NCBI GenBank assembly: GCA_030295235.1
Contig: AP026131.1
Location: 620,001-684,000, forward strand
Origin: Fistulifera solaris
Lineage: Eukaryota; Bacillariophyta; Bacillariophyceae; Naviculales; Stauroneidaceae
Length of the DNA stretch: 64,000 bases
Direction of reading: 5' to 3'
The stretch's first letter is position 1. Each line of letters begins with the position of its first letter. A program made the position numbers and the translations under genes. Below the pieces are notes generated by a model, which had not been told where the DNA came from, did no database searches, and worked only from the letters and a program-made list of their open reading frames with translations. This document shows, piece after piece, positions 1-64,000 of the stretch.

Positions 1-8
1 TCCCAAAG

Positions 9-2174
9 TCACACATTATTTCGTATTACATACTTCGCTAGTATCTCACCGTCAGGATGTTCACGTGCTATATGCAAGCCAAGAAGATAAGCTTTTCTCC
101 TCTCTAAATCCGATTCCTTGGCGCTGTCTTCGAGTAGCTTCTGTATCTCTTCGCTCAGAAATCGGTCTTGCACAACGAAAACTTGTTGGTCTTTGGCGTA
201 CCTACATACCGACTTTTGTTGAACGACGTTGTTAACTCCAGAGGAAGATGCAAACATGATTTGACCAGCCTCGATATCCTCACAACCCGAGTTACTGAGC
301 AATTCAATAGCCTTTGACACAATACTTTCTTCTTCCCCTTTGTTAGGCGGTCGAGATGTCGCAAAGAACCATTCATCGTGCGTCTTCTGGATATCCATGT
401 GGCCACCGCGTCGCAGGACTCGAAGAAGACGTGACGGTACAACTACCGGTTGTCGTCCCGGAAGCATGGATGTGGCCCAATCAAACTCATGTTCTAAACA
501 AGGAAAGGCATTCTTCCCAAACTCGGTATTGAATCGAGTTGCCAGTGCTTTCGCTGCGATGCCCACACGGTCGAACTCGGGAGCCGCAAGTACTTGAGAC
601 TCTAAGCAGTCGAAGTCCGTGTTCACATCATCGTCATAGGCGCCTTCGCTATCATCATCATTTTTACTTTCCGTGTCATACCCCAGCAACATCCTGTACA
701 TGAGCCGCTTCGCTAAATTCAGATGCATTAACTTCGCATCAACTAAAATTTCGTGCCAAAGCTGCGCGTACGCAGCTCTCATTTCATCAAAATCAACAAT
801 TTGGCCGTTCCATACAGGAATGGAATGCAAATTCATTCCAAAGAGTGCGACGCCACTCGATCCAATGCGTGGGTCCTTACCCCAGTGTGTAACATAGCGC
901 CCATTGACAAAAACACTACCCGCGAAGGAAGCATCGAGTAAAAGCGTATGACCGGAGGGTGTAGCTGACACCGTTATTGGTGAACTTGGGTTCAGCTGTA
1001 GAAAGGAGGCCATGACAGCGTTAGCCATATCGTCAAATCTAGGCAAGTCCTGGACAGGAACTCGCAATTTTCCCTCAAGTGTTAGATGCATCCTGTTGAT
1101 TGTGTATGTTCGTTTCCTGCGTTTCGTCGGGCGTGACTCCCCACAACTAGGGCTGTTATCCATCTTTTCATTTGCTGTGTCTTTCTCTTGATCCGTAGAC
1201 GGTGTTTCTTTTGGCTCCTCCTCGTCGATTAACTCCGTGTCCGAGGGCTGTGTCATATCATGGTTGGCGACGGTCACGCAGAGACTCTTCGCAAACGGAT
1301 CCCCCACTCGGCTGCTCGAAAGCTGTGGCACCATCCCATCGTGTAGCGTCGAGTCCATCAAATCAAATTTGTATTTCTTCCCTCGGACCGAATACACTTC
1401 CAAGACGTACTTCGCACACGTGTCGTACAAACTCGCCAACGCACCGTACTTGACATCATCATCGAGACTACCGCCGAAACTAAGCATAGAGAGTTCTTCC
1501 GCCAGTACCGCTTCTTGTTTACCGGTCGGTGGCACACTCCGATATTCGGCAACGAATTTGTACATGACACAAGGCGGCATTTCTTCGGTATCGATGCCTT
1601 CCAATTCCGCCGGCGTGAGCGGTTCTTGGCTCGCATAGAGTAAACTGATGCGACCTAGCACTCCCGGCTGACTCGTCCAGCCATCATGTTCGTTCCTTTC
1701 GAGCTCTTCATCGGCCGACAGGCCTTGTGGCAAAGTCGATCTGAGATAGATCCAGGCGTTTCGGGAGTACTGTTGCTTGAAGGATAGCTTTTGTAATGGC
1801 AAAGGAAGATCGTTGGGGTTCGATTCACCTTCAACTGGTATCCTTCAAGGTTTGAAGTCAAAAGAAAGCGAGACAAAAAGGAAATGAGTTGAAAAATTGA
1901 GATAGCATCGACACAAGTTGTAACAAGGAAAGGAATGAGCGCACCAGGCAAACTTAGAAGTCGTCAAGTCTCCGAAAGACCATTGATGCGGCGGATACAC
2001 AATGCGTGCATAATTTACACAGGAAAGGAGCACATGCGAAATAACTTGTCGCATTCCATCCACGACACCATCTTGCAGCGGAATATTCATATGAGCCATG
2101 CTGCTCAAGGAGAGCGGCACTGCCTCGGTGAATGTTTCATAGCGTTGTGAACCAATGCTTGCAGAGCGCTCCAT
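9..2174 (-). CDS. Conserved-looking protein of unknown function, two exons
   Basis: The main exon encodes about 597 residues and ends with TGA at 9-11. Its open frame starts at a TTG (1802) and is closed upstream by TGA at 1845-1847 with no ATG between, so an upstream exon is needed. A good candidate begins with ATG at 2172-2174 (MERSASIGSQRYETF...). It is in the same frame and probably leaves through a GTGTAA donor at 2020, rejoining at AG 1835 or 1829. The junction is inferred. The mature protein would be near 640 residues. It has an acidic/basic linker (about residues 200-240) with a likely nuclear signal TKRRKR, and a more ordered C-terminal half containing FVNGRYVTHWGKDPRIGSSG and another acidic insert. 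There is no signal peptide or membrane segment. I do not recognise the family. It faces the PsbQ-like gene head to head across about 400 bp. Confidence 0.7.
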
Positions 2175-2570
2175 CGTCGTTAATCAAAACACTACGTATT
2201 TAGGAAAAGAAGGAAGCAAAAACTTATTGCAAAGATGGTAACAGCTGAATATTCAATGATCTCTCAAAGGCTAACATTTGCATCGATCCTCGTTCTTGCG
2301 CTCTCGTGTCTTTTTTTGCGGAGTATTTTTTTGCGCGTTAGCAGAAAGAGAATTTCAGTACCGGAAAGCGACGAAGCGGTATGCGTTGCTAACTCTTTTC
2401 CGTGTTTGATGTACAGTACGCGCTGAGAGTGCTCATACGTCACACGTCACGCGTTTTTCGTTGAAGATTTTTTTGTTTTGACGTAAATCACAATCAAGAA
2501 ACCGACCGATATCATTATAATAGAAAGGATTCAGGTTTTGTTGCAATATCTCTTATCAGTCAATTGAAAA
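2175..2570. other. Short divergent intergenic region
   Basis: About 400 bases between two genes read in opposite directions, so it probably holds both promoters. A 63-codon ORF at 2235-2426 is not supported by anything else. I see no repeat, tRNA or other clear element. Confidence 0.4.
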
Positions 2571-3484
2571 ATGTTCTTTCGTTCTCTCATTGGGGCAGTC
2601 CTAGCCGGAACTGCAGTATCGGGTTTTTCTGTGTCAAATGATCCTGCCCGAAAAGTGACCGACCGCCGATCTTTGTTTCAAGACCTGGCTGTCCTCACGA
2701 CCGGTGGCATTTTATCGACGGTAGTGGAACCCGCATGGGCCAGCGGAGGTGCTACAGCAGGAAAATACACGTAAGCGTTATTGAGAGGAACAGGGAAAAG
2801 ACGTTCACAGTTTTTTGTAATCGGCTAACACAAAATCGCTCTCTCTTGTTGTTACATGTAGCACAATTCCCATCGCCAAGAGACGATATTATGGACGCGT
2901 GCAACAGGCAGTACATGATTTTCTTTTGATGGGACCCGATGTGGTCAAGGGTGAACCGCAAGCTGCTTCCATTCAGTTCTTCTTTGATCCGCAGGGTGTA
3001 GTTGTCGTCCCCGCAAAGAAAAAAAGACATCAACGGTCAGTGCACCAAAAAAGACGGCGACTGTCGAGGAAAGGAAATTCGAGATAGTCGATTCAATGAT
3101 ATGGTAAGAACGAGTTCGCAAGTCAAATGCAGCTGTGTCTGTCCACATTTTCTCTCTAATCTGTTGTTGGATACTCGCGTTTGACATCTGTAGAAAGCAA
3201 GCATGTACTTGTTAGCCAACGCATTTCGTACAGACCAACAAAAGCCCCCAGATCGCCTTCCGACTGTAAAGGCCGCTAAAGCATTCTTTAAGGAAATGAA
3301 CGACATGGAAAAGCTAGTTACAAAGAAAGGCAAAGTAGATAGTAAACAAGTGGCTGCTGTTTACGTTGCTGCGTTGGATATCCTTGACCAATATTTGGAT
3401 TTGGTGGAGTTGCCTCCCACCGATTCGGGTCATTATGAGCAAGAGTTTGATACTCTGGTGGGTGAGTCACCCAGAATCACGTAA
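2571..3484 (+). CDS. Thylakoid-lumen protein, probable PsbQ-family extrinsic photosystem II subunit
   Basis: Three exons: 2571-2770, 2862-3103 and 3194-3484, with GTAAGC/AG and GTAAGA/AG introns. The N-terminus is a bipartite plastid presequence (signal peptide ending VSGF|SVS) followed by a twin-arginine lumen signal: RRSLFQD, a hydrophobic stretch, then AWA|SGG. The mature part is about 185 residues, mostly helical, with YYGRVQQAVHDFL, a short Cys-x6-Cys loop, then FRTDQQKPPDRLP and a helix with two Tyr-Leu pairs near the end. This size and four-helix look fit the PsbQ'/Psb31 group of diatom and red-algal photosystem II subunits, but I identify it by general resemblance only. The frame breaks inside the A7 run at 3019-3025: one fewer A joins VVVPAKKK to DINGQC and gives 243 codons. 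The break is treated as a likely sequence error. Confidence 0.75.
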
Positions 3485-3630
3485 AAGAAGTCTCCGTGCG
3501 CTTCATACCAAATAACGATACATATTGCGAGCTATGCCAGGTAGCAGTAGAAGGCCGCTTTCTACCCAAGCACTATTCAGTCCCTTTAGTACCCTATAAA
3601 TTATAGCGACTGCGCTTTAAAAAATATTCA

Positions 3631-5167
3631 TTATTGATGCAATTCACTGAGACTCGTATGGTTGGGTTCGTCGTCCAAGGGTTCCGTTGTTACCGAGTCG
3701 CTTCCTATCCCCAAGTCGCGATTAACCGACGCATCTTGATATGACTGGGGTTTTACCTTACTCGCATCTTCCGCATTAGGTTGATTCGCGGCGGGTAGTT
3801 TTCCATTGCCCTGTCCATTACTTTCCTCTCCCTGTGACTCCACCCTTGTGACCGACACGAATTCGTCCTCTTCATCAAATCGTATCTGCTCCATTCCCTT
3901 TTCTAGAACTTCCAACCGCTCTCCTATATACAGTCTTCCACCTTCAGGCGTTTGCGGTATTTCAGGAGTCCACCCACGTAGACGACGCCGTCGTCTAGCT
4001 TCTTCTGTTTCATTGTGGAATGCTGATTTGCAGAGAACGTGATATCCAACTCGCCTGGGTTCTTCATTTGCTGAAAATTCTGATAGCAGCAAGACCCCAT
4101 TTCCATCTGCATCCCAGCCAGCAACCGCAATCATATTTGGTGCTTCAGAACAGAACGAGCACGCTTGTGGATGAGGCACTCCACGAATTTGACACACGCT
4201 CTTCCTCGCTTCGCCCTCAACTGATTTCCGAACGCTTGAAAATAGCTTCGTTAATGATCCTGAATCTTTCCCTTTCTCGTCAGTACTCTTTTGACTGCAT
4301 TCATCTGAAAAATATGAGCTGTCCCTTTGTCACTTGTACAACTCAACCATTCACTGTCCCAACTCCAAGCAAGACAAGTTATTGTAGTCCGCTCAACACC
4401 CCGCCTAAATTCTTGCAAACAAGTTGATGATGCTACATCCCATACACGAATGACGGTGCCTTTGGTGGAGGCAGTTGCGAGTTTGGTTCCATCAGCAGTC
4501 AAGGCTATAGCTCGGAGATCTCCTTCATGCGCCTCCATCAGCTATCGAGTAGTGCGTCAAGTCAGAAAAGAACAGAAGTAAGTATAAAGCGGCCCGATCG
4601 TTTGAACTGTAAAAAAGACAACAGGATACTTACGACGGTCTTTCGTAGAGTGTACAATTCGACACGGACATGCCCGGTTGTCACCGACGGGCACGCCAAC
4701 ACCATGTCTTGAATCTGCGTCGACAGACTAAGAAGTCCATGTGGGTTGTCTGCCGTGTAAATTTTGTCGCGAAGACTCAAGTCTGCAAGATGATACACGT
4801 AAACCCGATCTCGAAGAGCTACTGCAATTGTATCTTTCCGAAGTCGTACGCGCAAAACAACCTGTCGAAATGACAGTTCCCCCGCTTCTTTAGGAATATG
4901 ATCATCCCAAATAAGCACTCGATGCGGCGGTGAATGAGGAGAGGGTCCACCACCCACCAAAGCCATTAAATTACAGCGAAAAAGAAGCTCGACCTGGCCA
5001 ATACCTCCCTGCATTTGGCGTTGTACAGATAAGGCACATTGCGGGTGCAAATTGTGAATGGCGAAACCGGTCGTAGTTCCTATCGCAAGGCAGCCGCCAT
5101 CCTGATTAAAAGTACAAGATAAAAGGGTTGATTGTGAAGGCGCTTCGCCAAAGGGATCGTCTTCCAT
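3631..5167 (-). CDS. PROPPIN WD-repeat protein (Atg18/WIPI family)
   Basis: PROPPINs are seven-bladed beta-propellers that bind PI3P/PI(3,5)P2 and act in autophagosome formation and vacuole/endosome membranes. The diagnostic FRRG motif is present (LQEFRRGVERTT, about residue 230), preceded by AHEGDLRAIALTADGTKLAT and followed by a blade ending DKGTAHIFQM, as in the family. The first ATG is at 5165-5167 (MEDDPFGEAP); the longer open frame upstream starts at a non-ATG codon. One intron, 4542-4633 (GTAAGT...ATAG). The C-terminal 90 residues are acidic and low in complexity. A frame break lies in the T4 run at 4289-4292: one more base restores a continuous reading through LTKLFSSVRKS, the usual loop between blades. 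Whether it is the Atg18 or the WDR45 type is not settled here. Confidence 0.85.
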
Positions 5168-5469
5168 TGTCGAAGTTGAAAGATTCAGATATTGCGGCAA
5201 ACAGAACAATCGTGATGCTTCGATTTGCTTCAGTTTTGCTCAATCGGACGAGGTATCTATGCCAGATATTTCTCAAAACGAATCTGACGCGATGATTAAC
5301 GAGGCGATCAAGTTTAGTTCGAACAATTGAGCTGTATGAATGATGGAATTATTCTTTATGTCGTGCTTTTGCAAAGACTTTGAATGAAATAAAATAATAA
5401 GTGTAGCAGCGCTCTATCCCTTATCCTTAATCCTTATACGTATAACTTGTTCTTATAGAGAGGTCGCCG

Positions 5470-5928
5470 GGACTAATGTCTTAGGCCAGCACTAAAATTT
5501 CCACAGGGCCCCATACCAGCACTTTTCGACCCCCCACGCTACTTTGGTTAATAAATACACCAGGATCATTAAAAAGATCGCAATTTTTAGTATCTACACC
5601 TCAAGCGAGATCTAATAGACAACGTGAGGTAAGTTTTTCTTACATTTTTGCTTTGAATTCGGAGATGCACTCAGCTAAAGGGCCAGCGGTCAATTCTCGA
5701 CCTTCAACGTTTGTAGAGGAACCAAATCACCAATACTTAGAGTTTTCGCCCGATTAAAAGTATTTGCTGTCAATTAGACGTCTCTCTGCTAATAGCTAAT
5801 GGAAGTTCATGAATCGCGTTTATATTGTTGGAATTATGATCATTCGCGAGTCGATGCCCGTAATTTTTGCTAAAAGTGCTGGTATGGGGCCCTGTGGAAA
5901 TTTTAGTGCTGGCCTAAGACATTAGTCC
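5470..5928. mobile_element. 459-bp non-autonomous DNA transposon (Mutator-like MITE)
   Basis: Positions 5470-5526 and 5872-5928 are perfect 57-bp inverted repeats beginning GGACTAATGTCTTAGGCC. The element is flanked by a 10-bp direct repeat with one mismatch, GAGGTCGCCG (5460-5469) and GAGGCCGCCG (5929-5938), which reads as a target-site duplication. A 9-11 bp duplication with long terminal repeats is characteristic of Mutator-like elements. The 345-bp interior is AT-rich and has no coding frame. It lies in the intergenic stretch upstream of the PROPPIN gene. Perfect identity of the two ends suggests recent insertion or ongoing gene conversion. Confidence 0.88.
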
Positions 5929-5938
5929 GAGGCCGCCG

Positions 5939-7047
5939 AGAGGCCGCATTGCGCATTGCGCAGTGCGCATTCCGGATTCCCATTCCGGGCTTATGTAAAA
6001 AAGATAATTGTGGCTTCTGAAACTCAGAAACAACGCAGACTGTGACCGGTGATATCTTTTGTGTATCGTACTTTCTGATCCGAAGTAAGACGAATTTTCC
6101 CTGTTCCACGTACCTATACAACATAGTACATTCCCTTTCTTTCATTTACGAAGCCAAAAGAACACAAGCAATAATTTCATTCGTACATTTGCCGTGTAGG
6201 CAACACCTAGCTTGGACAAGCATTTCGTCTACTTATTCCTACGTAGAAGCGGTAGGAAAATCGCATCGCACGCGCATTCGTGGGCGGCTCATAAAAATTT
6301 CATTTCGAACCTCGGCATCAACGAGGTTACTGGTATCAGGCGTGAACGAAAAAACAGCCCCAAAGAAGCTTTTATTTTTCTTCATTCAAAACATACACAT
6401 TTTTACGATCGAAATATTATGCAACAAAATCTTTTTGTTTGAAAGACGGTGAGTTTCCATTCATTGTGTTGCAATCGACGTGATGCTTGCACGACGCACG
6501 CGTGTTGGCTCGATCGAGATGAAAGCTGCATGCTGCACCGTGCATTCTTCCGTCCGCTGTTTCTATACAGCAAACAGTAGAATTATTGGGTGCCGGTTGG
6601 TTTCGTGGACTTCGTGATTTCTGAATGATCTGTGGTGTCTATCGGTTTTTGTGTGCTCTAGAGAATTAGCTTTCTGTTGAACCTGTTTGTGATTGGCTGA
6701 TTTTGTCTTCGATTTTATTGGGTGTTGCTTCAGTACTGCTTCTACGCGAAAATTCGTGTTTTGTTCGTGTACAGCGTGCAAGCATGGCACTCGTTCTTTT
6801 CTCGCGTGTTTTGTTGGTGTTGTTATCGTTTGCAAAATATCATGTCAGCTTTTAGATAACACGTTCTCATGAACCTTTTCTTCATTTCTTATTTGTGTTA
6901 ACAAAACAGTCAATAAAGATTCGCTGCACGGGTTCATCCCAACAGCGGCCTCGCCACATTTGACTGCCTTCGCTTGGTCCTCGCCTCTTTATTGAGAGCT
7001 CTCAGACCCCCACGACTTCTTATTTGAATATCTGAACGAAAGTTATC
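5939..7047. other. Intergenic region
   Basis: About 1.1 kb between the MITE and the NIPP1-like gene. It starts with a GC-rich stretch of repeated GCGCATT-like words (5945-5990). The ORFs of 60-136 codons here have no recognisable features and unlike codon use. I see no tRNA. Confidence 0.4.
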
Positions 7048-8147
7048 ATGAGAAGTCAACAAATCATATCTACACCGCAGCCGATAACGGTTGACATTCG
7101 GCTTTGTGGGAATATACCTCGCAAAGACTTGATATCAAGTTCTACTTGCCTCAGAAATGTTTGGGCATCCGGCAGTACATTACCTTCTCGTTCGAGGAGC
7201 ACGAAAACGAGTGAAGAGTCATTAAATACATCTCAAAAGGAAACATCAAGTCTCTTCATCCCGGGGAAAACAGGAAGCTGCCGCGCTCCCACTTATCTGC
7301 AGCAGCCTACATTGATTGAACCTCCTCAATGGGCCGTGCCAGCTCGTGGAGAAACTTGCCTTGAGGTAAGCAGCTATTTTTTCGTCCTTTTTGATTGACA
7401 TGCTTGCATCTTTGACTAACTTTGTATTTTCAGCCTGTTTGCGAGTCGCTCGGACGACAGTGCGCAATTGATTTAACCAAGAAGGCCTGTTACCGTGTAG
7501 GGCGCTCGCCAGATTCGGACGTTCAACTCATGCATGCCACTTCATCACGAATTCATGCAATGCTTTTCCACCACGCAAACGGATCTTGTTACGTCGTGGA
7601 TTGCGGGAGCTCGCATGGAACTTATATTAATGGGACGCGAATCAATTCGTCGTCGAAAGCAGGTGTTCTCGTGCCTGTGATGGTTCGCCAAGGAGGCATG
7701 ATTCGCTTTGGAGGTGCAGGTGCGCCTTGTTTTGTTCTCAAGTCCTTTTCCTTTCATCTCGAAGACATTATGGCAGAATCTGTAGCCGATGATGCCGAGC
7801 TGGTTCGCCGCAACACTCGAATCAATGCTCTGGGGAAGACGGCAGGGGAGTTTGTCGTTGAGAGTGTTATCAACACTATTGACAAGGCTATGGATGTGTG
7901 CAGGAAAAGATCCTTTGACAGCGTTGATTCAGATGCAACAGGCGACGAAAACTCGACATGTAAAAGAAGATGCACATCTCCACCTCTTACACTGGATGCT
8001 GCCCTCCCTAATCTGGTTTCTCCCGAACTTCTGCCTGCCCAATCATCGAAACGACGCGTCTCATTTTCCAACGACCCACCTCAACTATTTTATCCAGCGC
8101 TTGTTTCTCCGGATGATCTCTCCAGTGAGGAAGACAACGATCTCTAG
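7048..8147 (+). CDS. FHA-domain protein with PP1-docking motif, NIPP1-like
   Basis: Two exons, 7048-7365 and 7434-8147, joined in phase 0 (GTAAGC donor, TTTTCAG acceptor, branch-like TTTGACTAAC); 343 residues. The FHA domain spans about residues 95-180: YRVGRSPDSDVQL, then SSRIHAML, then GSSHGTYINGTRI, which carry the conserved Gly-Arg, Ser-x-x-His and Asn-Gly phosphothreonine-binding positions. Just before it is EPPQWAVPA, comparable to the Pro/Trp lead-in of NIPP1 (nuclear inhibitor of protein phosphatase 1). Near the C-terminus KRRVSFSNDPP contains RVSF, a canonical RVxF docking motif for PP1. FHA plus RVxF in this order is the NIPP1 plan, so a nuclear PP1-targeting role in splicing or chromatin is likely. 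The first 100 residues are Ser/Thr-rich and disordered. Confidence 0.85.
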
Positions 8148-8258
8148 TAACCTGTCTGGGCTTTTTTTCTTCTGCGAAAACTTTCTCAAATACTCCACAT
8201 TCCCTTCTACTTTTTATTTTACCAGAAAAATTCTGCACTCCTAAAATAATTTACACTA

Positions 8259-8966
8259 TTAGAGAATTGATTTTACACGCGGAATTACCTTTCCTTCTTT
8301 GTCATCGTTAACGATCGGTGTTGTAGACATGTACGTCTCGTGCTCTAACGACATCGCCAGATCGCGAGCTGCGCTCACGTCCGCCGATGCTGATATTCCG
8401 ACTTCGACAGCGATTCCTTGCTCGGCTGCATTAGCGATGAATCCACAAACCTGACCAAACGCCCGTGCATCCAGCCCGGTTTTCTCTTGATAAGTCTTAG
8501 GGTTGCCGGCCCATAAACTGACTTGAATGCAGTCTAGCCCAACTTCCGACAACGGAATATTGGGTGGTTCCGTCACTAAGCCGTTCGTGAAAGCACCGAA
8601 TGGAACTCCATGACGTTCTTCCTTGATCGCTTGTATACTTTCTTGCATTAAAAGATCAAATTCGAGTGTATCTTTTTGCGGAGAAATCGAGGCAAACCAC
8701 ACTCCGAGATCATTCTCACCCATGCCACCGACAAATTGATGCTCCATTTGATAGTGTTGATGAACTAGTTCGATGACATCGTCTGGATGGGTACAACCAG
8801 CTTGTGATAAAGGCTTAGAAATGGGTAGCAAGAGCTTCGAAGCAGAACCCAAAAGATCGGAAGTATCGTCAAGCCAAACAAAAAGTGGGTGAGCTGCTTC
8901 GCTGCTGCTCCAGCGTTTCAAATAGCGCGATGTCCCTCGGGCGCGTGCTAAGCGCGTCGGGAACAT
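8259..8966 (-). CDS. Mitochondrial protein of unknown function resembling half a radical-SAM barrel
   Basis: 235 residues from an ATG at 8964-8966. The first 25 residues are Arg-rich, free of acidic residues and amphipathic (MFPTRLARARGTSRYLKRW), which suggests a mitochondrial presequence. The core alternates strands and helices: VGGMGENDLGVWFAS, AFTNGLVTEPP, CIQVSLWAGNPKTY and GIAVEVGISAS. This rhythm (a glutamate-bearing turn, a T-N-G strand, a V-S-L strand) recalls the middle of a radical-SAM TIM barrel. The Cys-x3-Cys-x2-Cys cluster motif is absent, so it is not an ordinary radical-SAM enzyme. The family is not identified. It ends 110 bp from the end of the convergent NIPP1-like gene. Confidence 0.75.
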   Translation of the reverse strand: MFPTRLARARGTSRYLKRWSSSEAAHPLFVWLDDTSDLLGSASKLLLPISKPLSQAGCTHPDDVIELVHQHYQMEHQFVGGMGENDLGVWFASISPQKDTLEFDLLMQESIQAIKEERHGVPFGAFTNGLVTEPPNIPLSEVGLDCIQVSLWAGNPKTYQEKTGLDARAFGQVCGFIANAAEQGIAVEVGISASADVSAARDLAMSLEHETYMSTTPIVNDDKEGKVIPRVKSIL

Positions 8967-9345
8967 CGTAAGGCGAAGTTGTAAAAGCGTTAGATTATAG
9001 CTTATGGAAGGATAGTCTCGCTTCGTGCACTATTTCATGGCACATCAGGATGATTACTACGTATTTGAATTGCGAAACGCGCGTTGCGTGTCTTGTTCTC
9101 GTCCGAATATTTATTTTTGCACCTCTACATTCACTATAGTCTAAAAGTGTGGGGAGCCAGGCAAGAAAATTTCGATCCCGAGTAAAAAATTAGGCATGAA
9201 GCATGAATAATTGCAATACTGCCGAGGCTAATTGCATTGTGACAACGATAACTACCAGGTACCAGCATCTGCTTTTTCGGTATCAAGTTTGCAGGAAGAA
9301 GGGAAGTTAGATAATCTAGCTGTGTAGTTCGCAAGAATATAGATT

Positions 9346-9402
9346 CATGACTGAATTGCAGTCGTGGTGAAGGTCGCATACACTTTCGTCTATAGTAAAT
9401 AC
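9346..9402 (+). repeat. Dispersed ~58-bp hairpin element, copy 1
   Basis: Begins CATGACTGAATTGCAGTCGTG, an imperfect hairpin (CATGACTG / CAGTCGTG), followed 30 bp later by TCTATAGTAAATAC. It is part of the 220-bp tandem unit. The same two-part layout with near-constant length occurs at six other intergenic places in this window. Confidence 0.6.
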
Positions 9403-9563
9403 TAAGCACATCGATTTGTAAGGATTATCGACGTAAAGAATTGGGCGTGCATTGCAAAACGTTGCTGAAAGTGATGTCTTCATGACAACGCCAGTTACCA
9501 GCTTGTCAAATCTACTGGAAGAAGGAAGGTTAGGTAGCTGTGTAGTTCGGAAGAATATAGATT

Positions 9564-9621
9564 CATGACTGAATTGCAGTCGTGGTGAAAGGTCGCATAC
9601 ACTTTCGTCTATAGTAAATAC
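9564..9621 (+). repeat. Dispersed ~58-bp hairpin element, copy 2
   Basis: Near-identical to the copy at 9346 because it lies in the second tandem unit; one extra A in the spacer. Confidence 0.6.
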
Positions 9622-10044
9622 TAAGCACATCAATTTGTAAGGATTATCGACGTAAAGAATTGGGCGTGCATTGTAAATGCTGTCGATTTTCTGGTATGTA
9701 AATAAATCGTAACAACGAAAATGTGATGCTTTGAGCAGGTCTTTGCTTTTCACCTCGGCCAAAAAGTTATTTTGCACTTCTCGAATTATTGATTGTCATA
9801 CCGGTACCTGTACCTGGACCCTTTCATACGTCAGCAACGCCACGGGTCTTGAGTCTCGACGACTTTTCTTGCTTTCCGTTTTTCGCCTTTCGTCGTCATT
9901 CTCTTTCATACATCGACCTTCATTTCGGCACCTTTCTTTACTTATTTCGAAGAAGTTCTCGTTCCTGTGTTCGCAGCAAAGGAAACAAAAGAATCTAGAA
10001 TACGCTGTTACATCTCTCACCATAATTCGCTCGTTTTCGTTGAC

Positions 10045-10561
10045 ATGACGCTAAAATACATTGCCATTCTACTTTTTTGCCTTATCGGGCCGTGCTAATG
10101 CGTTCCGACCTCCTTTTCAAGGCCGTATGGATACGTCGCTACCCGCTGTGGACCGAAGGAAATTCCTCATTGGAACTGTAGCCACCATAGCAGCCAGCTT
10201 GACCTCTGAATCTGCAGAAGCAACCTACTCAGCGTTCAGTCGACGCGAACAAGATTGGCAAGAGCGAGCCGCGAACGGTGAAATTCAATATACATCGGCG
10301 AAACAGCTACGCCAGCAACTGCGCGAAATCGTCCCACAGAATAGCGAATCGTCAAGAATTTTCTGTCCCAACGGACCGTCGGCAAATGTTTCTCCGCTGA
10401 TGGAGAACAAATGCGGTGACCGGATGGCGGCCCCTTCGGTATATGGGCGGTCGAATGATGTTCTGGGGAACTCTATTCCTGGGTTTGGAGCTGGTAGAGG
10501 CGTGGAAGGTTCTGGTAGTTTGTCTTCTGAGGTCGGTGGCTTTCCTGCTTACAAGAAATAA
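10045..10561 (+). CDS. Small twin-arginine thylakoid-lumen protein of unknown function
   Basis: ATG at 10045 gives a signal peptide, MTLKYIAILLF. After removal of one T from the T6 run at 10073-10078 it continues ALSGRANAF|RPPF, a textbook diatom plastid cleavage motif. As written, the first frame stops after 17 codons while the other frame has no ATG, so the one-base break is almost certainly artefactual. A second signal, DRRKFLIGTVATIAAS ending SAEA, is a twin-arginine lumen signal. The mature protein is about 115 residues: a charged helical half (YSAFSRREQDWQERAANGE) and a Gly/Ser-rich tail with two Cys (FCPNG, NKCGD), ending FPAYKK. A photosystem-associated subunit is possible, but I cannot assign a family. 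Confidence 0.75.
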
Positions 10562-10733
10562 GTGTGCGGTAGGCAGACTTTGTCGATGTAGGCTACGTAT
10601 CGATTCCGAAATTGATTCATGACTACGCACAACTCTGTTGTCGAATCTATCTCGCTTGAAAGTTCTACCTTCCGCGACTGTCATTTTGTTACTAGCTTAA
10701 TTAACAGTCAATTACAGTCTTAAGGTTACTGGT

Positions 10734-12529
10734 CTAATCCGAAAACCAGATATTGCAGATGCTCACGTAGATGGAGTAGAGTATTGATGAGAAGGTAATG
10801 AAGAGGAAAATAGATCCTCCAACAACGGACTTTTGCGATTCCGTGCCAAGTGAAATCAAATCTTCCTTGTAGTGAGGAAGAAATCCAACGAACGCTATTG
10901 CACCGACTTGGAACGCTGTGGTGAGATAAGTAAGGTTTATCATGCCCTGCAGCCTGCCCTCCTGGAGCGCTTTCTTTGACACATCCCATATGCGCAATAA
11001 AACCGTACTTAAAGCAGATGAGAGTGTTAAAGCACTGTTGTTTACGGTGGTAAACATGGCGTACGACGCCCCCTCAGACCCCGACGGACAAAGATGAACC
11101 ATCATGATCGTGGTAGGGAGAAATTGGATGCCCGAAATGAACTCGGCGAATGCATCGTCCCCCAAAGCGAAAAAAGAAGTTCGAAATGCCAAACGTGATG
11201 CCTTTAATCAACAGGATTTGCAGCAGACTGAAGAAGCCATTCATCAACGTTGTTACAATATAGACATTTCTCCACGACCAGGTGATAAAGAAATATTTGT
11301 AACAAATGATCCCGAGATAGAGTAGCACAAGCGTCACAATCAGAATCATATTGAGCTGACACGTCGTGAAATGCAGCGTCGACACGAGAAACTCCCTCCA
11401 AGCAGCGTTCCCGACCTGCATCACGTTGTAGACGTACACAAAGGCCATTGGCTGCCACGCGGCTCGGCTGCAGACCGTATTCCAAATCTCCTGACATTGG
11501 TTGCGCGTGGATGGAGGCGGGGTCTCCGTATCTTCGTATAGCATGTAGACTAACGGTAGGATGCAAAGCGGCAGCAAGGACAGCAAAAGAATGACATAGT
11601 AGGGCCCCGCGTAGCTGTACAGAACCGTTGAAAGGGGAGCAGCCACCATCATACCAAAGAAGCGATAGGAATAGCAGGACGACTGAATAGATCCTCTCGA
11701 CGATTCAGGCTCTAGCTTGGCCTTTTCCGCAACAATGCTGTCGCCCATGACATCTTATATCGAAGCGATAAGTGAGATCGTAACAGCTTGTATTCGACAA
11801 CAAAGAATACATACCTGCTACCCAAAAGCCCATTCCGAAGCCGAACAAACAAATCGAAAAGAACCCAATGGACGGAGCATCCTCTGGAATTCTATCGCTA
11901 CCGTCCTCAATGAACTCTGAATCTGTCTTGAAGCATCCGGCACCACGAGACTCAATGCTTAAATTTGAGTTCACCATCAAAATAAAGAGCGAGAAACTAG
12001 CCAGTAGCCAACCAAAGAACATATACGGTTTGCGTCGGTAGCCCATGATAGGTAGATTGTCACTCATAAAGCCGAACAATAGCTTGAATGTTGCCGGCAG
12101 CGAACGAATCCCTGATATTGATGTTTGTTGCGCTGGAGTCGCTCCCAAGTCCAAGGGGAAGACATTGACGAGGGGAGAAGAGAGACCCTGCAAGAGTCCC
12201 ACTAACAAATAGCACATGGGCACAGCAATATTCTCGGGGCGGAGGAGTTGACAGCTGCGCGGCAAATGTGGAGGAAATAAAAAGTCTTCTAGTTGCTGCT
12301 TCCAGTCTTCTGTATGAAATTCATCTTCCAGGACATCTGATAGAGGCAACTTTGACGAAGGAGCGAAATGACCATCGCCGTCTGTGTTACTTGTCAGCGG
12401 CAGCATCTCCATTTGATTTCCATCCGGATCTCTGGATAACTTTTCGACGTTTATATCGCTGTAATCATCGCTGGATGAATCGTCATTATAATGTCGATGT
12501 CTTATAGAAGAACGCGCTGGAGGGTCCAT
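10734..12529 (-). CDS. Major-facilitator membrane transporter of the folate-biopterin (BT1) family
   Basis: Starts at ATG 12527-12529. The N-terminus (about 90 residues) is hydrophilic, Ser/Asp-rich and cytosolic. About 12 membrane segments follow. BT1-type signatures include GATPAQQTSISGIRSLPATFK with FGFMSDNLPIMGYRRKPYM (the loop after TM2-3), then DSIVAEKAKLEPE, then GIQFLPTTIMMVHLCP and GASYAMFTTVNN. The family carries folates, pterins and related compounds; the substrate here is unknown. One intron, 11754-11814 (GTATGT...ATAAG), joins WVA to DVMGDS. A frame break sits in the A6 run at 11170-11175: one base fewer gives SNFFFALGDDAFAEF. The tail ends 172 bp from the convergent lumen-protein gene. 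Confidence 0.85.
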
Positions 12530-13180
12530 GGTAACAAAGTCGCAAACAATGGGCTTCGAATTATTTTGCGAAAGAATAACGGAACTGTCATTGTCATCGC
12601 CATAACATCGCCAAGCAGTTTTCTGTTTTCTTTGTTGTGCGCGACTATATCAGAGTTAATGTTCAAGCACAAAAGGGAATCTGGAATGTTTCAAACCACG
12701 CATTTGCCGAAAAGAATGCAACGCCATGTCGTCACATTTGGCGTCATCCTCCCCGTCGGTCATCGGCATCGCCTATTAGCGACATTTGGCCAAATTTAGC
12801 CGTAGCCGTTGCGAAAAAGGATACTAACTCCCTTAGAAGGCAAAGTAAATGAACCTAATCAGGCGTAATAATGGATAGATAAAGATTAGTCGACTGGTTA
12901 TATGCTATGAAAGAAATATTTTCATAAGCTATTCCTGGCTCGACTAGGTGACGGCAGCAAGTTAGAATTGATGATGTGCATGCCGCTGCCTACTTCCTAG
13001 CCTGCAAACGTCAATCACAGCAGTTCCTTTTTTACGAATTCAAAACTCTAGCTAAGTCCTACAACAAGGAAGAAAGACTACATGATGTACGGCAATCAGC
13101 TCAGAGGCTTCCCTAGTTATACATGCTGCGGCTAGGTTGAATATGAATAATCAGTAGAGCATCACGGGGTAGCACGGAGT
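12530..13180. other. Intergenic region
   Basis: 650 bases between the start of the transporter gene and the end of the Cys-rich gene. I see no repeat, RNA gene or credible ORF. Confidence 0.4.
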
Positions 13181-13903
13181 CTATTGCGTGCCCTTTACGC
13201 GTCGCTTGCGTCCAAGACCACCACGACGATTGTTCTCGGTGTACATCTTGTTCGTGTCTTTCACTACTTTGGGCATCGTTTTCTTAGGAGGGGTTCCTCC
13301 AGTCGAGGGATTCGAACCACCGAAGTTGTTATCTGGAGCACCTCCTCCCGTGTTTCCCCCCGAATTGCCGCTGCTGCTACCTTTTCCGCATCCACAAGGA
13401 TCGTTGAAGTAGTTTTGGATCGGCCGGCACATGCGATCCTCAAAGTTCCCGTTGCGTGCCCACCAGTATAGTTCTTTGCAGGTATTGACATTCGGGAAGT
13501 TGAGAACTGCAACAAGCGTTTTATCGAGCGAAGGATAAGATCCATCCCGACAAAGGTCGCATTTGGAGTAGGATCCTCGTGGATAATTGGTTGCCGGGGA
13601 AGGCACAGGCGACTGAGCGATCGCGGTGGGTTTGTGTGATGGGTTGCAACAATGATCGTACCAGCGTCCTTGAAGCTGGCGGCAAGCAGCATTTCCCTGC
13701 TTGATGCTATTCGTCGGATCTGCCATGTCAATGATCAGCTTTTGACAAGTGTATCCCTTGTTGTCTACGGCGAGGTTCGCGCGCCCAGACAGAGCGGGTC
13801 CGCAGGAGTCACATAAGCAGCAGAGTCCGATCGTCTCATCCGCGGCCGAAAATGCCGCATGCGACACGATCAATGTTGTTAATAGGCCTAAGGAGGTTTT
13901 CAT
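13181..13903 (-). CDS. Secreted cysteine-rich protein with duplicated Cys module
   Basis: Starts at ATG 13901-13903 (MKTSLGLLTTLIVSHAAFS, a clear signal peptide); an ATG 21 bases upstream is in frame but would lengthen the n-region. 240 residues, no intron. Two modules share the spacing CxLC ... TC ... C ... C(C/GC). The first runs from CCLCDSC through YTCQKL and ACRQLQ to HCCNP. The second runs from KCDLCRDG through NTCKELYWW and MCRPIQ to PCGCG. A Gly/Asn/Ser-rich linker and a very basic tail (RRGGLGRKRRVKG) follow. It is probably extracellular or cell-wall associated, with disulphides. Function unknown; the charge of the tail could bind silica or acidic polysaccharide, but that is speculation. 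Confidence 0.75.
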   Translation of the reverse strand: MKTSLGLLTTLIVSHAAFSAADETIGLCCLCDSCGPALSGRANLAVDNKGYTCQKLIIDMADPTNSIKQGNAACRQLQGRWYDHCCNPSHKPTAIAQSPVPSPATNYPRGSYSKCDLCRDGSYPSLDKTLVAVLNFPNVNTCKELYWWARNGNFEDRMCRPIQNYFNDPCGCGKGSSSGNSGGNTGGGAPDNNFGGSNPSTGGTPPKKTMPKVVKDTNKMYTENNRRGGLGRKRRVKGTQ

Positions 13904-14518
13904 TTTAGTTGAGATTGCAATCAATAGAAGAAGCGATGGTATTAATGATAAAGGTCACAAATGGTTCCAGAAGAATGGTAAAATAAATTGAACTGTGAGA
14001 GCACTCCGGACGGTTTCGAAATTGATCGGATGAATCCGCCTCCGCGCGGGCCGGCCGTCACCTCAAAGCCCTTGGGTAAGTACAGAAACTCAGATAGTTC
14101 AGCACGATCAGCGCATGCGGCTGCAGCAGAAAATTCGTCGAGCAAAAGCGGAGAGGTACACTTTTCAGCCAAGTAATTTTGATTGGCTTTCCGGCGTTTT
14201 GCCGCCATATTGTAATGTACTATTTAGGGCCTGTTTCTCAAAAGGATTTCTTGTAAGTAAGGCAAGCCACCGTTGGTTGCAATGACATAGAAACTTCCTT
14301 GGAACATGAGTATTCGTTGAAATGTACAACAGAAATTTCTCTTTACAAACCGGTTCTTGGCTTCTAAATATTTGAAAAGCCAAATTTTTCGATTAGTGAT
14401 ACATAGGAGGCATTGGCATTTGGCATGTGCATCCTTTATCCTGTCTTCTCCTCCCTCCATTCAAAACGCCACTCCGCTCCGTAAGTTTCTCCCGTCATTT
14501 CGGTACGGTAGGTTAGAA
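13904..14518. other. Intergenic region upstream of a tandem repeat
   Basis: Overlapping 60-88 codon ORFs on both strands but none with a recognisable feature. Nothing else seen. Confidence 0.35.
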
Positions 14519-15207
14519 GTTCGAAGACACTGGTCCAGAATTTCTGGAACACCACTGAAATTCTGTATGATCAGAAATAATAAGGACTAACATTTCCAGA
14601 ATTTCTGGAAAGTGGATTTTCAATCGTTACGATCCAAAACAAAGTTTCCAGCTTACGTTATGATCCAAAATACGTCCAGAAGTTTTGGAACGTGCACAGC
14701 ATTTGGGTAGGATCGAAGACACTGGTCCAGAATTTCTGGACCACCACTGAAATTCTGTATGATCAGAAATAAATAGTCCAGAATTTCTGGAACCTCCACT
14801 TTCTATCGGTATGATCCAAAACACAATTTTTACAATCACTGGAACGCGCGCTTGCTTTGGCTATGATCCTTGACACCGTCTCCAGAAGCTCTGGAACGTG
14901 CACAGCATTTGGGTAGGATCGAAGACACTGGTCCAGAATTTCTGGACCACCACAGAAATTCTGTATGATCAGAAATAACTAGTCCAGAATTTCTTGAACC
15001 TCCACTTTCTTTCGGTATGATCCAAAACACAATTCTTAGAGTTTCTGCAACGCGCGCTTGCTTTTGCTATGATCCTTGACACCGTCTCCAGAAGCTCTGG
15101 AACGTGCACAGCATTTGGGTAGGATCGAAGACACTGTTCCAGAATTTCTGGACCACCACAGAAATTCTGTATGATCAGAAATAACTAGTCCAGAATTTTT
15201 GGAACGT
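14519..15207. repeat. ~206-bp tandem repeat rich in CCAGAATTTCTGG palindromes
   Basis: The phrase GATCGAAGACACTG(G/T)TCC starts copies at about 14711, 14918 and 15123, with a diverged copy at 14519; period about 205-207 bp. Each unit has two or three palindromes of the form CCAGAA-N-TTCTGG (14535-14547, 14594-14610, about 14726, 14778, 14933 and others) plus variants such as CCAGAAGCTCTGG. Between them lie GATCAGAAATAA and TATGATCCAAAACAC. It is non-coding and ends about 230 bp before the polyprenyl synthase start codon. Confidence 0.88.
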
Positions 15208-15437
15208 GCAACATGCAACATGAACATGCCACATCATCAACTGCTAACCGCAGATAATTTTATTACCGCTACGAGTTCGTCGGAAGGCGAATGAACATCG
15301 GCATGATGAAGAAGAAAAAACTCCATGAACCACGTAGCCGATCGCAGAAAAGTTGTTGCTTTATAAAAGGATAGGAATAGCTTTGAACAAATAATCATTG
15401 AACAAAGAGCAACGTAGCCAGGCATACCGTCGTTGAA

Positions 15438-16787
15438 ATGAAGTCTTCCGCCAAGCGAATTCTCGCAGTGTCAAATCGAGTGAATGGACGTTTGCTCTGT
15501 CGTAGTCGGTTCAATAATGTACATCGCTGCGGTTTGCTGCAGCAGCATAGATTTCTAGCTTCGTCGGTCGGAGTAAGCGTCCCGGAAGGTTTCAAAGACA
15601 CTGTGAAGAACACAATACTCGATCATGCGTTGCGCGAAGACTCCAGGTTGTGGCAAAGCACAGGTGACGATCCTCTCGATGACTTGGATCTCGAGTTTGA
15701 AACAACTCGGTATTGGCCCAGTCTTCCTCCCGGCGTAGAAGCCATCGATCCCATTGCGATTTCATCGAAAGAAATCGTCAAATTGGTGGAATCCATTCGT
15801 GATGACATGCTGAACACAGAACATCCGGTCTTACAAAAAGCCGCGACCTATTTCTTTCAGTCGGCTGCGGATGGCGGGAAAAAAGTTCGTCCCATGCTGG
15901 TGCTGTTGCTTTCCCGAGCTCTTTCCGATCACATCACTACCACGCATCAGCCGGTCACGTCTTCGTCGTTACTTCCAACTGCACTCGAATGGCAGCGTCC
16001 CGAACTTCCCGACCTCAATCGCCGTTTGGCGGAAGTGACGGAAATCTTTCACACCGCCAGTTTACTACACGACGACGTACTCGACGATGCGGATCAGCGC
16101 CGGAATCTGCCTGCTCTGCACACGCAATTCGGTGCCAAAATTGCGGTTCTTGCGGGTGATTTTCTTCTCGCTAAGGCCTGTGTTACTTTGGCGAAAATGG
16201 GCGACTTACGAACCGTTGAAGCCATGTCCACTGTCTTAGAGCATCTCGTGTTGGGTGAAGTGATGCAGATCCGTGGACCGAAAGCTGATGGACAAAAGAG
16301 CCGCTTGCGAGTCTACCTCAAGAAAAACTTTTACAAAACTGCCAGCCTCATGGCTCTTTCTTGCAAAAGTGTCGCCTTTTTGGGCGAATATCCCGACGAA
16401 CTCATCGATGTAGCCTATCGGTTCGGGAAACATGCCGGAATGGCGTTTCAACTGGTCGACGATGCCCTAGACTATGAAGGCACGGCACAGCACTTGGGCA
16501 AACCGTCCATGGCTGATCTACGCTCTGGATTGGCGACTGCTCCGGTGTTATTTGCTGCTCAGGAACATACCGAGTTAATTCCCATGATCGATCGCAAATT
16601 CAAAGGAAGCGGTGATGTAGAACGCGCCATTGAAATAGTTTTTCGATCCGACGGAATTGAGAGGACCAAGGAATTGGCTATCCTTCACGCGGAACGCGCT
16701 ATGGATGCTCTGCTGGAATTGAATCCTTCTCCAAGCCGTGATGCATTGATCCAACTAGCATATCGCGTTGTAGCGAGAACAAGATAA
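15438..16787 (+). CDS. Long-chain trans-polyprenyl diphosphate synthase (solanesyl-type), mitochondrial
   Basis: 449 residues, single exon. These enzymes extend farnesyl/geranylgeranyl diphosphate with isopentenyl diphosphate to make the side chain of ubiquinone (or plastoquinone). Both Asp-rich motifs are intact: LLHDDVLDDAD at about residue 209 (Mg and allylic substrate) and QLVDDALDYEG at about 337. GGKKVRPML (about residue 148) binds the isopentenyl group. The N-terminus is Arg/Ser-rich with no acidic residue for 50 positions and no Phe-type plastid motif, so mitochondrial import and a COQ1-like role are most likely. Chain length cannot be read from sequence alone. A palindrome-rich tandem repeat lies just upstream. 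Confidence 0.9.
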   Translation: MKSSAKRILAVSNRVNGRLLCRSRFNNVHRCGLLQQHRFLASSVGVSVPEGFKDTVKNTILDHALREDSRLWQSTGDDPLDDLDLEFETTRYWPSLPPGVEAIDPIAISSKEIVKLVESIRDDMLNTEHPVLQKAATYFFQSAADGGKKVRPMLVLLLSRALSDHITTTHQPVTSSSLLPTALEWQRPELPDLNRRLAEVTEIFHTASLLHDDVLDDADQRRNLPALHTQFGAKIAVLAGDFLLAKACVTLAKMGDLRTVEAMSTVLEHLVLGEVMQIRGPKADGQKSRLRVYLKKNFYKTASLMALSCKSVAFLGEYPDELIDVAYRFGKHAGMAFQLVDDALDYEGTAQHLGKPSMADLRSGLATAPVLFAAQEHTELIPMIDRKFKGSGDVERAIEIVFRSDGIERTKELAILHAERAMDALLELNPSPSRDALIQLAYRVVARTR

Positions 16788-16956
16788 TTTAATACTATGA
16801 CAATACAGACTACTACAATGTAAGTAGGAACCCCTAGCGAGTGACATTGGTTCGAGAATTATGTTACCCGGTTGTGGTTGTGCAACGACAGTCCAGCATT
16901 ACTCGATTCAACTTCCATCAAACGCATCTATCTTGGCTATCATTTCGAAGAGACCA

Positions 16957-18744
16957 TTAGAACGGAAGACCAAGTTTATGCGGTTGAATCAGTTCATTGA
17001 CGATCACTCTCGACATATCTTGAAGCTCTTTTTCGACGACACTCTTGGGTACCCCAGGCTGGCCTCGCGCCTCGATGTAGTATTTAAACTTGGGCTCCGT
17101 GCCACTTGCACGGAATTGCGCAACGCAACCGTTTTCGAATCGAAGGGTAAGCATTGGCGACGACTTAGAAGTAGGCAGAGTCGGTTGACGATCAGTTGTC
17201 GTTGAATCATAAGCTGGAACTCCCAGATAACGAATGGATGATACGGCGTATGGCCCAACAGTTTTCAAGTCCGACCAAGACCCGCCGCCGTATTCCTCCA
17301 TTTGATTCATTATTTGTAAGCTAAGACTAGTATCCTTCATAAAGAAGTATCCATTGTTTGATACGAATTCGCCGTACGTGTCATAGAGCGATTGCAACTG
17401 GTGCTGTAGTGTTTTGCCCTGTTTGTACACGAAACACGCAAGCTCGGCCATTGCAAGTAAAGCGGATAATCCGTCCTTATCAAAAACAATTCCTCCACAG
17501 CAGAAACCTATGGCTTCTTCATACGCGAAAAGGGATCTGTATCCTTCCTTTTCTTGCAGCTCTTGGGCACGGCTGCCTATCCATTTGAAGCCAGTTAATG
17601 TTTCCTCGAATTTGAATCCTTCCGCTCGAGCCATTTCTAGTAAGAATTTGGACGATACGGTGCTCGCGCACATGGCAATCTTTTGATCCTTGTTGTTGTA
17701 CCACATCCACCATCCCAGTAAGCTGCCAATCTCATCCCCCTTGAATGTTTTCCATTTTCCGTCGGAGAACTCGGAAACGGCCAGCCGATCGGCATCGGGA
17801 TCGTTCGCCAATACAATCTGACAGTTGTTCTTCTGTGCAAAGTCCTGTGCCAAATCCAGCGCACCCTTTTCTTCTGGATTGGGAAACTGGACAGTCGGAA
17901 AACTGGCATCTGGTTCTTGTTGAGAGGTAACACTTTCAAAGGGAGGGAAACCGAACGTCTCAAACGCACGAACCGCGAATCGATGCCCGACGCCGTGCAT
18001 GGCGGTGTAACAAAATTTCGGAACTGAGCTGGCCTGCTTTGTGTGCAAACATGAATTGTATAGCGTTTGAAAATAGGCATCAATCATTTCTTTTGTTTTC
18101 GAAGGGTCCGAGAGACCATAACACGGATCGTCATGTTGCTTCCTTTTCAACATGTTCGCATAGTCGGTCCACGGCGTCAAGTTTTCCAAGATGGATGCCG
18201 CAATACCTTGATCCACAGGTGATCGAATTTGACACGCATTATTCCAATACACTTTGTAGCCCGCGTCTTGCTTGGGATTGTGCGAGGCGGTGATCATAAT
18301 ACCAACGTCCGCAGAAGATTGTGTCATGCTAAATGGCACCAGAGGTGTTGCTACATATCCATCCAAGAGCAAGCAATCCCAACCTGCGCGCTCAAATACA
18401 AGCGCTGAATAAACGGCAAACATCCGCGAAGAAAGCTTCCATTGTTGTTCTTCGCGATGATCGTAACCGATGACGACGCGTAGTTTGTTCTGTCGATCCG
18501 AAAATTCTTTTTCACAGTATCGCACAATCCCTTGCGCCGCCTGTATGACAACTAAATCATTCATGGAGCTCGGACCCGGTTGCATGGCGGCACGCAAACC
18601 CGCAGTTCCGAACGAAATGCGTTCTCCGCCGAACAGTTTGGAGATCACTTCCGTGTCATCGGCATGATCTTTTACAAATTTGGAGGTGACGGGGTTCGGA
18701 TCTCGACTGGCCCATTCCAGGGCTTGTTCACGTAAGCCATTCAT
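16957..18744 (-). CDS. Phosphoglucomutase/phosphopentomutase, PGM2 type
   Basis: 595 residues, alpha-D-phosphohexomutase superfamily, which moves phosphate between C1 and C6 of hexoses (or C1 and C5 of pentoses) through a phosphoserine. The catalytic loop is TASHNPKQDAGYKVYW at about residues 152-167, with the PGM2-type extension rather than the short PGM1 form. The Mg loop is ANDPDADRLAV (about 316), the sugar-selecting loop is AYEEAIGF (about 408) and the phosphate-binding loop is RASGTEPKFKYYIE (about 553). No targeting peptide is evident, so it is probably cytosolic. Length is normal for the PGM2 group, and no frame break or intron is seen. It converges on the polyprenyl synthase gene with 170 bp between. 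Confidence 0.9.
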   Translation of the reverse strand: MNGLREQALEWASRDPNPVTSKFVKDHADDTEVISKLFGGERISFGTAGLRAAMQPGPSSMNDLVVIQAAQGIVRYCEKEFSDRQNKLRVVIGYDHREEQQWKLSSRMFAVYSALVFERAGWDCLLLDGYVATPLVPFSMTQSSADVGIMITASHNPKQDAGYKVYWNNACQIRSPVDQGIAASILENLTPWTDYANMLKRKQHDDPCYGLSDPSKTKEMIDAYFQTLYNSCLHTKQASSVPKFCYTAMHGVGHRFAVRAFETFGFPPFESVTSQQEPDASFPTVQFPNPEEKGALDLAQDFAQKNNCQIVLANDPDADRLAVSEFSDGKWKTFKGDEIGSLLGWWMWYNNKDQKIAMCASTVSSKFLLEMARAEGFKFEETLTGFKWIGSRAQELQEKEGYRSLFAYEEAIGFCCGGIVFDKDGLSALLAMAELACFVYKQGKTLQHQLQSLYDTYGEFVSNNGYFFMKDTSLSLQIMNQMEEYGGGSWSDLKTVGPYAVSSIRYLGVPAYDSTTTDRQPTLPTSKSSPMLTLRFENGCVAQFRASGTEPKFKYYIEARGQPGVPKSVVEKELQDMSRVIVNELIQPHKLGLPF

Positions 18745-19495
18745 CTGATGATCTTAATGTCCTTGCTGGTAAATGAAGAGCAGTTATAACTTGTGCTTGC
18801 ATGTTCTGAAATTGGACCGAATGATGTTGACATTCTTGTGACACATGCGACGAGCGAAGAAGCGCGCAACGTTTGACTTTCTGTCCCGTTTCTCGCCCTT
18901 TGTATAGAAAACACGGATGGAACGTCACATTGAACCAATCTTTGGTTGCAGTCGTGATTGCCGGTACGATGAAGTGGCAACGTGGCAGTGACGTGTTTGT
19001 TTCTTTTGCGGGCATGAACTTTGGAATATTATTTGCAATTGCACCATCGGAGGAAGAAAGAGAAAAGCGTATTGTGTGAAACGTGTTCTTTACTGTCTTG
19101 CACAGAGTTGTTGTCTGTAATGCAAGCTGTATTGTTTTTTGCCCAATGGCTGAAGGTAAGCTCCTAAATAGAATAAGTGATCCTTCTATTTTGCGTTATA
19201 CGTAGGTCGCTGTACGACATGAATCTACGTAAGTGTCCATGGAATGGCACTGACGTCTGTCATCCGGACACTTTTTCTCATACGTATGTGCGGCGGAGCA
19301 AAAACTGTACTGTTTTTCACGTAGAGATCCACGAGAGTTTTACCGGTGAAGACGAACCACTCAAACATCAAACGACGTCCGCGTTGTGACAACGTCTACG
19401 CTTCTCGATGCGTTACAACCACTTTTGTTGCCTTTTTCTTTTTACAGAGCGCTCGAATTCACCAATCACACCATAATAAAACAATAATCTGTAAA
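18745..19495. other. Divergent intergenic region
   Basis: 750 bases between the divergent PGM and ClpS genes. Short ORFs only. The last 60 bases before the ClpS ATG are A-rich, as expected of a leader. Confidence 0.35.
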
Positions 19496-19942
19496 ATGTT
19501 GGCACGATCTGTCCTTGTTCTGCTCGCCCTATTTTGCGGCGTCGTCAATTGCTTTACTGTTGCTCCCAAATCTGCCGTGTCTCTACGATGCACGACGACC
19601 ACACCGCTTTTCATGTCCGCCGCTACCGTGGAGCGAGGCCCGGCCGTTTTGGATCGACCGGCAGTAGAAGAAACTCCCGTGGAGGAGCGCCGGCGAATGG
19701 GAAGTGAAGCCTGGGAAGTTCGAATCTACAACGACCGCATGAATACAAGAGAGCACGTCGCCCGTGCTCTGGTGCAAGTTACCGGAATGTCAGAAATGGG
19801 TGCTTACCAAACCATGATGCAAGCACACCAAAACGGAATTGCCGTAGTTGGTCGATGGGTGTACGAAATTGCGGAAATGTATCACGATGCTTTGAAGAAA
19901 AACGGCATCGTGTGCGATATTGTCCCTGTCGAGGAAGACTAG
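19496..19942 (+). CDS. clpS: Plastid ClpS adaptor of Clp protease
   Basis: Starts at ATG 19496-19498; the longer in-frame ORF from 19346 has no signal sequence at its front and is not preferred. 148 residues. MLARSVLVLLALFCGVVNCF|TVAP is a plastid-type signal peptide. The ClpS core runs from WEVRIYNDRMNTREHV through GMSEMGAYQTMMQAHQNG to IVCDIVPVEE. ClpS delivers N-degron substrates to the ClpC/P protease. The substrate-pocket Asn-Asp pair (YND) and the pocket His (QAHQNG) are kept, but the second Asp of the bacterial NDD motif is Arg. Plant ClpS relatives also vary here, so N-end preference may differ from bacterial ClpS. Confidence 0.88.
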   Translation: MLARSVLVLLALFCGVVNCFTVAPKSAVSLRCTTTTPLFMSAATVERGPAVLDRPAVEETPVEERRRMGSEAWEVRIYNDRMNTREHVARALVQVTGMSEMGAYQTMMQAHQNGIAVVGRWVYEIAEMYHDALKKNGIVCDIVPVEED

Positions 19943-21146
19943 AGATTCTACCATGCCGAATCTCCTTCTTACGCTGTCCAGACGACTTGATTTATATTGT
20001 TTCGAAATATATTAGTTGACTGCTTGTAATTAATGTTCCGGGTTGTGGAGATAGACGGAGCAGGTGAATAACCGATGTATAACTAAGACTCTTTTCCTCC
20101 TTGCCCTGAATGAATTGAAGCGATAAACTCCTCTCGTTGTTAGGTTCCTTTAGTGCAGACAAAACTTGTTACAGGCACGGCTAATTCGCACAAGAATTGT
20201 CAAAATAGACAATTATAGTCTGTAGTTGTGTGTATTCGTCGTTCCCATCGAACCTGGCAGAAAAATCGCCAACATAGAGATAAGAACTATTTGATCACGA
20301 CATGCTACAGGCGCGCTGGTACTTTACAAGGCGATGGTGCTTTTGCCGTGTATTGATTACAACACAGGCACTACGCTTTCGTACTAGGTAAGTCCGCTCT
20401 CTATGCCCTTTTCTACGATCCGCCGAACGCCCTTCGGTACGCGAGCGTTGCAAGAGCTTCAGCTCGATTCTTTTTCTCAAGCGGGGGCTCACATACATGG
20501 GCAAATAGTTTTATCGACTTTCTCCTGTTACCTTTCGAAGTCAAAGCCACACCGCGACCGATCTCATCGGTGCGGTTCACTTTCCATCAGGATATTGTGA
20601 TTGGGAGAAGGTATTGACTGCAGTGCATGCCCTCATCGTAGCTCTATGTTTAAGGAGCTGTGTCTATAATGGAACTGGGTAATGAGCAAATGCTATCTAT
20701 GTCTAGGAAACAAGTGTTGTCTGATTGAGGCCTCTATTGTCGGGCAGCTATTGATTTATTTGTCGATTTTGGGCATCACCCAAGCACTTCAGACACTACA
20801 CGAAGCTCTTGATTATGCCGATCACAGGGGGCGAATTTGGAAAAGAAATTTCGTATTTGAAAGAACCAGAAGCAAAACAAGGAGTTCCGATTTCGAACAA
20901 AACGCCCCGAAAATGTGAGGGAGAGTCAAATACCGGTTCGTGTCAGAAGCGGTATAGTAGACGTTTTCTTCTTCCACATGGAATGAGAACGGTGGCAATA
21001 AGTTGAGGATGAAGTTTTGTTGATGTTGTCGTTGTTGTTCGATTTTGTTGATGCGCTTTTCATAAGGTGAATGCTTGATTGATCATATTCATTCTTTAAC
21101 AACACGGCGCCGAGTCTTGCAATTTTTCTGCTGCTTTCATACGAAC
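19943..21146. other. Intergenic region
   Basis: 1.2 kb between two plus-strand plastid-protein genes. ORFs at 20403-20600, 20682-20918 and 20295-20504 are short and featureless. I see no repeat family member or tRNA. Confidence 0.4.
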
Positions 21147-22257
21147 ATGAAGAACAAATCTTTTATAAGTACTGTTGTGGTGATGGCCAGCTGCGGCATC
21201 CTCTCGAGTCAGGCTTTCGTGGTCACTCGACCAGGTCCAGCAATCCGCACTTCGACGTCGTTAGCTTCTTGGAACAAGTTCATCAATCGCTTCGATACTA
21301 TCGAATCTGCTGGCTACAAAAGCAGTGACACGACGAACCCGTCGTCGATCGTGAAGACGGCGGGCTTTTCGATCAAAAGGATTCACAACCCCAAACTTTA
21401 CATCGCCCTTGCTGTAGTGGCTGGCTTGAAATGGATGTCGCTGTTTCGCAATCCGCTTTATTATTTCTTTCTGGGATTCTGCTACAAATGGTATCGCGCT
21501 CGTTACGTGTTCAAAATTCCTGTGTGGGATCGACAGCCGAACTGGAACAATGTGATTACTTCCAAAGAGCAAGAAAAGGAATTGAAAGCGTATACATGCA
21601 AAAAGTGTGGTTCGACGATATTCATTGCCAAGTCACGAGAATTTTTCTTTGAAGGAAAGACGGGTATTGGTGGATTGGGTTGCTTCAATTGTGGTGCCAA
21701 GGGCAAGGAAAATTTCATCATGGATCGCGATCGGATCGTGGAAGATGTTGCAGAAATGGACGACTATTTTGAATACGAGCGTCCCTTAGATTTTGTTTCG
21801 CGAGCAGAGCGACGTGATTTGCTCAAATTGACTCAAGGTGATGAAGAAAAGGCGAATCAGATTTTGGTAGATCGGGCTAACGCACAAATGGGAATAGCAC
21901 CCACAAGTAATGCTGTGGATGCCTCCACCGCAGAATCTGCTCCAGAAATTGTGTCGAATGAATCGGGAAGCGAGTCGGAAGAAGAAGGACAATCTGTTGA
22001 ATCTCGAACAGATACTGCTGGAACAGACGATACGGTGAATGGCGATAAAGAACTTGAGTCCACTCAGTTCGAGCCCGTTCAAGAAAAAGCAGACTTCCGT
22101 TCCTATCTCAGAACCCGTGATCGACGAGAATAAGCCAGTGGCGAAAGCGCCAAATTCGAGCGAGGGAAAACCAAAAGCTGCTTCCAATGCACTACGTCCT
22201 CCCCCTCCCCCGGCAAATGAAGAACTCGATCTATCTGAGTTAGATATGGATCTATAG
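21147..22257 (+). CDS. Plastid membrane protein with Cys-pair cluster, unknown function
   Basis: ATG at 21147 is chosen because it begins a proper signal peptide (MKNKSFISTVVVMASCGIL) ending SSQAF|VVTRPG, a plastid cleavage motif. Two hydrophobic segments follow (LYIALAVVAGLKWMSLF and LYYFFLGFCYKWY). Then comes a metal- or redox-type cluster, YTCKKCGSTIFIAKSR ... GLGCFNCGAKG, a CxxC pair repeated 30 residues apart and probably a small zinc ribbon. The C-terminus is acidic. As written the frame stops at 22133, but one base fewer in the A5 run at 22084-22088 continues into PVIDENKPVAKAPNSSEG, a Pro5 stretch and LDLSELDMDL, ending at 22257. I take this as the real end. No family assigned. Confidence 0.75.
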
Positions 22258-22394
22258 GTAACTCCTTTGAGATTATCAGTAATTATTAAATAATTAACTA
22301 TACTTTATCAAAAGAATTGCCATCAATGCACAATAAAGTTGAATATGATGTTCTATCGACGAAATAATATCGATCTGTTATCGTACAGTACCGC

Positions 22395-22470
22395 ATATCC
22401 GGAACACCCCTCTGTCGATAAATTTCCCTACCAGAGCTACGTGGAATTACGTAGCCATTCGAAGCTTTGT
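22395..22470 (+). repeat. Solitary fragment of the 435-bp repeat found at 56.7-57.7 kb
   Basis: ATATCCGGAACACCCCTCTG followed by TCGATAAATTTCCCTAC and GAGCTACGTGGAATTACGTAG matches the start of the tandem unit at 56.7 kb, with scattered substitutions over about 76 bp. It shows the sequence is a dispersed family and not only a local array. Confidence 0.75.
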
Positions 22471-22603
22471 ATTTTCATTATTTTCGCGTATTGCAATAAT
22501 TTGGACATTTGTTGTCTTTTGTTGGTCCTAAACGTTTAGCTGTCTCTATTAAAAGGCAAACTTGGATTGCAATTTTATAATGATAGTTAGTGCTCAAACT
22601 ATA

Positions 22604-22662
22604 CGTGACTGCGATTAAGCTAAGTCACGATCTGCGTAAACCAACACTATACGCTATAGTAA
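22604..22662 (+). repeat. Dispersed ~58-bp hairpin element, copy 3
   Basis: CGTGACTGCGATTAAGCTAA with AGTCACG forms the hairpin, followed by AACCAACACTATACGCTATAGT. Same length and order as the other copies, with a longer loop. Confidence 0.55.
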
Positions 22663-23173
22663 GCATTGACTGCTAATTCCAAATTCAAAACATAAAATTA
22701 TAATCTCCATAAGAATTCTACAACATAGTCCCATACATCATCGATTGTCTCTCTAGCTAGCCGTCGCTTGATCGTTGATCGTTATTTCCATGAACTGAAA
22801 GCTGTACATCAAGATGCCTAACTATGCATTTTTGCGGTTTCGCCGGATACACAATACGTAATACTACAGCTTGCTTCTCGTCGCAGCGTGTATCATGACG
22901 TCATAAGTCATGAAAGGTCATTGACGGTTCCAGATACACTTTGTCAGATACTGAAGCAGAGCCGTTGAGTGCCTCGGTTTTGCGCGTTTTTGCTCGTTGC
23001 GGTTTGCGTTCTCTCCGTTTTTTTGTTGATGAGGCTCTTGCGTCGTGCACGAACCAGCGGACCGTTTGTGTTTGATTCTTCTCCATTTCATTTCCATTCC
23101 GTTTGTTTGACTCGTGAAAAACTACATCTTATTCTTTTCTAAATTTAATTTTATAGTAAACATAAGTGGAATC

Positions 23174-23993
23174 ATGGGAGACGCAAAAATCCGCTGTGCT
23201 TTGGCTTACCGCATCGACGGTGGTTCGGCCGTCTGTTTGGCCAAGTATGACCACGCGAACGAATACGAAGCGTCCGGAGGAGCCGGAGGAGAGTTGTACG
23301 GTGGAAAGAATCAAGATTACGCTGCCGCTGTTGCGAAAGTAATAGAAAATGACCCTCCGTCGGGATTGTCGGAAGCGGGGACGATTGGAGGTTTCAAAGT
23401 AGTGCAATCCGATATGCACCAAGTCATTTACGGAGCGGATACGGATGCTGTTTGTAAGTATGAAGGATGATTTCGTTTTCATTTGAAGCAAATGTTCTCA
23501 TACACTATCCTCGTTTTCGTGAAACGCAGGCTTGGCTGTCATCACTGGTCTAAAGTACCCTTCTCGAGTTGCGATTAAGATGTTGCAAGAGCTATACAAG
23601 GACTTTATGGACGGTTTCGGATCGAGTGCCAAGACGGCTGCGGTAAACTCGTTGACGAAGAAAGCAAAGAACACGCTGAAGGATGCCTGCACCAAGTATG
23701 ACGATTTGAGTAAGGTCGACAAAGCTTCTACGCTTCTCGGAAAAGTGGATGAAGTCAAATCTTCCATGCAATCCAACATTGCCAACATGTTGAAGAACAC
23801 GGAAAAAGCCGAGTCCCTGGCAGAAAAATCAGATCAGTTGAACGAACAGGCTTCTGTATTCAAAAAGCGGTCGACTAGTTTGAAGCAGCAAATGGCATGG
23901 AAGAACATGAAGATGACTTTGTTGCTAGGCGGACTCATCATCGTTGTGTTGATCGTCATCCTTGCTCCTGTAATCAATGCGATTAAGAATTAA
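23174..23993 (+). CDS. Longin-type R-SNARE (VAMP7-like) with Asn at the central layer
   Basis: Exons 23174-23453 and 23530-23993 (GTAAGT...CGCAG), 247 residues. VAMP7-type SNAREs drive fusion of late endosomal/vacuolar and secretory membranes. An N-terminal longin-like domain (residues 1-130) is followed by a SNARE coil starting VDEVKSSMQSNIANMLKNTE, a basic/aromatic juxtamembrane stretch (KKRSTSLKQQMAWKNMKM) and a C-terminal anchor LLLGGLIIVVLIVILAPVI. Aligning VDEV...N-I...L with the family places Asn (in NMLKN) where the zero-layer Arg of R-SNAREs normally is. Everything else, including the Trp-Lys-Asn before the anchor, is typical. Confidence 0.88.
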
Positions 23994-24055
23994 TAAATAC
24001 GTATTCGAAACATAAGTAATGTTTTCTATTTATGTTATGTCAAATATTTTTAAAT

Positions 24056-26470
24056 TTAAAACTTGGCGGGCGCTCTTGATTGTTTCATCCTCTTGGAAAT
24101 GGGCTGAATCACCTGGCCGGGACGAACGAGAATTTCCGGTCGGGTCATGTCTTTGAAACTATTGGTTACATTCCACTCACGCCCTATACCACCTGCCATG
24201 GCTCGCTCGTATTCTTCGCGGGTCTTGTACGGATAAGGAATCTCAGCTATCATGCACGAATCCGCCAGTCGTTTGACGCGGCGCTCGGAAAGGATTACGC
24301 GAGGCTTGGCAGCATCCTGTCTCTGTCGCTCGGGAAGCTTCGGTGGAGGTTGAAACTTCTTGGGTAGATTTTTAGGCAACTGAGGTGGCGGGGCGCCTTT
24401 GCCTGTCCATGATCCCCAACCCGACGATGTAAGTTCTTTCTTGTTTTCGTTCCTTTTCCTTTTCTTGTTATCAGGGTCTTCCCTTTCTTCAAACTCCTTC
24501 TTTTCGAGAGCAAATTCTTCCTCGGCGTCACCTGGTGTAGCAAACGCCCTGCGGACCAGCTCTCTTGCGAGAGCATAGTGATAGATTTCTTGTTATTTTC
24601 ACCAGTTTGTTTCGAATCCTTGTTGATATCAGTTTCCGCAACGTTTTTCGGTTGCACGTCTTCTTGTCTGACTTCTGGGATAAGAGTAACGGCACTTTCC
24701 ACACTGACGGAAACATTATTACTCTTCACTTTCTTCGAAGGTTCTTTCTTTTCTTTCTTCTCAAATGGGAGCCAAGGGTTGTCCTCTTGTGTACTATGGG
24801 ATGGTGTGTGCCGCTCGACGCTCCCTTTCTCGTTTTTCTGCCGCTTCGCCGGGGGACCGCTAGCTTCCTGTGATCCAACAGTATCGCTAGGTTTCATTAC
24901 CTTGGTAAACTCACTTGCCGATGATCCCAGGTCAACACTAAAGCTAGACTCTACCGCTGTGGCAGTTGTGCTACCGAACTGTAGTGTCGATGCAATCATC
25001 GCACCATCGTTGAGCAAGTCTGTCATTTCAGCGTTGGATGCTACTTTTTTCTTACGAGCGCTGGATTTGTCTTCTGGTTTCAAATCGTCTCTTGGTCTTT
25101 GTTCGTCGTCATCGTGTTCGAGGCGTTCGTTTTCTTCAAGTTCCATGAGAAGTTCTCGGGCCTCTTGACGGGCACGTTCACGTTCTCGTTGAAGGCCTCG
25201 TTGCATGAAAGCAAGCTTGAAAAGTCCCTTTGTTCCTCCCCATCGGCATCATTGCTCTCGGTATCTTCCAAAACTTTTTTTGCGGTTGCAACTAAATCAT
25301 CGTCAGAGTCATCACTGTCATCCCCGTTTCGACTAGTCTTCATTTTCTTGAGCAAGTCGTCGCCTCGCCTCAATTGAGCGGACAATGCCTTCCTGGTATC
25401 TAAATCAACATTTTTGCCTCTCTTTAAAATGTGCTTTGCCCATTTACTGGTGTTCTTGTGTGCCAGAGTCATGCGTTCTTTCATGCGTTCCATTTCTTCC
25501 TTTTCTTGCAGTTCGCGTTCCAATTCGGGATTTTCAGCAATACCGGCCTCCATCTCGGACTCTTTTTGTCGTTCGCGTTGCTTCTTTCTGATACGACGAT
25601 ACTTTTTCGACTTGATTTTGTTAATATGATGGCGTTTTTGTTCTTCGTAGAACATGAGTGCCCTCATTTTGGCCAGCTGCCCACGGCGTTGTTTGTATTC
25701 TTCGAGCGTAATTTCGTTTTCGCCCAGAGCATCAATAGCTTGTTCTTCAGCTCGAATTAAAGCTGCCTCGTCTTCTTGCCCGGCTGCTTTTAATGCTTCG
25801 TGCATTTCCCGTTCAAAGTCAGTCGTTGGTACAAATGAATCGATCATCCTTTCCGTGGTAATTTTGTTCGCGCCCTCCATGTGCGGACGAAAATCGAGAG
25901 TCTCCGCCTGTCGATTCTCTTGAACAGCCTCAATCCAAGACGACACTTCTTTACTTTGTTGCTGATAATTGACCCGACGTTGCGCGCGCTCCGTTATTAC
26001 ACGGGCCGCCGGCGTTGACGTTGCACTCTTCCCATCATTCCTTTCAATTTCTTTTGAACGGCACCAAACTCACTGGTATCTTTAATGTCATCGACCAGGG
26101 CGTCCAACGTGAGCTTCGTACCCTTGATCACTGTCGAAGAGAATGGATCTTCTTTGATATAATTGGTGATAGTATGAGTATCTGTTTTGGGTTCGTCGTT
26201 GTCGGTCTTATCCAAATTATTTAGAAGATCCAGCATATACTGCCCTCCGTCTCCTTCCTCTTCGTCGTCGTCTTCCAAGTCCGACCCATCCTCTGATCCT
26301 GAGTCCGAGTCTTCATCGTCATCATCATCACTATCGTCGCGTTTTTGAAAGAACATTCCATACTTTCGCTCATCGTCGGAATTGAAGGCTTCATCTTCAT
26401 CGATTTCTTCATCTTCGTCCGATGGAATATCTTCTCTTATCTGCGGTTGCTTTTTCTGTTTTCTTCCCAT
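24056..26470 (-). CDS. UTP14: UTP14, small-subunit processome protein
   Basis: UTP14 is a nucleolar component of the U3 snoRNP processome that activates the helicase Dhr1/DHX37 in 18S rRNA maturation. From the ATG at 26468-26470 an acidic N-terminus (residues 15-90, Asp/Glu runs) leads to EKLKG-like and ERAQRRVNYQQQSKEVSSW (UTP14 motif before the coiled coil). Then come KIKSKKYRRIRKKQRER and RMTLAHKNTSKWAKHIL, KGLFKLAFMQRGLQRERE, LSQEELVRRAFA, GWGSWTGKG and a conserved tail with IPYPYKTREEYERAM and PGQVIQPISK. All hallmark blocks are present and in order, but they lie in four reading-frame pieces. Each join needs exactly one extra base: at C3 26031-26033, T3 25229-25231 and CTCTC 24560-24564. 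About 800 residues after correction. No splice signals fit the joins. Confidence 0.9.
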
Positions 26471-26659
26471 GTCGATGCTTCGTCTGGTTTGCTAGAAACA
26501 ATTACGCTGTGTGTTATGATTACTTGTAGTTTCTTAGAGAACGTTTGTCACCCTCATTCTAATCTCGTTTTGTTTTTCTTTTATTGCTTTGAAGTTCATG
26601 TTTTGGTTTGTTTGCGTGGACGAAAAAGGAGCGAGCTCAGAACCTATTGGTGTGCAGAA

Positions 26660-27225
26660 GAGATTTATCCAGAAAATCTGGCTGATAAATGGTTTCAAAT
26701 AGCCAGAAAATCTGGGTGATTGGGAGTTCACGTCTCCAGAAAATTTGGGAGTGTGGTGTTTCACATACCCAGAAAATCCTGGAAAGTGGTGGTTGCACGT
26801 TCCCAAAAATGCTGCGTGACTGTGCTTGGAGTTATTATTCAGTTGTCATTATTGCTCTGCAATAGACTACCTTTGTCAATCGCGATTCATGATGTCGAAA
26901 AGGCTTGAAAATGAAATTAGTTACTCCGTATCATTGACCTATATTTATACTATAGGCTGAAGTGAAACCACCACGTACCACGACTGCATTTCAGTCATGA
27001 ATTAATATTTCATTATTTCTTGTGGCCCGACTGGTAGTCTACCCAACCTCGCTCGCTTTCTAAACTTTTGAAATATTCCTCGATTGTCGATACGTTGCAA
27101 TGTAGCATTTAACTTTATTGTTTGTGATGCAATTGACGATTCAAGTCTAGTCCATAGTTTTAGTTTCTCGTCCCCAGAAAATTTGGGCAAGTGGTCTTTT
27201 CATGTCCCTAGAAAACTTGAGCGTT
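26660..27225. repeat. Array of CCAGAAAATCTGG-like imperfect palindromes
   Basis: In the region upstream of UTP14, the motif CCAGAAAATCTGG and variants recur at about 26668, 26703, 26733, 26769, 27173 and 27208, each followed by a short G-rich run such as GGTGATTGGGAGTT or GGGAGTGTGG. Spacing in the first group is about 30-35 bp. The family resemblance to the arrays at 14.5 and 35.2 kb is in the palindrome; here the centre is AAAA rather than ATT. A dispersed hairpin element sits between the two groups. Otherwise I see nothing in this 800-bp interval. Confidence 0.65.
26946..26999 (-). repeat. Dispersed ~58-bp hairpin element, copy 4
   Basis: On the minus strand: CATGACTGAAATGCAGTCGTG, spacer, then AGCCTATAGTATAAATA. 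The hairpin half differs from the 9.3-kb copies by one base (T to A in the loop). Confidence 0.65.
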
Positions 27226-27265
27226 GTGTGCACTGTAACCATGAGTAAATGCTGTAACTATAACT

Positions 27266-29728
27266 TTAGTTGTGGAATTTTTTATTCGTCGCGGCATAGT
27301 CCTTCATGAGTTGACAGGGTTCAAATTGGGGGCCGTATTTGTCTACACATCCATTCATCATGTCAACATACTTGGCAACGCCAACCTGATCCAAGTAACG
27401 GAAAGGTCCGCCACGGAACGGGGCAAAGCCCGTTCCAAAGACCAAGCCGATATCACCAACCACCGGATCAGCAATTACACCGTCCTCTAAGCATTTGGCC
27501 GCTTCGTTCACGAATCTAGTTTCACACGAAATCAAGACACAATTGTCAGTAACGAAGCCAAATTCAGACATGCTCAAGCTCTTCGCCAACTTACCGAGAT
27601 ACTATTCGATCTTGTATCTCTTTTTCATCAAGTGTCAGTTTCTGTGTAGCAAACTGCTTCACGAACGATTGTACTTCCGGGCTAATTGTTTTCTTGGCAT
27701 TCTTGCCCTTGCCATACGTGTAAAAACCTTGTCCGGATTTCTTTCCCAACCATCCCTTGGCTACCATTTTCTCCATGAGAGTGACATCTCCACCCGTCAT
27801 GCGTACACCCAAATCAGCATTCGAGAGAAACTTGGCGACGTGCGAAGTCACATCGACACCAACCTCGTCCGCCAATGTCACGGGACCGACGGGCATACCA
27901 AAGTTTTTGATGGATTTGTCCAACTGCTCCAAAGGAACACCATCCCGAACCAAAGCCGATACTTCCACCAAATACGGTCCCAAACAGCGGTTGACATAGA
28001 ATCCCGGTACGTCTTTGACGACAATACATGTCTTGCCTTGTTTCGTTCCCACATTAAAGGCAATGGCCTTGGTTTCATCGCTCGTACCTTCGTGAGGAAT
28101 GATCTCCAACAAGGGCATGTTGGGTACGGGCGAAAAGTAATGCATACCGATAATGTTTTCGGGGCGCTTGGCATTGGCAGCAATATCACGAATGGGAATG
28201 GCCGATGTGTTGGTCGCAAAGACACAATGATCCGGAGTGACAGCTTCCATATCCGCGACAATCTTCTGTTTTAACGTTAAATCTTCAAACACGGCTTCAA
28301 TGATGACATCCGCCTTGGAGAAATGTTGTTTCCACGAAGGCGTCGTGTCGGTCAAAGGCACGACACTGGAAAAATTCTTGTTGCGCTGATAATCGGACAT
28401 GCGTTTCTTTTGTACCTTCTTGGTCCAATTGTCGTACAAATACGCCTGCCCGCGGGCGACGGCTTCATCGTTGCGGTCCTTGAGAAGAATTTGGGAGTAT
28501 CCACATTTTTCGGCCGTCACTTGCGCAATGCCGGCACCCATCAATCCTGCACCGAGAACCGCGACCGTATCAACTTTACGAAGATTGGGCACTTTGAACT
28601 GTTCATCTTGTTTCTTCAACGCCGTCGTCCCTTCGAAGAGCCCAATGAGCGCTTGCGATTCCGGTGTCGCCGCCAACTTGGAAAACTGTTCTCGTTCATT
28701 CTTGAATCGTGCCGCCGGATTCTCTAAACCATATTGTACGCACTGAATGATCGAAAACGGCGCCGGATAGTGCCCATCGGTATTCTTCTTGACCATTTTA
28801 TCAATTTGATTCCAAATAACCGATCGTCCCATGGACGTATCTTCGAGCAGACGATTCATCCACGACTTGGGCTTTTTCTTTGGTTTGAGTTTGCCAGTCG
28901 CCAATTGTGCGGCCGCATCCAACGCCGCCTGTCGCAACGACGCAGGTGCGACAACCAAATCGACCAAGCCCATCTTCTTGGCCTTATCGGGACGAATTTC
29001 TTTCCCGGTCAACATCATATCCATGGCATTCTGCAATCCGACTGTCGCAGGCAAATTTTGGGTCCCACCAAATCCGGGCAACAATCCCAATTTGACTTCG
29101 GGCAATCCGAGTTTGGTTTTGGACGAATCACTGCAGACGCGATAATCGCACCAGAGTGCCCATTCCAAACCGCCCCCAAGGCCGGTCCGTCAATGGCGGC
29201 GACAAGCGGCAATCCTTCCTTCTTCCACGATTGAAAGAATTCGACGCCATCTTGAATGAGAGGAATGAGATCTTGTTTGTTTTCAATCTGTTTGATATCA
29301 AAAATATCGGCTCCGGCAATGAACATGTTGGGTTTCGCGGAAGTAAACACGACGGCTTTGACGTTCGAATTGTTGTGAATTTCCGTTTGCCACAATTGTT
29401 GGGCTTCCTTGGCGAACGCGAACGAAATGGTATTGACGGATTTTCCGGGACAATCAAACTGAATCAAGGCGACACCCTGGTCGTTGATTTCGACGTTGCG
29501 AAAGAATTCGTATTGTCGTTCGGGTGTCGCAACAAACGGTTTCTTTTCAATACTACTGCTAGGAGTCAAAGAAGACGAACGGGAAGTCGATTCTGCCGCA
29601 ACCGCCGTCGATTGAAAGCGCTGCTCATTGAAGGAAGTCAAGGCCGCAGTGGGAGTGATGCGGGCGGACGTCGCCAGGATCGCACGGCGCGTGACATGTC
29701 GAAGAACCGCCGCGCGAGTAATCATCAT
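27266..29728 (-). CDS. Mitochondrial trifunctional enzyme alpha subunit (enoyl-CoA hydratase / 3-hydroxyacyl-CoA dehydrogenase)
   Basis: HADHA-type enzyme of long-chain fatty acid beta-oxidation. The start is ATG 29726-29728; the open frame upstream begins with GTG. The leader MMITRAAVLRHVTRRAILA is a mitochondrial presequence. The hydratase half has GADIFDIKQIE, the oxyanion-hole loop before LEWALWCDYRVCS, and the catalytic-Glu region KLGLPEVKLGLLPGFGGTQ. The dehydrogenase half has the NAD fold VAVLGAGLMGAGIAQVTAEK, NTSAIPIRDIA and catalytic-His region IGMHYFSPVPNMPLLEI, and ends with the duplicated C-terminal domain (GFAPFRGGPFRYLD). One intron, 27516-27594 (GTAAGT...ACTAG), joins IVSR to FVNEA. 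A one-base loss in the C5 run at 29173-29177 breaks the Gly-Gly-Gly of the oxyanion loop; six bases restore it. Confidence 0.93.
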
Positions 29729-30733
29729 CTTGGGGAATTGCAGGAGTAGCACGGAACTGGATCAGAATGCAAGAGAGTTGTAAACAAGTACTCCGTAGTT
29801 GACAAACAATTAGCTTTACTTATTGTTGTCCTTTTTTTGATCCGATGGGCGAAAGGTGGAGAACAAAGCGAAGAATAATTATTACGGAATCCTTCCCATC
29901 AAAAAGTTTTAAAAGATTGCGGTCCACTTGTATTACCGATCCTATTTAGTCTTATTTGTTAGCAATCATAGAGTGAAAGGAGCGGAAATTATTGTGGATC
30001 ACGACTGGTATCTTCGTTTCATTCGCGGAAAGGGCCGCGGGTCGTTGACATCTTTTTTTCCATGACGCGTCCGCGTCTTTGTGGTCTGTCGTACTGTACG
30101 CTGCGGTGAGCCAACATTCGTGCCGTTTCGTTCCTGCTCCTCTTTCTCTGTGAAGATGAAAAAAGTTGTTTAGTCATTCTATGCAAATGATATTACTTTC
30201 ACGTAATCCGGTGTTGAAAGCAAGGTTGCAAGGAGACTAGGCTTGTTACGGGACTGAAAACCAGTTGAGTGAGTCGTAGAACCAACACATTGCGCTATAG
30301 TCAAAAATCCAGCCCTTTCTTTTGAAGCTTTGGCTGCAGCTTCGTCCTAAAACTTTGGTAAAATAATCCTTACCAATACACTATGGATAAAAGAAAGTCA
30401 ATTACTAGCATTCATGGGTCGACAATGGTGTTGTTGCTGTTTTTCTGCAATGAAAGGAATTCGGTGGTATTTCCGGGACTGAAGTTGTGTTGGGTCGTAG
30501 AAAAAAGTAATCTACTCTTTGTGTCAGTGTGAAGAATGGCCGCGTTTGTGCGCGCATCGCGCGCGAGAGAAGTGAAAGACCGCCGCCGTTTTTGACCAAC
30601 GCGCAAACATGACGCCGAGCGACCATGGTGCGAAGAGCCGCTGAACTCCTCGAATGATCGTTACTATTTTGTTTAATCCAAAATTAAACAATCCACCCTT
30701 GTAAATAATAAACGATACATTACGGATTTCGAT
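29729..30733. other. Divergent intergenic region
   Basis: 1 kb between the divergent trifunctional-enzyme and primase genes, holding one degenerate dispersed hairpin element (30249-30306). A short GCGCGC-rich patch lies at 30540-30575. No credible ORF or RNA gene seen. Confidence 0.4.
30249..30306 (+). repeat. Dispersed ~58-bp hairpin element, copy 5 (diverged)
   Basis: CGGGACTGAAAACCAGTTGAG has a decayed hairpin, but the second half TAGAACCAACACATTGCGCTATAGT is close to the 39.1-kb copy (TAGAACCAACACATTGG...), and the length is the same. Confidence 0.5.
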
Positions 30734-33700
30734 ATGAAAATGCGGGCTGTCTGCGATTCTTCATTTCGATATTACCGTCGAAAGAGGAGGAGGATACGGC
30801 TTCTTTTGTCGTCACTCTCAACATTCTTATCATTGCTCCTTACGGCACAAGCATTTCTGCTGACTTCATCCTTCATTATAGCACCATTTCCTACAATCCG
30901 CTCCACGACGACTCGACTCTATTTGTCTCAAACGCAAAGCAACAACACTACCTTTACACGAATCGATCTCAAATCCTTTCAACAATCCTTGCATCTCATT
31001 GATGTCGTCGAACAAACCTGTCCGTTACAACAATACCGCAGAACCTCTCCCGATCGAGCCATCGCTTGTTGTCCGTTTCACAATGACCACAATCCCAGTT
31101 GTTCCTTAACACCGACCTTTTACAAATGCTTTGCGTGTGGGGCCAGTGGGAATGTCTTTCAATTTGTACAAAATTATCACCAAATATCCTTTGGTCAAGC
31201 CCTGCGAATGATCCGAAATCCTGATTTAGTAGACTTATCGAATGCCACGAATCGGACCCTCCGATCAACGCAAAAGTCGCAATTGGAACAGTATTCATCA
31301 GCCGATCGATTGCGGTTGGCGCAACTCCTGGCGGGGGCCTGGTTCAATCATTGTCTTACACAACCGGTAGCGGGCGGGGCGCGGTATTATTTATTGAATG
31401 CACGGCCGTCGTTTACGGCACGGATTGTCAAACAATGGGGATTGGGATATGCACCCGATGCCTACTTTGGTTCAGGGGATACGAGTTTGACCGAGCATCT
31501 GCGGTCGTTGGGATTCACGCCTCTCGAATTGGTCGAAGCGGGATTGGCGGTGCCCACGCAACGAGCAAGACAAGCGGCGGAACAAACCAATGCAACAACT
31601 CTCAAGGATGTGTTGGGGTTTGAGAATATTATGGATCGATTTCGAGGACGATTGATGATTCCGATTATGGATGCCACGGGGCAACACATACTCGGCTTTG
31701 GAGGACGGAGTCTTTCGTCCGAAGATTCCCCCAAGTATCTCAATAGTCCGGAATCCATCATTTTTACCAAGGGCGATTTACTTTTTGGGCAACATTGGAT
31801 TGCATCCAAGAATAGTACTTCCACCAGCACACCGTCGAAAGCGTCTGCAAAACCATTGTTGGTGGTGGAAGGCTATATGGATGCCATTTCTTTGTGGGCG
31901 GTAGGATTGGGACCGGCAGTAGCGACTATGGGTACGGCTATCTCCAAACGTCAACTTGAGTCGGCCTTCCAATTGGTACATGAGCAACAACGTCAGTTGG
32001 TGTTTTGCTTGGACAATGATGCCGCAGGTGTGCGTGCGATGGAACGTATTTGTCAAAACGGATTCTTGACGGCATTACAAAAGCAATATCCGTCGGCATT
32101 TGTGAAGGTAGCTACCATGCCAATAGGTATCAAGGACCCGGGAGAGTATGTCGATGAACGATTCTTGGCGAAAATGATGCCGGAGAAAATTGCGGCCGAG
32201 TTCGAGGCAAATGTTGTAACTCCGGCGGTGGATTGGAGGCTGTGGTATACACAACGTGTCATTCTATCCTGCAATTGCACTACAACGGCAGACTTGCGGC
32301 TGACAATCGATCGAGTCGCTGCTTTCTGGTCGATCTCCATGTCCCCCGAGCAACGACAAGAGAATGCGCCTCAATTGGCGAAACAACTTGCATTGCTCGT
32401 GTCGAATCACACGTCGGATGATAAAATGATTTTAATGTTGTGTGAACAGATTGAATTGAATTTGGTGGATCAGTCGAGTCGCATGGAACGTGCAAATCAA
32501 GCGACCGATGTTGTCGCCAGTTCTTTGACGCTAACACAGCGCATGGCGCTGTATCAGGATGAAGAATCCGATTCGTGGGCAGCATGGAACGCGAGTCAAT
32601 CTAGCAGAGGCAACTTGGGCACAACAGTCAAAGAACGACGGCGTACAACGATTCGCGCGCGTGATGCACCGAAACAGAAGACGTTGACTCCACATTTTGC
32701 AGGGTTCCGTTTTACCAATCCAGCCGATCGAGATTGGCTCGGTTTTTCCCGCAAAGACCCATACAATAACTACAAACTGAGCCTCCGACGACCGCCCAGT
32801 AAAAATTATTGGCGAAGGGGCACGGACTACTTAAAGAACCCTGAAGTTTTGCAACAGCAATCCGTTTATTTCAATTCAAATCGCTATCATGGCAACCAGT
32901 TCTTGACCGAAGAAGCCGCCGCGGTGGGCTACGCTCGTCCCACTGTCAATGACAAGAAAGATATTCAAGCGATGGCCACCTATGGAATTGGTGCTGTGCT
33001 ACGAGTAAATAAAACTCGTGTTGCGGTATCCGTCGAAAACACTTTGCTGCAAACCCTCGTGCATAGTCCAGCCGCACGTTGCACGCTACGGCAGCTTATC
33101 GAAGCACGTCACGCCACGCAATCTACTCATGACGATGTACATAGTGAAAGTAATATGATCTATTGGTCGTCGCCGGAACGCCTGTGGTTGTTTGATACGT
33201 TAATCAACAACACAGATATACCAGCTGACAAGACCCGTGAATTTCTACTTCGCGCGGAAGACGTCCCGGATCTTGCATTTGTGAGCGCTCCTACTTCCGA
33301 CGAAGGTGGCCTCGTGTTGGCGACGCCCCAAGAGAACGGAGGGATTCTTGAACCATTCTTCCAGGGTGAGATCAAAAGTACGAACAACGATGCAATAGAA
33401 CAACTCTTAGCACAGGAAAGTTTCACAAATTTGCTGCTGCTGACAGCAGAACGTCGATTGCAAGAAGCCGCTGACGATCCCCCGGAACTGCTCCGACAAG
33501 CTGAGCTCGTCAAATCATTGAGCGAATCCGTGCGGCGCTTAAGCGAGCGTCTATTTAGAGAATCTATAAAGAGCCAGGAGGATTCTCCTGAAGAAAAGTA
33601 TAATACTTTAATGGCCCAAATCAACGAGCATTTGTCGACTATGTCCACGGATGATATCTCACCGGAAACGCAAGAAGAACTCGATCGCATTGATCGGGAC

Positions 33701-33874
33701 TGGGCTGTGTGGACGGAGAGTTGGAAGAGAGGCGAAGTTCCCGAACCAGCGACCAAGCCCGCATTAATTGGTCGATTTGTGGAGGAGGAAGATATTGCGA
33801 GTCGCGAGACACTCGAAGAAGCTCTTGCACGAATTGATAACGATTGGAAGTATTGGATAGAAAAGGACACATGA
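30734..33874 (+). CDS. dnaG: Plastid-type DnaG DNA primase with long C-terminal extension
   Basis: 1046 residues, no intron. Bacterial-type primase making RNA primers for organelle DNA replication. A very basic n-region, a hydrophobic stretch and TAQAF|LLTSSF form a plastid presequence. The CHC2 zinc ribbon is at about residues 111-140 (CCPFHNDHNPSC ... FYKCFACGASGNVF). The catalytic core follows (residues 180-330; KYLNSPESIIFTKGDLLFG). The TOPRIM fold has VVEGYMDAISLW at about 375 (catalytic Glu) and FCLDNDAAGVRAM at about 424 (metal-binding Asp pair). From residue 480 on, more than 550 residues do not match the short bacterial helicase-binding domain I know. They are charged, helical, with two related WxxW-type segments near the end (DRDWAVWTESWKRGE, DNDWKYWIEKDT). 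Fused function unknown. Confidence 0.92.
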   Translation: MKMRAVCDSSFRYYRRKRRRIRLLLSSLSTFLSLLLTAQAFLLTSSFIIAPFPTIRSTTTRLYLSQTQSNNTTFTRIDLKSFQQSLHLIDVVEQTCPLQQYRRTSPDRAIACCPFHNDHNPSCSLTPTFYKCFACGASGNVFQFVQNYHQISFGQALRMIRNPDLVDLSNATNRTLRSTQKSQLEQYSSADRLRLAQLLAGAWFNHCLTQPVAGGARYYLLNARPSFTARIVKQWGLGYAPDAYFGSGDTSLTEHLRSLGFTPLELVEAGLAVPTQRARQAAEQTNATTLKDVLGFENIMDRFRGRLMIPIMDATGQHILGFGGRSLSSEDSPKYLNSPESIIFTKGDLLFGQHWIASKNSTSTSTPSKASAKPLLVVEGYMDAISLWAVGLGPAVATMGTAISKRQLESAFQLVHEQQRQLVFCLDNDAAGVRAMERICQNGFLTALQKQYPSAFVKVATMPIGIKDPGEYVDERFLAKMMPEKIAAEFEANVVTPAVDWRLWYTQRVILSCNCTTTADLRLTIDRVAAFWSISMSPEQRQENAPQLAKQLALLVSNHTSDDKMILMLCEQIELNLVDQSSRMERANQATDVVASSLTLTQRMALYQDEESDSWAAWNASQSSRGNLGTTVKERRRTTIRARDAPKQKTLTPHFAGFRFTNPADRDWLGFSRKDPYNNYKLSLRRPPSKNYWRRGTDYLKNPEVLQQQSVYFNSNRYHGNQFLTEEAAAVGYARPTVNDKKDIQAMATYGIGAVLRVNKTRVAVSVENTLLQTLVHSPAARCTLRQLIEARHATQSTHDDVHSESNMIYWSSPERLWLFDTLINNTDIPADKTREFLLRAEDVPDLAFVSAPTSDEGGLVLATPQENGGILEPFFQGEIKSTNNDAIEQLLAQESFTNLLLLTAERRLQEAADDPPELLRQAELVKSLSESVRRLSERLFRESIKSQEDSPEEKYNTLMAQINEHLSTMSTDDISPETQEELDRIDRDWAVWTESWKRGEVPEPATKPALIGRFVEEEDIASRETLEEALARIDNDWKYWIEKDT

Positions 33875-35215
33875 TCGTGCCGTAGCCCTCAGTGTCGAGG
33901 CGGTTTTTGTCTAGCTGTAACATAAACACGCTTTCTCTAGTAGAGACTTCTGGTGACAACGTCTAATGCAATGGGAAAGGGTACTTCACAAAACTTGGTG
34001 GGCACGTAGAAACTCAGTACATATCTCTGTAAGTAGGTTTGTGTAGAATATGTACCGCCGTCATTTTTTTCTTGCCGTTGACTAGTTCTGGCTCGAAGTT
34101 TCACAATGCTTTCAGCATGATGCTTAACATCTTCATGTTACAATATACAAAGCTAGCAAACTCTTTCGTAGCAATGAATCGCAGCTTTTTCATCAATTCT
34201 GAATGTAGAGAGGTGGTGCTAGCGGTCACTTCTATTCCGAGGGACACGTCGATCGAAACGAGAAATGGCGGCCGTCAAAGCCGAACCAACGATGATTAAT
34301 GATGGAGCTGGAGAGGACATGGGAATATTGGCATCAGTGTTATAATACGTGAATTCAAATGATATTCTTGACAATCCACTGCCGGTATGATGGCCATTGT
34401 GTCGATGGTGTTGATGGAAATGGCGTCTTTACAATGCCTTTTCAACGACGAATCCGTCGAGTGTCGCGAGTGTTTACGAAGTTCATCGTTGACGATCCGT
34501 TTCGTATACCTCAACGTTGGCTAAGGATACTACAGTGGTGTTCTGAATGAGGTCTGAGAGTTCAAGTCGCTCCAGAGTGATAAGACAGAGTGCAGTGGCT
34601 GTTACCTGTTACCTTTCCAGCAATGTCGTGAAAATTCATGCAATCCACAGTGCAGACACAGGGCTTCTTTCAACCCGCAACTCATGCAATCAGTAATCTA
34701 CACAAAGCAACTAGGCGTTACGGGGTGCTCAATAACATGCTGTTTCAACTGGGTCATTCTTGGATGTAGCGGCATTTTCAATGAGCGGGAACCAAGGGCA
34801 GCAGTAGAAACAATTTGCAAGTATTTTGACAATGAATTATTTACATGCCCTCTAAGCAAACGAACAAACAATTCACGCCGGGGGAACTCTTTCAAAGCGG
34901 TTGCGAGTGGCAGGTTTGGCAATGAGCTTGCCTAGATTCTACGTACTACAATTGACTAGCTTAAATACTTGGCCTTGGGAAGAACGCTGTGATGCTGGGA
35001 GACATTTTGAGGTCATTGAGAGGCTCCAAACAAGTAGCTAAACTAGTTTCCTGTTAAGTCAAATTGAAATCTATTCTTTATGTAATCATAGCTGCGCTTC
35101 TAAAAATCCATGTGCTCCTTAGTGATTCAATATGTTGGCCCGTATTATTTCTACGTGGTGTACGTACGCGGTACTCGATTTTGCGTATGTAGAATTTGTA
35201 CGAGCCCACCAAATT
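33875..35215. other. Long intergenic region
   Basis: About 1.3 kb after the primase gene. Several 60-110 codon ORFs (e.g. 34039-34299, 34684-34935) have no signal, motif or repeat support, and I do not call them. No tRNA seen. Confidence 0.4.
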
Positions 35216-35925
35216 CCTGAAGTACCCTTTCCCATACCATACAGAAATCCTGTGTATATTCCAGAAATTCTGGAACAAGTCGGTGTTTTGCAACTTGCGA
35301 CTGCACATTCCAGAATTCCTGTAATCGTTTTTATAGGTCACGAACTTCTTGCACGTTCCAGAAATTCTGGAATCGGTGTTTCGTAGCTACAGAAATGCAG
35401 CGCAGGTTGAAGTACTTTTGGAAGAAATCGCTGTTCTTGCTTATGGAGTAAATCATAACGCAATTCCATGCAGTGTGTACGATCAGAAATTCTGGAGTCG
35501 GTGGTTTTTACCAGGTACAGGGATAATGTGCACGGTCCAGGAATTCTGGAATAGGTGTTTATGATCCTGCAGAAATTCTGTACATATCTGAAATCTGAAT
35601 CGGTGTTTCGAGTCAAACAGCGATTTTTGTGCAAGTTCCAGAAATTCTGGAATTGGTTTGTGGTCATACAGAAAATCTGCTATCGTTCCAGAAAATCTGG
35701 AATGAATCGGTGTTTGTGGTCCTAGAAATCCTATGTACGTTCCCGAACTCCGAATTCGGTGTTGCTGATGGCCATATAAGAGTATTTATTCACATTCAAG
35801 AGAACTCTTCATTCCGTGTTTCTGGTCAAACAGCGATTTTGTGCAAATTCCAGAAATTCTGGTGAATTGTTTCAATCACAAAGAATAAGTTTGATTTATT
35901 TCCAGAAATTCTGGATACTATGTAT
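35216..35925. repeat. Array of TTCCAGAAATTCTGGAA palindromes
   Basis: The 17-bp perfect palindrome TTCCAGAAATTCTGGAA or a one- to three-base variant occurs at about 35260, 35310, 35360, 35485, 35533, 35572, 35636, 35685, 35850 and 35900. Most are followed by TCGGTGTTT and separated by 45-90 bp containing TACAGAAAT. The units are too uneven for a simple tandem repeat. Short ORFs on both strands are by-products of the repeated palindrome. It ends about 290 bp before the LON-domain gene. Confidence 0.85.
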
Positions 35926-36211
35926 TAGGTCCAAAAAATGAAAGGTTACGGCACGCGTGACTGAATTTTGTCACGTCACCCTGCGGGGGCCGGCATTCTT
36001 TTCGGCTGGTGTGATGATTTTGCGCTGAGCGCTGACACAGAACTCGTTATTGAGCTCATTGTATTGCACTGTCGACGTCTTGATGGCCAATCAACGACCT
36101 GCAAAGCAATAAAATAGCTAATTCTCACTCACCGAAGCTTAATCGAGAGACCTTGCTGAATTCTGTTGTTAGGAAGGTGCAACGTAAAGAGAAATTCTAT
36201 AGCCAACGAGA

Positions 36212-37636
36212 ATGACGTTCACGAAAAAGAATGAAACGCTGCTATTCGCTGTTCTGGTGGTTCTGAGATGCTGGGGCTGTGAGGCATTCACTGTTACGCT
36301 ACGGCCGCTATCCAATCCCGCACAAACTTCTGTGGCTTTCGTCATTCAACGAAGACCGCTGAGGCATTTGGCGATGAGTGAAGATGATGACGACGACGAT
36401 GGGGACGAACCGTTGTCGAAAGGAATTGATTCGGTGTCATGGCTCCCATCTGTGATGGAAAGTAGTACAGTCGCTTCACCAGCACCCAACGCGGAGGATA
36501 CGGAACTTTTGCCGCTGTTTCCGCTAGGGGGGATCGTATACACACCCAACTCGGAGCACATACTCAACATTTTTGAGCCGCGTTATCGACAAATGTACAC
36601 GGACATTTTGATGAACGGGACACGACGCTTTGTTGTCAGCATGTCGCATCCTTCGGAGCCAGGTCGCTTCGCCCAAACGGGAGTTTTGTTTGAATTGAAG
36701 GATCTGAAAGAAGTGTCCGAACAAACAAAAGACCAGATCAAATACATTTGTTCTCATAAAGTTACAAGACGTGTGAAACTGCACCGTGTTCTGAATCCTG
36801 AAGCATGGAAAGCTCGGGACACGTATTTGAGAGTCGAAGGAACAATTTTGCCCGATGATGACACGAATTCGGACAGTAATGAAGAACCCAACAAAAACGA
36901 TGTATATGGCTTTATAACGGCGGCCATGAGTGATCCACAGGAGAAATCGTTGCGTAAGGCCTTTGCAAAACTGGTCGACATTCAACATGAACTGGAAGAG
37001 GATGTACGTTTTACTCGAGCGTCTGTGCTCACACTTGCCGTGAAACCGGGCTCCGGGACCGATGGTCTGTGGCAAACAATTCGTCTTTGGCAAAGTTTTG
37101 TTGATCAACGCTTGATGGCACGTCAAAACGAATTGCAAAAGGATTTCCAAGAAAAGTTGCAGAGTTTTTTGAAACAAGATCGCGGTTTAAAAGATGGGGA
37201 ACTTCCGGGGTAAGTGGAATCATCAATGACACTTATTTATGATTTGCACGTAGCTGAATACGCTCACATTTTTTGTGTTCTAGTATGATCGGATTTAGTG
37301 ACTTGACCCCTGCTCTTCAAAAAGAAGTGAAAGAATTGCAAAAACGAATGGCAGTAGAACTGGAACCCTTGATTCTGGAATCGACACTAACCATGCAAAA
37401 AGCTTTTGGAGGCAAAAGATCACTCAGAGCGCCTGAAGCTCATGCAATTTTTTATTGATGCGGAAACAAAACGATTGACGACAAAGAGAACGTTGCAAGG
37501 AATGTTCGCGACTGCAAGTCTGGATGAAGTGGTCAAAGATGAGTTGCCTCCGAAAGAAGACTCACCAAAAGAGGAGCTTAAGAACTCATCCTCTACCACG
37601 TCCTCCATATTTGATGAACCTGATGCTTTTCAGTAA
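36212..37636 (+). CDS. Plastid protein with LON N-terminal (substrate-binding) domain
   Basis: Exons 36212-37209 and 37284-37636 (GTAAGT...TTCTAG). Signal peptide then CEAF|TVTLRP, a plastid presequence, and an Asp run (residues 58-66). The LON substrate-binding (PUA-like) domain starts at about residue 98 with LLPLFPLGGIVYTPNSEHILNIFEPRYRQMY and continues through RFVVSMSHP, FAQTGVLFELKD and RRVKLHRVLNP. No ATPase or protease domain follows; instead a helical C-terminus (LWQTIRLWQSFVDQRL, LQKEVKELQKRMAVELEP). Stand-alone LON-domain proteins are widespread in algae and plants, with poorly known roles. Exon 2 has a frame break at the T4 run 37404-37407; one base fewer joins LTMQKA to LEAKDHSERLKLMQFF. 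Confidence 0.85.
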
Positions 37637-37670
37637 AATAAGGCATTATAAATTATTTAGTTGAATTCAT

Positions 37671-38896
37671 TTATAATTCAATATGCTGCTGCGGACTTGT
37701 TTCTGACGTTTCATCATGTGAAAGAAGAAACTTCACCACCGGGTGATGTGCTCCTAAGTTGCGTCGGGCGATCGCAAGAGGAGTGGGAAGTTTGACGCTC
37801 TTGGTAGGTTCGTTGTAACTCACACCTTGTTCTATTAACCATTTTAGCATATTTACATGCCCAAATCTCGCCGCTTCGTGGATTGGCTGCCAACCATGAG
37901 CATCCCCAGCGCGCAAGAGTGCAGGGTCGATGGAAGTGACAAATTGTAGAGTTGAAAGATCCCCTTTTGGGCCATAAGTGAAACGTCTCGTAAGAGCGAC
38001 CAGCCTTTGGTGTTTCGCAATCTCCATTCCATTTCGGACGGACTGTCTGGTATCAGATATGGTGGAGTCATTTCCTCTAAGGAATCAACATCGCCTAGCG
38101 TCTGATCTGCATCAAGTTTCACATACGGTTCAAAATGAACAAAAACATTGGCAAAATACCGTCCACGCAGCGGAAAAGGTCGTCCGTGTATGCTTGAATG
38201 GCTCTCGTACAGAATAATGTCCCAGGGATCTATCGAGATGTTGTGAGCGACTCCGCTATGATCGTATATTTCGAGTGGCCACGGTTCGTCCACATCCTGC
38301 GCGACGTTGATGATAGCCGAGCTCACCAGAGGTAGTCGGTCGACATGCGGTGCTAAGATAGATTGGTTGTGGTAGATGCGAATACCGTAAACAGATGTAA
38401 TGGCCAACTTCATGCCCGTCCATTCCTCTACCAACGGGCGGATGGCATCGGCGATCTGTGCTTGTAATGAAGGACCGCCGATGCGTGAAATATCAATGAT
38501 CGTGGACTCCGAATCCCAATGGTTATGATAGGGCTGCGCTCTGGCCGCCGTGCTCTGAATCTCAATCGTTTCGTTGCCCTGGTAACGATCCCAAACATCT
38601 TGTAACAGACGGCGTACTTCGACGGGCGCACGTGTTTTCCAAAATCCCGTCTTGGTGAAGTTGTATACGGAAGACGGTTGGTTATTATTCATCCACAAAC
38701 GATTCATTTCTTCTCTTTCACAGATGGTGTTGTCGATGAGGCGACAGTGGGTCAGAAACTGATCATATTCGTTCTGTCGGAACACGGATTTCGATGTTGT
38801 GACGGCCCAAAAAGCATCGTCAAAACAAGTGTAGGCGAAACAAACGGAGGCTAGAGCATACAAGATGAGTCTGAGGTGAAAGTAGACGTCATTCAT
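37671..38896 (-). CDS. 2-oxoglutarate/Fe(II) oxygenase (prolyl 4-hydroxylase type) with C-terminal ankyrin repeats
   Basis: From ATG 38894-38896. An N-terminal signal anchor (LRLILYALASVCFAYTCF) implies the secretory pathway, with a luminal catalytic domain. The oxygenase core has YGIRIYHNQSILAPHVDRL (the H-x-D of the iron site), INVAQDVDEPWPLEIYDH, then ILYESHSSIHGRPFPLRGRYFANVFVHFEPY, giving the distal His and the 2-oxoglutarate Arg. It hydroxylates prolines or related residues by family analogy. A one-base gain in the T3 run at 38006-38008 joins the oxygenase frame (EWRLRNTK) to RRFTYGPKGDLSTLQF and two ankyrin repeats (GDAHGWQPIHEAARFGHVNM and TPLAIARRNLGAHHPVVKFL). About 405 residues. 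Its end lies 34 bp from the convergent LON-domain gene. Confidence 0.85.
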
Positions 38897-39481
38897 TTTT
38901 TTTTTGATTTTATCATCCTAATGTTGAATGATCGCAAAAGTAATGATCAACAACAAAATGCGCTGTGAAGTGTGTTTCTTTTTTTTGCTACGTAGCATTT
39001 TGTACTGGATGCAGAATTTTAACATCCTCGACAGTACCGTACCGGTACAGTTCCAGTATCGTGCTACAGTATTATTTGGGGCTCTTCTTGTCGCCGTTCT
39101 CATTCGTTGGATCGTGACTGAAAAGGCAGTCGTGGTCTCCTAGAACCAACACATTGGCCCCTATCGTGACTCTCGATAAAACAATCGATCGGTTTTGCAT
39201 TCCTTGCCAGCGCGATTGTCGCTCTTATCCCTTCAGAATGTGTTGGTCTTTATCAAGATGCCAAAATAATCTTGTTATTTGCTTTATAATATCTGACATC
39301 GAAACTTTTGTTCGGATTATCCACCTCATAATTACTATCATCCGAGGTGTTTTATTCCTAAGTTAGCTAAATTTATTTCACTATTCAGTGCGCAGCACAA
39401 TTGCGATAGACATTGAAAGGCCTGAACATAACTCAATCTAGAACAAATGTATGCGTTTTTATTTATACAAGCATGTCTATT
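38897..39481. other. Intergenic region with one dispersed element
   Basis: 585 bases. A 71-codon plus-strand ORF (38928-39143) has a hydrophobic C-terminus but overlaps the dispersed element and is not called. Contains the palindrome-like TACCGTACCGGTAC. Confidence 0.35.
39113..39170 (+). repeat. Dispersed ~58-bp hairpin element, copy 6
   Basis: CGTGACTGAAAAGGCAGTCG gives the hairpin; the second half is TAGAACCAACACATTGG followed by CCCCTATCGTGAC. Very similar to copy 5 in the second half and to copies 1-4 in the first half, so it links the two. Confidence 0.6.
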
Positions 39482-41287
39482 TCAGTGCCTGCCTTTAGCT
39501 AGTGCGGCCCAATCAATTTCGTCGTCGTCTATACCGTTCACTTTCCTATCGCCCGACGGTTCCATTGAAATGTGACTTGCGCTGTATGGTTCGAGTCGTT
39601 TTGCTACGGCCGTTGGTACCATTGCGCGACAATAGGTCCCCGTCTCTCGGTAATCTACTACCTCTACATTTCCTTGTTCGTGAACTATATTCAGTTCATC
39701 TCCTTTCGAGTACGGGAGCAGGATCTCGATGGGGACGAGCAACTGCGACATGGCATCTTCCACCACGGCGACAAAGTCTTGTAAACCTTCGCCAGTTTTG
39801 GCTGACACGGCAACCGTATTTTCACTCGTTGCAGCATCATATTTCAGATATTCGGCGTCATCGGGTTCGAGCAGATCCATTTTGTTCAACACACGAACAA
39901 TTGGTTTATCGTCGACGTTCATTTCTTTCAACACGGATAGAACAGCCAATTCTTGTTTCTCCCATGACGGGTTAGAGACGTCAATGACATGAATGAGTAC
40001 ATCAGCTTCTTTGACTTCTTCTAATGTCGCTCGGAAGGCCGCAACCAGATGTGTCGGAAGCTTCTGAATGAACCCGACGGTGTCTGTAAGTAACACTTCT
40101 GGATGTGTTTTGTATCCTGGCAATTTTACTTTTCGGGTAGTCGGATCCAAAGTGGCAAATAAGATGGATTCTGCCATGACACCCGCGCGCGTCAGATAAT
40201 TCAATAAGGAGCTTTTACCGGCGTTGGTGTACCCGACCAGAGAAAGAAACGGAAGGCCGGTTCGTTTCCTGGACAATCGGTGCATCGTTCGATGCTTCTG
40301 CACATCATCGATTTTGTGTTTGAGAGTAATGATGCGGTCCCGCACCAATCGCTTGTCAATCTCCAATTGACTTTCACCCGGTCCCCTCAATCCAACTCCA
40401 CCGGCTCCGGACTGTCGTTCCAAGTGCGTCCACATTTTCGTCAATCGAGGCTTTCGATACTCGTGCAGAGCGAGCTCTACTTGCAATTTTCCTTCTTTCG
40501 TCTTGGCGTGTTGAGCGAAAATGTCCAAGATCAGGGCGGTTCGATCAATGACTTTGATTTCTCCACCGGCCACTAAAAAATCATCCTGCAGTATTTTCTT
40601 ATTGAACGAATTCTCCAAATGCTTCTGTTGTCGCGGAGTGAGTTCCGCATCGAACACAATGGTCGAACAATCACCCGCTCCTTTCATCAATTCGTTGGCT
40701 TCTTCCACTTTTCCCGTCCCAATGTACGTGCGGGGATTGATTTCATTGAGCCGTTGCGTGACTTCTCCCGCAATTTCCATGCCGGCCGTTTTGATCAATT
40801 CGCGCATTTCGGTCATGCTCTCTTCTAACGAAAAATACGGTTGTTCGTCGTTACTTTGAGAACGTCGCGCCGCCGAGAGTTCCTCCACGCCCACTAAGAT
40901 GCAGCGCTCAACCTTTCGTTTGACACCAAACTCGTCAATGTAAAGACGGTCTTCGCGTTCTTCTAATATATCAGCTTCGTCGCGGATGGTATCGATGAAA
41001 TCTGGTGAACTATTAAAGTCGAATGTGTTATCGTCTAGATCATAAAATCCCATTCCAGATGCCGCTGTTTCCAGTGACCATTCTTCATCATCTACCGGAG
41101 ACGGTATTTGAGTCGAGGGTGATGTTGAAACGAACAGTGCATTCGTTCGACGCGTGTTTGACAAAGAAAAAGCTTGCACGTTTGCAGTGCAAAACACAAG
41201 TGCACTCCACACGGCAATCCAAGTCATTCGTTGCGTTCGATGCGAAGATTTTCGAGATTTTGTTCGTTCCTTTATAAGGTATTCCAT
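39482..41287 (-). CDS. hflX: HflX-type ribosome-associated GTPase, plastid
   Basis: HflX binds the large ribosomal subunit and splits stalled ribosomes. The ATG at 41285-41287 is the first in the frame (an ATG at 41227 also works; the frame beyond begins with a non-ATG codon). A hydrophobic core and [12 protein letters not shown] form a plastid signal, so it probably acts on plastid ribosomes. The N-terminal HflX domain includes [13 protein letters not shown] and [10 protein letters not shown]; the linker has [20 protein letters not shown]. The GTPase domain is complete: G1 [11 protein letters not shown]2 [10 protein letters not shown]3 [11 protein letters not shown]4 NKMDL, G5 SAKTGEG. About 601 residues, no frame break. 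A C-terminal [14 protein letters not shown] domain is also typical. Confidence 0.93.
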
Positions 41288-41637
41288 TCTGATGTTTCGA
41301 AGGTTGCTTCCGCAACGCTTTTGCTGTAATTTTGTACACGACCTTGCGTCTTGATACTCCTTGAATGATCCGCCGTCACAATAATCCTTTGTTCTTTGTT
41401 GATTTGTAAAAGAAAAAAACACGTGGCCATGGGCGATTTGATCTTGACGTCTTTCGGATGAATCAGAAGGCGCAGTCTTTTTTCTCGTCCACTGGTTCGT
41501 GCGAAATGTCCGAACGCCAGTGAGTCCAGTATCCCACGTTCAGTGGCCGAAAATTTCCTATACTGCGGAATGGTGGTTTTTCGAATGGTTCTTAAGTCCT
41601 CACTCCAACGGACGGATTTCTTTTCCGTTGATGTCAT
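41272..41637 (-). CDS. Possible small protein upstream of hflX (doubtful)
   Basis: 121 codons from an ATG. The first half ([20 protein letters not shown]) resembles the short VRW/VRF-x-RTI motif that opens many uncharacterised diatom proteins, which is why it is listed. The second half reads like random sequence and overlaps the first ATG of hflX by 16 bases. It could equally be leader sequence of hflX. Low confidence. Confidence 0.2.
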
Positions 41638-41818
41638 TGTGGAAGCGCGGAAAGCTCGCCGGACGCGTTCCCCCTACACCAATACGAACACTTCTGGTGG
41701 AACGCCTGCATCATCGTTTCCCCCAAAGGGCACGCGATTTCTCGTGCAGGGAGTGGCATTTGAACGTGTGTGATGAATTTGCATTATTTTATTTTATGGC
41801 AACAATAACAGGATCATC

Positions 41819-42856
41819 ATGAACAACGCAAACTCTAGAAAACAATTGGATTCATTGTACGAACCATCCGTACAAATGACCAAGCTCTGTTCGACCGATG
41901 GCTCATGGTCGGATGAGAATGACGAACACGACCCGTTAGAATCGGAATCATCATCATCGAGCGCTCTCGAACGAACGATTCCTTGGATGGGAGCGCTCGT
42001 TTGGCCGCTCATGTCCACCGTTCCTCTTTTATTATCGTCGGAATATTCTCCAATTTCCTATCAAGACATCTTTCCGGTGTCATGGTACGAACCGAGCGGC
42101 GGAAGACCCAAACCGCTGGGGCTGATATTGGGGCTATTGGCGGTCGCTGTGGGTCAATTCTGGGTGTGTTTCTTCTTTTACCTTTTCAAATATGGTTATT
42201 TATCAGCCCGAAAGGAGCCGCTTTCGATTCAAACGAAAGGGGCACGTGTTTACGATTTCATGGAAGGGCTGCTCACACATCTCGCACAAGTCGAAGGCTT
42301 TGTGCTGTTAATGTCGTACCTCACAATCACTTGGATGACGGGAATCATGCCCAAGGCGTACTACACATTCGATGGGACAATTCAATACAAAGAGCTATTC
42401 TTATGTCTGCTGATTCAAGATGGATTACAGTACACGGTTCATCTGCTTGAACACATTGTGTCCCCGTCTTTTTATCAAATTTCCCACAAACCGCATCACC
42501 GCTTCATCAATCCGCGCCTGTTCGATGCATTCAATGGCAGCTTCCTGGATACCATTTGCATGGTAGTCATTCCTCTCTTTCTCACTTCGCAAATTGTGCG
42601 AAACTGCAACGTCTGGACGTACATGTCCTTTGGATCCAGTTATTCGTGTTGGCTCACGTTGATTCATTCCGAATACGCCTTTTGTTGGGACGGTATGTTC
42701 CGTGCACTCGGTTTGGGGACACCCGCCGATCATCACGTGCATCACAAGTTTTTTAAGTTCAATTACGGACACTTGTTCATGTGGTTTGATCGATTGGCGG
42801 GGACGTACCGCAATCCGCGCAGCTTTGCGCCGCGCGTCTTCAATCACAAGGTCTAG
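41819..42856 (+). CDS. Membrane-bound di-iron enzyme of the fatty acid hydroxylase/sterol desaturase superfamily
   Basis: 345 residues, single exon. An acidic Ser-rich cytosolic N-terminus (about 55 residues) and four to five hydrophobic segments. His clusters: HLLEH at about residue 206, HKPHHRF at about 223, HHVHHKFFKFNYGH at about 304. These bind the di-iron centre of ER enzymes such as C-4 methyl sterol oxidase and C-5 sterol desaturase. The first box is HxxxH (HLLEH), not the HRxxHH of ERG25/ERG3, and the spacing resembles the alternative squalene epoxidase known from diatoms. That assignment is inference; a sterol desaturase or fatty acyl hydroxylase is the fallback. It diverges from hflX. 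Confidence 0.85.
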   Translation: MNNANSRKQLDSLYEPSVQMTKLCSTDGSWSDENDEHDPLESESSSSSALERTIPWMGALVWPLMSTVPLLLSSEYSPISYQDIFPVSWYEPSGGRPKPLGLILGLLAVAVGQFWVCFFFYLFKYGYLSARKEPLSIQTKGARVYDFMEGLLTHLAQVEGFVLLMSYLTITWMTGIMPKAYYTFDGTIQYKELFLCLLIQDGLQYTVHLLEHIVSPSFYQISHKPHHRFINPRLFDAFNGSFLDTICMVVIPLFLTSQIVRNCNVWTYMSFGSSYSCWLTLIHSEYAFCWDGMFRALGLGTPADHHVHHKFFKFNYGHLFMWFDRLAGTYRNPRSFAPRVFNHKV

Positions 42857-43333
42857 AGGCGGCGAAGGAATGAATAGATGTATTGTGTTTTCTTGTGGTC
42901 AATGCTAATGGGTGCCAAACTGTTGGCATAGTAATAAAGTGTGTGTTTCTTCTTCTGATTATTCCGTATACATGAGATGCTCTTATCAAGTCTAGATTCT
43001 TTCCAGCAAAGTCTAGAGATCCAGCAAAGGATTTGTGTTAGTTGTACGTCGAACATGGTGCTGTGGAGTGATATTTCATGTTGAAATGTAACGGCAAACG
43101 CGGTCCATAGCTGCCGGGACTGGGGAAATAGTTGAGTCAGTAGGGTGATGATGATGATTCATTATTCTTTCGTCACTTCGCATTATCGGATTTTGCTTGC
43201 TACAAAGTACTTGTTTACGTTTCTATTGATAAACAATAGGCTTTATCTTCCATACTGCAACCGATAAAAGCTCTTGTTTTGGTTTTCCAGCGTCGAAAAG
43301 CTGTGCATCAATTAAAGGGAAGTCTTTCCAAAA
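42857..43333. other. Intergenic region
   Basis: 477 bases between two plus-strand genes. Nothing recognisable apart from an AT-rich stretch (43190-43260) near the next start. Confidence 0.35.
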
Positions 43334-44263
43334 ATGCTTCACAGTATCCCTCGTGTAGGCATGATGGGGATGGCCTGGCTCCTGGTAGCATTTGTCGGAT
43401 GGACGAACGGCTTCATGACTCCTCCGACAACTAACGCTCGCAGTGATCTGACATTGAATTTATCCAGCGGCGCGGAAGATGTCTCGAGACGACAACTGTT
43501 CGTTTCTGCTGTCGTTACGGCAACCGCACTGTCCGGAGGTCGCGTCGAAGCGACCCCCACGTCGAAAGTGCTAGTACTGGGCGGCACGGGATTCATCGGA
43601 TCTCGTGTCGTGCAGCAACTCCAGAAGGCCGGAATATCGGTCGTGGCCACCAGTCGGGATGGTCGGGACGGAACGGTGGCCTTGGATATTCTCACCACGG
43701 ACAATGTGGTCGATCGCGTCAAGGAATTGGCGAGCGGATGTCAAGCGGTGATTTCTTGTTGGGGAGCCATCGGAACCGCGAATGACAATGTCATTAATTC
43801 CGCCAGTGGATGGGCCGCCCAAGGAGCCAAGGCGGCGGGAGTGAACCGGTTTGTTTCGTTTGGGATCGCTCCCGAAGTAGTGCAAGCAACGTCGGGCATT
43901 GAATTCATTCAACCTTATATTCAAGGCAAGGAATTTGCCAAACAGTCGGTACAATCGCTCTTTGGGGATTCTGGTGTGATCATTGAACCAACTTTCGTGC
44001 ACGGTGGTGATTCGTTTGGCGTGAATCCACCGAGAGTGGCCGGTTTCTATGGCGAGTTCATTGAAGGCCTTTTATCTTCATCGCCCGTGCGAGCCATCGA
44101 AGGTGCTCTTCCGCGCGGGAATATCATTCAAGTGGCTCTCGAACCACCGATTTCGGTCGATACTGTGGCAAGTGCTGCCGTTGTTGTCGCTCTGGGGAAA
44201 ATTGGTTCGTCGGTCAGTTTAGATACGTACGACAAGATCAAGGAAGTGGCAAGGCTATTGTAA
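43334..44263 (+). CDS. Lumen-targeted NAD(P)-binding Rossmann protein (atypical SDR/NmrA-like)
   Basis: 309 residues, no intron. Signal peptide, then WTNGF|MTPP (plastid), then SRRQLFVSAVVTATALSGGRVEA, which has the twin-Arg, hydrophobic stretch and A-x-A-like end of a thylakoid-lumen Tat signal. The mature domain opens with KVLVLGGTGFIGSRVVQQL, the glycine-rich dinucleotide loop of an atypical short-chain dehydrogenase, and contains SCWGAIGT, GVNRFVSFGIAPEV and PTFVHGGDSFG. There is no canonical Tyr-x3-Lys catalytic pair; YIQGKEFAK is the nearest match and could serve. Related proteins bind NAD(P) or act as assembly factors for quinone/photosystem complexes. Confidence 0.85.
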   Translation: MLHSIPRVGMMGMAWLLVAFVGWTNGFMTPPTTNARSDLTLNLSSGAEDVSRRQLFVSAVVTATALSGGRVEATPTSKVLVLGGTGFIGSRVVQQLQKAGISVVATSRDGRDGTVALDILTTDNVVDRVKELASGCQAVISCWGAIGTANDNVINSASGWAAQGAKAAGVNRFVSFGIAPEVVQATSGIEFIQPYIQGKEFAKQSVQSLFGDSGVIIEPTFVHGGDSFGVNPPRVAGFYGEFIEGLLSSSPVRAIEGALPRGNIIQVALEPPISVDTVASAAVVVALGKIGSSVSLDTYDKIKEVARLL

Positions 44264-44412
44264 AATCGTCAAGCAGCCGCTTTTGTGTTGTGTGAAGACT
44301 GTAAATAAGTCTTTCTTCATTAGCTAGAAGCCCTACTCTTCAAATACGTATTGCTATTAAACCTTATCAAATACTATGTAATGGGTCGAATGAAACACAA
44401 AAGTCGCTGCAC

Positions 44413-45520
44413 CTAAACCTCTGCCACATATTCCCTGGGCTTCGTTTTCTTAGAACGAGTCGATTTGGCATCCGTCTGGAGAGCGTCTTCGTCATCTTTT
44501 GCTTCTTCTTCCGACTCTTTGCCTTCGCCATTCTGTTCCACAACTCCTTCTTCCTCAACCTTCGGCACAGCTGCCGCAACAGCCGACTCTGCTACGTCCG
44601 CCAGGATATCGGAGTCAATGCTGGAACGAACTTGCCAAACAAACCCAACATTGTTCAATTTCTCAAGACGATCTTCAGTCAAAAGGAATGCTTTCCCTGT
44701 TTAAGAAGCTTGAACTGTTCTCTCTGTTTCGCCACCCATTTTCCCAACGCCTTGTTTTCCTTGTAATGCTGAGGGACCTTGCAATCTCCGTTCTTCTCCT
44801 TGTACTCCAAGAGTTCGTTGTAGCGTTGATCCCATTCCGGTCGGTTGCGGACCTGCCAGATAAAGCCCAAACTTTCCAGTTTGAGTTTGCGCTCCTTGTT
44901 GAGTTGCGAAGGTTGACCTTGCTTCATGGCCTTGTATTGACGTCGCTGATCGGTGACCCAATCGCCCAATCCGGGAATTTCACACAAGCGGGGGACCAAA
45001 ATGTGGCCGTGTGCCTTCTTGTAATCGTCCAGAAGCGTGAAGAAGCGATTCCAGTGCTCATCGCCGCGAGACGTGAGAGGAACGTGCAAATGCTGCAACA
45101 CCTTGATCTGATCTTCCGTCAAAGTAGAAGGTGTCGGGGTTCGTCGCTTGCGTCCGCTTCGTCCTCGTCGCCATCTTCTTTCACTGCGGCATGGTTCTTG
45201 TATTCACGCTTCACGTGCTGCAGCCAAGCGTGCAACTCCGGGTACTCTTCCTTGGGGACATGATAATTTCCTTTTTCGGCTTTGAAGAGCAAGAGCTGGA
45301 ATAAGTAGTTATTGAAGGCACCTGGTTCGGTCGAAAGGATCTTCAGTCCTCGAGTGGGTGCCTTGCGTGCCTTCTTGGCGGGCGGTAGCTTGACATCATC
45401 GTCTCCCGCAGCCACTTCATCGTCCGCGGCTTCAGTTTCGTTCGCTTTCACTTCATCGGGCTTGATCGTTTCCGCAACGTCGGCGGCTTCTTTGGTGCGT
45501 TTTCCTCGACTGGCCGGCAT
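44413..45520 (-). CDS. Helicase-associated (HA) domain protein
   Basis: HA domains are about 65-residue helical modules with conserved Trp, found in tandem in many stramenopile proteins and at the end of some helicases; they probably bind DNA. From ATG 45518-45520 comes a charged tail (acidic stretch with PPAKKARKAPTRG, a nuclear signal). Three HA-like repeats follow: FNNYLFQLLLFKAEKGNYHVP; WNRFFTLLDDYKKAHGHILVP with LGDWVTDQRRQYK; and WDQRYNELLEYKEKNGDCKVP with LGKWVAKQREQFK, each followed by LxxLGFIWQVR-type ends. The C-terminus is acidic then basic (STRSKKTKPREY). The frame breaks twice: one base is missing at CC 45154-45155 and one at A4 44681-44684. No helicase motor is present here. Confidence 0.8.
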
Positions 45521-45911
45521 GGTGATGGTTTAACCCTTGAATGACGCAAAAGTTATAAGAAGGGATACACTACGGTAGAGGTTTGATTGTTGCCGTTTTG
45601 TCCCTTAACCCAACGGAGGATAGCGAAGGAGTGGTCGTAAAAACTCGCCAGCGAAAGGATTTCGCTGAGAGATGCAGCGTGCAGCGTTTTCGTCCACGTG
45701 CTTCTGTTTTCGTGTCAGAAAATGGAATGAGTGAGGAGCGAAGAGTAGGCGAAGATTGAAACGGCATACAGATCTACTATTTGATCAACTGTATAGTCTC
45801 AACGGACCCAATAATAGAAATTACATAGAAGTGGGTGACCGAATTGTATTCCAGTGTATAACAAAATGTACATTTTCAAAAATAATCATCAACAAACGTT
45901 CTGTCATTGCT

Positions 45912-45970
45912 CATGACTAAAAATCCAGTCATGCGAAAGTTGTAATACACTTGGGGCGATAGTAAATACT
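45912..45970 (+). repeat. Dispersed ~58-bp hairpin element, copy 7
   Basis: CATGACTAAAAATCCAGTCATG is a perfect 7-bp hairpin; after the spacer comes CACTTGGGGCGATAGTAAATAC. A weaker relative begins at 46142 (CGTGACTGAATCACAATCG). Confidence 0.6.
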
Positions 45971-46440
45971 TTTTTTTAAAAAAAATAAACAATGGTGTTC
46001 AACATACCGGAAGCTTTCTCGTCGTAAGAATAAAAGAGGCATTGAAAGCAACGTTAGAGAGTTAGTTTTTTAAATTAAAAAGGCTGGTATACAGGGATGA
46101 ACAGCCCATAGTAGCAAACGATCCTTTATAGTCACCAGACTCGTGACTGAATCACAATCGCGCCGAAGGGATGTCAATACCAACTTGAAAGTGATTGATG
46201 AATGAGGAGGGTCGAAATGCAAAAATTTGCAGATTCTTTTTAGCATCAAAGTCTATTTTTGTTCGCACGTTACTAAAAGATAGAATTGGTGATTCGTGAT
46301 TTATGAGCCAATCACGAGTACGATGCCCGACGCTCATAACCCGTTCGACATCGATCCTTATCGTTTGCCGTTTGCGGCTGTGCTGTGAGCTGTGAGCGGT
46401 GCAGAAAACAAGCTGCGGCCCTATTATCCTATTATTTTTA

Positions 46441-46462
46441 TTATTATTATTATTATTATTAT
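46441..46462 (+). repeat. TTA/ATT trinucleotide microsatellite
   Basis: An uninterrupted run of about seven TTA units in the PRP8 leader. It makes a string of Ile in the artificial ORF that runs through it, which argues that translation starts further downstream. Confidence 0.85.
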
Positions 46463-46516
46463 CATATCTTACGAACAAGCATCGATACCCTATATTAAAG
46501 AAAGAAAAACAACCGC

Positions 46517-49500
46517 ATGGATAATTCAAACGACAATCAAAGCCGCTATCCGCCGGGAATTGGACCTCCCCCCGGAATGGGATACGCTGGGGCAGCTCCG
46601 GCACCGGCGTATCCTTCCGTCCCAATTGTTCCCCCCTTACTCGTCGGATGACATGGGTTTTTCACCTCCCCCCGGTATGATGCCTCCTCCTGGAATGCAA
46701 GCACCGCCCGGAATGATGCCTCCTCCTGGAATGCAAGCACCGCCCGGAATGATGCCTCCGCCAGGAATGCAGATACCTCCGGGCATGATGCCGCGTCCAG
46801 GAATGCCAGCGCCGCCGGGCATGATGCCGCCTCCCGGAATGCAAAGCAATCAGCGATATCCTGAGGAGATCTCGCTGGAAGAGAAAGCGAAGCGCTGGAC
46901 GAAGATGCAGTCGAAACGATATTCTCATAAAAAGATGCAAACGTTTTCTGCTCCTCAGAAGGAGTTGATGCCTCCGGATTTTCTTCGTAAAATTATACAA
47001 GATCATGGTGACATGTCCACGAAACGATATCAGTCGGAAAAGCGAGTTTATTTGGGCGCTCTCAAGTATGTGCCGCATGCGATTTACAAGCTCCTGGAAA
47101 ACATCCCCATGCCCTGGGAAGCATACAAAGAAGTCCCTGTTTTGTTTCATGTTACGGGTGCGATTAGTTTTATTCACGAAGTTCCGAAAGTCATTGAACC
47201 GGTTTACAGAGCGCAATGGGGTACTACATGGCTTTTGATGCGGCGTGAAAAGCGTGATCGTCGTCATTTCAAGCGAATGCGCTTTCCTCCGTTCGATGAT
47301 GAAGAACCTCCGTTGGATTATGTCGATCACTTTCTTACCGTGGAGCCTCCCGAAGCAATTCGGCTAGATATGGAGTCCGAAGACGAGTATGCTCTGTTGC
47401 GTGACTGGTTTTACGATAGCAAGCCTCTTTCCGATATTCGTCAACAGAAGCAGTTGCGAAGTGCAGATGATGACGAGGATGAAGTTCACCTTACAGATCA
47501 CGCTTACGTGAATGGTCCCAGTTACAAGGAATGGCGACTTAGTACACCGATCATGGCTCAACTCTATGGACTTGCTGAGCCTCTGTTAAGCGCCTTTAAT
47601 GACCAGAACCATCGCTATCTGTTCGATTTGCCCGAATTCTTGACAGCCAAAGCGCTGAATGTGGCGATTCCGGGAGGCCCACGATTCGAACCGCTCTTTC
47701 GCGATGTTCATCAAGAAGACGAGGACTGGAATGATTTTAATGACATTTCCAAGATTATCATCCGCCAACCGATCCGTACAGAGTACAAAATTGCCTTTCC
47801 CCACGTGTACAATTCTCGCCCGCGTCAGGTCAAACTAGCTCCGTATCACCATGTTCCGTACTGTTATGCTGGTAATGAAGAAGAAGATGGTGATGAGGAA
47901 ATGGAAGTCACGTGCTTTGAAATCTATCCCTCACAACTGAACCCAATTGTCAGAGTCGACAAAACTGATTGGCGTCGACACTGGGAGACTGTTGACGACG
48001 ATTTTGCAGAGGACGATCGATTGCCTCTTGTGGGAGAAATTCAGAACAGCGATTCTGATGTTTGGTCTCAACACACCACCAACTTCTTCTCTTTCGACGA
48101 TCCGGGGTGGGAGCCGGATGAAGAGTGCATTTTATGGGCACAGCCACTCGTTTGTGATGCTCCATTATCAACTGTCAACACGTCTTCTGGGATAACTTTG
48201 TACAATGCTCCGCATCCATTCACGCTACGATCAGGGCGCACGCGACGCACAGTTGACATTCCTTTGATTAATCATTGGTTCCGCGATCGCGTCTCTCGTG
48301 ACTTGAACTATCCAACGAAAGTTCGCGTCTCATATCAGAAACTTCTTAAGGCGTGGGTACTCAATCAGTTGCATTCGAAACCAGACAAGCCTAAAACAAA
48401 GCGTGCATTGTTTAAAAGCTTAAAGAGTACCAAGTTTTTCCAGTGTACGGAGCTTGATTGGCTGGAAGCTGGTTTGCAGATTTGTCGCCAAGGGCACAAC
48501 GTTTTGAACTTGCTGATAATGAGAAAGCAACTGAAATACCTTCACTTGGACTACAACTTTAATTTGAAACCCACCAAGACGTTGACGACGAAAGAACGAA
48601 AGAAATCCCGGTTCGGCAATGCATTCCATCTGGTTCGCGAAATTTTGCGTTTGACCAAGTTGGTCGTCGATGCGCACGCGCAATACCGCCTTTCGAACAT
48701 TGATGCTTATCAGTTGGCGGATGGGTTGCAGTACGCTTTCAATCACGTGGGACAATTGACGGGTATGTACCGATACAAATACCGATTGATGCGGCAAATT
48801 CGTACTTGCAAGGATCTCAAACATTTGATCTATTATCGCTTCAACACCGGCCCGGTCGGCAAGGGTCCGGGTGTGGGCTTTTGGGCTCCTAGTTGGAGAG
48901 TTTGGATGTTCTTTCTGAGAGGAATTGTTCCTCTGTTGGAGCGCTGGCTCGGAAATTTGCTTGCTCGGCAGTTTGAGGGACGGCACTCGAAGTCATCCGC
49001 AAAGACTGTCACCAAACAGAGAGTTGAGTCGCATTTTGATCTTGAACTTCGTGCTAGCGTAATGCACGATATTCTCGATATGATGCCGGCTGGTATCAAG
49101 CAAAACAAGTCCCGAGTCATTTTATCTCATCTGAGCGAGGCTTTCCGATGTTGGAAAGCCAATATTCCTGGAAGGTTCCCGGCATGCCTGCTCCGATTGA
49201 AAACATGATTCTTCGCTACGTCAAGGCAAAAGCAGATTGGTGGACGAACATTGCTCACTACAATCGCGAGCGCATCAAGCGCGGAGGTACTGTTGACAAG
49301 ACCGTGGTAAAAAAGAATTTGGGTCGTCTAACTCGATTGTGGCTAAAAGCAGAACAAGAACGACAACACAATTACCTCAAGGATGGGCCGTATGTTTCAG
49401 CCGAAGAAGCTGTTGCTATCTATACTACAGTGGTACATTGGCTCGAGAGTCGAAAATTTACACCAATTCCTTTCCCACCTTTGTCGTACAAGCATGACAC

Positions 49501-52500
49501 CAAGCTTCTGATTTTAGCGCTTGAACGTCTCAAGGAGAATTACGGTTTACAGATAAGACTCAATAGTGCAGCCAGGGAAGAACTTGCTCTGATTGAGCAG
49601 GCTTATGATAATCCTCATGAAGCACTCTCGCGTATTAAACGGCATCTTCTGACGCAGAGAACTTTCAAAGAGGTCTCAATTGAATTTATGGATATGTATG
49701 AATACTTGTCGCCCTGTTACACGATCGAGCCTCTTGAAAAAATCACCGATTCGTATTTGGATCAGTACCTGTGGTACGAGTCGGATAAAAGACACTTGTT
49801 TCCCAGCTGGATCAAACCTGCTGATTCTGAGCCACCGCCGCTGCTTGTGTACAAATGGTGCCAGGGAATCAACAACTTGGAAAATGTTTGGCAGATTGAC
49901 GGCAACGGCGACAGTCTTGTTCTGCTTCAGTCAAAGTTTGAAAAGTTTCATGAAAAGATTGATCTGACCCTTTTGAATCGCTTGCTGCGATTGATTGTCG
50001 ATCACAACATAGCTGACTACATGACCGCCAAGAATAATGTGAGCATCTCATACAAGGACATGTTGCACACCAACTCGTATGGATTGATTCGTGGTTTACA
50101 ATTTTCGTCATTCATCGTTCAGTACTACGGATTGGTTCTTGACTTGCTTGTTCTTGGTCTCAATCGCGCAAGCGAAATTGCTGGACCACCGCAACGTCCA
50201 AACGAATATCTCACATTTGCAGACATTGAGACGGAAGTCAATCACCCCATTCGCCTGTATACCAGGTACTTCGACCAGATTTACATGCTGGTGAAGTTTG
50301 ACACTAACGAAAGCAAAGACTTGATTCAGCGCTATTTGATTGAGCACCCAGATCCGAACAACGAAAACGCCGTGGGCTATCGGAATAAGAAATGCTGGCC
50401 AAGGGATTGTCGTATGAGACTTCTGAAACGAGACGTCAACCTTGGTAGAGCTGTGTTCTGGGATATGAAGAATCGACTGCCAAGAAGTATCACAAGTCTT
50501 GATTGGGACGAATCTTTTGTCAGTGTATACAGCGCTGATAATCCAAACCTCTTGTTTGACATGTGCGGTTTCGAGGTACGCATCCAGCCAGTCGGGGCGC
50601 ACAGACCAACGCCGCACGGCTCTGCGGTGCCCTCGCAACAAACAACCACCTACAAAGATGGTGTTTGGAATTTGCAGAATGAATCGACAAAGGAGATGAC
50701 CGCTCAAGCGCATCTCCGCGTAGAGGAAAGTGCTGTTCGCGCCTTCGATAACAGAATTCGTCAGATACTGATGAGTAGCGGAGCAACCACTTTCACGAAA
50801 ATTGCCAACAAGTGGAACACGGCCATAATAGGTCTTATGACCTATTATCGAGAAGCTGTCTTGAATACGCAGGAGCTTCTTGATTTGCTTGTAAAGAACG
50901 AAAACAAGATTCAAACGAGAATCAAAATCGGCCTGAACAGTAAGATGCCTAGTCGCTTCCCTCCAGTCGTCTTCTACTGCCCCAAGGAACTTGGCGGCCT
51001 TGGTATGCTATCCATGGGTCACGTTCTAATTCCTCAAAGTGATCTTCGATACAGTAAGCAGACTGACACGGGAGTTACGCATTTTCGGTCCGGCTTGAGC
51101 CACGATGCGGACCAGCTTATCCCCACTTTGTTTCGCTATTTACAACCGTGGGAAAGTGAATTTGTCGACTCTCAGCGTGTATGGGCAGAATATGCTTTAA
51201 AGCGCCAAGAGGCTAATGCTCAAAACCGTCGTCTGACTCTTGAAGACCTAGAAGACTCTTGGAACAGAGGTACGTCGTCCAATTTTGTGCACAAATTATT
51301 ATCGACTCGTTTTCTTAACCAGGTGATTTGCCTTTTACAGGTATTCCGCGCATCAACACGCTTTTTTCGAAGGATCGACACACGCTGGCGTACGACCGTG
51401 GTTGGCGCTGCAGAGAGGAAATGAAGAAGTACCATATTCTACGTGTCAATCCCTTCTGGTGGACTCATCAGCGTCATGATGGTAAACTGTGGAATCTTAA
51501 TGCGTACCGTACAGATATGATTCAGGCACTCGGGGGTGTCGAAGGTATATTGGAACACAGTCTTTTTAAAGGAACGTATTTTCCGACCTGGGAAGGTCTC
51601 TTTTGGGAAAAGGCGTCTGGTTTCGAGGAAAGTATGAAATTCAAGAAACTAACAAACGCACAAAGATCAGGTCTCACTCAGATTCCGAATCGACGTTTTA
51701 CACTCTGGTGGTCTCCGACGATTAACCGAGCTAATGTGTACGTTGGCTTCCAGGTTCAATTGGATTTAACGGGAATCTTTATGCATGGAAAGATTCCAAC
51801 TTTGAAGATCTCTTTGATTCAGATCTTCCGCGCTCACTTGTGGCAAAAGATTCACGAGAGTATCGTAATGGATATTGTCCAGGTGTTCGACCAAGAACTG
51901 GATTCACTTGAGATCGAAAGCGTTCAGAAAGAGACAATTCACCCGCGAAAGTCCTACAAGATGAACAGCAGCTGCGCAGATCTTGTCCTCTTTGCCGCTT
52001 ATAAATGGCAAGTGTCAAAACCTAGCCTTCTTCATGACCCTAGAGACGATTACGATGGCACAACCACCAACAAGTTCTGGATTGACGTTCAACTTCGTTG
52101 GGGTGACTTTGATTCACATGACATTGAACGTTACGCCCGAGCCAAGTTTCTTGACTACACTACGGATAACATGAGTATCTATCCATCGCCGACGGGTTGT
52201 CTTATAGCAATCGATCTCGCGTATTCCCTTTACAGTGGTTTTGGGAACTACATCCCAGGCGGAAAGCCACTTTTACAGCAAGCAATGGCGAAGATAATTA
52301 AGGCGAACCCTGCTTTATATGTTCTACGTGAACGCATCAGAAAGGGTTTGCAACTTTATTCGAGTGAGCCAACAGAACCCTACTTGAGCTCCCAGAACTA
52401 CGGCGAGCTTTTCTCCAACCAAGTCATCTGGTTCGTGGACGATACTAACGTCTACCGCGTTACAATCCATAAAACTTTTGAAGGGAACCTTACCACTAAG

Positions 52501-54143
52501 CCTATCAATGGTGCAATTTTTATTTTTAACCCAAGGACTGGACAGTTGTTCCTCAAAATTATTCACACCAGCGTCTGGGCTGGCCAGAAACGACTGTCAC
52601 AGCTAGCCAAGTGGAAGACAGCTGAGGAAGTAGCAGCGCTGATTCGTTCTCTCCCCATTGAAGAGCAGCCCAAACAAATTATTGTAACACGAAAGGGTAT
52701 GCTCGACCCGCTCGAAGTCCATTGCCTCGATTTTCCCAATATTGTTCTAAAGGGATCTGAACTTCAGCTGCCCTTTCAAGCAGCTTTGAAAGTTGAAAAG
52801 CTCGGTGACTTGATTTTACGAGCAACTGAACCACAGATGGTCCTTTTTAACATCTACGACGATTGGCTGAAGAGCATATCATCATACACGGCCTTTTCGC
52901 GGCTAATCTTAATCCTTCGAGGTCTCCACGTGAACACAGATCGCGTCAAACAAATTTTACGACCGGATAACAGTGTTGTCACGGAACCGCACCATATCTG
53001 GCCGACGCTGACGGATGAGCAGTGGATCAAAATCGAAATTGCTTTGAAAGATCTTATTCTTGCGGACTACGGCAAGAAAAACAATGTTAATGTATCGAGT
53101 TTAACTCAGAGTGAGATCCGAGATATAATATTAGGAATGGAAATCGCTCCGCCGTCGGTGCAACGACAGCAAGTGGCCGAGATTGAGGCACAAGCTCGCG
53201 AACAGTCGCAGATGACAGCCACTACTACGAAAACAACAAATGTGCATGGTGAACAAATCGTTGTCACGACTACGACGCAGTATGAGGCCGCCACTTTTCA
53301 AAGCAAGACCGACTGGCGTGTACGCGCAATCAGCGCGACGAACTTGCATTTGCGAACGAAACACATTTACGTTTCTTCAGAGGACATATCCGAGGATGGT
53401 TTGACTTATGTCCTTCCTAAAAATATCCTGTCGAAGTTTATTACGATAGCTGACTTGCGCACACAGATAGCTGGATACCTGTACGGTGTTCAACCTGAAG
53501 ACAACGATCAGGTTAGAGAAGTTCGATGCATTGTTCTGGTTCCTCAAGTCGGCAACCACCAAAGCGTCACCCTACCGAAGAGGCTCCCGGAGAAAGATGA
53601 TCCTCTTCTAAAGGGCTTGAACCACTGGGCTGGATACACACCCAACCCAATGAACTTATCCAGAATGGTATGCAAATATTACCAGCTCCGGATGTCGTGA
53701 TGCATGCAGCAGTCATAGAAGATAACCCAGGAGCTTGGACGGGCAAACATGAAATTGTGATCACCACCTCGTTCACACAAGGCTCTTGCTCACTAACCGC
53801 CTACACGATCACCGAGGCGGGCTTAGAGTGGGGTAAGAAAAGCCGAAACATACCAGGCGGTGTTGCAAATGCAGAAAACTACACCTCTGATTGTTTTGAG
53901 AAAGTGCAGATGCTGTTGAGTGACCGCTTCAAAGGCTTTTTCCTGGTTCCCCAAGGAACTGCATGGAATTACAACTTTCAAGGAGTAAAGCACAGCGTTG
54001 GTATGGATTACAGCCTCAAAATGGAAGTCCCGCAACCATTTTACGCCGAATGCCACCGACCGCAGCACTTCTTGTCGTTTGTGCAAATGGAAGGAGAAGA
54101 AAATGATGACGATGGAGCCGATTTGGACGACTTTTTGTCGTAA
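46517..54143 (+). CDS. PRP8: PRP8, core U5 snRNP splicing factor
   Basis: PRP8 is the largest and most conserved spliceosomal protein and scaffolds the catalytic RNA core. About 2,520 residues. ATG 46517 ([14 protein letters not shown]) fits better than the open frame from 46392, which crosses a TTA microsatellite; ATG 46651 is a fallback. The N-terminus is a Pro/Gly/Met repeat (PPGM units). Next are [20 protein letters not shown] and [15 protein letters not shown], then the central reverse-transcriptase-like part ([33 protein letters not shown]), [14 protein letters not shown], the RNase H-like region ([14 protein letters not shown]) and a C-terminal MPN domain ([17 protein letters not shown]). 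One true intron, 51270-51340 (GTACGT...TTACAG). Frame breaks: C6 at 46631-46636 (one base too many), T at 49169 and CC at 53660-53661 (one base too few each). PRP8 is essential, so these are presumably not real. Confidence 0.95.
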
Positions 54144-54312
54144 GTGCGTTAAGTAAATATTATTGATTATCTCCACATAATAGTTTCAAAAATAAATATG
54201 TGCATAGTTGTTGTTCGCTGTTCAGTAAACATAAAATTACAACTCGTCGCCATCTTCTTCGCAACCTTTCCTTATGACTGAGCCAAATATTTGTTCCACA
54301 TTGACATCAACA

Positions 54313-56675
54313 TCAACCCCAGATCGATTCATCGCCTCTGAGACTACGAGGAAACTTTCGGAAGGCACTGAATGCGATACCATCCACGAAAAAAAGCCAG
54401 AGCAGAACTCTGTTTTTGCTGTCCTGCAAGGTCGAGAACCAGCAAATGAAGTCGGTACAAGTCATATTTCGGAGCACCACAAGCATCAGCAACTCCATTT
54501 CTTCATTTAAACGAGCTTTTGTATTAGGAAATTCAAGCGTTTGAACACACGTCTGAATGGCGGGGATCAGATTGACCTTTAATGAAAAGCGATACGATCG
54601 AATGGCTTTACATGCAGAAACAACAACTTTTTCGTTGTCCCCTTGTTCGAGGACTTTAATGAGAGTATTCAACACACCTCCGCAATCTAGAACTTCTCGA
54701 CTAAGGCATTGAAAAATGACAGCTATCGAGTTGCATGAGCCCCAACAATGCTTTTTCCGCGCAGATCGCTGTTTCCAACTTAAAACGAGATCGTTTGGGT
54801 TGCTCGGCAAACAACTTTGCATTCGCCGTTCAAGTGCGTGGACGATCTTAACAACGTAAGGTACAAGTTGCTCAACGTCTGATTGCGTCAAGAAAAGTGA
54901 CGCTATTTGGCCAATGGATCGAATGGCATTATTTATGACCTTTTCATTGGCGTCTTCTTGTAATTTCTCGAGACATTGAACTGAGACGTTAATCCACAAT
55001 GGTATTGACTGCAGACTCGCTCCACTAGAACGCAATGCAAAGGACAAATTACCGACAACAAACAGTGCCATACATCGAACTAGAGCATTCTTGTCGTCCA
55101 TGATAGTTCTGACAGCTTGAAGAATTTTGTGCTGTCGAATGTGCATAGCGTTCGTGTCCATGAATAGGTTGGTGCACACATTGCCTAGCCCTTTCAAACT
55201 GACGGTACGCCATTTTGCACTGATTCCCTGATCGGTGCAAATTAATGAAATGCTTTCTAATATATTGTCGATGTTCTCCTGTCGTGCCCAATCTTCGGCA
55301 CGCATGTACCCACAACACGAACAAGCCGTAGCTGCAGTGGAATGATCTTCCGCTAAACCAACCAGGATGTGATCCCACCAAGCGGATGGTATGATACGAT
55401 GACATGAGTCCTCCGAAAAGCGACCTTTCAGTGTCGCTTCCATCAAATCGTATCCGCATTTCTCTCCGTGGAGAGCGAACAGCGTGTCTTGAAATTGATG
55501 CCATAGCACATCGTGATAAGCGAACATGACGTAATTCGAAGTCAAAATAGAGCACAAAACAGGTTGCAACGAATTCATTTCTAGTCGATTCCGATTCTCC
55601 TGAAAGAGTTGTAAAAGTTCTGTGACCCATTGAATCCCACGATCCGAAGTCATCCATACTTTGATAAAAGGACTCATAGCAGTTTCACTTCCTTCTGGAG
55701 TTACTTGTCCGCCGCACAATTCGAGAAAGATAGCCCGTACTTCTTTGTCTGAAAGAGAGTCAGTCAACGAAATAATGATGTCGTCAAAAGGACTTTGCAG
55801 CTTCTCCTGCCAAGGAATATACCGTAACAGCGTTTGTATCAACGAAAGAACTTCTCGCGATTTTTCTCGTTGAAAGCAACAGTAAGCGACTCGCAACGCG
55901 GAATCGATTCCTTGCACAAGGCGTAGTGCAAAAGCACCTTTTGGCTTAACCACAGCGTCAAGGGCCAGTGCTGGATCGCCAGTGTCAAGATTGATGCCGC
56001 CAATGTCGTTTCGGAATGCATCCTGTGCAAGAATTGACTCGACTCGCACACACGATTTTCGATGATATCTTTTTGAAATAGCAACACGTTCGCAAAGGCC
56101 CGACATGTATCTGGATGTCGTTGTAAAAAGGCCCACAAGACATCGAGTCGTTTCGTCCCATATTGCAGCATAAATGATACCGGCACATCACAAAATGTCC
56201 CGTTGGCGTGTTTTTTTGTTCCTTCGAGTGTACGGGCAACTTGCAAGGCTCGTAAAAGACATCCCCAGTAACAAGACGTATTGTTGAAAGACAAATCTTC
56301 TTGTAGCTTTCGTTGTAATGTGCGAAATAATAAGAGACGCGTCGGATTAGGAGACGTCAATTCTTCGATGATTCCGTTCTGCTCCACCGTTTCTGTAACA
56401 GGAGCCATCAATGCAGCGGGATACCGATCGAGTGCATCTTGAATGCTCGAACAAAGATTGTCGTTGGAATGCAAGAGGTTTTCGTGTAAAGTCTGCACGG
56501 CGTCACTGGCGGTTCCGTGAATTGTTGCATTGTGGAATGAACGTCTACCCGACATGTTCCACGGCGAGGTTATGAAATAAGTGCTGAATGCCGCATGATG
56601 ATGAGTGTTGGAAGTTCGCAGCAAGGAGCTTTTGCCATGTCTTATGATCGCATCCGCAATGGTCAAATTTTTCAT
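54313..56675 (-). CDS. HEAT/ARM-repeat protein, HEATR6-like
   Basis: Start ATG 56673-56675 (MKNLTIADAIIRHG); the open frame upstream begins with GTG. About 785 residues after joining two overlapping frames near the T4 run at 55939-55942, where one more base gives WLSQKGAFALRLV. The break could lie elsewhere between 55840 and 56130. The protein is a helical solenoid: FLQRHPDTCRAFANVLLFQKD in the first half; in the second VRCMALFVVGNLSFAL, NEKVINNAIRSIGQIASLFL and KVVVSACKAIRSYRF, each with the ARM/HEAT spacing of an N-A-hydrophobic turn. The Gly-Asn-Leu and Cys-Trp-Gly motifs (KKHCWGSCNSIAVIF) recall HEATR6. No enzymatic motif. Ends 169 bp from the convergent PRP8. Confidence 0.75.
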
Positions 56676-56694
56676 AAAAGGCGTGTACACGAAA

Positions 56695-57706
56695 GACGCG
56701 AGAAATGGTGTGACCGAAAATTACCCAATATCCGGGTGCCCCCTCTGTCGATAAATTTCCCCACGAGAGCTACGTGGAACTGCGTAGACATTCGAAGCGT
56801 TGCATCATTCGTTCCATCAACGATTTGCGTTCAACTCAAAATCATTTATTGCTAACCAGTACGAATGAAATACGGTGGACAAGGAAACGTTAACATCTGG
56901 ACACTTTAAATCGGTGAATTGGATGATGGCGAAAAACACAATATCCGGGTACCCCTGCAGAGATAAATTTCCTACGGCGGCTACGTACTATGCGCGCGCA
57001 GACATTCGATGCGTTGGATCTTTCTCCCGTTTCATGTTTCACAGTCCAATCAAGGTAGATTAATGTTTTTAATGTTTTATAGCACGCATAAGCGATGTTG
57101 GGCAAAGTCTTGTTGACATTGGTGTCGAAACGACGCGAGAAATGGTGTGACCGAAATTACCCATTATCCGGGTGCCCCCTCTGTCGATAAATTTCCCTAC
57201 GAGAGCTACGTGGAACTGCGTAGACATTCGAAGCGTTGCATCATTCGTTCCATCAACGTTCTGTTTTCAAATCGATGGCGTTCATTGCGCTTTGACACGA
57301 AGCAAATACGGTGGACAAGGAAACGTTAACATCTGGGCACTTAAAATCGGTGAATTGGATGATGGCGAAAAACACAATATCCGGGTACCCCTGCAGAGAT
57401 AAATTTCCTACGGCGGCTACGTAGAATGCGCGTAGACATTCGATGCGTTGGATCTTTCTCCCGTTTCATGTTTCACAGTCCAATCAAGGTAGATTAATGT
57501 TTTTAATGTTTTATAGCACGCATAAGCGATGTTGGGCAAAGTCTTGTTGACATTGGTGTCGAAACGACGCGAGAAATGGTGTGACCGAAAATTACCCCAT
57601 TATCCGGGTGCCCCCTTTGTCGATAAATTTCCCTACGAGAGCTACGTGGAACGGCGTAGACATTCGAAGCAAGGCAAAAGATTCGAAGCGTTGCATCATT
57701 CGTTCC
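56695..57706. repeat. ~435-bp tandem repeat, two and a third copies, dimeric unit
   Basis: GACGCGAGAAATGGTGTGACC starts units at 56695, 57132 and 57566 (periods 437 and 434). Within each unit the first half (TATCCGGGTGCCCC, GATAAATTTCCC, AGCTACGTGGAACTGCGTAG) and second half (TATCCGGGTACCCCTGCAGA, GATAAATTTCCTACGGCGGC) are diverged copies of the same ~220-bp sequence. Copies are nearly identical apart from substitutions and small indels. The array begins 20 bp upstream of the HEAT-protein start codon. A related fragment sits at 22.4 kb. Confidence 0.88.
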
Positions 57707-58023
57707 TAAACCTGAACGCTACTGGTATATCATTTTCGTTGACGCACCAAGCGCACTTTTCGGGGTTCGCATTGTTTTTGTTATTCTTGACGGCGATCTT
57801 CTCGAATGTCATTCCTCTTGATGCGAACCACAATCAAATCATGCGAAGCCTCCCATCCAAGTCATCTTTTCTTCAGAATGGGTGACTTGGAACGCCCGCA
57901 GCGGCTTTGCCTTATTTGCACATAAAATCAAATCATCATTCAATAACAAAGCATTCGAACGAGACACCACTATTGACAAAGCAAACAATTCATCGGTAGC
58001 GCTCTCAACACAACTAAAAACAC
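57707..58023. other. Leader of the oxidoreductase gene
   Basis: 317 bases after the tandem repeat. Nothing recognisable; short ORFs only. Confidence 0.3.
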
Positions 58024-60096
58024 ATGATTTTCGCGGCTCTGTTCCCTGTCTTACCACCTCTACTCGGTTACTCATCGGTAGGTATCCTTGTACTACTTCT
58101 TCTCGTTGCGCGCTGGGTGCGAAAATGGAGCCAAATCCCCGGCACGCATCTGACGAAAGATCAAATTCATCCCATGCGCGCGGAACACTTTACCTCGGAG
58201 AAAGTCGACCCTTCTGTCGTCTGGGATACGATTGTCATCGGATCGGGTTCCGGTGGCTGCGCCTGTGCGAATTTGTTGGCGCAAGCGGGTCAACGCGTCC
58301 TCATCCTCGAGCAGCATCCCGATCGAAGTGGTGGTTGTACCCATTCCTTTCGCCAACAGAATTGTGAATGGGACACCGGATTGCATTACACCAGTACTTG
58401 TATGAGTGATGCCACTCAGCGAGCCGGGGCGTTGTTGCATTTCATGACCAAAGGATTACAAAAATGGAAACAGTTGCCGGATCCCTACGATCAGGTGGTG
58501 TTTCCCACATCAGGTGACGGAGATTCCCAGCAGCCGCCCGTCTATTACTCGTTCGTACAAGGCGCAGACGCGACAATTGAGTCCATATTGAAGGATATGG
58601 ATCTTTCAACGTCATACCTTTCCATCGACATTCTTCGAGATCGTTGCGAGGAATGGATGAAGTTGTGCCGACTCATCAACGATGGATTTACGGCATTGGG
58701 TTTGTCGAGAATACTTCCACCGTTTCTACATTTTCTCCTTGGTCGTCGACTCAATCAGCTCTACAAGCTTGCATCCTATACGGTCCGAGACGTTCAATAT
58801 GCCGTCTTCAACTTGGGCTACACTAAGGCTGATCTGTTGAGCGTGAAACAATGCCCCACCGCTCCACCAGGCGCCGAGCCGGATCCCGTGCTGCGACGCC
58901 TCAAGGCAGTACTGACCCATCCCATTGGAGATTACGCCGTCCAACCTCGTGACGCCACCTTTGCCGCGCACGGTATCACTATGGCCCATTACATGGAAGG
59001 AGCTTCGTATACGGTCGGACCGACACAAAACATTTCCATTCGTAGCACGTCCGTAGTCCGGGCGCTCCGCGGTGAAATTTGGGTGGACGCTACTGTCAAA
59101 GAAATCATCTTGGATGAGAAGACGGGTCGTGCCATCGGTGTGAAAGTTCAAAGTACAAGTCAGCTGGCTGAGTGGAAGAAATTCTGCGAAGAGGGAAAAG
59201 AAGTACCTCCGCCCGCTGAAGTCGAGATCCGTGCACGAAAAGCTGTGGTCTGTGCTACAGGTGTCTACAATCTTTACAACAAGCTCCTACCACCACAACA
59301 TCCCGTGGTGCAATCGTTTCAGCAGTGTCCCTCTCAACGCAGCATTGAGCCGAGCAACGGTCACATCTTTTTGTTCTGTAAAATCAAAGGCGATGCGGCT
59401 ACGTTGAAATTACCAGAGCACAATGTTTGGTACTTCAATGACGATGATATGGACGGTGCCTTCGACCGATACTTCGCCAATCCGACCGAGCATCGTCCAC
59501 CCACCGTGTATATCGGTTTCCCGTGCACCAAGGATCCTACGTGGCCTCAAAGATTCCCTGGGGTGAGCAACTGCATTTTGATTTCGGATGGGTTATGGGA
59601 ATGGTTTACCCCGTGGGAGAATAAGCCCGTTCATCTCCGCGGATCGGAGTACGAAGCGTTCAAAGAGAAGTTGGCTCGACATCTTTTGGATATTCTTTTG
59701 GAGTCGGTGCCACAGCTTTCCATGGATCAAATCGAATACTGGACACTTGGTACGCCACTGTCTGAAGTGACCTACCTGTCTTCATATCACGGTGGAAGTT
59801 ACGGTACCAAATGTACACCGGAAATGTTCGCGACTATCAATCGTGGCTGGACGACCAACCCACGAACATCGATACCAGGATTGTTTGTGGCCGGAAGTGA
59901 CGCGTTTCTCCCTGCTGTCTGTGGTGCTATGTACGGTGGATGCTTAGGTGCAAGCGCGGTATTGGGTTGGACGGGATCACTCCGACTCTTCCTGGGTTTC
60001 TGGAACTACTACGCAACAATTATTCTAGAAGAATCCCCGAAGTTGTCGAAATGGCAAGCTTACCGCTTGGCCTTTCGAAGATTTGTGAGCGACTAG
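58024..60096 (+). CDS. FAD-dependent retinol saturase / carotenoid isomerase-like oxidoreductase
   Basis: 690 residues, no intron. The CrtI/RetSat/CrtISO family acts on polyene chains: RetSat reduces the 13,14 double bond of retinol and CrtISO isomerises carotenoids. An N-terminal hydrophobic anchor (LFPVLPPLLGYSSVGILVLLLL...) and basic stretch (RWVRKW) suggest ER or another endomembrane, with no plastid cleavage motif. The FAD-binding fold is WDTIVIGSGSGGCACANLLA, LILEQHPDRSGGC (residues 68-105). HPIGDYAVQPRDATFAAHGI and MEGASYTVGPTQNI match the RetSat/CrtISO substrate region. The C-terminal FAD loop contains TSIPGLFVAGSDAFLPAVC and a final hydrophobic segment. Substrate unproved; RetSat-like is favoured by the anchor. 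Confidence 0.9.
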   Translation: MIFAALFPVLPPLLGYSSVGILVLLLLVARWVRKWSQIPGTHLTKDQIHPMRAEHFTSEKVDPSVVWDTIVIGSGSGGCACANLLAQAGQRVLILEQHPDRSGGCTHSFRQQNCEWDTGLHYTSTCMSDATQRAGALLHFMTKGLQKWKQLPDPYDQVVFPTSGDGDSQQPPVYYSFVQGADATIESILKDMDLSTSYLSIDILRDRCEEWMKLCRLINDGFTALGLSRILPPFLHFLLGRRLNQLYKLASYTVRDVQYAVFNLGYTKADLLSVKQCPTAPPGAEPDPVLRRLKAVLTHPIGDYAVQPRDATFAAHGITMAHYMEGASYTVGPTQNISIRSTSVVRALRGEIWVDATVKEIILDEKTGRAIGVKVQSTSQLAEWKKFCEEGKEVPPPAEVEIRARKAVVCATGVYNLYNKLLPPQHPVVQSFQQCPSQRSIEPSNGHIFLFCKIKGDAATLKLPEHNVWYFNDDDMDGAFDRYFANPTEHRPPTVYIGFPCTKDPTWPQRFPGVSNCILISDGLWEWFTPWENKPVHLRGSEYEAFKEKLARHLLDILLESVPQLSMDQIEYWTLGTPLSEVTYLSSYHGGSYGTKCTPEMFATINRGWTTNPRTSIPGLFVAGSDAFLPAVCGAMYGGCLGASAVLGWTGSLRLFLGFWNYYATIILEESPKLSKWQAYRLAFRRFVSD

Positions 60097-61301
60097 AGAG
60101 ACATGAACTCAACGTGCTTTTGCAGCATGGGAGCATTCCTCACATCCACGAATTATATATTTCATATAACTAAATCTTCGTTTTATTTTGCCTACAGAGA
60201 ATCTTGCTGAATACAGAGAGCGCCGACGAAGGACGTCGTAGGTTCTGCAGCTTCTTTTCACTTAACGCTTCATCGAACTTTGGACCTTCCGAAACCAGTT
60301 ACATTAGGCTTTTGCTTGGGACGACGAGAGTTCTACGGATTGCACACACCTTCAGCGTCAAAAAGGGATGAAAGAAAACCAAGAATATGAAAACTTTTTC
60401 GTTACCCTCCAATATTTTTGATCATCACGCACAGCCCACCGCCATCCCTTACTGGCAACATGGCCATGATGTGGAGCTTAAGAACATCGACAAAGTGAGC
60501 AGGGTCGTCGAAGCCTCGAAGCTCGAAGCTGTTCATTTTTCGTTTTTGTTTTTCGTTCTTCTGCACTCCATCTTTTTTATCTTCCTGTTTTTCGGAGTTT
60601 TGGTGGCCGAGAGTACAGTAAATATATATAGTCCTCCAAAGTGCGGAGATTTTCTACTCTAGAAACTTGGAACGACTGACCACACTATATTCTACAATGT
60701 ATGAGGTATTTAGAAAGATAAAGAAAGTGTAAGGAGGAAGAAGTCGTAGTACTGAAGAGTCAGGACGGAAATCAGTTCGCCAGTTGTTCTTTGATTCCGA
60801 TTTCTACTTACTACATTATACTAAAATAGTTCTTTTCTGTTCATTAAGCTTCGAGCACTACACGCTGAGTACCACTTGATACTACTTATATCATACAGCA
60901 TGTGAGGAAAGACACTCTAGTACATTAGAGGCTTATCCTCACAATAACTAGCTGAACATCGCAGGAATTTTCGAAAGAAGCTAAGGACATTTCGATAGTC
61001 TGGCATCTCCCGTTGGAGCCTAGTTGACACTTGACACACACACATTTCGATAGTTTACTGTAGTCTGTTTTGAGTCACAAACTTTGGACAAGTGCCCTTT
61101 TCCGCTTTTGCGGGCCTTCGGGCTTCGGATCGTGCTGCTCCTTCTCTCCTTGCACACTCGACTTGCCTTCGCTATGAAAGGACGAGTTTTATCAACAAAG
61201 GAGCGGAATCAATTGTCTTCAAGCTTTTCGTTTCTCGATTCTTTTATGGTTGATTCCAACAAGTAGTGAAAGGAGATCGAAAAACAAAAGATATCCTCGA
61301 G
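60097..61301. other. Intergenic region
   Basis: 1.2 kb between two plus-strand genes. A 91-codon ORF at 60387-60662 has a Phe/Leu-rich hydrophobic stretch but no other support. A short TATATATA run lies near 60625. I see no repeat-family member or RNA gene. Confidence 0.4.
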
Positions 61302-64000
61302 ATGTCTTCACCATCCAATTTATTAAAACAGAGTATGCGCCGCAGCACCGCACCTCAACATGCCGAAAGTGACAGTCAGTGCATGTCGCGGACATTGTTT
61401 CTGCGCTTGGTCTTTGTTGCTAGTCTAGTCACAGCAGCAGCAGTTTGTGGTTTGGTAGCGTTCCGTGTCATTCGAAATTTAGAGCAAGAGGTCGGAGAAC
61501 AGACTTATGAAAGCGTAGCAAACAGTGCACTCACAACAGCCCAAGAAATATCACTGCGCAAAATTCAGGGAGGAGATATTATGGCAACAATATTAAGCTA
61601 TGCCTTCCCAAACAAAGACGCGTGGCCTTTTGTGGCGTTAGATGGGTACGAAGTTATTGCCGGCAAAGTAGCGAACATGTCCGCATCATCGTCACAAATC
61701 GTAGCCGCTATTGTGCTTCCAGAACAGCGGGCCGACTTTGAAACGTTCGCACAAAATTTATACAGATCAAACAACTACCCAGAGACATCTGGCTTTAGTG
61801 ATTTTGGATTCGGGGCCTGGGCCGAAGATAATGAAACAAGCCCTTACGACGACGGGCGTGTTCACGATGTTAACGGAACAGTATCCCCACAAAGTGATCG
61901 AGACATTTTAATTATCCTTTACCAACACAACCTGGTAACTGCTAACAGCATCATGGCGAATCTGCATTCAATACCTGTCCAGGGTCACGCGCTGGTTCAA
62001 ATACTTGATTGCGTCGACAAATATGCGACAGAAGAGACACCCGCGCCTCAATGTGGCTTCATTACAGACTTCACGGAACTTATTCGACGACCCGGACCGG
62101 CTTGCATGATATTCAAGCCCATCTACCCTCAAAATGACCAAACGTCCGCGGTTGCATTTGCAGGAACCACCATGTACCTAGACGAAGTCTTGGTCAATGT
62201 CGTTCCGGACTATGTTAGAGGCTTGTACGTTGTCTTTTCCACCGACACAGAGTCGCATACGTTTCTGATGGATGAGGGAGTCCCGATACTTTTGGGAGAG
62301 GGGGACCTTCACGACCCTAGTTTTGACGAGTATGCCCGCTCGGCTGTTTTATATTCCGTGGAAACAAATGCAACAGGCAGTGCAACGTATACCATTACAT
62401 TGTATCCCAGTGACACGCTATTTGCGACGTTTGAAACGAACAGTCCGATGGTAGTATCACTTGGGCTGGTTATGGTGATATGCTTCAGCATCAGCATGTT
62501 CTTCCTGTACGACTACTTTATGAAATATGAGTCACACCAACGAAAGACTCTCTTGGAAATGAAACGCCGCTTCGTAAGATTTGTATCTCATGAAATCCGC
62601 ACCCCACTGAACACTGTTGGAATGGGGCTTGCGTTATTACAATCTGAGATGATGTCAGGTGTACTCGAGACACTACGCAGCAACTCACTGGTAGATTCTT
62701 TTGAAAGCAATGGTGAAATGAAGAGGAGTTCCAGTTCGCCTGAAATGGCGTTAGCAGCTGCAGGGAATATAACTCGAGCTTCAGAACCAGATTCGAAAGA
62801 CACGACGAAGAGCAGGCCTTATTATAGCAAGGAGCAAGTTGACTTGTGTCTCAAAAATTGGCTATCATTGACTAAAGAAATTCATGAGAATTCGGAAGCT
62901 GCTGTTGCTGTTCTAACTGATTTGCTGGATTTCGACAAGATTCAAACCGGGACTCTGAAGCTGGATGTCAGTAGAGTTCAAATATGGGAACTGGTCCACA
63001 GAACATCTAGTCAGTTTCAAATCCATGCAAACAACAAGCATGTTACTATGGATCTGGTGTTCCCTCAAGTATCCCTTGACACGATGGACCAAGGGCGCGT
63101 TATCAAGGAATTCGAGCATTTGCTTGTTATCGGCGATGACATGAAGCTTAGTCAGTGCCTACGAAACCTCATCTCTAACGCTTTGAAGTTCACTCCAGAA
63201 AGTGGGATAGTGACAATAGAAACGTCATATATGCCTAATGGCTTGCCAAATGTGCAGTCCACCGAGTACTGCTTCAAAGGCGATGTCTTTCCTCGTTCTG
63301 GCTCTGTTCGGATTTCCGTAAAGGATACTGGACCTGGTATGTCGTCAGAGCAACAGGAGCAGCTATTCCAGGAATTCGTGCAATTTGATCCTAACAAGCT
63401 TCAAGCAGGCGGTGGCAGTGGATTGGGTCTGTGTATTGCGAAGGAAATCATTGAGCAGCATAAAGGTTCTATTCTTGCTACATCAGAAGGATTGGGGAAG
63501 GGATCGACATTTATCATTGAGCTTCCTTTGTATAGTTTTCCGATTTATAGAGAAGATTCCTCATGTCGACAGTCAAATCAGACCTCAGTATCAGAAGAAA
63601 TTTCAGATCTGATCGCGAATTTTCACCACCACATCCTAGTTGTCGACGACGTTTTATCAAATCGAAAGTTCCTTGCCAAATTGTTGGAGCGGGCAGGGCA
63701 TACAGTGCAAGTTGCGAAGAATGGACAGGAAGCTATTGACGCAGTTAAGGACGATCTCGAAAAGTTGCAATCCGAGCGACACGTTCCCTTTGACACCATT
63801 CTCCTCGACTCCGAAATGCCAGTTCTCTGTGGACCAGAGGCAGCTAAGAGTATTCGAGAACTTCGGCACCCGGCAACAATCGTCGGATGCACGGGCAACG
63901 TTCTTCCAGAAGACGTGGCTTACTTCAAGTCATGCGGTGCAGCCACAGTGCTACCAAAACCTATCAAAATTTCAATGCTGGAGAGTTTTTGGCGAGAGCA
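61302..64000 (+). CDS. Membrane hybrid histidine kinase with receiver domain (3' end outside the window)
   Basis: Open from ATG 61302 to the window edge, at least 899 residues. A first membrane segment (about residues 36-55), an extracytosolic sensor of about 330 residues with several Asn-x-Ser/Thr sites and Cys, then a second membrane segment (about 384-405). The kinase core: H-box RFVSHEIRTPLNT (His about residue 429), N-box QCLRNLISNALKFTPE, G1 VKDTGPGMS, F-box LFQEFVQFD and G2 GGGSGLGLCIAKEI. The receiver domain starts at about 777 (HHILVVDDVLSNRKF) with phospho-acceptor Asp about 835 (ILLDSEMPVL) and Lys in VLPKPIKI. A long helical insert (SSGVLETLRSN ... RPYYSKEQ) separates the H-box from the second dimer helix. 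A downstream domain may follow. Ligand unknown. Confidence 0.93.
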   Translation, partial: MSSPSNLLKQSMRRSTAPQHAESDSQCMSRTLFLRLVFVASLVTAAAVCGLVAFRVIRNLEQEVGEQTYESVANSALTTAQEISLRKIQGGDIMATILSYAFPNKDAWPFVALDGYEVIAGKVANMSASSSQIVAAIVLPEQRADFETFAQNLYRSNNYPETSGFSDFGFGAWAEDNETSPYDDGRVHDVNGTVSPQSDRDILIILYQHNLVTANSIMANLHSIPVQGHALVQILDCVDKYATEETPAPQCGFITDFTELIRRPGPACMIFKPIYPQNDQTSAVAFAGTTMYLDEVLVNVVPDYVRGLYVVFSTDTESHTFLMDEGVPILLGEGDLHDPSFDEYARSAVLYSVETNATGSATYTITLYPSDTLFATFETNSPMVVSLGLVMVICFSISMFFLYDYFMKYESHQRKTLLEMKRRFVRFVSHEIRTPLNTVGMGLALLQSEMMSGVLETLRSNSLVDSFESNGEMKRSSSSPEMALAAAGNITRASEPDSKDTTKSRPYYSKEQVDLCLKNWLSLTKEIHENSEAAVAVLTDLLDFDKIQTGTLKLDVSRVQIWELVHRTSSQFQIHANNKHVTMDLVFPQVSLDTMDQGRVIKEFEHLLVIGDDMKLSQCLRNLISNALKFTPESGIVTIETSYMPNGLPNVQSTEYCFKGDVFPRSGSVRISVKDTGPGMSSEQQEQLFQEFVQFDPNKLQAGGGSGLGLCIAKEIIEQHKGSILATSEGLGKGSTFIIELPLYSFPIYREDSSCRQSNQTSVSEEISDLIANFHHHILVVDDVLSNRKFLAKLLERAGHTVQVAKNGQEAIDAVKDDLEKLQSERHVPFDTILLDSEMPVLCGPEAAKSIRELRHPATIVGCTGNVLPEDVAYFKSCGAATVLPKPIKISMLESFWRE

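What the first reader, a model, noticed from the sequence alone, without database searches (positions are those of the whole stretch)
9346..45970. A dispersed ~58-bp element with a hairpin plus a CTATAGT box, seven copies in intergenic DNA
Copies at 9346, 9564, 22604, 26946 (minus), 30249, 39113 and 45912 share an order: CRTGACTG-loop-CAGTCRTG hairpin, 20-30 bp spacer often with AACCAACAC, then CTATAGTAAATAC or variant. Lengths stay at 54-59 bp although sequence identity in the spacer is low. All copies lie between genes, none in a coding region. Constant length with a conserved front and back suggests a functional unit (small RNA, protein-binding site, mini-transposon or insulator) rather than random decay.
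Basis: seen in the sequence. Interest (0 to 1): 0.72.

Follow-up and report, generated by a model that had tools for sequence, protein, structure and literature searches.

The report
Dispersed satellite-like repeat with paired-site core
In what looks like a hybrid diatom genome, a short DNA motif recurs many hundreds of times between genes as the best-kept part of a repeat about 220 bases long, and it looks more like a landing site for a paired protein than like a small RNA.

Summary
In detail: a profile built without the window copies finds all seven (E 1e-18 to 3e-5). Genome-wide the two-part pattern has 473 matches against 1 for the reversed control. None of 33 clusters examined overlaps predicted coding DNA.

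(1) The 58-bp element is the best-conserved core of a ~220-bp unit in short head-to-tail arrays (66 of 79 neighbouring cores lie 170-249 bp apart). (2) Its stem shows no excess of compensatory changes (5 double changes, 3.8 by shuffling), so a small RNA is unlikely; a constant dyad with half-sites one helical turn apart suits a dimeric DNA-binding protein. (3) The repeats have dispersed: one subfamily is on even-numbered contigs at 11 of 11 loci, another on odd at 8 of 8, so they probably spread separately in two parental genomes. A second family without detectable similarity has the same plan.

Best reading: a dispersed satellite-like family with a protein-binding-like core. Host function is unproven, and the organism (probably Fistulifera solaris) is inferred.

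The parts
9283..9677 (+). two-unit head-to-tail array (period 218 bp) holding the cores at 9346-9402 and 9564-9621
   Evidence: self-similarity 91%; core E 1e-18 and 3e-18 with the held-out profile; the homoeologous region has one copy
22604..22666 (+). core, variant stem with longer loop
   Evidence: E 3e-5; an alignable island, 22590-22675 at 75% identity, inside an otherwise unaligned homoeologous intergenic stretch
26942..26999 (-). core
   Evidence: E 3e-13; no copy found at the homoeologous place
30249..30306 (+). core; a decayed second copy follows at about 30476 (read by eye)
   Evidence: E 2e-6; the homoeologous gap is 145 bp against 560 bp and holds no copy
35956..35975 (+). hairpin half only, weak
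   Evidence: homoeologous hairpin in alignment; E about 0.7, not significant by itself
39113..39170 (+). core with degraded box (CTATCGT)
   Evidence: E 2e-9; the homoeolog has minus-strand copies nearby, so the correspondence is unclear
45912..45969 (+). core (box CGATAGT)
   Evidence: E 4e-8; homoeologous copy aligned
46138..46177 (+). partial second core of the same pair, 230 bp on; hairpin without box
   Evidence: E 0.001; homoeologous copy aligned, also without box

Best explanation
A dispersed, satellite-like repeat family with a unit of about 220 bp. Shown: units sit in intergenic DNA as single copies or short head-to-tail arrays, differ in array length and presence between the two subgenomes, and some subfamilies have spread over several chromosomes of one subgenome only. 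Shown: the 58-bp core (dyad CRTGACTG-N5-CAGTCGTGG, then CTATAGTAAATAC 26-28 bp after the dyad arm) is the best-conserved part across loci. Inferred: the core is a DNA recognition site for a dimeric protein, not an RNA, because dyad spacing is constant with half-site centres 10 bp (one helical turn) apart and the arms do not co-vary. Inferred: the unit spreads as circular or linear tandem DNA without fixed ends, and arrays grow and shrink by recombination between cores. Inferred and weakest: the protein bound at cores about one nucleosome plus linker apart keeps the arms conserved in place, through chromatin or gene regulation.
For: 473 two-part matches against 1 in the control and 129 against 0 with a stricter pattern. 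N5 loop in 84 of 101 non-redundant copies. Arm-to-box gap 26-28 bp in 67 of 78. Nearest-neighbour spacing 170-249 bp in 66 of 79. 5 double stem changes against 3.8 in shuffles, p 0.33; 0 compensated changes among 30 copies with a changed GACTG or CAGTC arm. Homoeologous pairs not chosen for being intact on both sides (8 pairs): arms 0.84 identical against 0.67 in flanks, p 0.008. Dispersal: 85-91% identity over up to 354 bp between arrays on C2, C12, C22 and C4, 96% over 269 bp between C6 and C4. Subgenome-private subfamilies: 11 of 11 loci on even contigs, 8 of 8 on odd. Ends differ among the 11 recent loci. A second family without detectable similarity has the same plan.
Against: The box is no better conserved in place than the flanks in the 8 pairs not chosen for intactness (0.70 against 0.67, p 0.42), so selection on the box is not shown. 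All these pairs needed a partner copy to exist, which favours conservation. Copies are missing in the other subgenome at 2 of 6 window loci (26946, 30249) and at 2 of the 11 C1 loci compared (L007, L017), which argues against an essential site. No protein, chromatin or expression data. Position relative to genes shows no preference beyond what intergenic length predicts.
Confidence: 0.5

Rival explanations
1. A classical non-autonomous transposon (MITE, TRIM-like element, Helitron/Helentron derivative or SINE) of which the core is a terminal or internal motif.
For: Subfamilies have dispersed. In 15 of 33 arrays self-similarity starts 0-17 bp before GACTG, as if the core were a terminal direct repeat. 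In 3 of 11 recent loci (L047, L060, L103) the array shares a left leader; in two of them it is bounded by a 10-bp inverted repeat, read by eye. Helentron-borne tandem repeats are known from the oyster (PMC7492417, abstract read).
Against: Left and right ends differ among the 11 recent loci and no target-site duplication was recognised. No tyrosine recombinase of PF00589 in the genome. No Helitron_like_N match either, but that control was silent, so this is no evidence of absence. By eye no TG...CA ends and no tRNA-type boxes (from recalled consensus, not tested by a program).
Confidence: 0.25
2. A host cis-regulatory or insulator element kept by selection near genes, which happens to be repeated.
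For: Arms are more conserved than flanks between subgenomes; 0 of 33 clusters in coding DNA. The box string TATAGTA fits the promoter motif TABASTA reported as the most abundant in F. solaris (PMC5935921, passages; that it fits is my own reading). Euchromatic satellite copies modulate genes in Tribolium (PMC4537270, abstract start in a listing).
Against: Frequent gain and loss between subgenomes; box not conserved above flanks in place; no orientation or distance preference shown.
Confidence: 0.18
3. A small structured RNA gene family read from the hairpin.
For: The stem can form: 9346 folds better than 194 of 200 shuffles; loop length constant.
Against: No excess of compensatory changes; no Rfam match at gathering score in the window or at E up to 2 in six array loci; the other five copies folded range from z -1.8 to +0.2; only the core, not the rest of the unit, recurs across loci.
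Confidence: 0.06
4. Chance resemblance or random decay.
For: Single copies such as 22604 are degraded.
Against: 473 against 1 and 1,367 against 3 matches; held-out E-values.
Confidence: 0.01

Closest known systems
TCAST satellite-like elements dispersed in Tribolium castaneum euchromatin (PMC3411249, abstract and outline read)
   Same: short arrays of tandem monomers, up to tetramers in TCAST, scattered near genes, with a suggested regulatory role
   Different: TCAST is also the major pericentromeric satellite (35% of the genome, per the abstract); here no large array was seen and each unit has a conserved dyad core; no sequence relation was tested
Cg_HINE Helentron elements carrying satellite-like central repeats in Crassostrea gigas (PMC7492417, abstract and outline read)
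   Same: short satellite-like arrays dispersed genome-wide with differing flanks
   Different: there the arrays lie between defined transposon flanks; here no common flanks across the family were found and no Helitron protein was detected (silent control)
CENP-B box satellites (recalled)
   Same: a protein-binding box kept constant inside a fast-changing repeat unit
   Different: core is about 58 bp with a dyad and a second box, dispersed rather than centromeric; the CENP-B box sequence was not compared by a program
TABASTA promoter motif of Fistulifera solaris (PMC5935921, passages read)
   Same: TATAGTA in the box fits the motif
   Different: a 7-bp degenerate motif found by DREME in 500-bp promoters; the paper passages seen do not mention the dyad, the repeat or the tandem arrays

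Membership tests
Structured non-coding RNA family | compensatory base changes in the stem | tested here: not met
   5 double changes in 84 sequences against 3.8 in 2,000 shuffles, p 0.33
Structured non-coding RNA family | match to a known RNA family | tested here: not met
   none in the window at gathering score, none in six loci at E up to 2
Dispersed satellite-like DNA | head-to-tail monomers of constant period in short dispersed arrays | tested here: met
   66 of 79 neighbour spacings 170-249 bp; arrays on many contigs
Dispersed satellite-like DNA | higher similarity within than between arrays | tested here: met
   units within arrays up to 99.6% alike; between-locus alignments over 150 bp have median identity 74%
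Dispersed satellite-like DNA | long heterochromatic parent array | not tested
   the genome could not be scanned for long arrays with these tools
MITE or other cut-and-paste element | fixed ends with terminal inverted repeats and target-site duplications | tested here: not met
   ends differ among 11 recent loci; no duplication recognised in the homoeologous gaps viewed
TRIM (miniature LTR element) | LTRs with TG...CA ends, primer-binding site, 4-6 bp duplication | tested here: inconclusive
   cores bound many arrays like short direct repeats, but TG/CA ends and primer-binding site were judged only by eye
Tyrosine-recombinase element (Crypton or DIRS type) | phage-integrase-type recombinase in the genome | tested here: not met
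   PF00589: 0 matches at E up to 0.001; control found it in 14 of 14 genomes
Helitron or Helentron derivative | Helitron protein in the genome | tested here: inconclusive
   PF14214: 0 matches, but 0 of 14 control genomes rang
Dimeric transcription-factor or architectural-protein site | dyad with constant half-site spacing | tested here: met
   N5 in 84 of 101
Dimeric transcription-factor or architectural-protein site | protein binds it in vivo | not testable with these tools
   no binding or chromatin data

The most novel reading that the evidence does not exclude
The genome carries several unrelated families of dyad boxes, each repeated at one-nucleosome phase (about 213-222 bp) in short intergenic arrays, and each expanded mainly in one of the two parental genomes. 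Together they would be a chromatin-organising system in which a dimeric protein bound in successive linkers phases nucleosomes or insulates genes, with parent-specific box families meeting in the hybrid nucleus.
Probability: 0.15. Interest if true: 0.8.

Novelty: new variant of a known kind. Interest (0 to 1): 0.52.

Why it matters
Little is known about non-coding repeats of diatoms. If the organism is the allodiploid diatom it appears to be, this family marks the two parental genomes and shows that repeats spread in each parent before they met, which gives a molecular tag for subgenome assignment and for dating. A conserved dyad core at nucleosome-scale spacing, seen in two families without detectable similarity, is a concrete and testable lead on what holds intergenic chromatin in order in these algae.

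Tried and rejected
Small RNA: rejected on lack of compensatory change and no Rfam match. Promoter preference: elements never lay between convergent genes (0 of 12 C1 clusters with both neighbours known; 0 of 6 window and 0 of 3 homoeolog clusters), but convergent gaps are only 6-8% of intergenic DNA, so this means nothing. Tyrosine-recombinase site (loxP-like or integron-like reading of the dyad): no PF00589 protein in the genome. Helitron: no match but silent control. Presence in IMG/VR viral contigs: 0 matches to one strict pattern. First hexamer-based gene predictor was overfitted and was replaced (then 36). Homoeologous partners of 6 C1 loci (222k array, 621k, 672k, 850k, 1018k, 1086k) were not obtained, and for L010 the homoeologous flank did not align, so these are outside the counts. 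One of the 15 pairs given to (22604) dropped out because its hairpin was not parsed. Literature: eight searches listed no title or abstract start that describes this family; most subscription papers and all supplements were out of reach.
Full report
WHERE IT IS. The window is G000:C9:620001-684000 of a 51.7-Mb, 61-contig genome. The genome has 87 matches to the chlorophyll a/b-binding family, many in pairs on neighbouring contigs such as C1/C2, C3/C4 and C13/C14, and the Prp8 gene of the window has a 96% identical partner on C10. Window and C10 region align at about 85-91% over the long blocks. Size, pairing and G+C (46%) fit the allodiploid diatom Fistulifera solaris, described with 42 homoeologous pairs and about 45% G+C (PMC5935921, passages). 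The name is an inference; no identity search against that genome was possible.

THE OBSERVATION. Genome-wide, GACTG-N3-8-CAGTC-N20-34-CTATAGT has 245 + 228 matches against 1 + 0 for the reversed pattern; a stricter form has 129 against 0; the hairpin alone has 1,367 against 3, of which a few are one site counted on both strands because the stem is nearly palindromic. CTATAGTAAATAC alone, with up to one mismatch, has 380 against 76. These are matches to fixed patterns, so the number of decayed copies is unknown.

ANATOMY. Across 84 loci aligned from anchors, conservation runs from about TTGATT before the first arm to the end of CTATAGTAAATAC and then falls away. A fuller alignment shows weaker common sequence through a unit of about 220 bp. 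Among 158 distinct cores, 66 of 79 neighbour distances are 170-249 bp, and most others fall at 410-460. Units inside an array are up to 99.6% alike, while alignments over 150 bp between loci have a median identity of 74%. In 15 of 33 arrays the internal similarity starts 0-17 bp before GACTG, that is at the left edge of the core. In 5 of 38 runs two cores lie 181-246 bp apart with no detectable similarity between their surroundings, as if the spacer had decayed and the cores had not.

STEM OR DYAD. The loop is 5 bases in 84 of 101 non-redundant copies. Thirty copies have a changed GACTG or CAGTC arm and none has the matching change opposite. Over eight pairs in 84 sequences there are 5 double changes against a shuffle mean of 3.8, p 0.33. 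The commonest outer pair is T-G, not a Watson-Crick pair. Six of the seven window copies were folded as RNA: z-scores -2.2, -1.8, -1.8, -0.5, -0.5 and +0.2. Rfam gives nothing. This is what separate half-sites of a DNA dyad look like; with N5 the half-site centres are 10 bp, one helical turn, apart.

BETWEEN THE SUBGENOMES. In 14 homoeologous pairs the core is 71% identical, gaps counted, against 57% in flanks on either side, and higher than the flanks in 11 of 14 (p 0.003). Some of these pairs were picked because both sides matched the strict pattern. In the 8 pairs not picked that way the arms are 84% identical against 67% in flanks (higher in 7 of 8, p 0.008), but the box is 70%, no better than flanks (p 0.42). 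Every pair needed a partner copy to exist. Copies come and go: the 9346/9564 array is one copy on C10; 26946 and 30249 have no partner; 39113 has an unclear one. On C1, of 11 loci compared with C2, 5 match the strict pattern on both sides (recognised), 2 are degraded (L026, L028) and 1 keeps only the box half (L014), while L007 and L017 lack the array altogether; L010 could not be placed.

DISPERSAL. Arrays on C2, C4, C12 and C22 are 85-91% alike over 245-354 bp, and copies on C6 and C4 are 96% alike over 269 bp. A box pattern typical of this subfamily has 27 matches: 25 with at most one mismatch, at 11 loci, all on even contigs C2-C26, and two with two mismatches, on C37 and C42. A pattern of another subfamily has 16 exact matches at 8 loci, all on odd contigs C1-C21; its 18 one-mismatch matches are 13 on odd and 2 on even contigs among C1-C26, and 3 on C30-C34, where the pairing by number no longer holds. 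In the pairs checked up to C16 the odd contig is the longer member, so parity most likely marks the parent. The simplest reading is that each subfamily spread in one parent after the two lineages parted and has not crossed since. The ends of the 11 recent loci differ, which speaks against a transposon with fixed ends.

PLACE. None of 33 clusters overlaps predicted coding DNA, which makes up 50% of the sequence examined. Most of these loci were chosen because they hold an element. No preference for promoters can be claimed: where both neighbours are known (12 of 24 clusters) none lies between convergent genes, but such gaps are 6-8% of intergenic DNA.

A SECOND FAMILY. A different repeat (window 56690-57670 and 22437) has a dyad CTACGTG-N4-CACGTAG. 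Its pattern has 166 matches against 0 in the control. Of 45 neighbour distances under 1 kb among the 100 listed, 37 are 421-433 bp and 4 are 216-219. The 436-bp unit in the window is itself two diverged halves with cores 213-223 bp apart, and blastn finds no similarity to the first family. Of the 87 listed matches on C1-C27, 86 are on odd contigs. Two families without detectable similarity but with the same plan and nearly the same period suggest a constraint of chromatin size, although satellite monomers of nucleosome length are common in other organisms (recalled). In Phaeodactylum a 180-nt period of small RNAs is reported (PMC4247016, passages), which is not this period.

MECHANISM. Shown: a repeat of about 220 bp, dispersed within each subgenome, in arrays of changing length, with a core better kept than the rest. 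Inferred: a dimeric protein reads the dyad; arrays change by recombination between cores; spread is by tandem or circular DNA without fixed ends. Speculative: cores in successive linkers order chromatin or regulate nearby genes. The TATAGTA of the box fits the published TABASTA promoter motif (PMC5935921, passages), which is a lead and no more.

STATUS. Eight literature searches listed nothing that describes this family in title or abstract start. Closest in kind are dispersed satellite-like arrays of Tribolium (PMC3411249) and oyster (PMC7492417), abstracts and outlines read. I file it as a new variant of that kind.

Noticed in passing
window 56690-57670 and 22410-22500: A second dispersed family with a CTACGTG dyad, period about 436 bp made of two diverged ~215-bp halves; 166 pattern matches genome-wide, 86 of the 87 listed on C1-C27 being on odd contigs; the 22437 copy has an alignable homoeologous copy.
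   Followed up: partly
window 14659-15205, 35170-35920, 26650-26790: Clusters of CCAGAAATTCTGG-like palindromes, at 14659 in a 52-bp and 206-bp tandem period; similar palindromes sit beside repeat copies in L101 and L104. They recall heat-shock elements with an unusual spacing (recalled, not tested).
   Followed up: no
L047 and L060, about 160 bp left of the first core: A shared leader bounded by a perfect 10-bp inverted repeat (CAATTGGAAC / GTTCCAATTG), perhaps a small transposon next to the array; a related leader is at L103.
   Followed up: no
L066 and L051, downstream of the last core: The homology between these two loci on C22 and C4 runs several hundred bases beyond the array (to the end of L051), so some dispersal carried flanking DNA.
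   Followed up: no
L002, L007, L010, L020, L033, just after the box: A recurrent downstream motif, roughly TTTTGAANCAGACGGAAATTCTG, follows the core in several otherwise unrelated loci.
   Followed up: no
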